This document shows, one piece after another, positions 1 through 64,000 of a stretch of DNA of 64,000 bases. Each line of letters starts with the position of its first letter. Positions within the stretch are counted from its first letter, which is position 1. A model generated the notes under the pieces. It was not told the origin of the DNA, did not search any database, and saw only the letters and a program-made list of their open reading frames with translations. This DNA comes from Tetrahymena elliotti 4EA (taxonomy: Eukaryota; Ciliophora; Oligohymenophorea; Hymenostomatida; Tetrahymenidae), in NCBI GenBank assembly GCA_000231825.2, contig JH720364.1, forward strand, positions 186,060-250,059, in the 5' to 3' direction. The translations under genes were made by a program, and so were the position numbers.

Positions 1-359
1 TCAGATTTCTAATTTTCATTACTGTTGGATTGTTGATTTTGGCTATTCTCCAAAAGCTTTTTCTTTTCTTCAACAACCTTAGCAATTTTTTCAGTAATTT
101 CATTTTTTTATTTTTCAACATGCTATCTATTTTTCTTTAACTATTCAACTTGAGATTCGTATTGTTTGATATAGTGATTAATCTCGTTTTCTTGTTCATG
201 AAGCTCATTTAGTTTTCTTTTCAATTATTCTTCTTTTGAGACTCTTCTTACTGATGGAACTCTAATAGTAGAGAAAAAATCAGAGAAATCATCATCCCAG
301 ATAGAATTAAAAGTTCTGTCTAATTCGTCAAAGGGGCTAAATCTGCGAGAAAGAAACAT
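1..359 (-). CDS. Partial coiled-coil protein (5' part only)
   Basis: An open frame reads leftward from an ATG at 357-359 and is still open at the window edge, so about 119 N-terminal residues are visible. The protein begins MFLSRRFSPFDELDRTF and continues with an acidic and aromatic stretch (SIWDDDFSDFF). From about residue 42 it becomes a charged, Glu/Lys/Gln-rich helix with heptad-like spacing, typical of a coiled coil. Four glutamines are TAA or TAG codons and no TGA occurs. The opening (RRFSPFDELDRTF) loosely resembles the N-terminus of small heat-shock proteins, but no alpha-crystallin domain is visible in this part, so I do not assign a function. It is divergently oriented to the LRR-like gene that starts at 913. 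Confidence 0.7.
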
Positions 360-912
360 TTTTGAAAATTTTATTAGTTTATTTTGGTGACTGTTTTTTT
401 TATTTTTTCTTATTTATTAAATTAATTATAGTAAAACCATATGATCTTAGTTTAGTTTTTAAATCAAAAAATTAGAAAATAGTGAGTTTCTTACATAATA
501 AAAATTATTGAAATGAATATCAGAAAGAAAAAATCTAGAATTTTAAAGTGTTTAGAAGCTTTTTTTTCTTTTTTATTAATTAAGTATGTAATAGACAGAA
601 AATAAAAACTAATTAATTAATATTTAGAATCAAAACTTTTCTTTTTAGAATATTAATTACATTATAATCTTCTAATAAATTATCTATTTTATTAAGCTTA
701 TTTATTTTTAATACAATTTTTTTTCCTTTTACTCGCTAGCATTTTCTGTACATTTTTAAAAATAATTTTAACTTAATGGCATAGCTTTAATCTAATTAAA
801 AAAATTATCTACAATCACTATTTCATTTAAACTTAATTTTTTACATGTGTATTATCTATCTCATTTACAATTGTTAATAATAATAAATTAAATTGATTCA
901 AGACTTTCAAAA
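360..912. other. Divergent intergenic region
   Basis: AT-rich spacer between two divergently transcribed genes. It should hold both 5' leaders and promoters. I see no gene or recognisable motif in it. Confidence 0.5.
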
Positions 913-2004
913 ATGAAACAAAAAAATTAAGAAAAAGAAAATAATTAAATCTAATAAAAAGGTGGTAATATAAATTTAAAATGGTCTTGTAACAAATATT
1001 TAGAGAACAAATTTGAATTATTAGAATAAAATTTATTAAAAAAACAATAAATTGTGAAGTAATTGACTATAAATTTAAATGAAAGCTATGTAAGTGAGAA
1101 TACATTGAAAAGATTGTCTTTAATTCTTAATAAAGCATAAATATAAGAAATTCTTAAACTTAATTTTGTATGCTGTAAAATTTAATCTTATCAATATATT
1201 TAAGATTTGCTACAAACTTAAGCTTATAATAATTTAAATTATTTAATTTTAAATTTTGGTGATGTTGATTTAAAGAATGGTTAAATTGAATTTCTATGCA
1301 AAGGAATTGTAAATTACTAAAATCTACTTAAACTTAAAATAAATTTAAAAGGTTGCTTAATTTAAGATTAAGGAGTATAAATTTTATCTAATTGTTTAGT
1401 CTAACTTAAACAGTTAAAGAGTTTAGATTTGTATGCTTAATCAAATTTATTAGGAGAAAAGGCTGGATAGTATCTCTCTGAAGCAGCTTCTTGTTTAAAA
1501 GAATTGAATATCTATAAGTTAAATCTGTGCTAAAACTAAGCATTCTCTTCTAATTTGCTTTGCTACTCAATAAGGAATATGGAAACACTAAAAAACCTTT
1601 AAGAAATATCAATTGGTATTGCTCTAAAGTATACATCAACTTATGATTTAAGTTATGAATTAAGGTAATATTATAAGAATGATGAATTTATTTACAAATT
1701 TTTTGAATAGATGAGTGAATTTAAAAATCTCAAAATTTTTAAGATTTTTGTGAATTCTGGAGTATTTAAAAATTAAAAAATTTGCCAAGTTTTTAATAAA
1801 GCTATTTTATCTATGGAATCTTTATAAATTTTAAGTGTCAATAGCTTTTATGTTACTCTTGAGGGACTAAATTTAGCATTAAGTGGTTTTCAAAACCACA
1901 AATCGCTAATATTTTTAAATTTAGAAATGGGTACAAGATCAAAGAATCTTACCCAACAAAAAGCTCTCAAAAAAATGAAAAGACTAGTTATGTACAAGGC
2001 ATGA
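913..2004 (+). CDS. Leucine-rich-repeat-like protein, ciliate family
   Basis: A single exon of 364 codons (363 residues) runs from ATG 913 to TGA 2002-2004, with many in-frame TAA/TAG glutamine codons. The first in-frame ATG was chosen. The middle shows degenerate leucine-rich repeats, for example LKLNFVCC, LNYLILNFGDVDL, LKSLDLYAQSNLLGE and LKELNIYKLNLC. The protein ends in KALKKMKRLVMYKA. This short basic tail is, from memory, common in the large Tetrahymena LRR family. Leucine-rich repeats usually act in protein-protein binding, and no specific partner can be inferred. A decayed relative lies downstream at 2551-3313, which suggests a local duplication. There is no signal peptide or membrane segment. 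I am confident that it is coding and less so about the fold. Confidence 0.75.
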
Positions 2005-2550
2005 AAAATAGTTCTTAAGTAATTAGAATTGAATACAAATGAAAATATTAACTGAATAAAAATTTATTTTAAAATCAAAACATGAAATTTTTTATTATGT
2101 CTAAAAATAAAATTTATTTTTTTTATATTCAAAATTAAATTTACTAAAAAACAAATGGTAAATTAATTTAACATAATTTTATCAAATATTTTTTCAGATT
2201 AAATTATTTTTAATTCTTAGATTTATTTTTATTTTATTAGAATTCATTTATAAGTATTAAAATATTAAAAATTTAAATTATATTTTTTAATGATCTCAAC
2301 AATTAATCATTTCTATATCCAATTTGAACTAATTATCTTCAAATTAAAAACTCTAGTATTTGTCTATAAAAAAATAATTAGATTATATCTTTATGAAAAT
2401 AAATTATTTGATTAAACCTCTACCAAAAACTAATTTTTTCTAATTTCATTATTGATCTATAGGATATTTTTACAATTCATTTTTAATGTAAAATACATTA
2501 AAATATTGTTTATTTATTTCTCATTAAAATTTGGTTAAAAAAAGTAAAAA
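2005..2550. other. Intergenic spacer
   Basis: AT-rich DNA between the intact LRR-like gene and its decayed relative. Nothing recognisable. Confidence 0.5.
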
Positions 2551-3313
2551 ATGAGCATAATCGAAAATAATAAATCAAAATTAAGAAAAGGGAGTTAGAT
2601 ATCTGTAAACTGATCTACGAATAAATTTAGTCAAAATAAATATGAAAAAATCATTAATGATTTAGTTTAAAAAGATTTTAATCAAGAATTAAAAAAGTTA
2701 GAACTTGATAAATAAACTCAGTTCTGAAGCATGTAGTAGTTTAGGAAAAGGTTTATCAAAGTTATTTAATTTGTCTACTTTGACTATTCACTTTTATGGA
2801 AACAAAATTTACAGTTCCAATCTTATAACAGAATTTCTAAATGGAATTAAAGAAAATATTAATTTAATTCAATTCAATTTATTCTTATCTGAATAAATAT
2901 ATTAAAGAACAGCATATTTTGAAGAAGATGAAGATATTATAAAAAATATTTTCTTCAAATTATCTGAAATCAAGAATTTAAAAATACTAAAAGTATAATT
3001 CCACCCTGAAATATGGAAGACTGTTCAAAACTGTAAATATCTAAATCAAGCAATTTTATCTCTCAGTAAAAGTACAATTTCAATGAAAACTTTAAAGCAT
3101 GCTTTAATAAAATCAAATAAAGCTAAAATAATATTTCTTCATCTATTTAAATATTTAAATACTAAATTTGTATGTATTGTGAGCAATTTATTAGTCTTTG
3201 TTTGTCAAAAGTAAACAAATAATAATCAAAATTAAAATTAACCAAAATTTTATTATTCATAATAACCTAAAAAAAGCTAAATTTATGCTATTTCTTCATT
3301 TTAAAATTTTTGA
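2551..3313 (+). pseudogene. Decayed leucine-rich-repeat-like gene
   Basis: A frame opens at ATG 2551 but meets TGA at 2611-2613. The same frame resumes as protein-like sequence (YEKIINDLVQ, LKKLELDKQ) and hits a second TGA soon after 2710. Family-like sequence continues in another frame from about 2705 (NKLSSEACSSLGKGLSKLF, NLSTLTIHFYGNKI) and stays open to TGA 3311-3313. The repeat phrase LxLD...NKLSSEA is therefore split by a one-base frameshift. The layout follows the neighbour at 913-2004 (compare LNQAILSLSKSTISMKTL with FNKAILSMESLQILSV), but the conserved KKMKRLV tail is missing. One stop, one frameshift and a lost tail together argue for a pseudogene rather than a single sequencing error. 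A spliced model was not found. Confidence 0.65.
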
Positions 3314-4123
3314 TATAGGAAACAATTTATTTTAAGAGTTAAATAAGGAATAAATTTTTTAGTAAAATATTTCAATAAAATTTAGACATGTACTAAAATT
3401 AATGTTTTTGTTTCTAATCATTTAATATTTTTCCAATTTACAATATCATTTATCTTTTTAAATAATTTAAAAATTTATAACACAAAATTTCTAATATTAA
3501 ATATCTATTTATTTTCCGAATTTTTAAGAAAACACTTATTCATATTTCAAAAATTAAACTATATTATTTTTATTTCATATTGTAAGATTCTTGTACCTTA
3601 TTTAGCAAGTTTAAGATATTTTGTATGCTTCTGTTTATTTTCAGAAAATTATTAGACAGACAAAGTGATATTTTTTAAATAATTTTTTAATAAAAATACA
3701 AAAAAAAAAGAAAAAATAAAATTTATTAAAAGTTGAAAAAATTTCTAAATAAGAACCAAAAAGAATAAAATTAATTATTTTGAAAAAAGAAATTATTTTT
3801 CAAATTAAATTTTATTTTATTAAATAAACAGATCATTATTTGATGATTTCCTAAAAATATTAAATTTAATCTATTAAAATGTAAAAAAATATTAGAAATT
3901 TGTTTTTTAACTTAAAAATTATGTTATTTGATTATAATATTGAAATATCAAATTGTATTTAATCACTAATTAAGAAAATTTACAGATAATAGAAATTTAA
4001 AAAAGAGCTCTATTTTGTTAATATTTATTTAAATTAGTTATGAAATTTAAGTTTATAGAATGAAAGAAGTAATTTGAAAATATATAGAATAAACTTACTA
4101 AAGTTATTAGTCATTGATATAAA
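3314..4123. other. Convergent intergenic region
   Basis: AT-rich spacer between the 3' end of the LRR pseudogene and the 3' end of the ABC transporter gene. It presumably holds polyadenylation signals. No gene is visible. Confidence 0.5.
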
Positions 4124-7100
4124 TCATTTTTGATTTTATTTAAAATAGGTATTATTGTTATGATGCTCAAAGCCTTTAATATTTATTACATTAGCTTCGT
4201 TGTTAGGTGGTGTTTACATAGAATCAGAGTTAGCTTTATATTTATCTTCAACATGGTGTGGCTATTATTGTGGATTGTATTCCTAGTTTTAATTGAAGTG
4301 AGTCATTTCAATCTAATTAGAATTTTCATTAGCCATGTTATGTTATGTTTATTAAATAGGTAAATTATGATGGCCTTTTTTCTTTTAATTGAGAGGTATA
4401 GAATTTGTAGCAAATAAATTGAAAATTTATTCAATACTTGCTTATTTAACTGAATAATTATCAACTTATAACTTAGCTTTGTTCTATTCAAAAGCTTCAA
4501 ACATTTTTCCTATTGATATATCAGATTCGATTCTGAAGCGATAGAAATCATCAAAATGTTCAATAATAGTGAATTAACCAAGGTTTTATTGAATGAACTA
4601 CTTAATTACTTCTCCACGAGTTTCTAAAATTAAATATTAAGCAAGTGAAATGACACTAACACCAAAAGAAGAGTTTAACCTTGCATAAAGCTGAGAACCT
4701 TCTCCATTTGCTTAGATCTTTTCTAAGTAATGAGTTCCATTTAATTTTTACAAGTAAGATTATAATTCATTTAGATGAATATGCTTTTAAGCTTCTTGCT
4801 AATTAATACCAAGAGTAGAACAGTAACGTATTAATTCATCATCAGGAGGGACACTTAATTTGATTTCTACTTCATAACCTTCACCAAATTTATCTTTAAT
4901 TTACTAAACTGTTCCTATACATTTAAGAATACCTTCTACCTAAATGGCAATACGCGATGATAATGCTTCTGCTTCTTCCATGGAATGGGTTGTTAATATG
5001 ACACTAGATGATTTACGTTTAGTTGAAATTCTAGAAATAACGCTCCACATAAAACGTCTTGCTGCAGGATCCATACCAGTAGATGGTTCGTCCAAGAAGA
5101 CAGTTTCAGGGTTACCAAGCATTGCTATAGCAACAGAGAGCTTACGTTTATTACCACCACTATATGTACCAGCTAATTTATGTTCAAATTCTGTCAAGTC
5201 CATTTCAACAATCTTTTATTTAACAAGACGTTCTCTTAATTCATATGGAATACCCTTAATTGCAGCATATAACTCAAGATGCTCTCTTGCAGTTAAATTT
5301 TCAATCAAAGCATCAAATTATGGACAATAACCAATATGAGAACGAGCTTAAGAAAGTTCTTTTGAAACATCAAAACCGTTGATATGACATTCACCAGATG
5401 TTTAGTTGATTTCTCCAGAAAGAATTTTAAATGTAGTAGTTTTGCCAGCTCCATTTACTCCTAATAAAGTAAAGCATTCACCATTAGATATACCAAATGA
5501 AACCAAATCTACAGCCACTTTTACACGATCTTTAGATGGGATAAACACTTTACGAAGCTTATTTACTCTAACAGTAAAATCACTAGGCTTAGAGCTCTCA
5601 ACTCTATTCATTTCTTTTTAGACATCTTCATCATATTCTTAAGGGACATAAGGAACTGATGCTTCATTACTGATTAAACGAGAAATACTTCCAATATGGG
5701 AGCCAACTTCAATAACAAATACAAGGAAGAAATAGATGAAACCTTCTACAAAGGTGAGAATGAGATCTCCTCCAGCAATATCCATAGAAAAAGCCGAATC
5801 AGGAGTTTTTGAGCCATCAAAGAAAGCATACAAATTACGATTTCCTATGTTTAATATACCATAACCAAAACTAAAAGAAGGGATTATTCTTAATATCCAT
5901 CCAACTATAATACCAGCATTTCTTGTTGATTTGATGATTCTCAAGATAAAGATAATTAGAGGGAAAATACCTCCCGCCATAAAATTAATAAAGAAAGCTG
6001 CTACTTAAGCATTTCCATAATCTTCAAAAAAGAAACCAATAAAGTAGGTAAATGGGATAACACTCCATCCGTAAAGGAATAATAACAAAACAACTACTCC
6101 CATACAGTCGTCTTCAGTAAAGGCTGATATGTTATAAGCATAAACCATACAAATCGCAAAAATAGCAGGTACTATATGCTTTACCATGTCAAGTAAATAA
6201 TTGCTGAACCAATAACTGAAAAGACCAACACCGCTAACTAATTATTAATGCTTAATTTTATCTGTGCGTTCTTTTACTGTAAAAGTGATAATAGAAGCAG
6301 GAATGAATGAATAAGCTATAGCATAAATAAAACTAGCTACGATACCAGTTGCACTACCTTCAAAACTTTTAATTTATTTTGTAAGAGGTAAAGGATCATT
6401 AGTTACAGAAATAGTTATGGTAGGCATGTTATTTCCTTTAAGGTAATTGTTAATAATTGCATTATTCATTTAATTAACAGCAAATGGTGCTGCATCTCTA
6501 TAAATTGTATTAATTTCAGCTGTATACTTATATGTAGTAGGAGTGATAGAATTTATAAAGTATGCAAGAACAGAATCAGTATCTTTTTAACTGAAAACAG
6601 CTGAATCCCATAAACTTGGGGTAGAGGCATCTGAATATTATTTGGTAAAGTCATAGTATTATTTTGATACAAAGCTATCGAAAATACTATCAGCAACAGT
6701 ATTGCTAATAGAGATATCTTTGCTTACTACTGCTTTTAAAGGATTAGGGAAATCGGTTGCTAATAGCTCAACAGCAGGTGATTCTTGGATAAATCTAATT
6801 AAAGTCAAACTCAAACCGAAAACAACAACAAGGCATGGTAAGACTACTTCACAAAGGAGAGAACGAACATCACGTTTGAAATAAATTGCACGTTTAACAA
6901 GTTATGCCCATACATGTATGAAAAATAATTAAGAAGATTTTGTGATTCTTATCTTTTAAAAATCGATGTTATCAGCTTCGTCCATGTCTTCTTTTTCTTC
7001 ATCCTTCTATTGATGAATAGATAGATTTTTTTAGTCATTGTGAAGTTTTTCTAAACGCAATTTTTCTTTCTTTTCATCTTTTAAGTGGGCTACACGGAGG

Positions 7101-9857
7101 AAAACTTCTTCAAGAGTAGTAATTGAAATACCATAAGATTGAATATTTAATTAGCTTAAATTTTAGTCAAGACTATTGAACATCTATGGGAAAGAACTTA
7201 CTGATTCATTTTTTAGCTAAAATCCTATTTCAGCTGAGACATCTGAAAGAACTTTTGCATCAGGAATAAACTTTTAAATAAATTATTTAATAGGTTCAGA
7301 ACTATCAGTAGGATTCTTTTTTGCAATAGTAAGATTATATCCTGTACCAAATTTATTTTTCAAAAATAAGGGACGTCCTAAGCAAACAATTTATCCATCA
7401 GCCATAATTCCAATTCTATCACCTAAGTAATCAGCTTCATCCATAAAATGAGTAGTTAAGCAAATAACTTTATCATTTTTATAGCGCTTAAGCATATCCC
7501 AAATATGTCTTCTTGCAGATGTATCCATACCACTTGTAGGCTCGTCAAGATAAATCAATTTACTTCCACCAATGAAAGCAATAGCTACACTCAATCTTCT
7601 TCTTTAGCCTCCAGATAAATTTCTAGCTAACTCATTTGTTTTTTCAGCAAGGTCAACATCCTATATGTGCTTTAGAGCTTCCTATTCTATTAACTTAGAA
7701 TCAGTCATACCTTTGAAAACAGCAAATAGTTCAAGATGTTCTTTTACAGTTAAGTTGTCAAACAAAATATCATATTAGGGGCAAACACCCATGAAAGTTC
7801 TTATATCATTCATTTCTTGTTAAACGTCTTTACCTAAGGCAATAGCTTAACCATCAGTCATTTCATACATACCTGTGAGCATAGAAATAGTTGATGTCTT
7901 ACCAGCACCATTATGGCCAAGAAGAGCAAAAATTTAACCATTATACATGGTGAAACTGATTCCATTCACAGCTAATTTACCTGAGGAGTAAACTTTTCTT
8001 ACATTTTTAAGAGTTACAACTTCATTTAAGGCTTCTTAATCCTTCAAATTTTTAGCAACATCTTCAACATTATCGTCAAAGTTAATTGCATCTTCTTCAT
8101 CCCCAACTTTTCCTAAAAGTTTTAACCTTTTTTCTTCTGGTGTTAACTTCTTTTTCCATATCCAGTTAATGAAGAAAAGAGGATGTTATTTTTTGCCAAA
8201 ATCATTTGGGAAAACTTAGTCAAAGTAAATAGAAAGTATAATGAATATAAATATGTTGAGAATATTCATGCCCATATTAACACTAATAGAGTAATTATCA
8301 ATGGTGTTACCCAGATTACTCCAAGTGATACCTCTTTGTTAAGCTTCTATTAGCAAAAATACATCACAAGCAAAAGTAGTTCCTGTGTGAGAGAGAATAG
8401 AAGCGCTCACCTTGGTTGATTCAGTTGGATCAGAATTACCTTAAACTATAAATACTACCATATATGAGAACAAGAAGAAAACCATTGCAACTATATTTCC
8501 TATTCTTGCTTTAGTGAAGAAAGTTGTGATGAAGAGACTCTAAAAAATTAGTGAAATGCCAAAGAGTAAATGCCAAACAAAAAGGACACTCCAGTCTGTA
8601 TGCTTAAAAATAGCTCCTCTTAATACAGAAGCTACTAATATACTAATAAGAACATAAATTATGAAGTAATATAGAACCCAAGAAACATAAAAACTGGAAT
8701 CACTCATACCCATAACCTTCATACCTTCTCTTATTTTCTTTTCTTTTTCTATGAGTAAACCATACGTCATTCTCAGATAAACCAAAATCATAGGTAAGAT
8801 AACATAGACAGCAAAGTTTCCTTTTAAAGTTGTAGAAAGTGGATCATTACCATATTTCTCAATGGTCATAGATGTGACACTAGGGAATATTTATAAATTC
8901 TAATTATTTGCTACTTTTCTAAATATGATATTATCTATTTTATAAATAAAAAATCATTTTATAATTTGTTAATAAATTTCTAAATAATTTTTAATTGATA
9001 TTGTTTAAAGTTATTCTATATTAGGAATGTAAGTAAGTAAATATAGAATCTATTTTCACCCAAAAAAATCTTATAACTTTGTTTATCAACAATTAGAGAA
9101 TATTTATTATTATTTAATACCTATCCAATTTTAGATTGTCATGAATCCATCATCTCTCCATGGGTAGAAGTAATCTTTGATCATTTAATAAACATAAGTC
9201 AAAGAACTTGGGTCTAAGGTATTAGGTACTTCTAGATTGTCTTAGTTTGATGTGTTAAAGAAAAGCCTATATTTAAAATTGTTATTTTATTCAGAATCTA
9301 CTGCAATCCCCAAACAAACATCCTCATCATAACTTGAGCCACTAACATAATCTTTTAATTCTTAGACGCTTTAGTAGTTTTTTACTTTATATTTATATTT
9401 GCTTGTAAAAATATTAACCAAAGGTTGAAGTAAGTTGCCTGGGTCAATCATTGCAACATATCCATTTCTGAAATCTGGAAAATCACTAGTTGATCCAGTT
9501 AAACAATCTTTCATATTAATTGGAATGGGAATGTTGTATATTGGATCTTTAACTTCAGTGCTATCAGGTAGGAATGTTGTAAAAACTGGGGCTAACTTAT
9601 CAGCCTATTTTAGTAAAATAATAAAATTAATTTTATATATTTAAAATGAGTATTTTTACATAATTTTTAGAGACATAGTAGGGATCTATGAAGCTTTCCT
9701 ATTCTAAGTAATCTATGGAAACTTAATTTCTGATTATAAAAAAGAAACAACAGAGAAAAACTGGAAGGAAAACTTCTAAGCAAGAGCAACAGCAGTTTCT
9801 TTTCCATAAAATATAATTTTTACGCATAAGCGCTTTTAGATGAACTGAAAACTTCAT
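4124..9857 (-). CDS. ABCA-type full-length ABC transporter
   Basis: Three exons, read leftward: 9857-9660, 9604-9121 and 8910-4124. Introns of 55 and 210 nt are GT-AG. Total 5469 nt, about 1822 residues, a usual length for a full-size ABCA protein. Order: N-terminal membrane segment ([19 protein letters not shown]), large extracytosolic loop, membrane block (from about residue 242), NBD1, second membrane half, NBD2, and a Gln/Asn/His-rich cytosolic tail. NBD1 has Walker [10 protein letters not shown] (about residue 559), Q-loop VCPQYD, signature NLSGGQRRR and Walker [16 protein letters not shown]2 has [26 protein letters not shown] and [11 protein letters not shown]; the Asn in the second signature is usual in ABCA proteins. 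Members of the family move lipids or other hydrophobic substrates across membranes using ATP; the substrate here is unknown. All key residues are present. The Q of LSGGQ (7604-7606) and of both Q-loops (7775-7777, 5318-5320) are TAA codons. Confidence 0.95.
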
Positions 9858-10130
9858 ATTTGAACACCTTTTTCTTAAATTTGTTCAATATTTACTGTTT
9901 TACTGAATATTAATTTTTATTAAAGTTTTATAAAAAATTTTTGATGATTTTTTAATTTATATTCCATCTAGTGATAACTAAAATTAAATTGATCAATTAA
10001 AATAGTACGCCAACTAATAGTCTTTAGATTACTATAAGATTAACTAAATTTTTAAGGAGAAGAAAAAAGTACAAGCTTGATAAGAAACAGTTTACATTTC
10101 TTTTTTACTCTTTGAATGATTCTAATTTAC

Positions 10131-10150
10131 CATTCATAAATTTATGAATG
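10131..10150. repeat. Perfect 20-bp palindrome
   Basis: The 20 bases read the same on both strands, centred on AATT between 10140 and 10141. The flanking bases do not extend the symmetry. It lies about 270 bp upstream of the ABCA start codon, so it could be a dimeric protein site or a small cruciform. In sequence this AT-rich it may also be chance. Confidence 0.6.
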
Positions 10151-11485
10151 CATATATTTTGTTTTCTTTTTCTGGAATAATTCTAATTAAATAAAATCTA
10201 TAACATCTTTCAAATTTAAAATTCAACTTCAAATAAATAAAAATTTATCCAAACTTTGTCATCTCTAGAATAACTAGAATAAGCATTTGTATGAAATTAC
10301 ATTTTTTTTACTATCATAGTTTTCATTTTTATCACCTCCTAGAATTAAATAAATTATGTGGTGATTTTTACATTTTTTAAAATAATTAAAGTAAATTCAG
10401 TAAATAATAACACGGGGTTAACTTTATTTCACAACATACAATTAAAATTGAAAGAAGCAAAAATGTAATCTTGATTATTGTCCATCCAAATTTTAAAAAA
10501 ACAAACTCAAATTAAACATGTTTCTAATTTTCCTCAAAAAACAGCAAATATCATAACAGCTTTCTTAATATAAATACTTCAATAAAAATTTTAAATAATC
10601 AAATTTTTCGTATAAAAATATGGGAAATTTTAAGAAAGAATAGATTTAACATTTTAAATAAAAAGTAAAATGGGAAATAATCATAAAAGTAAATTCTAAT
10701 TTACAAAATGAATTATTCTTAATCAAAACATATTTAATAAGAAAATTTGAGATTACTTACTTTCTATTATATATCAGAAAGACGAAGCAAGTTAATCAAA
10801 TAATAAAAAATAAAATAAAAATTAGTGTGAATTTTAAAAATTGGTTATTTTTATATTTGTAACAAATTTCGATTAGATTTATATCAATTAATAAATCAAA
10901 AAAGAAGTAATTATTTGAAGAAAAGAAATTTCTTTTTTCACAAATCATAATTAAAAACAAATTTTAATTCATTCTTACATGCATTTTTTCAATCAAAGCC
11001 TTGATTTAAACCCTGAAACAAAACAATTCATAGTGAATTTCATTCTTTAATTAAATGATACATTACAATTAATTCTTTTTCAGAAATAACTTTTATATAT
11101 TGTAAATTACTTCATTTTTCTAGAATTCTTTATCTTTGATTTTGTAAAATATATTCAATTTAAAATCATTAAATTAAAATCGCCAAAGAAAATAGTCTTT
11201 AAAATAAATTATCAAATTTAGGTAATCTAGACAATTTTATTCTAAAAAAAATTTTGTTTCTAAAAAAAATTAAATTTAATCGGAAAGTTTCTATTTTACA
11301 TTTTTTGTTTTGAAAAATCGCATTAATCAGATTTTACTTGAATTAATTATTGATTACAGATGGAGTAAATTATCTTGATTTCTTTATTTGACTTAAGTCA
11401 GTTCAAATTAAATAAACTAGTAGTTTATTATCAAAATATTAATTTGTAAAAAAATAAAACTTTTTGTTGTGATAGTTAAATTTAC

Positions 11486-11535
11486 AAATAAACTAAAAAT
11501 AAATTCAAGAAAATAAACTAAAAATAAATTCAAGA
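11486..11535. repeat. 25-bp direct tandem duplication
   Basis: Two identical 25-base units, 11486-11510 and 11511-11535, each ending in aattcaaga. No coding frame is involved. It looks like a recent slippage or duplication event in intergenic DNA. Confidence 0.8.
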
Positions 11536-12990
11536 TATAAAATGAAAAAAATCAATTTGATTTTCACCATTTTATTAAATAAAATTCCTATTTCTTAATC
11601 TTATTAATAAATTAATATTGGAATACATTATTGAACAAACTAAAAAATATATTTTTCTAAATTTATTTAAAAGATATTTAACTCATGATGAAATATGTTT
11701 TGAGTTTTCATAATAATAAAGTAAATTTTAATCATAAGTCAAACCCATTATTTAAATAATTATTACTACTTTATCCTTATGAAAAGCTTTAATAATTGGC
11801 TTTTTATATTTTTATTATTTTTACTAATGAATAGATTACAAAACAAAAAGAGGATTGAGTTAAAGTGATATGATTAACTTTTAAAAAGCTTAATATTTGA
11901 AGAATTGTTTTAAAATTACTACAATTACTTTCTTTATTTTTATCAAGATATTTGTTTAATTATTTTTATTGTATAAAATTTTGATAACTTTAATCATCAA
12001 CACGAGATAGATATCAGCTATCAAAAGAAAAACAAGATAGCATTAAATAATTTAATTTAAAAAAAACTTATTTTAAACTACTATTAAAAAATTTGCTCAA
12101 ATAAAAGAATACAATATTTAATTATCATTAAAGAAATAAATATTAAGATTAAAGTTATAAAAAAAATCAAACTTAAATACATATTACATATTAAATTCTT
12201 AATCATAATATTTTTATAAATTAAACAAATTAAAACTTTTTGATGGAGTTTAAAATATTACTCAAATAGTTTTGGTTTTATATTTTTTGTATTAGATCCT
12301 CTTATTTTAAAATAAAAATAATTGAGAAAATTAAGAATTAGATGTGATTGATTTTCAAATTTTTCGATTTTAAATACAATTTAATGTTTAATAAAATTAA
12401 AAATTATTTTCTCAAGATTGATTAAAGATAAGAATTTAACTAAGATAAATTTTACAAAAATTCACTCTAAATTATTTTGTTCAATTTATAATAAATAAAA
12501 AACTTTAATCAACCAAATAATACTTTTTTTAAATAAAAGGTAAAGTTGTTATTAAATATTGAGAAGTATTCATTAATATTTAGATAAAATAAAAGTAGAA
12601 AATTAAATTTATTTAGAAAAATTAAAAATAATCTAGGGTAAATTAATTTGTTTAAAATTTCACTATCAAAAATTTTGAAAAAATATTTAACAATTAATGT
12701 ATTTTTTTATATTTTTTAATCTTAATTTATTAATGATTACTTTTTAAAATAAAATATGATTTTAAATATTTTTTTTATTAGCCATTTTTTATTTTAAGTT
12801 TACCAAATAAATTATTTTTTTTTGTAAAGGAAATTTAATATTTTTTGATTGAAAGAAGTTTCAAATATTAAAATGAAAAGAAAAAAAAACTTAATCGATA
12901 AATATATTATAATAAATAAATTAGATTTTAATTTTAGCTTTAAGTATAAAGTAATAAATAAATTAATTAGTTAGTGAGTTAGTTAGTTGT

Positions 12991-13980
12991 TCATTCTTCA
13001 TAAGATTTTATTTACAATATTTCTGTTATTTTTCTGCTTGGGATTTTTAGTTTTTTAATGTTGCTTTAAGGAAAATGGATATATCCACTAGTATTTACTT
13101 TTTCTTTGTAATCATTGAAAATAGAGCTCAATTAATTCTATCCTGCCTTTTTGAGACTAGTATTTAGATTTGAGAATGTTTGATTAAATTTTGTCTCTAC
13201 TTAATTTTCTTAAAATTCCTTTTTTGTTTAAGTAAGTTATTGATTAATACGCTTATTCAAAATATTAGAGGCTCTTTGTAGAGCTGAGGATGGGCGAGTG
13301 TTGTTTTTGAGTTTAATTTTGTATTTATCAACATTGATAACTTTCTAATTATCTAAATAAGCAAAACTCTTAATCAATGTGTTGTTAACTTTAGCATGGT
13401 CTAATGATTATTCTTACTAGGTGGCATTTAAATGTGGCTAATCAACTGAATTTTGCTAATTTTATGATTGAGAAATTACTTTTCTCAATAAAGTTATTGA
13501 TGAATTTTTATTTATTTATGATCTGTAATCGTTACTACTTTCTCCATTAAGGTAGTGTGAATTGAAATAGAAAATATTTGGATGTAATTTATTTTGTTAA
13601 TTATCGCGGTGTGCTTTGTATTGGATTGAAGTAGATTATCTACTTGTATTTTTTGTACTTATATCTGACTAAACATGATTATTGATAATTAATTATTCTT
13701 AATTATTAATTATCTATTCTCTCTCTTACCCCTTCTTAATCTTTAACTCTTCAGCTTTTAGTAAGGTTTTAGCTGAAATCACTTAGGATTTTGCATGGAA
13801 ACTACCTAAGCGATTATGAGTTTCATGCATTTTATCTTTAACTTACTTTTTAGTTGGACTTAATGTAATTGCTTTTTTTCTAGATAGCATCTTACTTTTT
13901 AAGTGCTATTTATTTGAATCATCATTTTCATCGAAATCTAGTTCTTATTAAGAACTTTAATTGCTCTAGAATGAGCTGTT

Positions 13981-14027
<47 letters not shown>

Positions 14028-16422
14028 GAGAAAATACAGGTTTAGAAGCAAAATTTAGTGGAAAGAAATTCTAATTAATTACATTATTAAAGAATTATAT
14101 TTATGACTTTTAAACCAAAGGATATGTATGCGTATTTTAATTAATTTCATTTAAGGAGGATTTTGATTACTGAAGTTATTAAGGCTTATCAAAATTTAAT
14201 TGATGGTTTTCAGTGCCAGTATAAATTTAATTTAGTTGCTGATTTTTTTAATATTCTGAATTGCTTTTATTGATTTAATCAAGCTAGTGAAAAAGCTAAA
14301 TGCAGTTAGTAGGTTAAGCTAGTTATTCTTTAAAGAAGTTTATATTATTGTTAATTGAAGACTAATGCTATTTCATTTATTTAATCTTAAGTAGTTTATG
14401 CTTCAAAATATTTGTTTAGCTCTTTACATTCACATTTTTATCTTCTATTTAAATATTTTCTGGATTGCTATTTATAGTTTATCCTTCAGGATTTTAAATA
14501 ATGATTTTAGTTTCTAGAATACTTTAAGGAATTTTTTATGGACTTTTTGAAGGTTAACTCAAATCAGAAGAAAAATGGATTGTACTCTTTGTGGAATTAG
14601 ATACTTCAGAGAAATTTTTACTCCTGTTATTAGTTTTTTATATTGATGAATGCATATTAATAGTTTAGTTCAAGTTTTAAGTGCTCTCTTAGGATAAAAT
14701 TCCTGATTAAAATATTTATTTTGGACTTAATTTATAACTATTATTTATTAAATTATTGTAATTTTGTTAAGCGCAACTTTGTTAAATTTAATTTGTAATT
14801 AAAATAGATGTTTGAGATTTAGCTTATTTTATTACTTTTTCTTTTCCAATAATTTATGCATTTTCAATTCCTAAATGCAAATTATCATGTATATTAAAAA
14901 AGCTTTGACTGTCATTTAGATTTTAATTTTATTAATATTTTATTGTTTTCCCCTATTCATCTGAAGCTTAACACACTGCAAATCTATCTTTCAAATCACA
15001 AGATCTTGATTGCGTCATTTAAAATCTAGTATTTTGCATAAGTTATTATTTTTCTTAGATCTTTTTATCTGTGAAAGATAATCTTATATTGTAAGCTTGC
15101 TAAACACATTTCTCATAAAGAGTATCGCTTTGATTAGAACTAAGATATTCTTTAAATTAAGGATAATTTAAGGCATAGACTTCACTTTTAGAACTAGAAC
15201 AAACAGCTTTGAAAACTCTTTTGGGAATTCCATCTAATAAATTTACTTCCTCTCCAAAAATATCTCCAGCCTGCAATTTACATATTTCTATCTATTATCT
15301 TATTTTGAGGCTGAGTGGTGTTTCATTCTCTTTAGACTTATTTTAAAATATTACTGATTTCATTAATTTGATTTCACCAGATTTGACCATATAAATTTTA
15401 TCACGTCTTGAATCTTCATCAAAAATAACTTAGCCTCTCTTGAATTTCTCAACGGACATATCGCTTTACATATGCTTCAGACTATCAAAATTCCAGTTCA
15501 TGCAAAAGGCATATTTAGCTAGAAATAGAATTTTTTCATAAACTTCTTTTTTTTCATATTGACCTTATTTTTATAAAAAAAATAATTTATCAATATCTAT
15601 TTACTCTAATATAATTTAATTAAAATAATCAAATCCCTCAAATTAATTCTTTCAGAAATAAAGCTTTCCAAATTAATTAAATTACTTGAGAGATTTTTTT
15701 AAGCAACTGTTTAAAATATATTCTTAAAGAATTAAGTATTTTTCAGTTGCATGAATTTATTTGAAATCTGTTATTTTATTGTTTTCAAACTCAAATTAGA
15801 TAATTATTGAAACATTTTTTTTATTAATTGAATTTTATTTTTTACCTACAAGGTTAAAGTAACTCTACTTATTAAAAACAATAAATTCGGAATCTCTTTC
15901 TGTCTCTATATACGAATAATCGTTTGCTGAAGAATTTAACCTAACCTATTAGCCAAATTAATTCCCTATTTCTAAGCTCTCTTATACATCAGAATTCGAA
16001 TACTTAGTTGTTAAATTTCCTTGAATTAATATATAGATGAAAGGATTGTTACACCTTGGGTTCAAAAGAATCTATCCTTTTTCTATAAAGCAATACTTTA
16101 AATTATAGAGTATCTTATCAATTAGCTTCTATCCATATCTTTCTTTTAATATCATGAAAAATTCCATTCCATCAATTAAATCTTATATACATTTAACTTG
16201 ACTGAACGATCTCTTAGTTGATTCTAACTTAAGAGCTGTTATCCCTTTCTATTGATAAATAATATATTTTTTAAGTGAATATTTTAGACTCTTAAAGTTT
16301 AAGAGGATTAATTTATTTTTGCTTTTGCATTTTAATGATTTTTATGAGAAATACCTGTATAAGTTCAGTATTATCAAATATCTCTGAATCGCATCGTCTA
16401 AGTTTAACGGTATCTTATGCAT
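12991..16422 (-). CDS. Large protein with two cyclic-nucleotide-binding-like domains and polyQ
   Basis: A minus-strand frame runs from ATG 16422-16420 to TGA 12993-12991 (1144 codons), broken only by one in-frame TGA at 15654-15652. A first cNMP-binding-like fold lies at about residues 105-185 (GQILLNP, FIYILIQGNL, IGNQFGQQ). A better one lies at about 315-440: KRGQVIFDEDS, IYMVKSGEIKLMK, then the phosphate-binding cassette AGDIFGEEVNLLDGIPKRV with its Gly-Glu and Arg. Proteins of this fold sense cAMP or cGMP. No channel or kinase domain is visible, so it may be a sensor or scaffold. The C-terminal 700 residues are low-complexity, Gln/Asn/Ser-rich, and include 16 consecutive CAA codons (13981-14028). 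A 66-nt GT-AG intron may lie at 16289-16354; it is a multiple of three and open, so its use is undecided. The internal TGA may sit in a missed intron, be a sequencing error or be a real lesion. A frame at 16513-16887 could be an upstream exon. Confidence 0.8.
13981..14028 (-). repeat. (CAA)16 microsatellite encoding polyglutamine
   Basis: Sixteen perfect TTG triplets on the plus strand give 16 consecutive CAA codons in the frame of the cyclic-nucleotide-domain protein. It is uninterrupted, although most other glutamines in the gene are TAA or TAG. This points to recent triplet slippage. The length may vary between strains or alleles. Confidence 0.9.
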
Positions 16423-16512
16423 TTTAATCAAAGTTTTATGAATTTTAAGCTTATGAGCTGCCTAAATTTATTAGCAACAAATTATTGCTTGTACTTTGTA
16501 ATAATTAGTTAT

Positions 16513-16887
16513 TCATTACTTTAATATACAATCAATTAATCTTTTTTCTTACTTATTATTACAAGCTGGTAATACTAAGAGTATTACAAATTAGTTTGAA
16601 AATAGCTAATTACTAATTAGAAATCTATTACTACTTATTAAATTCAAATTATGATTAACCATAACTATCCTTATATAATATCTTGTAATAACCAATTATC
16701 TTTGATTATCTATGTAACAATCACATCTCTGTTGAATATATAACTCTATTGCTTTCTTTAATGAATCTTAAATCAATGGTATTTAAGCAATTCTAATAAT
16801 TAACTAACTAAATATTAGATACTAGTAAAAAATATTTAGTAAAAAAATTGAATTATGTAACCAATTGAAAAGATTTACTTCTTTCAT
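16513..16887 (-). CDS. Uncertain ORF, possible 5' exon of the cNMP-domain gene
   Basis: A frame of 124 residues runs from ATG 16887-16885 to TGA 16515-16513, the same phase as the cyclic-nucleotide-domain gene just downstream. Its middle (SLKKAIELYIQQRCDCYID) has a helical, faintly TPR-like look. A plausible GT-AG intron from the GTAATACTC donor to the AG just before GCAGCTCATAAG would join it in frame to residues upstream of ATG 16422. This would make it a 5' exon. TGA is rare in AT-rich DNA, so a frame of this length can also occur by chance. Confidence 0.25.
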
Positions 16888-17558
16888 ACAATTTACTTTA
16901 CTAAACTAAAATTTTAATCAAAATACAAAAAATGCATAAATAAATAATCATAACATTAATTCTAAATAAAATAGTCTTTTCTGAAATAATTAAGATATTT
17001 CTTTGTTTAGTAATAGGTGAATGCAAAACTATTCTTTAAATTTAAAAATAGAAAATTGAGTATTTTTTATAAAAATACAATTATTAAAAATGTGAGAAAT
17101 TTAATATTTGAAATAAAAATAAGATTAGAAAAAATTGACTTTTACCTCGAATTTCATTAAAAAAAAGCTCTCGAAATTACATTGATTTTATTTAAAATAA
17201 TTAAGTAAAATTTAAATACTATTTAGTTTTTTTTTTGCAACATAGATATCATAAACAGAAATATAATAAATTATTAGCTAGTTTAGCTTTACCGATCTTT
17301 CTATTTTTCTATTAAAAAATAAATTTATTGAATAAAATTTTTTAAATTATGTTTATTTTTAACTTTCTATGCATATTTTATATTCAATAACTTTCTTATG
17401 AGAATAAATTCATTTTTTTAAATACATTCTTAACAAAAATAATCACCCTAAATGATTATTTGGTATTCTTAGTTTCAATTTGCAGTTAATATAATTAATC
17501 AATTAAAATCATTAAAGAAATTAAAAATTTAGACTTTGATAATTTAGTAAAGAAAGAA
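16888..17558. other. Divergent intergenic region
   Basis: AT-rich spacer upstream of LSm6 on one side and of the cyclic-nucleotide-domain gene on the other. It presumably holds both promoters. No clear element is visible. Confidence 0.45.
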
Positions 17559-17804
17559 ATGAGTTCAACAGTTAAAAGAAATCCTACTGACTTTTTAAAA
17601 TAAATTATGGGGCGTTTAGTTAGTGTAAAATTACATAATGGTACTGAATATGTGGGTGTTTTAGCTACTTTTGATGGTTTAATGAATGTTGTTCTTTAAT
17701 AAGCAGAAGAATTTGAAAATTCAGAATCAAAAAATAAGTATAGCGAAATATTTATTCGTGGAAATAATGTTTTATATCTTTAACAAAAAAAGAATAAAAA
17801 ATGA
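17559..17804 (+). CDS. LSM6: U6 snRNA-associated Sm-like protein LSm6
   Basis: A single exon of 81 residues ends at TGA 17802-17804. It starts MSSTVKRNPTDFLKQIMG. The Sm1 motif is clear (GRLVSVKLHNGTEYVGVL, ATFDGLMNVVL) and the Sm2 motif reads IFIRGNNVLYL. The RGNNVLYL ending and the N-terminal P-x-x-FL are the features that place it in LSm6 rather than SmF. LSm6 is part of the LSm2-8 ring that binds the U6 snRNA 3' end in the nucleus and the LSm1-7 ring that promotes mRNA decapping in the cytoplasm. Length matches the family (about 80 residues). Five glutamines are TAA codons, including two consecutive ones in the inter-motif loop. No intron is seen. Confidence 0.93.
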
Positions 17805-19177
17805 CTGCGAATAAAAAATTTCTAGGTTACTAAAAATTTAAGCTTATTTATTTTGTATTTTGTTTAAAATTTGTAGGATAATGCTAAATTTTACAGAACC
17901 ATATTTCATTAAAAGTAAATTTGATTAATCTCTGCTGCTTCTATATAAATATCTTTTGTCTAGAAAATAGAAAATAAGATAATACATAATTAATATGATT
18001 TTTTATATTTTTATTTCTTTTGAATTATTCAAATAAACATTTGATTTATTTATAAAAAACTAATTTAAGGTTTAAAAATTATTTATTAAAAAATAATATT
18101 TTTATTATTAACCATAGCATTATAATTTTTTATTTTTTTTAGAAGCTAAAATATTTAAATATTTCTGATAATTTGACGATAAATTTGAAATCAAAAATAA
18201 TTATTTTAATAATATTATTATCAAAAATAATGACTAAGATTATATATTTTATTTCTAAAGGAAAATATTAAATTTAATATTTTTTACTTCGTTTTTTAAA
18301 TTTGATTTCTTAAATAAGATTTTAATTGAAAAAGTATAAATTAATTTACTAAAATAAGCTTATTGTAGTTTTTATAACAAAGTTATCGTTTATGTTGTAT
18401 ACAGTGTTTTTAAGATATAGATTACAAGATATCTATTTTTAAATTTTCTAAAGAAGATTTGAGAAAAATTTAAATAATCAATAAAATTAATTAATGGCAA
18501 ACTAAGACTTGATTTTTAGATTTGAAAGATAATTATTTTTAAAGATGTTTAAATAAATTTGCTTAAGTTAAGCATTTAAAGAACTCTGAATACAAATGAA
18601 ATAAGATAGAAGAGGAAGATATAAAGAGAGTTTTTAGAAATAATTAAAAAATGAGGTTATTTTGGTAACTTTCAAATAGATATTTCTGGAATTGGTTTTT
18701 TTTAGGTTTTTTGTATGCTTGCTTTATTGGAACTATAATAAAATAAATTAGATAATAGATAAATAAATGGTAGAGTGAATGGGTGTTAATACAAGATATA
18801 TAACATAAATTAGTTTTTTATATTAGAAAAAGAATAATATTTATTGTTTAGTTATTAGATGCAATATCATCGTTATTTTCATTAGCTAATCAGAATACAG
18901 TAAGTAAATAATCTATCTTTTTTCATATTAGCTAGCTACTATTAACTTAATGCTTAATTTATATCTATTGCTTTATTGCTACAAATGATTATTAAAAAAT
19001 TTAGTTAATACTTCCTGTTGTCACTCAAGCTCACTCTGCTTCATATATTTGCTTATTTTTGAGATTTAATTTATTTGCGAAATAAAATACATGTATGCGA
19101 GTTATGACTGATTAGATAGATTTTACTTTTGTTTTAATGTAGTTATAATAGATGTTTTTGCTGCAGTTTGAGATCTT
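17805..19177. other. Convergent intergenic region
   Basis: About 1.4 kb between the 3' ends of LSm6 and the small minus-strand gene. One short plus-strand frame, ATG 18494 to TGA 18587-18589 (31 residues, starting MANQDLIFRFERQ), looks somewhat protein-like but has no support beyond that. Otherwise AT-rich and featureless. Confidence 0.4.
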
Positions 19178-19522
19178 TCAATGTTAAATTTCTCTAATGA
19201 AATCATCAAGATAGCGCTTAACATTACTTTTAGCATTTTACTTGCAAATATCATATTTACCACTATTATTATTTGCCTTAAAACAGTTATAAGTTTCATT
19301 TTGGAGGAAAGCCATTCTAAATTCAAACTTTTTTTCTTCACTGCTAATTTTATCAGTGGCTTTGTTCATACAAGAGACAAATCTTTCAACGTCATCTTTG
19401 CTATCGTTGAGGCATCTTTATTCGACACCACTGAGACTTTGAAAAACGAGTTATTCAGTTTATTGGAGCTATTATTGGAATTCGCGGGAGAAATTAAGCA
19501 ATTCTTGTTCAAATTATGACAT
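19178..19522 (-). CDS. Small Cys-containing helical protein, possibly FAM136A/DUF842-like
   Basis: A single exon of 114 residues runs from ATG 19522-19520 to TGA 19180-19178. Base composition is visibly less AT-rich than the flanks, which supports real coding. The first 35 residues are Gln/Glu/Leu-rich and helical (FSREFQQQLQQTEQL). The rest holds four cysteines: RCLNDSKDDVERFVSC, then YNCFKANN and DICKQN. The pattern C-D-S-x-V-x-C followed by a Cys 28 residues later parallels the FAM136A (DUF842) family, whose animal members are small mitochondrial Cys proteins, but each CxxxC pair has lost one Cys here. That link is my inference from memory of the family. The opposite strand carries a 112-codon open frame that I regard as a shadow. 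Confidence 0.75.
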
Positions 19523-20376
19523 GGCTCTTTTTTTATAGTTTTTTTGTTAATTTATTAGGTTTTATTCCTCTTAATAAGGTATTTGTTGTTTATTTAGAAA
19601 TTTCTTCTTTTTTTTTAATTGTGATGAAAAATATATCTTCTTTTTTAATTATGATTATTTTGAGTGTTAAATAAATTTAATATTTGATAGTCCCTCGTTT
19701 TGGGTTATATTTATATTAATTGTTCCCTAATTTTTACATAGAATTATTGACACCAAAACACTTGAGTTAATTATTCTGCCAATAAGCATTCTTTTGCAAT
19801 AGCATAGATATCTTTTTCAATTAATATGTGAAAAATAGCTACCTATTTATTTTCTTAACTCTTCAATAGATTTATAGGCGCTCGTACAACATTAACTAGA
19901 TAAATAAATCAAAATATATTTTAAAGTATTTATTAAATATCCTGTTATTGATTTTAACATTCATTTTTTTTTATAAACCCCTTTTCAATTATTTAGAAAA
20001 TTTATATTTCTTTTAAATGTTAATCTTTCTAGAAAACGCTTTTTTCTTTCATAACTAAATGTTTACATTTTTTTAATACACTTAAATTTTAATTCTGATA
20101 AATAATGTCTTATTAATTTTCTCAAAAAATACAGATTTTAAACAATGTTTGTAATTATTAATTCTACTTAAAACCCAAGAAAAAGATTATTTTTATTGCA
20201 AACTTATAAATAATTTAAAAATTATTTTTTAATACTTTTATCAGTAATTTTTGTTGATTTTTTTAATTTGTATTTAAAGCGTAGCATTTAGAAAATAAAA
20301 GAATAACTTAGAATTTTTATTTCCAAAAGATATTATTCTTAACTTTTCAATTTTTTTTTTTCTACTGTTTAATAAA
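19523..20376. other. Divergent intergenic region
   Basis: AT-rich spacer with long T and A runs between the start of the small Cys protein (minus) and the start of the presequence-bearing protein (plus). No gene is visible. Confidence 0.5.
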
Positions 20377-22073
20377 ATGCTTAAAAACACAATCAAGTAA
20401 TTATTAAGAATTTAGCTTGAAAGCTAGACATTAAGAATTGGATAGTTTAAAAAAAATGTCCCTTCTTTTTAAAATGGATATAGTAGAAGAATCAATAGTT
20501 TACAACAAAAAAATGTTTTTTACTATTAGTAAAAATATAATGTTTTTGGTGAAGAAATAGATCAAGTAACAGATCCATCAACAGATGTTCAAGAAACAAT
20601 TAACCATTTCATTTAATACTATGCAAGAAAGGATATTAATACTGCAAATGTTCTCGTTTCTGCATATTTCAAATTACAAGGCGCTCGTCTAGGTACTTAT
20701 TGTTTTCCACTGTTTATTACATTTTATTTTTCTTCTCAATCATTTTTTTTAAGGTTAATTCATATTGGGATATAAAAATGTAACATAGCTCAAAAATCAT
20801 TTTTTATTTTACTAAAAATAGGTATCAGAGTAAAAGATGTAAAGTTTCAGCAATTCTTGAAGCTCACTGAAGATATGATCTAGAAAAGAGAATTAAAATC
20901 ATCGCATATTAGAAGTATAGGATTTAAATTGTAATAAATAGGTGTTTATACTTCATCAATATGGAAAAACATTCTTAGTTATGCTGATCAAGAATACTCT
21001 AAAATAGATGGAACAACTTATATTGAAATAATATATACTATTTATGATTCAAAGAGTGATACTGAAGTAGAAAAATATATTCAATCAAATGAATTAAAAA
21101 TATAGAAAGCTATTTAAAATTCTTCTAATAATGTATTAGCATTTGTATAAGGAATGTATTTGATAAGTAGAATAAGAGATATCAATCTTAAAGAGAAAGA
21201 ATAGATTCACTATTTAATTTAAAATAGAATTAATGATGTATATCAATCTTTTAATTCTAATCAACTAGCTGATATTCTCTTTCTTGTTTATGAATTATTT
21301 AATGAAGAGCTTGAAACTGATTTAATAAAATCTTTTATTAAAAAGACTATTGATACCTTTATTGTTAAAGATTTAGCAGAGTATGACACTATGCTTTAAT
21401 AGTATGAATTTGTTGACAGAAAAAATGATGAAATTGGAATTTTAGATAATCTTAAATGGTCTTCTGCTGCTAAAGTCCTAACTCTTATAACAGATGATGT
21501 ATTTTTTGACTAAAATTTATTTAGAAGGTAATCATTTTGTTAATATAAAATAAAAATTTTTTTTCTCTAAAAATATTGAAAGAATGATAGTTTTGACGTG
21601 CTTATTTAAAATTACTAAAATTATATAGGATTGAAGATTTAATTATGAGAAAGAGTGAAACAGATATTATAGATATTGATAGTGCTAGCTTATTGCTTGA
21701 AAGTATGACATTAATAGAAATAGCTGAAGTCTAGGTAATTTTGCGTATCCTTGAAATGGTCGATAGAAGATTATAAGAAGAAGGTAATAAAGCCTTTGAA
21801 ATTATACATCCTTCTAGTATTATAAGAATGATGACTGTTCTCAACCACTTCCTAGAAATAGATATTGGTTTAGAATTTTGTGATAGGTTATCAAACTACT
21901 TTGCAGGTTTAGTAAAATCAGGTGACATTGATTACAAACTCAATTCAGAATATTTAATTGAACTTAAAATGGCCTTTGAAGAATCTCCTATTACACATGT
22001 TAATAAGGAGCTATTTTAGCATATTAACAAGCTTTTAAATGAAAAATAGGCAGAAGAAGAAGAAAAAAAATGA
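20377..22073 (+). CDS. Predicted mitochondrial helical protein, function unknown
   Basis: Three exons, 20377-20692, 20822-21527 and 21629-22073, with GT-AG introns of 129 and 101 nt (phases 1 and 2), give 488 residues and a TGA stop. The N-terminus (MLKNTIKQLLRIQLESQTLR, then further Arg/Lys and Ser to about residue 50) is basic, nearly free of acidic residues and able to form an amphipathic helix, as expected for a mitochondrial matrix presequence. The mature part starts near VFGEEIDQVTDPS and is almost entirely helical, with Leu/Ile-rich units (LADILFLVYELFNEEL, AEVQVILRILEMVD, MMTVLNHFLEIDIG). This recalls helical-repeat proteins such as FASTK-like or PPR-related RNA regulators, but no diagnostic motif is visible. 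It ends in an acidic-basic tail (QAEEEEKK). Start and splice sites are well supported by uninterrupted frame. Confidence 0.85.
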
Positions 22074-22659
22074 AACAAAATAATTTTAGAAATATTTTAA
22101 GAAAATTTAATTTACATTTTTCAACTTTATTAATTTCTAAAAATCAATAAAATTCTATTAAAAATATGTTTTTGATTATTTATATATTTGAGCTTAACAA
22201 TTTTTCTTTCTTGATAAATTTAATTTAAATTTCTAATTTTAATTTTAACAATTATTTCTTAGTGATGGATGGATATTAAATAATATTTTTATGTTGTATG
22301 TTCACTTCTCATCAAAATCAAAAAAACCAAGCTTTGCTTTTTTTTGCACTTATAATCAGATTAATTATGTCATGAATCAAGAATAGATATGTGGCCAATA
22401 AAAAATTGTATAAATTTAACAAGAAAAAAAGGGAAATATTTATTATAAATATTTAGTTACTTTAATAATTTTGTAATTTTTTCAAAAAACACTTAATATT
22501 AGTTTATATCTATAGTAAGCTTTTCTCTAAAAGTTGAAATTAAAAAGATAAAAGATTCATCAAGATAATAAATTAAAAAATTTTGATTTAATAAACAATA
22601 ATAACATTTAAAGTAATAAAGAATAAAGAAAATTTATTTATTTTTTACATCAAGCAAAA
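22074..22659. other. Intergenic spacer
   Basis: AT-rich DNA between two plus-strand genes. It should contain the 3' end of the first and the promoter of the second. No other feature is visible. Confidence 0.5.
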
Positions 22660-23424
22660 ATGGGTATTTGTTGTTGCAAAAATGAACCATAAGCTGAAAA
22701 TTAGGAACAAGAAACAAGCATAAATTACAAAGACTTAAAGATTATCTTCAAATAAAGTTCCATTAAAAAAGAAGAAGCTGATCTCTTAGTTATCTCAACA
22801 GATAGTTTTGTCAGCAATAGGTCTACATCTATATTTGAAGAGGACATGATAATCCAAAGCATCAATTAAGAAATAAAAAGTGCTAGAGGAAGAAATGAAG
22901 AGCCTCTTAAAACAGGAGAAATTATTTTTAGTAATGCTGGTCTCCTTAAAAATGTTAAAGAATTAGCTCATTTAGCAGTTCCTATTTGGAGAGGTGGTAA
23001 TTTTAATGAAGTAGAAAAAATAATAAACGGATATGTAAACATATTAAAGAAATGTGAAGAAAAAAAATATAGTGTAATAATGTTTACTGATATTACTTCA
23101 GGCAGATTTGGTATTCCTAAACAGCTAGGAGCTGAATGCTTTATATCTGCTCTAAAAAGATATCTAGAATCAGAAAAAAAAACAAACTAAATTACAACAA
23201 TAAAATTCATACATAAGTTGAAATCAAACATAAAATTCTTTGAAGATTTCTTCCAATAAAGTATTGGTAATAGATCTTAAAGTGATGACTCTGAATATGT
23301 AGATACTTTAAAAATAGTTTGCAGTGCTGATTTTAATCCTTTACAAGTTGAAACAAATGTAGAAATGAATGGTATAGCAGATAATAAAAATAAAAATAAT
23401 AAAAAGGATAAATAAAAGTAATGA
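22660..23424 (+). CDS. Macro-domain-like protein with lipidation-type N-terminus
   Basis: A single exon of 254 residues ends at TGA 23422-23424. It begins MGICCCKNE: Gly2 is a candidate for N-myristoylation and Cys4-6 for palmitoylation, so membrane attachment is likely. Residues 40-180 follow the macro-domain order: ADLLVISTDSF (strand and Asp of the adenine site), GEIIFSNAGLL (in place of G-x-A-x-x-T-xG), ELAHLAVPIW (in place of the Ile-His-x-Val-xP strand), a helix (VEKIINGYVNILKKCEE), then SVIMFTDITSGRFGIP (equivalent of the FP-x-I-ST-G-x-G-x-P phosphate loop) and AAxxxFxxALKRYL-like helix. Macro domains bind or hydrolyse ADP-ribose and related nucleotides. The GGGV loop is not evident, so catalysis is uncertain. 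The C-terminus is Lys/Asn-rich (about the last 20 residues). It converges with the hydrolase gene at 23911. Confidence 0.8.
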
Positions 23425-23910
23425 AAAGATAGAAAAGTGAATAAATTAAAGTATTCTAGAGTAATTCAATTTATATAAATATTGAATTTCTTTAAATTAA
23501 TTAATTATTAAGTTTGTGTGATCTCTAAGGAGAAAAATTGTTTTAATTTATTTTGAGTATTTTTCTTTAGTTATTATTAGTTAGCATTTAAATTAGATTT
23601 CAATCTAATATAAATTAATTAGGTACATTTTATAGTTAGTCTAAATTAATTTTTAAATTGCCTTACTATTTTATCTTCATTTGCATTTTTTTAACTTAAA
23701 TTATTATAATATTTTAAATAAAGTAATTTTAGACTGTTCGAAATTAATACAATCAAATTACTAATTCTAAATTTATTTATGAGTTTTAATAAAGGAAATT
23801 TTTTAGAATACAGAAACATAAAAAGTAAATAATTTATTTGACTAAATTTTTTTAAACTAAAAATTAATTTTTTTCTATATTTCCCACATTTTACTTATTT
23901 ATTTGTATGG
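23425..23910. other. Convergent intergenic region
   Basis: AT-rich spacer between the 3' ends of the macro-domain gene and the first hydrolase gene. Nothing recognisable. Confidence 0.5.
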
Positions 23911-24720
23911 TCAACTTCTGAGTGTTGATAATTTATATTAGTTATAGAAATCATTTATTATATATTTTAATTTATCATTTTTTAGTATAAATTTAGTAAG
24001 ACCATGGTTTCCGTTTTCAATGGTAACTAATTAACAATCTTTTATTTGCTTTATACAGTCTACACTGTTTTCGTAAGGAATTATTTTATCACTAGTTCCA
24101 TGAATTATAAGAATATTTTTACCCATGTTTCTTTGATTTATTCTTTCTACTATTTCATTCCATTTATAGTTTGGAGTCTATCCTACCTTTTCAAGTAAGT
24201 GCTTTAGAGCTGGACAACAAAGAACAATAGGACCATCCCAAATACCTTCAGAAACAAGCAGTAATCCAATAGCTCCTCCCCAACTACTTCCTAATATTAT
24301 GTCAGGCTTATTTACTTTCAATTCTTACTCTTATATTGCCAAACAACCTTTTAAGCTATCTTCTACAGCTCTAGAAGGTCTAAAAAAATTCTTTATAAGA
24401 GTGCGTAGAAAACTGTTTTTTTTATTTAGTTTCCATTTTGACATTTCCATAGAAACAAAATAGCATGTTTTATAGTTCTTTTTCAAATATTTGTGTTTAG
24501 TTCCATTATAGCCACATTCAAGTCCATGAAGAAAAGATATGGACTCAGGAATAAAAATAAGTTCCTATGATTCCAATGCTTATTTGTTATCTTAAATTAA
24601 ATTTTCCATATCTTCTAAATTTTAGTTTTTATGGTTATTATTTTTAATTAAATTAAATACATTAAAATATCTTAGAAGAAATTTAGTGGATTTAAATTTT
24701 TTAATCAATTGGAAATCCAT
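23911..24720 (-). CDS. Alpha/beta hydrolase, tandem copy A
   Basis: A single exon of 269 residues runs from ATG 24720-24718 to TGA 23913-23911. Order: a basic N-terminal stretch with an FLLRYFNVFNLIK segment; the oxyanion-type strand ISFLHGLECGYNG near residue 65; nucleophile elbow ILGSSWGGAIGLLL (Ser of G-S-S-W-G, about residue 148); IVLCCPAL; then NILIIHGTSDKIIPYENS with the acid Asp; and IENGNHGLTKF with the His. All parts of a Ser-Asp-His triad are thus present. This combination resembles small esterase/RBBP9- or YqiA-like hydrolases. The substrate cannot be inferred. A close paralogue follows on the same strand at 25130-25840, upstream in transcription order. Confidence 0.88.
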
Positions 24721-25129
24721 AAGAATTGATGATTGTAATTATCTTTATTTAATAATATATGGTCAAAATATATTAAAATGACAGAATAGAGATTTGTAAA
24801 AGAGTCAAATAAATTTACAGGTATTTTGGTAAAGTAGAACAATTCAAAAAGGTGCTCTAATGCATTTTTTTTCTGATAAGAAATTAAAAATTAAAAAAAA
24901 GCAAAATCAATTATCTCATAATTTTAAAATTTAAACTTTCTATTTCAAAAACATATTAAAAAATAAATTCCAGATATCTTTTCTAAAACAATCATGGATC
25001 AGATTTAAAATATTTTTCTTACAATATTCGTTTTAAATACATTTAGAATGTTAAAAATAGATCATATTAAAGTTTACTTTAAATGAAGTAAAAACCAAAT
25101 TTATAGATTTAGACTAAAAAATGCTAAAA
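24721..25129. other. Spacer between tandem hydrolase genes
   Basis: About 0.4 kb of AT-rich DNA between copy B's stop and copy A's start. It presumably holds the copy A promoter. No other feature. Confidence 0.5.
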
Positions 25130-25840
25130 TCAATTATTGAGCTAATCAAGTTTGTATTTTTTATATAAGTCAAACATGATACCCTTTAATTTATCATTTT
25201 TTAATATATAATCATTTAATTTATGGTCCCCGTTTTCTATTGTAATTAATTAGCAGTCTTTAATTTATTGAGAACAATCTAAGCTATTTTGATATGGGAT
25301 TGTTTTATCATTCGTTCCATGTATAATTATGATATTTTTTCCTAAATTTTTCTAATTTATCCTCTCTACTATTTCATTCCATTTATATTTGGGAGTTTAT
25401 CCAACTTTATCTAGAAGATACTTTAAAGCTGGGCAACATAAAACGATTGGACCATCCCATAATCCTTCTGATACCATCAGAAGTCCTATTCCTCCTCCCC
25501 AACTGCTACCTAAAATTATATCAGGTCTATTCTTTCGCAATTCTTCTTCTTAAATTTTTAAGCATCCTTACAAGCTATCTTCTGCTGCCCTAGAAGGCCT
25601 AAAAAAATTCCTACATAAATTACGAAGGAGGGAATTCTTTTTTTATATATTCCATAAGGACATGTTCATAGAAACATAGTAGCATTTTTAGAAACTATTT
25701 TATAAATACCTATGTTTTGAGCCATTCAGCCCACTTTCTAGCCCATGTACATATAGAGCAGATTATGGAATAAATTAACTATCTTCCTTAATCTCTTCGG
25801 TTTAGTCTTCTCTTTCATTTAATGTATTTAATTATTTCAT
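25130..25840 (-). CDS. Alpha/beta hydrolase, tandem copy B
   Basis: A single exon of 236 residues runs from ATG 25840-25838 to TGA 25132-25130. It is clearly paralogous to copy A: SALYVHGLESGLNGSKHRYL, FFRPSRAAEDSLQGCL, ILGSSWGGGIGLLMVS, WDGPIVLCCPALKYLL, YKWNEIVERINQ, IIIHGTNDKTIPYQNS and IENGDHKLND. The nucleophile Ser, acid Asp and catalytic His are all kept, so it should be active. The N-terminal extension of copy A (about 33 residues) is absent from the ATG-started frame; the DNA just upstream of the ATG looks weakly related but meets a TGA. Divergence at the protein level with conserved motifs argues for an old but maintained duplication. Confidence 0.88.
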
Positions 25841-27831
25841 TTTACTAAAAATATCTAGAAAGTTTGTGTAAATTGTTGTAAAAAAGTTATTTAATCAAGA
25901 TAAGATTATTGATTAAAATTTAAAGTAAAAATAGATTATTAATACTGATAATTAATATTTTAAAATATAAGCAAACATTAACTTTTCTATATTTTTTAAT
26001 AGAGATTTAATAATCTTAAGATGCAAGAAAAAGAAGTATTAATTATATAAAATACAACATTAAGTCTTGATAATGATTTTTATAAAGGAGCAAAAGTAAA
26101 AGGAGATTAGATTTTTTTACAATTAATCTTGATCTGAATAATAAATTTTTCATGAAAAATATTTAACCTTGTAAATTTTAACAAGTTGGTGATAGTAATA
26201 AAAAAAAATCTGACTCATTTAATTATTTAAAAAAAGATAGCTTCTTTTCCTTATAGATTAAAATAAATTTTTATTACTTTTTCTTGAGTTAATTAAGTCT
26301 GAAAAAGCTTTTCATAAATATTAAACTCATTCTTTTTATTATTATCTTGTTAAAATAAAAATATTTGAATTAATTTACTGAAATTAAATAATTTACTAAT
26401 AATCTCATTTTAAATAAAATTTTCATTTATAAAAATTGGAAAAAGGTAAATTTTTAAATAATAGATTTTTAGGTTGGAATTATCATGTCAAAAAAATGTT
26501 TAAAATAAGAAAATTGTTTTTCTTAAATTTAAAAAGACATATTTATTTAAACAAAAATCAAAAATCTTTTAAAAATTTTGTAAAGGTTGATTTAATTTTT
26601 TTTTAAGAAATAAGTGGAGTTAAATTGTAAAATAAAATAGGAAAATTTCTAAGCCATTTAATGAAATAAAGACAATAAAAACAAAGTAATTGTAATTTGT
26701 TATTGGAAATTTATATTTAAGAATTATATCTTTATCTAATCGATGATTAAAAAATTGTGTTTAGTTAAGAAAGACCATATAATTTTCTTTGATTAGTATT
26801 ATGATTATCTTTTAATAGAAATCAATTTTCATGATGCACTATTTATAAGTATATATCAATCATTAACACATTTAAGAATAATATTATTTGTTTTATTAAT
26901 CACCTTGAAATAAAAAATTTTAAAATATCTTTTTCAATAAAATACTACATGTTAATTTTATCGTAAAATAATTTAATCTTTAAATTTTTTACTTATCTTA
27001 GGTTCAGCTTGTAAAAATACTCATTCTATACCGAATACATTCAAATAGGTCTTGCAAAATTTTTAAAACATATTGATGTTTAAATTAATAAAAAAGAAAC
27101 CACTCAAGAAAATTTGAATGAGGAATAATTGATGTATTTTTCTACGAAGCTTTATTAAAGTTAAGCTTAAAGACTACTTAAAAATTTACCATAAATTCTT
27201 TTAATAGTGCGATGATAATAATCTTTCTATTTAAGTTTAACGAAAATAATTTTGTTAAATTTTAAATTTTTACTTTAAAAATACGTTTTAAAATTTTGTT
27301 GAATGCAAATTTTTAATTCTAAAATATAAAATATGATACCTATTTTATTTCTTCATAATTAATCTTTAAATTTTACAGAGAGGTATAACTTAAAAATAAA
27401 TTGTAAATGTTTGAATTAAGAAAAAATTTGTGATTAAAATTGAATTAGTAGTAATAGTATCAGTTCTTTAAAAAATCACACTTTAAATAATGATGTATTA
27501 TGATGATTTTACAAGTAGCTCAGATAATAGCTTCTCGACTATGCATAATATTTCTTTTTTTAAGGTTGCTCAATAAATAAGAATCAGAGTAGAAAAAAGC
27601 TAATAATAAATAATTTTTGATTTGTTATCTAATATTCAGATTTTAAAAAAATGTAAAAGATTTTAGTTATTTCATTCATAAGTAAATATATTCTATTTCT
27701 TTAAATTCTTAATTATTCTTTTTAAAATAGTATCTTGTATCCATGCTCTTAAAAAAGAGATTGACATTATATAAAGGTAAAAAATATTTTAAATTAAATA
27801 ATTAATTTTCCTAAGACATTTAAGTTTGAAA
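25841..27831. other. Intergenic region before the Cys-rich gene array
   Basis: About 2 kb of AT-rich DNA. Two frames stand out weakly: ATG 26021 to TGA 26135-26137 (38 residues, starting MQEKEVLIIQ), and a frame open from ATG 27493 through the leader of the next gene to about 27958 (starting MYYDDFTSSSDNSF). TGA is rare here, so long open frames arise by chance and I do not call either a gene. Confidence 0.4.
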
Positions 27832-30800
27832 ATGAAATTTTAAATAATAAATTAATTTTTAAAGAAGGAAACTGTCTGTCTAAAAAAATATTTTTTTTAT
27901 TGTTATTTTAATTACAAAAAGTTAAGAATCTAATCGGAATCTAGTGGAGTGTAATTTTGAATGCACATGCACTATCTCAAATACTTGTACAGGATGTGTA
28001 AAATCCAATTATATTTACTATCATGATACAAATGACTGCTATACAACTAGTTATTGTTCTACAACTTATGATTCTTAATATACTTTAGACTCAATTAATA
28101 AAACATGTTGCATAAATTATTGTTAAACTTTTAAAAATAATAATAATGGTAATTAAATGTGCTTAACCTATAAAAATGGGTATTATTTACCTTATCCAGG
28201 AGCTAGTGAATGCCTCAAAACTTGCAGTTCAAGTACTTGTTTGATTTGTTCAACAGGTAAATATTTATACTAAAATAATAGTTGTGAAGCTTGTCCTCCT
28301 GATAGCTATTATATTAGTGGGAATAGTTGTATAAAGTGCCACTCTTCTTGTAAGTCTTGCAATGGTACTTAAAATAATAATTGTTTATCTTGCACATCAG
28401 GAGCTTATTTATATCCTAACAATACATGTTAAACTAATTGTGTTGATGGATATTTTAAGATTGGAAATAACTGCCAATAATGTAATTCAAGCTGCTTAAC
28501 TTGTAATGGTTTATTATAAAATAATTGCCTCTCATGTCCTGCCGGTTAATATTTATTTTAAGATAATACTTGCTCAGCTACATGTAATGCTAATAATAAA
28601 TTTTATGTTAGTGGAACTAACTGTTTATAATGCAACTCAAGTTATTTGACATGTAATGGATCTTCATCAAATAGCTGCCTCTCATGCCCATCTGGTTAAT
28701 ATTTATTCTAAAATAATATTTTTTAAGTTAGCTGTAATACTAATAATGGGTATTATATTAGCGGATCTAATTGTTTGAAATGTGATCCTAGCTGTTTAAC
28801 ATGTAATGGCTCTTCATTAACTAGCTACCTCTCATGCCAATCAGGTTAATATCTATTTTAAGATAATACTTGTTCAGCTACTTGCAATATTAATAATCGA
28901 TTCTATCTTAATGGAAATAATTGCATGTCTTGCAATTCAAGTTGTTTAACCTGTAATGGTTCCTCTTATAATAATTGCCTTTCATGTTCTACTGGTTAGT
29001 ATTTATTTGAGGATAATACTTGTTCAGTTGCATGTGATGTGAATAATACATTTTATATTAGTGGAACTAATTGTCTATAATGCAACCCAAGTTGTTTAAC
29101 TGCAATGGCTCTTCATCAGATAACTGCCTCTCCTGTCCTACTGGTTTATATTTATTTTAAAATCAAAGTTGTACAGCATTTTGTGATATTAACAATGGAT
29201 TTTATGTAGATGGAGCTAACTGTTTAAAATGTGATTCTAGTTGCAAAACTTGTAATGGACCTTAAAAATCTAACTGTCTTTCATGTTAATCAGGTTAATT
29301 TTTATTTGAAAATTTTACTTGTTCTTCAATATGCAATACTAACGGGTATTATATAAATGGAAATAGTTGCAATAAATGCGACTCTAGATGCTTAACTTGT
29401 AGTGGCTCTTAATAGAATAATTGTCTTTCTTGTTACTCAAGTGAATATTTATTTTAGAATAATACTTGTTCTTCAACATGTGATATAAACAATGGTTTTT
29501 ATATTAGCGGAACCTCTTGTTTATAATGTAATTCTAGTTGTTTAACTTGTAATGGGCCTTTATAAAACAATTGCCTTTCTTGTCATACATCAGATTATTT
29601 ATTTTAAAGCAATACATGCAAACCAACATGCTAAATTAACAATGGTTATTATTTGAACAATAAATGCTGCCTTCTTTGTGATTAATCATGTAAAACATGT
29701 AATGGGTCAAGTATTAATAATTGTTTATCATGCAACTAAGGATAATTTTTGTATTTTGATTAATCATGTAAACCTAACTGTAACACAAGCTTTGGGAAAT
29801 ATATACAAGGAAGTAATTGCCTTGATTGTGATTCTTCATGTCAATCTTGTTATGACAATTTACCAACAAATTGTCTAACTTGTTTTTCTGGAAACTATTT
29901 ATATGCAGATAATTCTTGTAAACCTTGTCATACATATGATGGTTATTTTATTAACTTAAATATGTGTACTTAATGTAACAAATCATGTAAAACATGTAAT
30001 GGACCACAATTAAGCTAATGTTTAACTTGTTGGCCTGGTCTCTACCTTTATCCTGATAATTCTTGTTAAACTTGTAATACAAGTTTTCAAAAATATCTAG
30101 ACCCTTAGTTAGTTTGCAGAAATTGTGATCCTTCTTGCTTAACATGTGATGGCCCAAATTTTAATTAATGCTTGACTTGCCCAACTGGAAAAAATATGTT
30201 TGCAGATAAAAGCTGTTAAATATGTAATACCTAAAATAAATACTATTTAGATAATCAAAATATTTGTAGAAAATGTGATTCAACATGCTTAACATTGGAA
30301 TTTCTCTGTACCCTGATAACAGCTGTTAAGTTTGTAATATTTCTAATTAGCAATACTTAGACTCTTAAAATATTTGTAGATCTTGTGATATTTCTTGTTT
30401 AACATGCAAAGGTGCTTCTCCTACTTAATGCTTAACATGTTTAATTGGAAATAACTTATTTCCAAATAACAGCTGTAAATATTGTGATGTAAATCAAAAA
30501 TATTATTTGGATAGTAGATAAATTTGTCAATCTTTTGATCCAAGCTGCTTAACATGTAATGGTTAGACTCCTTAATCATGCCTAAGTTGCCCTTCTGATT
30601 TTAACTTATATCCAGATAGCAGTTGCTAAATATGTGATACAAATAATAAATAATATTTAGATATCAATAATGTATGTAGGTCATGTGATCAGACATGCTA
30701 AACTTGCAATAATCAATCTCCCTAATCTTGTCTTAGCTGTCCAGAAGGAACTTTCTTATATCCTGACCAAAGCTGTAAAGCATGTGATTTAGAAAATAAA

Positions 30801-32265
30801 TAATATTTAGATAACAAATTAATTTGTCAATTATGTGACCTTTCTTGTTAGATATGTAATGATAAATCAGCAAATTCATGTTTAACTTGTCCATAAGGAA
30901 CTAATTTTTATCCAGACAACTCTTGTAAATATTGTGACACCATGAATAGCTATATTTGGATAGTTCGAATATTTGTTAATAATGTGCTTCTCTTTGTTAA
31001 ACTTGTAATGGCCCTACTTCAAATTCTTGTCTAAGCTGCTTACCTTAAGTTAATGGTAAATTAATATATATTTATTTTTTTTAAGCTTTTCTAAATTTAA
31101 AATGAAATAAAATCTCAAAGATTAAAACCAATTTCAATTTGAAAGAAGGTCGTAAACCTTTTTCTGAAAAAATAAATCCTAAGTTTTTTGATTAGATTAA
31201 AATGTTAAGTCTTCGCTAAACTTTTATAGATTTGAATTACTTTATCATTACAGATATAGTAATAATTTTATTAGTGGTCTGTAAGTTGCTAAGTAAAAAG
31301 TATCATTCATTAAGTGAAATTGAAGAGAAAAAGTTTTCTTATTTCATTAAATTGTAGCTTTTATTCTCAAATTACATTCTCATATCAATTTTTAAGGCTT
31401 TTAAATAAATCGAATTTTCAACAACAATAAGCATAATTAGCTTTACTCTTTAAATACTCTATTTAGTAGCATATGGTATATTTTTAATTATCTTCTATTT
31501 TTAGATAAAAAAATTTGATAGAAAATAAAATATGAATCTAATAAATAAATACTATGTCTTGATAGATAATGTAAATATTGACATACCTTATGGAAAATAT
31601 TTTTGGTTGTTATTTGAAATAAGAAAAGTACTAAATATAGCTATTGTTTTTGTAATACCTTAATTATTAATCTCTCTGATCCTAATCGTTAGTTTTAATT
31701 TATTATTTTTTTCTTACATGCTTTATTTCAAGCCAATCATGGCTATAAATGAATAAAGATACTATTTTTTTTTAGAATTCTTACAAATATTGATTAACTT
31801 CAATATTATTCTTTTGCATTGCTGTAATGATATCAGGATAGCATGGTCTACAGTAATTTCTATTGGGTTACTGATTTTAACTATTCTGGTATATTCGATA
31901 TATATTACATATATATTCTTAAAAATTAAATACTGCAAAAAAAGATTTAGAGTATCTAAGAATCAATATTATGAAGAGAATATTAGATAGAAGCAAATTT
32001 AGTCTACATATAATAAAAATTAAATGATAATTAAAATAAGAGCTGGGATATTAAATCCAATAAATAAATCATAAAATCTATCATCTATCACAGAGTAAGA
32101 ATTTAGAAATTAATTAAATTTTAACTTATTTTTATCAAAATGTAAAATAGAAGTGGTTCAAGGATAGAGTATATGGACAGTAGTATACACTAACTCTCTA
32201 TAAAATGGAATAAAAATCCAATCTATATAAGAAACCTGGCTCTTAGCACTTACAAAAAATTGTGA
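27832..32265 (+). pseudogene. Copy 1 of the Cys-rich repeat / multi-pass membrane family, decayed
   Basis: A leader-like frame from ATG 27832 (hydrophobic segment FFIVILITKSQE) is out of phase with the Cys-rich part across a run of eight T at 27891-27898. The cap (CNFECTCTISNTC) and about 20 furin-like repeat units follow to about 31055. They are broken by a one-base loss near 29100 (CLT-CNG unit), a short deletion with frame change near 30290 and another frame change near 30950. Several cysteines are also lost. The Cys-rich linker present in copies 2 and 3 before the membrane domain is missing. The membrane domain restarts near 31202 with a deletion that fuses TFIDLNY to the first membrane helix. 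From there it is open: five or six hydrophobic segments with IPYGKYFWLLFEIRK, an intron 32095-32150, and the conserved last exon (IKWNKNPIYIRN) to TGA 32263-32265. The pattern is of a once complete gene now decaying. Some single-base shifts could be assembly errors, but the deletions cannot. Confidence 0.8.
28200..31055 (+). repeat. Furin/GFR-like Cys-repeat array of copy 1
   Basis: Units of about 150 bp (about 50 residues, 8 Cys) repeat across this interval. The type in the first part reads FYISGTNCLQCNSSCLTCNG; the last part shifts to the type YLDNQNICRKCDSTCLT. Frame breaks occur near 29100, 30290 and 30950. Confidence 0.85.
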
Positions 32266-33952
32266 TAGCAAACATAATTTTTTAAAACAATTATGCATTT
32301 TTACTTATTTTTTGGGATGAAATGAAATCTATATTTTTAATATAATTTGTACTTTCTTTCTAATTAATATATTTATGAAATACTCTTCATAAATTATTTC
32401 ATGATTTAAGATATCATATTTTATTTTAAAATTGCATAAAAAAAACTTCAAAACTCTTTTCAACTAATTTTGAAAATAAGCAAAAATAAATCAAAAGGAG
32501 AGAAGACATAATTAATATCTATAAATATTTCATTTTATAATTAAAATATTAGAATTATATAACCTCTAAATAAATAATTAAGTAAATATGTGTAATAAAA
32601 CAGAAAAAATGTTTATATTTCTTGTTAAAATGATAATTAAAATGTAAACATGAAGTTTTATTTTTAAAAATTAGCTTTATAGTGTTTATTTAGATAAAAT
32701 AAATAAATGATTAATAGTGTAATTGTTAATTATTATATCCAAATTAAAAAATAAAATCAAAAATTATTTGAAATCTGTTACTAGATGAATAATTAATCAT
32801 TTGTTGCATTTTAATTACTATTATTTATTATTATTCTATTGAAACTCAAAATAATCACCAAAATTTTTTCAAATTCAAGCAATAAAATAAAAGTAATTAA
32901 CTTTGATTAAATTTTATACACATCTAACTTTTATTAGTTGATACTCAAATCAGATAAAACTAACTAATGACCTTATTTTTTATAAAAATAAATATACATT
33001 GTAAATTTTTTTAATATGTATTTACAATGAAATAAAAATTTTAAATTAATTTCTTTTTACTAATCTGTGGTCAAAATTTGAATTTTCAAAAATCTCAATT
33101 TACGTTAAAGAAGTAAAATTATGTTAGGAAAATAAAAATAGATAAATGGTAAATTAAATAACTGAAACTTATTAAATTAAATATTAATGAAGGCTTTTTA
33201 ATTAACTTGATGAAAGTTGTTATATTAGCTTTTATTTATTTAAGAGATAAGTAAAATAATAAACTGACTGATAACTGAAAAAGCATACAAAATTTCATAA
33301 TGAAAATTTATACAATAAATAAATAAAAAATGTTAAATTATGAAAATTATTCAATAATTTATGAGCTAAAAAAAATTACTGATGAAATTTATTAATGAAA
33401 GAAGGTATATCAAAGTGGTTTTTACTTCAATAAAATTCATAAATTTTTCAAGGTTAAGCTTTACTCATGATAATAGCCTCAAATTAATTTAAAAAACTTG
33501 TATTTTTATTCTAGAAGGAGATTAAATTTTTAATTACAAAATTTCGGCCAGTTAAAAGTAAAGTTTTCCTTCTTGAATAATTCTTTTAAGCAGAAAATTG
33601 AGTTTTTTATAATCTACTTAGATTAAAAAAGAAGTGATTTCTAAAACAAATAAAATTTAATTTGTTAAAATCTCAAGTCTTCCTTCTTATTTATTTGTTT
33701 GACTTTAAAAACAAAGATAATATCATTAAAAAATATAATTAATTAAATTTTATTTTAAAATAATCATCTATTATCTAAAATAAACGTTCATGAAGTGGTA
33801 AATAATTTTCACATTTTCAAGTAAGGAAATTTCATTTTCAAATTTTAATGAATATTTTATTAAAAGTTTCAATTATCGCTGCCAGGTTTTCAGATTTAGT
33901 ATCTCCAAACAGGTATAAAAAAATATGTCTCAATTATTAAATAAAAAGGAAT
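32266..33952. other. Intergenic region between array copies 1 and 2
   Basis: About 1.7 kb of AT-rich DNA with no gene-like frame. It should hold the 3' end of copy 1 and the promoter of copy 2. Confidence 0.5.
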
Positions 33953-36900
33953 ATGAATAGGATATTTCAATTTTCAAGAGAATATAAACTTTTTAATTCC
34001 TTTTATATAAAAAATTATTTTATATTATTTCTGTTATCTAAAATAACTAGTAAATAAAGAATGAGAAATTTAGCAATTTGTAATTATGCTTGCTACTGTA
34101 CTGTTTCCTATACTTGCTAAAGTTGTATAAATTATTATGATGTCTATTATGCTGATCTTGATAGTTGTGATAATTTATATTACTGTAATTCAATTTATGG
34201 TAATTATTAATTAGATTCAACTAATAAAGCATGTTGTATTAACTATTGTAAAACTTGTAAAAGTAATGGAAAAGGTGATTAGGCTTGTTTTACTTGTGTA
34301 TTAGGGTATTATTTACCTTATCCAGATGCTAATTAATGCATTAAGACTTGTAGTAGTACTACTTGCTTGAATTGCAATACAGGATAATATTTATATTAAA
34401 ACAACACTTGCTAATCTACTTGTCCTTCAAGCGGATATTATATCAATGGAAATAATTGCATAAAATGTCACTCTTCTTGCCTTACATGTAATGGCTAACA
34501 AAATAATAATTGTTTATCTTGTCCAAACGGCTATTATTTTAATGGAAATAGCTGCTTATAATGTAATTCTAATTGCTTAACTTGCAATGGTTCTTTATCA
34601 ACTAACTGCCTTACTTGTCCTTAGGGTTAATATCTATTTTAGAACAGTTCATGCTAAATTACTTGTAATACTAGCAATGGATATTATATTAATGGTACAA
34701 ACTGCTTACTATGTAATTCAAGCTGTTTAACTTGTAGTGGCCCTTTATCAAATAATTGCCTTTCATGTCCTTTAGGATAATATTTATTAGCCTACAATAT
34801 ATGTACTGCAAATTGTAATATCAGTAACGGATTTTATATTAATGGATCTAGTTGTTTGTAGTGTAATTAGAGTTGCTTAACTTGCAATGGCTCTTTATCA
34901 ACGAACTGTCTTTCATGTCCTTAAAATTATTACTTATTTCAAGATAATAGTTGTTCAGCAACTTGTGATATAAATAATGGTTTTTATATTAGTGGAACTA
35001 ATTGTCTAAAATGTAATCCTAGTTGCTTGACTTGTAATGGTCCCTTAAAAAATAATTGCCTTACATGCCTTATAGGATAATATTTATTTTAGAATAACAC
35101 TTGCTCAGCTATATGTAATATCAACAGTGGATTTTATATTAGTGGTTCTAATTGTTTGCTCTGCAATTAAAGTTGTTAAACTTGTAATGGCTCTTTATCA
35201 ACTAATTGCCTTTCATGCTATTCTGAAAATTATCTATTTTAAAATAATACCTGTTAAGCTTTGTGTAATATTAATAATGGGTTTTATATTGATGGAAATA
35301 ATTGTTTATAATGTAATTCAAGTTGCTTAACATGTAATGGTCCTTTTTTAAATAACTGTCTGTCTTGTCCTTTAAATTTTTATTTATTTTAAGATAATAC
35401 ATGCAAATCTACTTGTAATGTTAATAATGGATATTTTGTAAGCAATAATTATTGCCTTCTTTGTGATTCTTCTTGCTTAACCTGTACAGGATAATCTCCA
35501 AATAACTGCTCTTCCTGTCGCTCTGGATAATTTTTATATGCAGATAACTCTTGTAAATCAACCTGTAATGTAAGTTAAGGATATTTTATTCAAGGTATAA
35601 ATTGTCTTGCTTGTAATTCTTCTTGTTTATCTTGCTCTGGATTGTTATCTACAAACTGCACAGCATGTTTTTTTGGAAATTATTTATATGCAGATAATTC
35701 TTGTAAGCCATGTAATGTAAGTAATAGCTTTTTTATTAGCTAAGAGAAGTGTATTTAATGCTCTTCATCTTGCCTAACATGTTCAGGAGCACTTCCAACT
35801 TAATGCCTTGCGTGTAAGCAAGGTCTTTATCTTTATCCAGATAATTCTTGTTCAGTATGCAACATAAGTAATTAATAGTTTTTAGACTCATAAAATATTT
35901 GCAGAAATTGTGATCCATCTTGTTAAACATGTAATGGACATAATCCTAATTAGTGTTATAGTTGTCAAGTAGGAAAAAATTTTTTCCCAGATAATACCTG
36001 TTAAACTTGCGATATTTAAAATAAATAGTATTTAGATAATAAAAATATCTGTAGGTCATGTGATTCAACATGTTTAAAATGCAATGGACCATTATCTACT
36101 TCTTGTACTAGTTGCCCAAATGGAACTTACCTATTTCCTGATAATAGTTGCAAACTTTGTAATATAAACTACTAATTTTATTTAGATCCATAAAATATTT
36201 GCAGATCTTGTGATTCATCTTGCTTGACCTGCTCTGGTCCTTCTCCCACATAATGCTTAACTTGCCTTGATGGAAATAACTTATTTCCAGATAATAGTTG
36301 TAAATTGTGTAATATAAATAACAATTATTTTTTAGATAATTAAAAAATTTGTAGATCTTGTGATCCTAGTTGTTTATCATGTAGCAGCTCAACTCCATAA
36401 TCATGCATAAGCTGTCCTAAAAATTTTAATTTATATCCTGATAATAGTTGTAGAGTATGTGATTTAACAAACAAGTAATATTTGGATAGCTAAGGTATTT
36501 GTAGATCTTGTAATTATACCTGCTAAAAATGTAATAGTTCTTTACCTACATCTTGCTTAAGCTGCCCTTAAGGAACTTTTTTATATCCAGATTCAAGTTG
36601 TAAAATGTGTGATGTTTCAAGTAAATAATATTTAGATAATCAATTAGTTTGCAGATAATGTGATCCTTCTTGCTAGACTTGCGATGGGTAATCAGCAACT
36701 TCATGTTTGACTTGTCCATTTGGAACTTATTTATATCCTGATCATAGTTGTAAATTTTGTGATACAGCTAATTAGCATTACCTAGATAGCTAAAATATAT
36801 GCTAAAAATGTGATTCGTCTTGTTAATCTTGTAATGGTCCCACTTAAAATTCTTGCTTGACTTGCCCTTAAAGTAAACTTGAATAATTAATCTATTAAAA

Positions 36901-39900
36901 TTTTTAAAATATTTTTAGAAGCTAAGTTATTGTATTTAAGATAAAAAATGAATTAATCAAAACAAAAATTTTTTTTTTGAAAAATAATTAAAAATTTAAT
37001 TAAAATTTTTTAATTTGAGTTTTTTTTTTGCTGTTTTTTGATAAAAATTTTAGTTAATATCAATCATAATATTTAAAAATTTTTAAAAAATAAAAAGGTA
37101 TTTAAATCTACTTATATCCAGATAATTCTTGCAAAGCTTGTGATACAACTAATAAATAATATTTAGATTCTGGAAAAATATGTAGATAATGTGATCAATC
37201 ATGCTAAACTTGTAATGGTTCATCTTCTAATTCTTGTTTAACATGTCCTGTAGGAAATTTTATTTATCCAGACTTCAGTTGCAGAATATGCAATACTGGA
37301 AATTAACAATTTTTAGATTAGTAGAATATTTGCTAGCAATGTCATTCTTCATGTTTAACTTGTAATGGTTAGTCTTCAGATTAATGCTTAAGTTGCCATT
37401 CAGGAAAAAGTTTATATCCTAATAATAGCTGTTAAGTTTGTTAAACAAGCAATCAATATTTTTTAGATTAATCCAATATTTGTAGATAATGTGATTCATC
37501 TTGCTTAACTTGTTATGGTTAATTACCTAGCGAATGCTTAAGTTGTCCTATTGGCAAAAGTTTATATCCTGATAATAGTTGCAATATTTGTAATTTAAAC
37601 TTTAAATAATTTTTAGACTCTTAGTAAATTTGTAGGTCTTGCCACCCATCATGCTTAACATGCAATGGTGCTACTGCTAGTGAATGCTCTAGCTGTCCAA
37701 TAGGAACAAATTTATTTCAAGATAATACTTGCCAAATATGCAACACAGCAAATTAGTTTTATATTGACTAAAACTCTCTTTGTAAACCATGTGACGCAAC
37801 TTGTAAAACTTGTAATGGATCTTTATAAACTTAATGTTAATCTTGTCCTCTAGGTAAATATTTATATCCAGATAATAGCTGCTAAGAATGTAATACTAAA
37901 AACCTTTAATATTTGGATCAAAATAATATATGTAGATCTTGTCATCAGACATGCTAAACTTGTAATGGATCTTAATTAAATTAATGCTTAACATGCCCTG
38001 TTGGATCTAATTTATATCCTGATTTCAGCTGTAAAGGATGTAATACAAATAATTAGCAATTTTTAGACAGAAATCAAGTTTGCAGAAATTGCCATTCATC
38101 ATGCTAAACATGTAATGGAGAACTTTAAACCTAATGTTTGAGTTGCCCCACAGGAAAATATTTATATCCTAATAATACTTGCTAATTTTGTGATACAAAT
38201 AAAAAATAATATCTTGATTCTAATTAAATTTGTAGATCTTGTCATTCTTCTTGTTTAACTTGCTCAGGATAAACTGAATAAGATTGCTTAAGCTGTATCT
38301 AAGGATTTAATTTATATCCATAAAATATTTGTAAGTACTGCGATACTAACAACTAATAATATTTAGACTCATCATAAATTTGTAGATCTTGTGATGTCTC
38401 TTGCTAAACATGCAATGGATTTTAACAGAACTAATGCTTAACTTGCCCAGAAGGAAAAAACTTATATGAAGATTTTACATGCAAAATCTGTGATATTAAT
38501 AGTATGCACTATTTAGACTAGTTGAATGTATGTAGAAGATGTGATGTTTCTTGCTTGACCTGTAAAGGATCTACTCCATAATCTTGTTTAACTTGTCCTC
38601 TAGGTAAATTTGTTAAAAGAAATCAGAATAATTTTCCAAAATCAATTTATGTTAATTCAAAAAACTAATTTATTGTGCTATTGCCAAAAAATCATAAAAA
38701 TTATTAATTTTTGATTTATTTTTATTAGTGAATATTAATAAAGATTACTTTTGTATCTTTAAATTAAAAAATTTAAATAGAATTTAATTATTAATTTAAA
38801 AAATCTAATAGGTACCAATTTTTTTGATGATAATTCATGCAAATTTTGTGACATAAATAATAAATTCTATTTAGACTAATCATAGATTTGTAGAAAATGT
38901 GACCCTTCTTGCTAAACTTGTAATGGCCCATCTAAAAATTAATGTCTTACTTGCGCTATTGGTACTTACCTTTATCCAGATAACTCCTGCTAAATATGTT
39001 AAATAAATAATAGATAGTATTTAGATAATACTAAAATTTGCAGATAATGTGATCTCTCATGTTTAACCTGTACAGATTCTTCACCAACTTCTTGTATAAC
39101 ATGTCCCTCAAATTATTCACTTTATTCAGATTAAAGTTGTAAAATTTGTGACATGAACCAATCATATTATTTAGATTCAAATAACATTTGTAGATAATGT
39201 CATAGCTCATGTTTAACATGTTATGGACCTTTGAACACTGAATGCTTAAGTTGCCCAATAGGACAAAATCTATTTCCTAATAATTCTTGTAATTATTGCA
39301 ATACTTCTAATTAGCAGTTTATTGACTCGAATTAAATATGTTAAAATTGTCATTTCAGTTGTTAAGAATGTAATGGACCCAATAAAACAGATTGTTTAAC
39401 TTGTGTTATTGGCAAATATTTTTAACCAGATAAAACTTGTAGTATTTGTGATATTAATAATAAATTTTATCTTGATCAAAATAAAATTTGTTAGCCATGT
39501 CATAATTCTTGTTTAGCATGTAATGGACCGAGTATAAACTCTTGTTTAGCATGCTAATAAGGAAAAATTCTTTACTATGATAATTCATGCTCTATTAAAT
39601 GCGATTTGTAAAATAAATTTTTTTTAGATGACTAAAAAGTTTGCTAAAAATGCTCAAACAATTGTTAAACATGTAAAGGGCATTTGGCTACTGACTGTTT
39701 GTTATGTGTATAAGGAATGATAAAATTTCAAGATTAGTCATGCAACATCTGCGATAAAAATGAAGGATAGTTTATTGATAGTAATTAAATATGTTAAAAT
39801 TGTGATGCGTCTTGTTTGACTTGTAATGGATAAATGCATACTAATTGTACTTCTTGTAGATAGGGATTAAGTTTGTATCCTGATAGTTCATGTTAATTTT

Positions 39901-42425
39901 GTGATTTAGACAATTAAAAATATTTGGATAAGTCTAATATTTGTAAATAATGTGATAAAACATGTTAAAAATGTAGTGGATTTTAAAAAGACTAATGCAT
40001 ATAATGTATTTAAGGATTAACATTATACCCTGATAGCACATGCTAAGTTTGCAATGAAAGTAATAGATAGTTCATAGATAAAAATAAAATTTGTTAGTAA
40101 TGTCATGATTCATGCTAAAAATGTAATGGACCCTCAAATTTAGATTGTACTTAATGTACACAAGGTTTGAGTTTTTAAAGTGAAAACATATGTAGTATTT
40201 GTAATATTTAAAATGGGTATTTTATAGATGAAAATAATAACTGTAAAAAATGTGATAAGAATTGTAAAATTTGTAACTCTTCTTAGTAATGCAAAATCTG
40301 TGAACTAGATTTTATTTTGTTTAATGGAATGTGCTTTAACTGTAAATCAGGGACTTATTTTGGTAAATTTTTTTCTTTTTATTAAAGTATATTTATCTTT
40401 TTAATTTTAAATTAAATAACAAAAGACCCTGTTTCTGTAAGCTGTAAAAATTGTAGCTAAAAATGTAAGACTTGCTTTGGTGGTCTTTAAACATAATGTA
40501 GATTGTGTGCTAACCCTGATTAATTTTTTGACTAAAACAATTATTGCGTTGACTCTTGTTAAGAAGGATATATTAGAAATCAAACATCAAACAAATGTTA
40601 GAAATGTTTTTATTATTAAACTTCTCAAGAAAAATAGATTTGTGTTACAAAGTGCCCTGATTAATTTTATAATGATTCAAATAATATTTGCAAAAAATGT
40701 GGAGATAACTGCAAATCTTGCATTAACTCTGAAATATGTATAGAATGTAACTAAAATTATAGTTTTAGGAATAAAACTTAAAATGAGTGCACTATTTGTT
40801 AGTCAGATGAGTACCAAGATGAAAATAACATATGTTAAAAATGTAAAATAGCTAATTGTATAGAGTGTTCAAATCAAAATATATGCTTTTAATGCAAAGT
40901 AGGATATATTTAAAGATAAGCATATTGTGAATATGATAAGAGATATGATCATTATACTTGTTCATATTCAACTTAGAAAGAATGCTAAGAAGAATTAAAT
41001 TTAATAACAAAGGTCGATACAAGCATGTAGTCAGTTCAAATCGCATCTTTTAGTCTCCAAACTTTAAATACTTTTTTTTTTGCATAAGGAAGTCAATTTG
41101 CTTACTCTTTGTAAATATAGCAAATAATAGGTAATACTAAATTTTCTGATGAAATTAAAACATTAAGTATAACCTCAACTTTTATTGATTTAAATTACTA
41201 AATGAATATTATTAGTATCATTCCTAGACCATTATTTAATGGAATTTCTTAAAATTAAACCTCAACAGAAGGCTTGTTAAAAATTTAGAGAATGTTAGAA
41301 AATGCTTCTTCAAGCGATTTAAGAAAAATACAATCTTTTGATTTAAGCAGACTGTTTTTATTTGATACATCAAATTATTTCATTATAAACATAATATTTA
41401 TAACATTTTTAGCTATTTGTAAATTATTAAGTTAAAGATTTGTCTCTTTTTGTAAAATTGAAGAGAATAAGTATTCACTATTAATTAAGCTACAGCTTTT
41501 GTTCTCAAATTATCTTCTGATATCAATTTTTAAAGCCATATAGTAAATAGATTTTACAACAACACTTTAAAAAATAAGTTTTGCTTTTTAGATACTCTAC
41601 TTGATATGCTACTTATTATTTTTAATATTCTTCTTTTACTAAATAAAGAATTTTGATAGAAAATTAAATGCTGATTCAATAAATAAATATCGCACTTTAA
41701 TTTATAATGTAAATATTGAGATACCTTTTGGAAAATACTTTTGGTTCTTCTTTGAAGTAAGAAAAATATTAAATATAATATTTATTTTTACGATTCCCTC
41801 AGTAGTTATTTCTATGACACTCGTGATGTCGTTGAATTTTATTTTTTTCGTTTATATGCTATACTTTTAGCCAATAATTGTTAAAAACGAACTGAGATAT
41901 TATTATGTTTTAGAATTCTTACAACTAGCTGTGAATCTAAATATAATTTTATTATATAATTTTAATGATTTTATAATAGCATGGTCTACAATAATTAGTA
42001 TGGGAATGCTAAATTTAACAATCTTATTATATTCAGTATACATATCCTACAAAATATTAAGGATCAAATTTTGTAAATCAAAATTTATAGTATCTGATAA
42101 AGAATATTCTGAAGAAGATATGAGATCAAAACAAATTAAATCTATAATTGATAAAACTAAGATGAGAATTAAAGTGAAACCATTTATCTTAAATTAAGAT
42201 AGCTTATAAAATATGTCTTAGATTATTGCGTAAATTTTTTAATTATATTGTTCATTCTTATATTTAATTTTTATTAACAATAACAGTAATTCAAGAGCTG
42301 AAAATATGGAAAATCTTCATTAAATTTCTATTAAATGGAATAGAAATCCACTATATCTGAGGAATATATCATTAAATTTTGAGAAATAATAATGTGTTAA
42401 ATAAAATTAAAATTTAATTTCCTGA
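33953..42425 (+). CDS. Copy 2: giant Cys-rich repeat protein with multi-pass C-terminal domain
   Basis: Five exons: 33953-36872, 37098-38603, 38812-40362, 40426-42229 and 42287-42425, all GT-AG with matching phases (1,1,1,2). Total 7920 nt, about 2639 residues, with TGA 42423-42425. The N-terminus has a hydrophobic leader (NYFILFLLSKITS), then a Cys cap (CNYACYCTVSYTCQSC). About 37 units of about 50 residues follow, pattern C-x2-SC-x2-CNG...CL-x-CP-x-G...L-x-PDNSC-x2-CD...YLD...IC. They match furin/growth-factor-receptor Cys-rich repeats. After exon 3 comes a different Cys linker (CPDQFYNDSNNICKKC) ending near CEYDKRYDHYTC, a non-Cys ectodomain (TFIDLNYQMNIISIIP), then about six membrane segments including NYFIINIIFITFLAICKLLS and a conserved loop IPFGKYFWFFFEVRK. 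The last exon encodes ISIKWNRNPLYLRN. It is predicted to sit at the cell surface or in secretory membranes as a receptor or adhesion protein; ligand and role are unknown. Confidence 0.9.
34350..40362 (+). repeat. Furin/GFR-like Cys-repeat array of copy 2
   Basis: Tandem units of about 150 bp, interrupted by introns at 36873-37097 and 38604-38811. The first block uses the unit type FYINGSSCLQCNQSCLTCNG. From about 35.8 kb the unit type changes to YLDSQNICRSCDSSCLTC. Each unit carries eight Cys in fixed spacing. Confidence 0.9.
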
Positions 42426-45400
42426 GAGATTTATTTTTTAAGATTTAAATTTATTCAATTAATATGTTAGAATCAGTATTTTATTTGTTTATTTATTAAA
42501 TAAATAGGGGAATTAATTATGTGGCATTATTAATTTTAAAAAAATAAACAAAAATTTTAAGAAAAAAAAATTAGAATTTTTGTTTAAAAATTGTTTTGAT
42601 GTATTTGATTTGAAGTTATCTGAATATCATATATTTTATTTTTCTCATTTTTTAAATAAAGACTGAATTATCAAAATACAAAAAATAATTTTTTTTTCCT
42701 AACAAAAACAAATTTAAAGAGTTATTAAGATATAATTTTTTAAAATTAAAAATAACTATGACCATTATTTTTAAATGAGAGAAATGTGTTCTTAGCTAAG
42801 AAGATTAAGAGAATGAGAGGCAAAAATGGTATAAAGATCATTAACAAAATTATCTCAAATATCCACAAAAATGTTAAATTTGTAATATTTGATAAGTAAC
42901 ATGTCATAATAAATTAATTATTTTGGGTTTTTATTTTAGAAGGATAAAAATATTTAAAACAAAAAAAAATTTATAATGTAGGCATTCAGAAAAATCTGCT
43001 TTTAGCTTAGAAGATATTAAGATGAGTAGAGATTTAAGAATACCAAATAAAATTAAATATCATTTAAAGAACCTTAATTTCTAAGTTAATTGTTAATTAT
43101 TTTTTGACAAAGTTAAGTAAGACTCAATAGCTTAATAAAAAGGAATAGCTAAATTGCATTTTTATTAAAAAAGAGTAAATAGCAAAATATCAAAAAAGTC
43201 TTGAGGTACCTTTTACAACTATTTTAAATAATAATTATATCAGATGCACTCAAAATTAACACCTCCAACATATTTAAATAATGTTTTTAGTTAATAAAAT
43301 ATATACCAAGATAATCTTTTTTTTATAATCTGGTTTTTTCCTTATCTACAAAAAATATGATTGCAATTTGTTCTCATTTGTTAGAAGTCCTTTCTTATTT
43401 ATTTTGGAAAATTTTTAATTCTTAAGTATCGAGGTAAAAATTAGTCAATAAATAAAAAGATAATAAATTTTTCAGTTTAAAACATTTTCATTAAAAATTC
43501 TATTACATTTGCAAAAATAAACTTTCTAAATATCATTTTTGCAAAAAATAAATATTGACTCTCAAAAAGAAATAAGCTTTGAGATGACAAAAAAAATTAA
43601 TCCTATCTTATCTTATGGTAAATAATTGATAATTTGTTTTATTGATTGAGCCTGATTATATTAATATTACAGAAAAAGGAAAAAAGTTATTGATGAAAAT
43701 CAATCTGTTGATATCCAAAAGCTGATTACACAATCCCCAATATTTAATAATAAGAAATAAATTATCAGTATATTTTGAATTCGATAATTTCAAAATGATC
43801 TGTCACTAAAAAATGAAATTTACAAATTATGATTAATGATTTTTTTAATTAATATTAATAATATTATTAATATTTGTAACCCTAATAAATAATATCAATC
43901 TATAATATTAAATACCCTCTTTATTTTTTTTTTACTTTGTGTAATTTGTATGAATAAACCCATCAGAAAACTTTTAGCCTTTAAGACTTTTGAAATAATA
44001 AGTTACTGAAAATGAATGAGTTTACACTTAAAAAATAGTAGAATAACAAAAAAGTTCTTATTGTAAAGATAAAAACATAACTTTTTAAAAAATTGGTGGT
44101 AATATTTATTTTTCATATGTATTATTTATTTTTATTATTCCTCATGCATTTGATCCTGTTATTTTTTACACTGTAAATACAAATAGTAATATGCTTAATT
44201 AAAATGTCGCTTGATTTTGCTTATTTGAGTTTCACAAAAATGTTTACCATTTTAGTAAATTTTATAATCTGTTATTTTGAGTGATTATAAAAACACCTAA
44301 ATTGTGGGGAAAAAATCAAAGAAAAATTATAAATTTTCATTGATTCCTTAACCATTAGATTAGCAAAATTTATTTATCAAATTGTTTGATCAACTAACAA
44401 AAAATTTTACATAAACTTTGTCTTAGTAAATTTAAATATGAGCAGAGTAAAATAAAAAGAAACAAATTTACCTCATAATTATTATATTTTAAGATTTTTA
44501 AAAATAAAATTTGAAGAATACTCAATTTTAAACAAAAAAAGCCATCACAAATAATTGTTTTATAAAAATTTACTAAGAGGTTTCATCAATCAAGATTTTT
44601 TAAAAACTAATATTTATTTCTAAAAAAAATTAATGAACAATATGGTCTAGATCAATTTTTTTGATTCAATTAGCTTTTGATAAGATTTTTATATTTCTCT
44701 TTTGATGGTTTTTTTATCAAGATGATTTTTTAATTAAAAATTGTCGTGAAATCAACATCGCTTGAATGATTACTTTATATGATTATAATAACTAGGCAAT
44801 TTCTTAATTGAATATTTATTTTTTATGATTAAAAAACCCAAAATCAATAATTAAGTGAGATAAACATTTAAACCCATAAAAAGGAAGAGATAGTCATTTT
44901 CATTTCTCATTTTTTTTCTTTACAATTCTTGTCTTAAAATGTAACTTTATAAAAAGTTTTGTTTTCAATAAAAAATTAAAAGAAAATAAGTTAGATAGAT
45001 TAAAATCATCTAAAAAATTTATTGTTTCTTTAAAGCTTAAAATTATACAAATTTTTATGGCAAATTATTAAAACTAACTTTTGTGATTAAAAAACAAGTG
45101 TTTTTTTGTATTATAATTGGAATTAGTTTTTCAAAGAAAGAGATATTGTTAATAATTAATAATTTGTAAAAAATTTAGTAAAGACTACATAATTTAGTAA
45201 ATGAGCAATTTAAGTGCCAAACAATAAATGAGTATTTTAAAGAAAATTTTTTAATTTAAAGTTAATATTTTATTTAAAAAATAGTTCTTTTTCTTATCAT
45301 ATCACTCTCATTGGCATAACCTTTTAGAAGTGATGGACTGAAATAAGATTCGTAAGGCCAATTTTTTTCTATTCTCCATTTTTATGTGTTGACTTAAAAA

Positions 45401-45775
45401 TATTTATTAAATTTATTCAATCTATCTATTCCAATTAATAATACTAATATTTTAACTTAGAAGTAAATTTTTTCCAGAAAAAGGATTAAATTTAATATTA
45501 TTAAAAAATTAATAAATTAAATCATTTACTATTTGATCTTTTATTCTAATATTTATTTAATTAATGAATAAATATTTCAAATAAACAGATAAATATTATT
45601 TTTCATTTTATTAATCCACTCTAAATTGACTAAATTGTGCTATTGTGAGATTTCATATAAATTCATAATTTTTTATCTCTAAAATAAAAAAAAATCTCAA
45701 AAAACTTTTTTAGAACTCATTAGAACTGTGCATCACTCGCACATCATACAAATATTACTAATATTATTACTAAAA
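42426..45775. other. Long intergenic region between array copies 2 and 3
   Basis: About 3.3 kb of AT-rich, homopolymer-rich DNA. I see no repeat-unit remnant, membrane-domain remnant or other gene in it. Confidence 0.5.
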
Positions 45776-48700
45776 ATGTTTTTATTAAATAATAAAATAA
45801 TTTTGATTTATTTTGCATCTAAGTATTTTTTTTCATCTAATTAGAAATAATAAATAGAGAGCACTAATTTTTTGTAATGCTAACTGTAACTGTACTTTTT
45901 TCGGATGTGATTCTTGTGTTTCAAGTAGTTTTTATAAAAGCGGTAGTTCTTGTTCTGCTTGTAATTCTTCATGCGCTAGTTGCAACGGTGGATCTTCAAC
46001 AAATTGTTTATCATGTCCTTCAGGAAAATATTTATTTTCTAATAACTCTTGTAATGTTTGTAATACTAGTGGTGGATATTATATTAATGGTATTCAATGT
46101 TTAGCATGTAATTCTTCTTGTGCTAATTGTAATGGGCCTAATAATAATAATTGTTTGACTTGCCCTTCAGGAAATTACTTATTTTCTAACAATTCTTGTG
46201 GTATTTGCAATACAAGTAGTGGTTTTTATATAAGTGGGATACAGTGTATAGCATGTCATTCATCTTGTTCTACTTGTAATGGAAATACATCTACTAACTG
46301 TTTGACATGCCCATCAGGAAANNNNNNNNNNNNNNNNNNNNNNNNNNNNNNNNNNNNNNNNNNNNNNNNNNNNNNNNNNNNNNNNNNNNNNNNNNNNNNN
46401 NNNNNNNNNNNNNNNNNNNNNNNNNNNNNNNNNNNNNNNNNNNNNNNNNNNNNNNNNNNNNNNNNNNNNNNNNNNNNNNNNNNNNNNNNNNNNNNNNNNN
46501 NNNNNNNNNNNNNNNNNNNNNNNNNNNNNNNNNNNNNNNNNNNNNNNNNNNNNNNNNNNNNNNNNNNNNNNNNNNNNNNNNNNNNNNNNNNNNNNNNNNN
46601 NNNNNNNNNNNNNNNNNNNNNNNNNNNNNNNNNNNNNNNNNNNNNNNNNNNNNNNNNNNNNNNNNNNNNNNNNNNNNNNNNNNNNNNNNNNNNNNNNNNN
46701 NNNNNNNNNNNNNNNNNNNNNNNNNNNNNNNNNNNNNNNNNNNNNNNNNNNNNNNNNNNNNNNNNNNNNNNNNNNNNNNNNNNNNNNNNNNNNNNNNNNN
46801 NNNNNNNNNNNNNNNNNNNNNNNNNNNNNNNNNNNNNNNNNNNNNNNNNNNNNNNNNNNNNNNNNNNNNNNNNNNNNNNNNNNNNNNNNNNNNNNNNNNN
46901 NNNNNNNGACTTGCCCTTCAGGAAAGTATTTATTTACGAATAACTCATGTGGGATCTGTAATACTAGTAGTGGATTTTACATAAGTGGAACCTAATGCTT
47001 GGTATGTAATTCTTAATGCTCTACTTGTAATGGACCTAATAATAATAATTGTTTAACTTGTCCACCTGGAAAATATTTATTCTTAGATAACACATGTAAT
47101 ACTTGTAATACAAGCAATGGTTTCTATATCAGTGGAATCTAGTGCATATCTTGTGATGTTTCTTGTGCTACTTGTAATGGAAATACAACTACTAGCTGTT
47201 TGACTTGTCCTTCAGGGAATTACTTATTTTCCAACAATTCTTGTGGGCTATGCAATACTAGTAGTGGATTTTATATCAGTTCTGATAGATGCATATCTTG
47301 CCATTCTTCATGTGCAACTTGCAACGGAAATAACTCAACAAATTGTCTAAATTGTCATTTAGGAAAGTATTTATATGCTAATAATTCATGCAATGACTGT
47401 GATATAAATAATGGATATTATATTAGTCAAGAAAAATGTATTTCCTGTGATCTCTCTTGTGCAACTTGTAATGGGAATAATTAAAATAATTGCTTAACAT
47501 GTCCTTTAGGTAAATACTTATTTACTGATAATACATGCAAAGGTTGTGCTACTAACAATGGATTCTTTATAAGTGGGAATAATTGTTTAGAGTGTGATTC
47601 TACTTGTTAATCATGCTATGGTTTATTATCAAATAACTGTCTTTCTTGCTACTAAGGCTCATATTTATTTTAAAATAATACATGTTCATCAACATGTGAT
47701 ACAAATAATGGATATTTCTTAAGCAATAATCAATGTTTACTTTGTGATTCTTCTTGCCTTGCATGTAGCGGATCTTCTCCTTAAAATTGTTTGCAATGCC
47801 GCTCTGGATGGTTCCTATATGAAGATAATTCATGCTAATAGAATTGCAATACTAGCTTAGGGTTTTTTGTATAGGGTAATAATTGTCTTTCCTGCTATTC
47901 TTCATGTTAATCTTGTTTTGGATAGTTACCTACTAATTGTTTAACATGCAAGCCAGGGAAATTTTTATATGCTGATAATTCATGCAATACTTGTGATATA
48001 GATAACAGTTATTTTATTAGCTAAAATATGTGTGTTAAATGCAGTTAATCTTGTAAAACTTGTGATGGGGCTTCACCAACTTAATGTCTTTCATGCTTAA
48101 ATGGCCTTTCTCTTTATCCAGATAATTCTTGTTAAGTGTGCGATTTAAGTAATTAATAATATTTAGATAATTAAAATATATGCCGAAGTTGTCATCCTTC
48201 TTGTAAAACTTGTAGTGGTCCAAATTCTTAAGAATGTTTAAGTTGCTTCAGCGGAAAATACATTTATCCAGACTACAGTTGTCAAGTATGCAATACTTAA
48301 AACTAATAATATTTGGATAATTAAAATATTTGTAGATCATGTGATTTAACATGCCAAACATGTAATGGATAATTGCCTACTTCTTGTATAAGTTGTCCAA
48401 ACAACGGAACTTATCTTTATCCAGATAATAGTTGTAAAATTTGTAATATTTCTAACTAGTAATACTTAGATTCCTTAAATATATGTCAATCTTGCGATTC
48501 TACTTGTTTGACTTGTAATGGTGCTTCTCCAAATTCATGTCTCACGTGTTTTAATAGGAAAACTTTATTTCCGGATAATAGTTGTTAATTTTGTGATACT
48601 AATAATAAATTCTATATAGATAGTTCTTAAATTTGTAGATCTTGTGATTCAAGTTGTTTGACTTGTATGGATTAGACCCCTTAATCATGTCTAAGTTGTC

Positions 48701-51700
48701 CCTTAAATACAAATTTACATCCTGATAGTAGTTGTTAATTTTGTGATATCTCTAATAAATTTTATTTAGATCACACTAATATATGTAGACCTTGCGATAT
48801 GACTTGCTAAACATGTAATAATTCTGCACCTACATCTTGCTTAAGCTGCCCATTAGGGACATTTTTATATCCAGATTCTAGTTGCAAAACATGTGATACA
48901 GCAAATAAATAATATTTAGATGGCCAACAAGTTTGTAGATAATGTGATCCTACTTGCCAAACTTGTAATGGATAATCTGCAACTTCGTGTTTAACTTGTC
49001 CATCAGGAACTAATTTATATCCTGATAATAGTTGTAAAGTTTGTGATATTTCAAATAAATAGTATTTAGACAACTCAAATGTATGCTAAAAATGTGATTT
49101 GACTTGCCAAACTTGTAATGGTCCTACTTAAAATTCTTGCTTAACTTGCTCCTCTTAAAATTCAGGTAATTTAAAATTTTCAGTTTCAGTAAATAAAAAA
49201 TAACTTTGATTTTTTTTATTTTAATAATTAAATGTTACAATTTATTAACATTTGTCTTACATCCCTTATCACACCACCTCTCCTATCTTTGATAAATCTA
49301 AATATTAAAATGGGGCAACAACCCAAAATTTGAGGGAGATAAACTTTATTTAAATAAAAAAAATAATTTAAAAAAGAAATATTTCTTTAATTAAGAGTAA
49401 AATTAATTTTAAATTACATCAATTCAATTTTTATTGAGTAATATTAATATTAATTAATTAGCCCAATATTTAACAAAAACTCTTAAAAAAATATTTTAAT
49501 TACTTTTTTATTAACTTAAAAGGTCTTTAACTTTATTTATATCCAGACTTTTCTTGTAAAACTTGCGATACAACAAATAAGTAATATTTAGATTCCGGTA
49601 ATATTTGTAGGTCATGTGATTAATCTTGCTTAACATGTAATGGTTCATCATCTACTTAGTGTCTTACTTGTCTATCAGGAACATATTTATATCCTGACTT
49701 TAGCTGTAAAAGTTGTAATACTTAAAATTAACAATATATAGACCAGTAAAATATTTGTTAGTAATGCCATCCTTCATGTTTAAAATGCAATGGCTCATCA
49801 TCAAAATAATGTTTAGCTTGCTTGCCAGGAACAAATTTATATCCAGATAATAGTTGTTAGGTTTGCTAAACAAATAACTAATAATATTTAGATTCATCAA
49901 ATATATGTAGGTAATGTGATATATCTTGTTTAACTTGTAGTGGATAATTACCAAATTAATGCTTAAGCTGTCCTTCAGGAAAAAGTTTATATCCTGATAA
50001 TAGTTGCTCAGTTTGTGATTTAAGTAATAAATAATATTTAGACTCTTCATCAATTTGTAGATCATGCCATAGCTCATGTTAAACATGCAGTGGATCTAGT
50101 AATAATTAATGTACTAGTTGTCCTGTTGGAACAAATTTATTTGAAGATAATACTTGTGAAATATGTAATATAAATAATTAATTTTATATTGACTAAAACT
50201 CTATTTGCAAGCCTTGTAATGCTTCCTGTTAAACTTGTAATGGATCTTAATCTACATAATGTTTATCATGTCCCATAGGAAAAAATTTATATCCAGACAA
50301 TAGTTGCTAAGTATGTAATACAAATAACCTTTAATATTTAGATTAAAATAATGTATGTAGATCTTGCCACTAAACATGCAAAACATGTAATGGGCCCTCT
50401 ATAAATTAATGCTTAACATGCCCAGTAGGATCTAATTTATATCCTGATAATAGTTGTAATGGCTGTAACACAAATAATTAGTAGTACTTGGATATTAACC
50501 AAATTTGTAGAAATTGTCATTCAACTTGTCAAACTTGTAATGGAAACTTAGCAACCTAATGCTTGAGTTGTCCCTTAGGGAAAAATTTATATCCAGATAG
50601 CAGTTGTCAATTTTGTGATATAAATAATAAGTAATACTTGGACACTAATTAAATTTGTAGATAGTGTCATTCTTCATGTTAAACTTGTTCTGGGTCAACA
50701 AATTAAGAGTGCTTAAATTGTATTTAAGGATTCAATCTATACCCAGACAATAGTTGTAAGGTTTGTGATACCAATAACTAACAATATTTAGACTAAAATT
50801 AAATATGCAGATCATGTCATAGCTCCTGTTAGACTTGTAATGGATCTTCATAGAATTAGTGCTTAAGTTGCCCTTAAGGCAAAAACATATACCCAGATTT
50901 TTCATGTAATATATGTAACACTAACAATAAGTAATATCTTGACTAAACAAATGTATGCAGAAGCTGTGATACTTCTTGTTTAACTTGTAATGGATCAACT
51001 TCATAATCATGTTTAAGCTGCCCACAAGGTAAAACAATAAATTTTTCAATATATTTTTAAAAATACCTTCCTTTTTTCAGATCTAAATAATAAAAAAAAT
51101 TTTCAAAATTTCTTAGTGAAATTATCTTAATCCAAAAAATTTTTTTTATCTCTAAAAATAAAAAAAATTAACAAATGAGGAGCTAGGTTGTTCTTAAATT
51201 AAATTAAAAATAGCTTTAAATAATAAACTTTGATCTTTTTTAAAATTTAATATTATTTTAATTTAATCCAAATAATGTAAAATTATATTAGGTACTAATT
51301 TGTTTCCAGATAACTCTTGCAAATTTTGCGATATTGCGAATCAAAACTATTTAGACTCATAACAAGTTTGTAGAGCATGTGATTCTAGTTGCTAAACTTG
51401 TAATGGCCCATCTAAATATTAATGTCTTTCTTGCTCCAATGGAACTAATCTATACCCAGATAACTCTTGCTAAATATGTTAAACAAATAACAAATAATTT
51501 CTAGATAATTCTAATATCTGTAGATAGTGTGATACTTCTTGTTTGACCTGTAATGGTTCTTCTTCTACTTCCTGTATAACATGTCCTTCAAATATTTCAA
51601 TATATCCAGATTAAAGCTGTAAATTTTGTGATATTAGCTAATAGCATTATTTAGATTCTAATAGTATTTGTAGATAATGTCACAGTACTTGCTTAACTTG

Positions 51701-54700
51701 TTCTGGATCTCAGAGTACTTAATGTTTAAGCTGTCCTATTGGATAAAATATTTTTCCAAATTATTCTTGCAATTTTTGCAATACTTCTAATAAATAGTAT
51801 ATAGATTAAAATTAAGTATGTTAAGATTGTGATATTAGCTGTCTAACATGTAAAGGACCTAGCAATACAGATTGCTTAACTTGTGCTTTAGGAAAATATT
51901 TTTATCCTGATTAAACTTGTAGAGTTTGTGATACCAATAATAAATTGTATCTTGATGGCAATTTAATATGTTAGTAATGTGATATTTCATGCTAAACTTG
52001 TAATGGACCTAGTAAAAACTCTTGCTTAGCATGTCCATAAGGAAATGCCCTCTTTCCAGATAACTCTTGCTAATTTTGTGATATTTCTAATTAATATTAT
52101 TTAGATTCTAAAAACGTTTGCTAGAAATGTGATAACAGTTGTCAAACTTGTTCTGGTCCAACAAATAAATAATGTTTAAGCTGCCCAGCTAATAATTATT
52201 TATTTCCTGATAATTCTTGTAATATATGCAATACTTCAAATAAGTATTTTATAGATTCAAATTAAATTTGCTAAAAGTGCGATAATTCATGCCTTACTTG
52301 TAATGGATTACTCAAAACCAATTGCCTTTCATGTTAAGATGGTTTTTATTTAGATGCAAATAAAAGATGCCAGGCTTGTGATTCGACATGTTTAACTTGC
52401 AGTGGCTCAGGTAAAAATCAATGTTTAACATGTCCGAGTGGGTAAAATATTTTTTATGATAAATCTTGTAATATTTGTGATACAAGCAAAAAATATTTTA
52501 TTGATAGTCAAAATATTTGTTAGTAATGCCATTCTTCATGCTTAACTTGTAATGGTTAGCTTTAAAATAATTGCTTATCTTGCTAAAATGGATTTTACTT
52601 GGATTCTCTGAACCAATGTAAACCATGTGATTCTTCTTGCTCAACATGTAATGGTCCAAACCCATAATAATGCTTAACTTGCAAACAAGGATTTAATTTT
52701 TATCCAGATTAATTATGTAAGTATTGTGATCAAACAAATAAATTTTACTTAGATAGCTAAAATATATGCTAATAATGCTCAACTAATTGCCAAACTTGCA
52801 AAGGACCTTAAGCTACTGATTGTATAAATTGTATAGCTGGAATGACAAAATTTTTAGATTAAACATGTAATATCTGCAATGTAAGTAATGGATAGTTCAT
52901 AGACACAAATAAAATATGTTAGAATTGTGACACTTCTTGTGTAACTTGTAAAGGCTTAACATCTACCAGTTGTAATTCTTGTATATAAGGGCTAAGCCTA
53001 TATCCTAATAACTCATGCTAAGTATGTGATCTAAATAATCAGTAATTTTTAGATAGTTCTAATATTTGTAGATAATGTGATCAAACTTGCAAAAAGTGCA
53101 CTGGTTCTTAAAAAAATTAATGTATCTCTTGCATTTAAGGATTAACAATGTATCCTGACAATTCTTGCTAAATTTGTGATGAGAATAATAAAAAATTCAT
53201 AGACACAAATAACATTTGCTAGCAATGCCATAATTCCTGCTAAAAATGTAGTGGACCTTCAAATAAAAATTGTACTCAATGTGCTTAGGGTTTGAGCTTC
53301 TTCAATGATAAAACTTGTCAAGTTTGTTAAATTTAAAATGGATTCTATGTTGATAAAGATAATAATTGTAAAAACTGTGATTAAAATTGTTCTATTTGCA
53401 CGTCAACTTAATAATGTAAGAAGTGCGAACCTAATTTCACTTTGGTCAATGGTATGTGTTTTAATTGCAAACCAGGGACTTATGTTGGTAATTATTTAAA
53501 ATTTTTTATTTAACCCCAGCTTAACATTTTTCAATTAAATATTTATAGATCCAGTCACTATGAGTTGTTAAAATTGCAGTCAAAAATGTAAAACATGCTT
53601 TGGAGGACAAGAAACTTAGTGTACTTAATGTGCTAATCTAAATTAATTTTTTGATCAAAATAATTATTGTGTTGATGCTTGTCAAATAGGTTATATTAGA
53701 AATTCAGCAACAAATAAATGTTAGAAATGCTATTACTACATAAATAACCAATAAAAATCTATTTGTGTTGTTGAATGTCCTGATTAATATTATGCTGATT
53801 CAAATTATATTTGTTAGAGATGTGGAAATAACTGCAAACATTGTATAAACTCAGAGATATGTACTGAATGCAATCAAAACTATAGCTTTATGAGCGAAAC
53901 TTAAAAGAAATGTACAATTTGTTCATCAGATGAGTATAAAGATGAAAACAATGTTTGTTAAAAATGTAAAATAACAAATTGTCAAACATGCTTAAGTAAG
54001 AGTATTTGCTAAACTTGTGCAATAGGATATTTCAACAAATAAACTTATTGTGAATACGATAAGAGATATGATGACTATACTTGCTCCTATTAAACTAAAG
54101 AATAGTGTGATAAAGAATTAGAATTAATTACAAAAGCTGATACTAGCATGCAATCAATCCAGGTAGCATCATTTAGTGTTTAAATAACAAATACTATTTT
54201 ATTTGCATAGGGAAGTTAATTTGCTTATTCACTTTAAATTCAGTAAATGATAGGAAATACTAAATTTTCTGAGTAGCTTAAGACACTAAGCATAAGTAAA
54301 ACGTTTATAGATATAAACTACTAAATGAATATTCTTAGCATTATTCCTAATCCTTTTACAAGCTAAAACTCACAAAATTAGAGTAAATCTTAAAACTTAT
54401 TATAGAGTTAGAGGATCTTAGAACAAAATGCTTCTTCTAGTGATTTTAGAGATATTTAATCTATTGATCCAAGTAGCATATTTTTAAATGATATATAAAT
54501 TTATCTTATAATAACTGGTATTGCAATAATCATTTTAGCTATTATTAGTATGCTCAGTAAAAAGTATACTTGGTTTAGCCAAATTGAAGAGAAAAAATAT
54601 TCATATATAATAAAGTTACAACTTTTATTCTCGAATTACATTTTAATTTCAATTTTTAAAGCTTTTAAGACATAAGACTTTTCTACAACTATTCAATTAG

Positions 54701-55521
54701 TAAGCTTTGCTGTTTAAATATTATATTTGATATGTTATGGCATATTTTTGCTATTTTTCTATTTCAAAATAAAAAAATTTAATAGAAAATCTAATGTGAA
54801 TGAAATAGTTAAATACTATGTTTTAATAGACAATATTGATATTGATATACCTTATGGAAAATACTTTTGGTTTTTTTTTGAAATAAGAAAAGTAATAAAT
54901 GTAATATTGATTTTTACAATACCTTCTATTATTATCTCAATGATGTTAGCAATGTCTTTAAATTTGATATTTTTCATTTATATGCTTTGGAAAAAACCAA
55001 TTATTTCTGCCAGTGAATAGAGATATTATTGTGTATTAGAATTCTTGTAATTAGCAATTTATTTGAATATTATTCTTTTAAGTAGATTTAATCATGTTGT
55101 TATTGCATGGTCTGCAGTAATTTGTATGGGATTATTAACTTCTGTTATCTTTTTATATGCGATCTATGTCTTATATAATTTATTGAAGATTAAGTTCTGC
55201 AAAAAAAGATTTATAGTATCAAAATGCCACTATTATGAAGAAGACATCAGATAAAAAAGAATGTAGTCAATAATTGATAAAAGTTAATTGAGAATTTAAG
55301 TAAGATAAGGAATTTTTAATAATGCTGAAAACCAATTAAATTACACCATAAGCTCAGAGTAAAAATTTAATTAAGATTAAAATACTTATTATTTTTTTTA
55401 AATAATTAGGAATGGTTCAAGGATAGAGTATAGGGATAATATTCATGAACTTTCTATTAAATGGAATAAAAATCCAATATATACAAGAAATATTGCACTG
55501 AGTTCTTATAAAAATTAGTGA
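45776..55521 (+). CDS. Copy 3: giant Cys-rich repeat protein with multi-pass C-terminal domain
   Basis: Exons 45776-49165, 49523-51028, 51292-53487, 53549-55358 and 55410-55521; TGA 55519-55521. About 3000 residues, including a gap of unknown bases at 46322-46907. ATG 45776 opens a signal-peptide-like leader (MFLLNNKIILIYFAS), but the Cys cap (CNANCNCTFFGCDSC) is one base out of phase, the offset falling at a T run near 45868-45873. From the cap on, all exons are open and phases agree, apart from the gap, whose length is not a multiple of three. About 46 Cys units follow, then the same linker, membrane domain (IPYGKYFWFFFEIRK) and last exon (SIKWNKNPIYTRN) as copy 2. Exon 2 has exactly the length of copy 2's exon 2. 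The early units (CNTSSGFYIS type) are the most alike in the window, a sign of recent expansion. Function as for copy 2. Confidence 0.85.
45920..53487 (+). repeat. Furin/GFR-like Cys-repeat array of copy 3
   Basis: Tandem units of about 150 bp with eight Cys. The first units on both sides of the assembly gap are nearly identical to each other (PSGNYLFSNNSC, NTSSGFYISG). The type YLDNSNICRSCD takes over from about 48.1 kb. Confidence 0.9.
46322..46907. other. Assembly gap (586 N)
   Basis: An unbroken run of N inside exon 1 of copy 3. Both flanks are near-identical repeat units, so the gap most likely marks unresolved tandem repeats. The true length is unknown. Frames on the two sides differ by one base, as expected if 586 is only an estimate. 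Confidence 0.98.
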
Positions 55522-58500
55522 TTAAATTGTATTATTTGTTATTTAATAAAAATAATTTTTTTTTAGACAAAAGTAGTCAGTCAAATTAAAAATTTTAAAA
55601 TATCAGATTCTCATTTAAAAATATTTCGGGTGGTATACCACTTTTTGGAAATAAACATTCTAGTAAAGAATTAACAAAAATATTCTTTAAAATTTAGGCA
55701 ATATTAAAGTTTCATTTTTAAAATTTATGAAATTATCTAACTATAAAAATTCTTCATTAATAATAAAAATCCAATTTAAAATAGAATTAAATATTTTAAT
55801 TTAAATTAAAAATATAAAAGTATTTCTACAAAATTTTATAAAAAAAATCTTAAGTTTGCTAATTAATATTATTTAAATAAGGACACTCAAAAAGATCTAG
55901 TTACTTTTCTTATGATAACTTAACCGTTCATAAGAATATTAGATTTAAGTTGTATTATCCTATGATATCTTTCTTTGTATGGTCTTTATTTATACCAAAT
56001 ATTTATACATTATCAAATAATTTAAAAAAATGAGTAACCAGTAGAAAAAATGTGATTTATTTTAACTTTAACTTCAGAATCAAAGTTTAGCATTAATGCA
56101 TTTAGCTTCTTCATTTTATGGATGAAATTATAATAAAAACATAATTAAACTAGACCCTCATTTTTTTAGAAATAAAATTTAAATAAAATGGAATTTATTT
56201 AAATAAGTACCTCTTATTTTTCAATTCTCATTATTAGAAATTTTATGCCTTCTTAATAATTATTATGTAAATATAGTCTTAAATTTTAAGTATATTCTAT
56301 TATTCTAATTTATCTTCATCATTAAATTTTTTAGAAAACTTAAGATTGTATAAATCCATTTATCTTTCTAATTAATACATAGATTAATTCTACAAAACTC
56401 ATATCTATCTATATCATGTTAAATATTTCTTAAAATGATTTCCTTTGTGTTTTTAGATTAGTTTAAAAGTAATTGTTTGATCTTATTTTATGGATAGAGG
56501 AAAAAAATGATTTGGTAAAAATAATATAAATAGATCCAATAAAGATAAGAGTGTGGTAAACACTTTATTTATAAATTCTTTAATTCTTTGAATAATTTGT
56601 ATTTGTAAATTAATTTGATGACTCATCCTTTCTGCGTCATTTTATTTTAAAGTAAGTAAATGCAACCAGATTTAAATAAAACATTTCTTAAAAATTAACA
56701 ATCTTTATCAGTTATTTGTGAGTAAGAGAAGCATCTATTTAAAATATTTATTGTAAAATGAAATTTTTATTTATTCAGGAATAAAAAAATTTTTATTTAA
56801 ATGTTGGAAATAGAAAATAAATTTTTTAATGCGTAATCAAAATATTGATAGATTATTATTTTTAATTGAATTTACATTTTTTACATATAAAATTATAAAT
56901 GATTTGTAATTGTTAATAATTATTAATGTTCCTGAATTTTTCTCTAGAAATGTATTATTGTATTTTACATTTTAAATTTTCTTTATTGTAAACTTAATAA
57001 TCACTATTTTTATTTTTACAGTCACCTAAATTTAAAATTTATTATTTATTTAGTTAATATATATTTTGGTTGATCAATATTTTATAAATTAGCATGAATG
57101 AAATTTAACATTTGTGATTAAAAAAATGACTTTTTTTAAAGATAAATCAATCATTTTACGAATATGATTCTTTTGATAAACTTAAAATAACTAAAAAGAA
57201 GTTTGCAAATATTATAAAACACATATTTAAATTAGTACCTAAAATATAATCTTGGTGTTCTATTTTTGTTGAAAATAAAAAATAATGTAAATATAAAATC
57301 TAAATATTCATAAAGATCAACTTTTCTTTATCTATAAAAGTTTTTTTTTTTTTTGATCTATCACCTTATTTTAGAAATCACCTTAATTAAATCACATCAC
57401 CTTAACTTAGAGTTTAGACGGTAGATGTTTTAGTTTGGAAATTGCAAATATTAAATATTATAAATCATTAAAAAATAAATACTATTTGAAATTAGATTTT
57501 GTAAAAAATTTATGAAAAGGTTTTTGGAGAGCTAATTAACATCTTAAAATTTTGTTTACAAATCCACTTTAAAAAATACATTTTTTTAAGATAAAATATT
57601 ATTTTTAATAGTTTAACTCTTAGTTCGATTTAAATTAGTGAACAGCTTGAAGTTTTATTTTATTTCAGCAGAAAGTGAGTGTAGTTTATATGCTTGATTT
57701 ATTGGGATTATCAATCATATATTTTTCCCTCAAATTTGAAATCGAGAAACTGCCTTTTATTATTGTGAAAGATTACACTAAAAAGGATAATGAATAATTT
57801 AGTTGATTATTTTTTCTATTTGAATATATGCTTGATATCACTAGGATTTTATCGTATTTAAAAAATGCCATAAATTAACAATATAATTTCTAAAAACAAA
57901 TAATTGATTAAATCCACTTAAAAATAAAAAAAGATTCCCCTGATACCACACAAAATAAATAGGTTACAATCAATTTATAATTAGAAAAATAGATTGTTTG
58001 CTATTTATTCTTCATTATTAAATGCTTAATTATTATTCACAAGAAACTTGGAAATAATTTTCTAAATGATTTTTATTTAAAATTAAAAGATAGAGCAGTT
58101 ATTATTGAATATATTTAAAATACTATTTTTTTAGATAAGAAATTAGTTGTAAGTTTGTACTTTGTAGCATTTTTATATTTTTAATGAATATTTAAAAATT
58201 GTTATTATGTGGTCATGTATTCTTTGAAATGAAATTTTTATTGATAATTATTGAGCAAATTCTAAAGGTTTAAACATTAAACTATTCTTTGATCTTCATA
58301 AAACTAATAATCATTTTCCACATAAATAAATTAACTATTGTTATTGTGAAATGAAATCTAGATAACCAATATATTTGATGATAAGTATATTTTTTTTAAA
58401 TATCCATTTATTTTTATTTCTTTTTTTAAACAAATAGTATTTTATTATCTTTTGAACTACTTTAAATGCTCTTCTATTAGAAGCGTCCATAACGAAGTTG

Positions 58501-58599
58501 ATGTAGAAAGGTAAATTTTTTATACAAGCTTATTAATATATTAACAGAAAGATAAATGATTGTTATTAACACTTATTAAATTTTTAAAAATATAAAAGA
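55522..58599. other. Intergenic region between array copies 3 and 4
   Basis: About 3.1 kb of AT-rich DNA. A short frame at about 58430-58510 ending in a GTAAAT donor-like site (reading NYFKCSSIRSVHNEVDVE) might be an upstream exon of copy 4, but nothing confirms it. The rest shows no gene. Confidence 0.4.
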
Positions 58600-61500
58600 A
58601 TGAATATTTTTTCTAAAATTTTAAATTATTTTACAAATATTTATTCCCTTTTAAAAAATAATAATTTTAGCTCAAATTAAAAATTAAAGAGATCTCTTTA
58701 ATCATGTGGAAAATGGTGTAAATGTTAAGGTGTTAAGGTTTCTATCTGCTCTTCTTGTTCTTATCCATCAACTGATATATATTTTCCTGATAAAAAATAA
58801 TGTGATTATGCTACTAACTGTAAACAACCAGAATACACAAGAAATGGGGATGTATGCTGTCCTAATTATTGTAAGTCTTGTGCTAGGAGTTAAGACACTT
58901 ATATCTGTAATGAATGCTAGGATGGTTATTTTTTAACTCCTCCAAATACATGTACTAAATGTGATTCCAACTGTAAATCATGTTCTGGATCTTCTAAAAA
59001 CTGTACTGTATGCCCTACAAATTAATATCTTTATCCAGACAATACTTGTGGGATCTGTGATATAAATTAAAAATAGTATATAGATTCATCTTAGGTTTGT
59101 TAATAATGCCACTCTTCTTGTTAAAAATGTAATGGTAAATCCAGTTAATAATGTCTATCTTGTCCTTCAGGAACTAACTTATACCCAGATAATTCTTGTA
59201 AAATTTGTGATATAAGTAATGGTTAATTTTTAGATAGTAAACAAATTTGTTAAGATTGCGATAAATCTTGTAAAACTTGTAATGGAATCTCATATGACAA
59301 ATGCTTAACATGCCCTTCAGGAACCAACTTATATCCTAATAATAGCTGTTAGATATGTGATATAAAAAATAAATAATTTTTAGATACAAATAATATTTGT
59401 TAGTAATGCCATCTTACATGCTAAACATGTTTCGGAACTCAAATAACATCTTGTTCAACATGCCCTCCGAATGCAAATCTTTTTCCAGATAAATCTTGTA
59501 AATTTTGTGATACTAATAATAAAAAATTTTTAGATTCAAGCTAAATGTGCTAGGACTGTAATTCATCCTGTTAAACTTGTAAAGGACCTTTATTTATTGA
59601 CTGTTTAACTTGCCCTTTAGGAACAAATCTCTATCCAGATGGTTCATGTAATGCCTGTTTAACATAAAATAAGTAATATTTAGATGGTTAATAAATTTGC
59701 AGAGATTGCAATTCTACGTGTTAAACATGTAATGGATCATCTTCTAATTAATGTATCACTTGTCCTAGTGGCTCTTATCTTTATCCAGATAATTCTTGTA
59801 GAAAGACATGTGATATAAATAATTAAATGTTTTTAGATTCTTAAAATGTGTGTTAAGAATGTGATAAAACATGTTAAACCTGCACTGATAAAACAAAAAA
59901 TTCTTGTAAGACTTGCCCTAATGGAGCTAATTTATTTCCTGATAACTCTTGTTAATTTTGTGATATCAGTAATAAAAAATATTTAGAAATTGATAAGGTT
60001 TGTAGGGATTGCCATTCTTCTTGTTAAACTTGCTCTGGTCCAAAAATAACAGAATGCAAAACTTGTCCTTCAAACACTAATCTTTATCCAGATAACACAT
60101 GTTAAAAATGTGATTTGTAAAATTAGCAGTACTTAGATAGTACTTCAGTTTGTTAAAATTGTGATAAATCTTGTAAAACTTGTAATGGACCAAAAGAATT
60201 TAATTGTTTGACTTGTCCAGATGGGACTAATTTGTATCCAGATAATACTTGTAAATAATGCAATGTTTATGATAAGTAGTATTTGGATTCCTCATCAATT
60301 TGTTAAAATTGCCATAGCACTTGCTAGACTTGTAATGGATCAACTTAAAATTCATGTTTAACTTGTATTTCTGACTTAAGCATTTATCCTGATGGCTCAT
60401 GTAAAAAATGTGATATAGCGAATAAATAGTATTTAGATGAAAATTAAGTATGTAGGTAATGTAGCTAGTCTTGTTTAACTTGCAGTGGCAGTTTAGATAC
60501 TTAGTGTTTATCATGTGTACCTGGTACAAATATCTATCCAGATAAATCTTGTAAAAAATGTGATATTTTGAATAAACAATTTCTGGATTAGAATTCTATT
60601 TGCTAAAACTGTGACTAATCTTGTTAAACTTGTGATGGAACAAAAAGTAACTAATGCTTAACTTGTCCAATTGCCAAAAACTTGTACCCTAATAAATCTT
60701 GTAATACTTGTAACATTAATAATAAATAGTTTATAGATGCCTCATAAATTTGTTAATCTTGTGATGATTCTTGTTTAACCTGTAATGGATAAACTAAATA
60801 TGATTGCTAAATTTGTGATACAGACAAATATTTTTATCCTGATCGTTCTTGTTAGTTTTGTGATCTATTAAACAAATAATATTTAGATACCTTTATGGTT
60901 TGCTAATCTTGTCATTCTTCTTGCTAAACATGTGATGGTTCATCTAATAAATCTTGTTTAAGTTGCCCAAATGGTTTTTATATTTATCCTGACAAAACTT
61001 GTTAAATTTGTGATACTAAAAATAAAAAATTTATTGATAATAATTTTGTATGCTAATCTTGTCATTCAAGTTGTTAAACATGTAATGATTTTTCTTAAAA
61101 TTCATGTCTAAGTTGCCCTTAAGGAAAATATTTATTTCCAGATAATTCTTGTAATGATTGCAATATTTAAAATTAGTTTTTTATTGACAAATCATAAATT
61201 TGCTAAAAATGTGATACCTCATGCCTTACCTGCAATGGGAATCTAAGCATAAATTGTACCTCTTGTTAAAATGGATTTTTCTTAGATTAAAAAAAGTCTT
61301 GTTAACCTTGCCACTCTAGCTGTAGTACTTGTAATGGCTAAACAGAATTTGATTGTTTGAGCTGCGATATAGGAAAAAATATTTTCCCAAACCATTCATG
61401 TAGTTTTTGCAAAATAGACAACAAATTTTATATTGATGAAAATTTAATTTGTTAAGAATGTCATTCTTCTTGCTTAACATGCAGTGGAAATTTAGAAACA

Positions 61501-64000
61501 AACTGTTTAAGTTGCTCAGATGGTTTCTATTTAGATAGCTAAAAAAGGTGCTAGCCCTGCCATTCATCATGCAGTACGTGCAATGGTCCATTAAAAATAA
61601 ATTGCAAATAATGCAGAACAGGTTTTATATTTTATTCAGATCGTAGCTGTGATTTTTGTGACACTTTAAATAAATATTTTATAGATGAAAAAAATATTTG
61701 TTAGAAATGCCATGAAAATTGTTAAACTTGCTAAGGATCTTCAAATACTCAATGCATCAAATGCTTGAGTGGCATGAATTTTTTTCTTGATAATAGTTGT
61801 AATATCTGCGATACAATTAATGGATACTACATAGATAAAAATTAAATTTGTTAAAAATGCCATTATTCTTGTAAAACTTGCAGTGGATCTTTGAACACAG
61901 ACTGCTTAGTGTGCAAATAAGGTTTTTCAGTTTAACCAGATAAAACTTGTTAAGGTTGTGATATAGATAATAAGCATTATATTGATTCTTAAAACCTTTG
62001 TAAAAAATGTGATGATAGTTGTCAAACATGTAGTGGTCCATCTCCTTAATAGTGCTTATCTTGCTCATAAGGATTATCTTTATATCCAAATAATTCATGT
62101 AAAATTTGTGATTTAAATGATCAATAATATGTAGATTCTAACAATTTATGCCAAAGTTGCCACAGTTCTTGTAAAAAATGTCTTGGACCACTTACTACCT
62201 AATGTACTTAATGTAATTTAGGTTTAAGTTTTCAAATAGATAACACTTGCTAATCATGCTCTATTTTTAATGGTTTATTTGTAGATCCTAATAATTATTG
62301 TTTAAATTGTAGCTCTAAATGCTAATAATGCTCAGGCCCAGATAAAAATTAGTGTATTAGTTGTAAGTCAGGATACTCTCTTTTTCCAGATCAATCATAT
62401 GATGTTTGTAACATCCAAAATGGCTACTTTATAGATAACAAAAATAACTGTGTAAAATGTCATGATTCTTGTAATAAGTGCACTTCAGAAATGGAAAATA
62501 ACTGCACAGAGTGTAAATAAGGTTTAAGTTTTCACTCAGATAACACTTGCAAGGTGTGTGATGTAAAAAACAGGAAATATATAGATTCAAAAAACATATG
62601 CTAGCTTTGTCATTCTACTTGTTAAACATGCAGTGACTCTTCATTTAATTCATGCTTTAGCTGTTAGGAGCCTAGATAATTATTTAGTAATTTTTACATT
62701 TACAATTGATTGAATAAAATATATTTTTTTTTATTTAACTTTTCCCAAAAAAATAAAAACCCTTCACAATTTAATTTTTGAGTCCTTAGTTTTAATTAAA
62801 AATTTTCCATAAATTTAAAATCAAATATTTCTTTAAATAAATTAACAGATGGAGTTTGTAATAAATGTCATTCTTCTTGCTCATTATGTAAAGGAGAAAC
62901 AGATTAAGATTGTTCAAAATGTTAACCAGGGCTTTTCTTTTTACCTAATGGGAAATGTGGGTCATGCCCAGATGTTGGATTTTATAAATTTGAAGATTAA
63001 TGTATTTAATGTGATTCTTCTTGTTCTACTTGCACTGGATCAACAAAATATGATTGCATAAGCTGTTTATATCCTTATTCTTACTTTGATTCTAGTCATT
63101 AATGCTAAAAATGTCATATTGATTGTGAATCATGTTCTGGTAGTGAAAAAAATTAATGTTTAAAATGTTTAAACAAAAATTTTTTTATTTCTCTTTCAAA
63201 TTAAAATTGTGAGAAATGCTAAGAAAATGAATTCAATGATGGAATTAAATGTATTAAATGCCAAGATAACTGTTAAAAGTGTTCTTCTATTGATACTTGT
63301 GATAAATGTATAAATGGGTATTTCTACAAAAATAATACATGCAATTAGTGCGATCAAAACTGTTTAGCATGTTCTGATCATCTAAAATGTGATACATGTC
63401 TCTAAAACTACACTTTTTATGATGGAATTTGCTTCAAATGCTAAGAAAATTAATATTTTGGTAATTTTGAGTTTTTAATTTTCTTTGAGATAATTTAAAT
63501 AGCACTTCAATTTATAAAATATTAACTTTAATCTTTTGAAAATTAGATAAGTAAAATAAATCATGTGAAATGTGTCATTCTAAATGTAAGTCATGCATTG
63601 ATTAATCAGAAACAAATTGTATTGAATGTGCAAATCCAAAAGAATTTTTTGATCAGGATAACTATTGTGTAGATAAATGCAAGGAAGGATATATTAAAAA
63701 TCCAAAAATCAATAAATGCCAGAAATGTATTTAATTTAAAAAGGATAAAAATAATCTTGAATGCATTTTAGAATGTCCTTCACACTATTTTGTTAATAAA
63801 TCTAATATTTGTTAATATTGTGGACCTAACTGCTTAAAATGCTAGGATCAAGATAGTTGTTTGCAATGTGACAAAGGATTCAGCTTTTAAAGTACTTCTT
63901 AAAAAGTTTGCACTAAATGTAAAGTTAATGAATATATAGATGAAAACAACACTTGTCAAAAATGTTTAATATAAAATTGTGAAGTTTGCTAAAGCAAAGA
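58600..64000 (+). CDS. Copy 4: giant Cys-rich repeat protein, 3' part outside window
   Basis: Exons 58600-62686, 62849-63460 and 63547 to the right edge, where the frame is still open; GT-AG introns of 162 and 86 nt, both phase 1. ATG 58600 opens MNIFSKILNYFTNIYSLLK, a weak leader, so an upstream exon with a better signal peptide is possible. The cap differs from the other copies (CGKWCKCQGVKVSICSSC). It is followed by about 25 units of the YLDxxxICQxCHSSCQTCNG type. One conserved Cys is lost to Tyr (DQSYDVC, near 62395). Exon 2 carries more divergent Cys units (KCQDNCQKCSSIDTC). Exon 3 matches the linker of copies 2 and 3 (NPKEFFDQDNYCVDKC, CGPNCLKC), so the membrane domain should follow beyond 64000. 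No frameshift or TGA is seen in about 1700 codons, so this copy looks intact. Confidence 0.88.
58960..62686 (+). repeat. Furin/GFR-like Cys-repeat array of copy 4
   Basis: About 25 uninterrupted units of about 150 bp in one exon, without an internal intron, unlike copies 2 and 3. Units are of the YLD/YID type throughout. The GTNLYPDNSC phrase is common in the first half, more divergent forms in the second. Confidence 0.9.

Follow-up and report, generated by a model that had tools for sequence, protein, structure and literature searches.

The question raised by this locus is what kind of protein arises when tens of Cys-rich units are set ahead of a multi-pass membrane part, and what such a protein would do at the surface of a ciliate. 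The genes in question lie head-to-tail in Tetrahymena elliotti 4EA, in positions 27832..64000 of the window (the whole 64,000-nucleotide stretch of contig JH720364.1 that was analysed), and the DNA of this region uses the ciliate genetic code. The four copies are all on the plus strand and follow one architecture, in which a Cys cap is succeeded by an array of 50-residue units with eight Cys each, a Cys linker, a Cys-poor stretch, the multi-pass part and a short last exon bearing the motif SIKWN.NP. The original prediction described four genes of the same orientation and architecture, which is borne out, but the four are not equal: the array is real, with copies 2, 3 and 4 apparently intact and copy 1 decayed. 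In the intact copies the tens of units, the distinct linker and the conserved short last exon were all confirmed. A leader had been assigned to each gene, whereas a convincing one was found for copy 3 only; in copies 1, 2 and 4 the first exon is unsure.

In copy 2 the Cys cap and 40 units (34061..40362; predicted exons 34061-36872, 37122-38603 and 38812-40362, the first exon being unsure) are followed by a linker of about 168 residues (40426..40931), by the Cys-poor stretch and membrane part (40932..42197, 422 residues modelled) and by the short last exon (about 42294-42425). The leader of copy 3, its Cys cap and its units, at least 44 of them, occupy several predicted exons (45201..53487), which a run of 586 N interrupts; the linker, Cys-poor stretch and membrane part of this copy span 53549..55323 (the latter two 54055-55323), and its last exon lies at about 55420-55521. 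Copy 4 reaches the end of the window (58600..64000, in pieces 58600-62686, 62849-63460 and 63547 onward) with a Cys cap, 30 units and the start of the linker; the end of the linker, the membrane part and the last exon fall in the 1.5 kb of contig that adjoin the window (to about base 1526 of the adjoining sequence). The residues encoded before the short last exon number 2,539 in copy 2, at least 2,723 in copy 3 and 2,157 in copy 4. Copy 4 ends the array, the next gene being kinesin-like (by eye) and on the opposite strand.

Copy 1 is probably a recent pseudogene, a decayed duplicate. Its Cys-rich part (27935..30953), located by tblastn with copies 2 and 3, holds 16 recognisable units by unit calling and is broken into three pieces in three different frames (27935-29101, 29101-30294 and 30294-30953), the frame changing near 29101, 30294 and 30953. 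By the same alignments about 1,300 residues are absent, corresponding roughly to residues 940-2250 of copy 2, so that this copy keeps neither the latter half of the array of units nor the Cys linker and has little of the Cys-poor stretch; a search for the linker found copies 2, 3 and 4 and not copy 1. The membrane part (31196..32059) lies directly 3' of the Cys-rich part, with the last exon at about 32161-32265.

The Cys-rich units are regular far above chance. Under a strict pattern, consecutive units start exactly 50 residues apart in 30 of 36 intervals in copy 2, 27 of 40 in copy 3 and 17 of 26 in copy 4, and most of the periods that Tandem Repeats Finder (TRF) gives for the region are of 150 bases. 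Pieces of copies 2 and 4 exceed the Pfam cut-offs for VSP (4.2e-31 and 1.7e-37) and for GF_recep_IV (7.6e-14 and 2.4e-11), and these curated Cys-rich models place the proteins among the GFR/furin-like repeat proteins. The likeness to Giardia VSPs extends to CxxC-rich units, but a Giardia VSP has a single C-terminal TM and a short conserved tail, whereas the membrane part here is multi-pass with a long basic tail.

Between copies 2 and 3 the order of the units is mostly fixed, with the outer end changing faster: 30 of 33 units among units 8-40 of copy 2 have collinear best partners in copy 3, which contains one extra block of about four units, and only the outer seven or so units look copy-specific. 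In copy 4 the units are fewer, and only its last three stand in collinear order with those of copies 2 or 3. The suggestion that the family could diversify by repeat number is thus weakened for copies 2 and 3; over longer times the number of units does differ, as copy 4 shows. A changing outer end on a mostly fixed repeat order suggests where specificity would sit.

The membrane part had not been placed in any family by the original prediction, and searches with Pfam and NCBIfam profiles likewise gave no match. A model built with 27 relatives (pLDDT 77.1, pTM 0.76) shows seven membrane-length helices plus an N-terminal helix, while hydropathy shows five helices clearly in almost every relative and the others more weakly, making the predicted count of about six segments a fair one. 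A structure match and the profile comparison suggest a distant kinship with the TRP-like family PF06011. The best match of the model in BFVD is a giant-virus protein labelled 'Transient receptor potential ion channel' (E 3.9e-5, probability 1.00, TM 0.56 over 390 columns, with an rmsd of 10.7 and 15% identity), followed by two further Megaviridae proteins and then by noise from E 0.84; Foldseek against the PDB gave no usable match (best E 0.71). The 27-member profile compared with eight PF06011-matching loci of this genome scored 88.6%, with 77.6% for helices 4-8 alone and 66.4% when L070 was left out. A profile of the seven nearest members reached only 11.8-19.9%, and six of the eight PF06011 loci taken singly scored at most 5.2%; ten reversed or shuffled controls gave 0.1-0.4% and five ABC transporter tiles 0.0-0.1%. 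Of the 27 members the PF06011 Pfam model itself picked out one, with an E value of 0.15 that is no better than chance and falls short of the cut-off, and its 20 matching loci in this genome include neither the cluster nor the membrane-family loci that we found. On the fold model and the profile comparison, the membrane part is likely to be a remote relative of this family, which includes fission yeast Pkd2 and fungal Flc. The apparent resemblance lies in the viral fold match and the profile match over helices 4-8; the differences are the absence of a Pfam match of its own and a Cys-rich rod in the place where fungi have an ML-like domain, the usual partner of PF06011 there.

We favour, at somewhat better than even confidence, tandem paralogous surface proteins in which a Cys-rich rod stands on a probably TRP-like membrane part and would serve as a sensor. 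The outward-facing rod would consist of eight-Cys furin/growth-factor-receptor-like units, 30 to 44 or more in number, continued by the Cys linker and by a juxtamembrane stretch of hydrophobic character; it would be set on a helical membrane part, probably a divergent PF06011 TRP-like relative, with the basic tail inside. The outer end of the rod may meet a partner (a cell, prey, matrix or ligand), the disulphide-rich rod would transmit binding or pull, and the membrane part would admit or regulate calcium. The role in surface recognition previously proposed for the family would then be that of a surface sensor, the rod acting on a TRP-like membrane unit.

The same proteins might instead form a passive coat or act as adhesins, the rods shielding or sticking and the membrane part being merely a non-signalling anchor. 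The match of the repeats to the Giardia VSP and growth-factor-receptor models speaks for this, and Cys-rich coats are known in ciliates: the Tetrahymena Ser proteins, as described in PMC4136848, are surface proteins with Cys-rich repeats, although they are GPI-linked whereas the cluster proteins are multi-pass. However, dN/dS is well under 1 in each region compared and purifying selection acts on these genes, membrane part included, while charged or polar residues kept in or beside the helices (E275, K278, N68, Q61 and Q64) exceed what a bare anchor would need. We consider a passive coat unlikely.

Less likely still is that these are mating-type-like recognition proteins of one family with MTA, MTB and MRC1, which, according to PMC3608545 and PMC10901506, are likewise large proteins of the membrane in which a GFR/furin-like segment precedes several TM helices. 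The five helices clear by hydropathy in the cluster's membrane family favour such a kinship. MTA and MTB, however, form a head-to-head pair in those accounts, whereas copies 1-4 are all on the plus strand. The mating-type proteins are also smaller (MTA 1,423-1,494 residues), with a furin-like segment of about 80 residues against the 30-44 units of the cluster. Whole-protein searches did not return MTA, MTB or MRC1, which shows little since such searches need shared words, and the genome's own mat locus was not among the matches of the linker search or of the membrane search with a distant member. A GPCR-like receptor, which would read the seven helices as running from an N-terminus outside to a C-terminus inside, we regard as very improbable.

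Finally, local growth of the family by whole-gene duplication, as predicted, is supported, and so is its possession of Cys-rich, probably extracellular rods. Compared with the membrane part of copy 2, those of copies 1, 3 and 4 show 59%, 62% and 41% identity, and dS among copies is about 1. In T. utriculariae a relative of copy 4 and a relative of copies 1-3 carry near-adjacent locus tags (ABPG72_005702 and _005704), and the entries of both give a 444,766-base contig. An assembly artefact, whether through multiple copying of a single locus or through false joins between contigs, could be suspected because copy 3 holds a run of N and copy 1 shifts frame, but it has almost nothing left to recommend it, because the 41-62% identity and dS preclude one repeated locus, the similar T. 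utriculariae neighbourhood makes mis-joining unlikely, and the open long exons of copies 2-4 mean that indel errors cannot be general.

The membrane domain is not confined to this cluster: it occurs at many places in the genome, several of them in other tandem groups; a search from copy 2 found seven places, and one from a distant member gave 27 matches that include copy 4 (E 2.8e-11). Expansion of GFR Cys-rich genes in Tetrahymena has already been published (PMC6564038), and those fast-changing, species-specific genes have Cys-rich GFR-type units in common with the cluster; the passages on them in that paper do not treat the membrane part or its kinship. Relatives of the cluster are labelled 'hypothetical protein' or 'transmembrane protein, putative'. 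A doubtful but broader possibility is that ciliates possess a large superfamily, as yet unannotated, of tethered receptor-channels of TRP-like type, in which giant disulphide rods of GFR units stand on a divergent PF06011-type unit and which has expanded in many tandem arrays. The outer ends would turn over and the rod and channel would not, MTA, MTB and MRC1 may be specialised members, and if so broad a superfamily exists, the recognition of one ciliate cell by another on contact would translate directly into an influx of calcium. A common membrane module of plausible TRP-like origin raises the question of whether the membrane portion of the mating-type proteins of Tetrahymena belongs to the same family; it would also give the relatives that now carry such labels a function open to testing, namely that calcium enters on contact or pull.

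Read with the standard code, the window (GC 16-31% per 2-kb step) has no more than six stop-to-stop frames of at least 150 residues, each located at a run of N or spanning one; long frames appear when TAA and TAG are read as Gln. Gene models were built with a purpose-written small finder (GT-AG introns, ciliate code, codon scores) and by frame-by-frame reading, which together gave copies 2, 3 and 4 of the Cys-rich array as whole genes with predicted exon ends. With the last exon left out, these contain no internal stop and encode 2,539, 2,723 (run of N excluded) and 2,157 residues. A relaxed pattern finds 40, 44 and 30 eight-Cys units in them, a stricter pattern 37, 41 and 27. Downstream of the units come the Cys linker (about 168 residues), a stretch poor in Cys, the membrane part and finally a short exon; these last exons have the motif 'SIKWN.NP' in common. 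The window ends shortly before the membrane part of copy 4 and its last exon, and the next gene, on the opposite strand, was judged kinesin-like by inspecting its translation.

The original prediction of four genes of one architecture thus holds for copies 2-4 as whole genes but not for copy 1, which is frame-shifted and in large part without counterpart. In tblastn with copies 2 and 3 as queries, copy 1 can be followed in frame 2 as far as about 29101, then in frame 1 up to about 30294 and in frame 3 up to about 30953, beyond which about 35 further unit-like residues in frame 2, a gap and the membrane part (frame 2) are found; copy 2 residues roughly 940-2250 have no copy 1 counterpart in this search. 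In copy 1 several Cys positions of the repeat unit are altered. Its membrane part (dN 0.25-0.26, dS 0.94-1.17 versus copies 3 and 2) is still under constraint, which fits a recently decayed gene, although part of the constraint belongs to the other branch and base errors may be present in the copy 1 sequence.

Elsewhere in the window are an ABCA-type ABC transporter (4127-8953, minus strand; ABC2_membrane_3 5.3e-59, ABC_tran 5.4e-55, R1_ABCA1 6.1e-13), part of a gene that encodes a cyclic nucleotide-binding domain (12994-15651, minus; 1e-08), within which lies a TGT trinucleotide run (13977-14028), and a frame with a Macro domain (22192-23421, plus; 2e-11). At about 72200-84300 in extended window coordinates (regions L002-L003 and beyond), two predicted adjoining genes, alpha-kinase-like by eye, share a long near-identical C-terminal stretch.

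An AF2 model of the membrane part, built from 27 sequences (pLDDT 77.1), has helices at 138-167, 180-204, 211-239, 267-287, 291-312, 318-344 and 347-380 (copy 2 membrane-part numbering), preceded by 15-50 and 54-72. Hydropathy is clear for the helices starting at 138 (27/27 rows), 211 (27/27), 291 (26/27), 318 (26/27) and 347 (18/19), but for those at 15, 180 and 267 in no more than 12/25, 12/27 and 6/27 rows. Mean net charge is +1.3 in loop 168-179, +0.8 in 313-317, +5.1 in the tail and -0.9 in 73-137, with only +0.1 in 240-266. Taking the Cys-rich part as outside, these features suggest seven crossings with the tail inside, the first helix forming a hairpin or lying flat. In the 27-row alignment Y227, E275 and K278 of copy 2 are invariant, while Q61, Q64, N68, N92, F270 and P314 are kept in at least 90% of rows.

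No credible Pfam or NCBIfam family was found for the membrane part, in keeping with the earlier view that it could not be placed, but structure and profile comparisons point toward TRP-like proteins. Foldseek against viral models matched a protein from Megaviridae that carries the name 'Transient receptor potential ion channel' (TM 0.56, rmsd 10.7 and 390 columns, at E 3.9e-5 and probability 1.00), followed by two further Megaviridae proteins (2.2e-3 and 0.15), with noise from 0.84. A genome search with PF06011, the TRP-like family of fission-yeast Pkd2 and fungal Flc, gave 20 loci at E <= 10, one above cut-off and none among the family loci found with the copy 2 or C16 queries. Eight of the 20 formed a profile set; each of them matches TRP in Pfam, four above cut-off, with E values from 1.3e-10 to 7.2e-5. 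Against this set the 27-member profile scored 88.6% (P 2.7e-6) and its helices 4-8 alone 77.6%, or 66.4% with locus L070 left out. Ten reversed or column-shuffled controls gave 0.1-0.4%, and the ABC transporter next to the array, cut into five tiles, 0.0-0.1%. However, the seven nearest members alone reached 11.8-19.9%, and of the single PF06011 loci one gave 72.2%, one 50.9% and six at most 5.2%, both of which count against kinship. The membrane part is likely, though not proved, to be remote PF06011 kin. At L070 (G000:C21:591900-593700) Cys-rich sequence lies closely upstream of the PF06011 match (29.3 bits in the genome search, 26.1 in the Pfam search); this locus might connect the two families.

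The assembly searched spans 90 Mb in 134 contigs, the window being 186060-250059 of contig C74. The copy 2 membrane part found seven places, of which four belong to the cluster, while contigs C29, C5 and C36 hold one each. The proposed local family does occupy four places here but extends to other contigs. The C16 query gave 27 matches, some being pieces of one place, on C2 (minus and plus), C16, C29, C1, C20, C96 and C36, and recovered copy 4 alone from the cluster (E 2.8e-11). Contig C2 holds two further groups, seven matches within 110 kb (1587140-1696383, minus) and four within 57 kb (1968772-2025978, plus). Cys-rich sequence closely upstream of the membrane part is clear in regions L008, L009, L010, L036, L042 and L045 and, among twelve small regions, in L058 and L059, the rest being cut too close or ambiguous. 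Protein searches, which work by shared words and miss distant kin, matched Tetrahymena alone (4 of 6,524, 4 of 7,344 and 0 of 2,964 candidates), the close relatives being from T. utriculariae and T. malaccensis (43-65% identity), which places the DNA in Tetrahymena or its near kin.

A tree built from 14 membrane parts pairs copy 4 with T. utriculariae 005702 (support 100/99) and places copies 1-3 in a group that includes T. malaccensis 006867 and T. utriculariae 005704 (98/96), so the copy 4 line predates the species split; branching among copies 1-3 is weak (83/87). For copy 2 units 8-40 the best copy 3 partner is collinear in 30 of 33, with an offset of four after unit 32. Of the first seven, two pair with the unit of equal index; six of these outer seven are nearer another unit of their own gene, in copy 2 and likewise in copy 3, where partners may be missing because the run of N sits in the outer part. 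When every unit is counted, the match to the other gene is the better one in 32/40 of copy 2 and 32/44 of copy 3; copy 4 lacks collinear order save in its last three units. Between copies 2 and 3 dN is 0.45 in the outer 430 residues and 0.18 in the core; since dS is high (0.9-1.6, and 1.2-1.8 for copies 2 versus 4), dN/dS ratios are only rough.

Cys-rich rods and gene expansion of this general kind are already known. The literature searched did not yield a TRP-like interpretation of the membrane part, its occurrence in several arrays of a single genome, or turnover at the outer end. Species-specific Tetrahymena genes have GFR Cys-rich among their seven top domain classes (PMC6564038), the mating-recognition proteins MTA, MTB and MRC1 are described as combining GFR with five TM (PMC10901506, PMC3608545), and fission-yeast Pkd2 is called a TRP-like, mechanosensitive calcium channel (PMC11277609, PMC11333956). 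Because of these descriptions, the cluster proteins may be contact or ligand sensors, in which the membrane part would provide a TRP-like readout.
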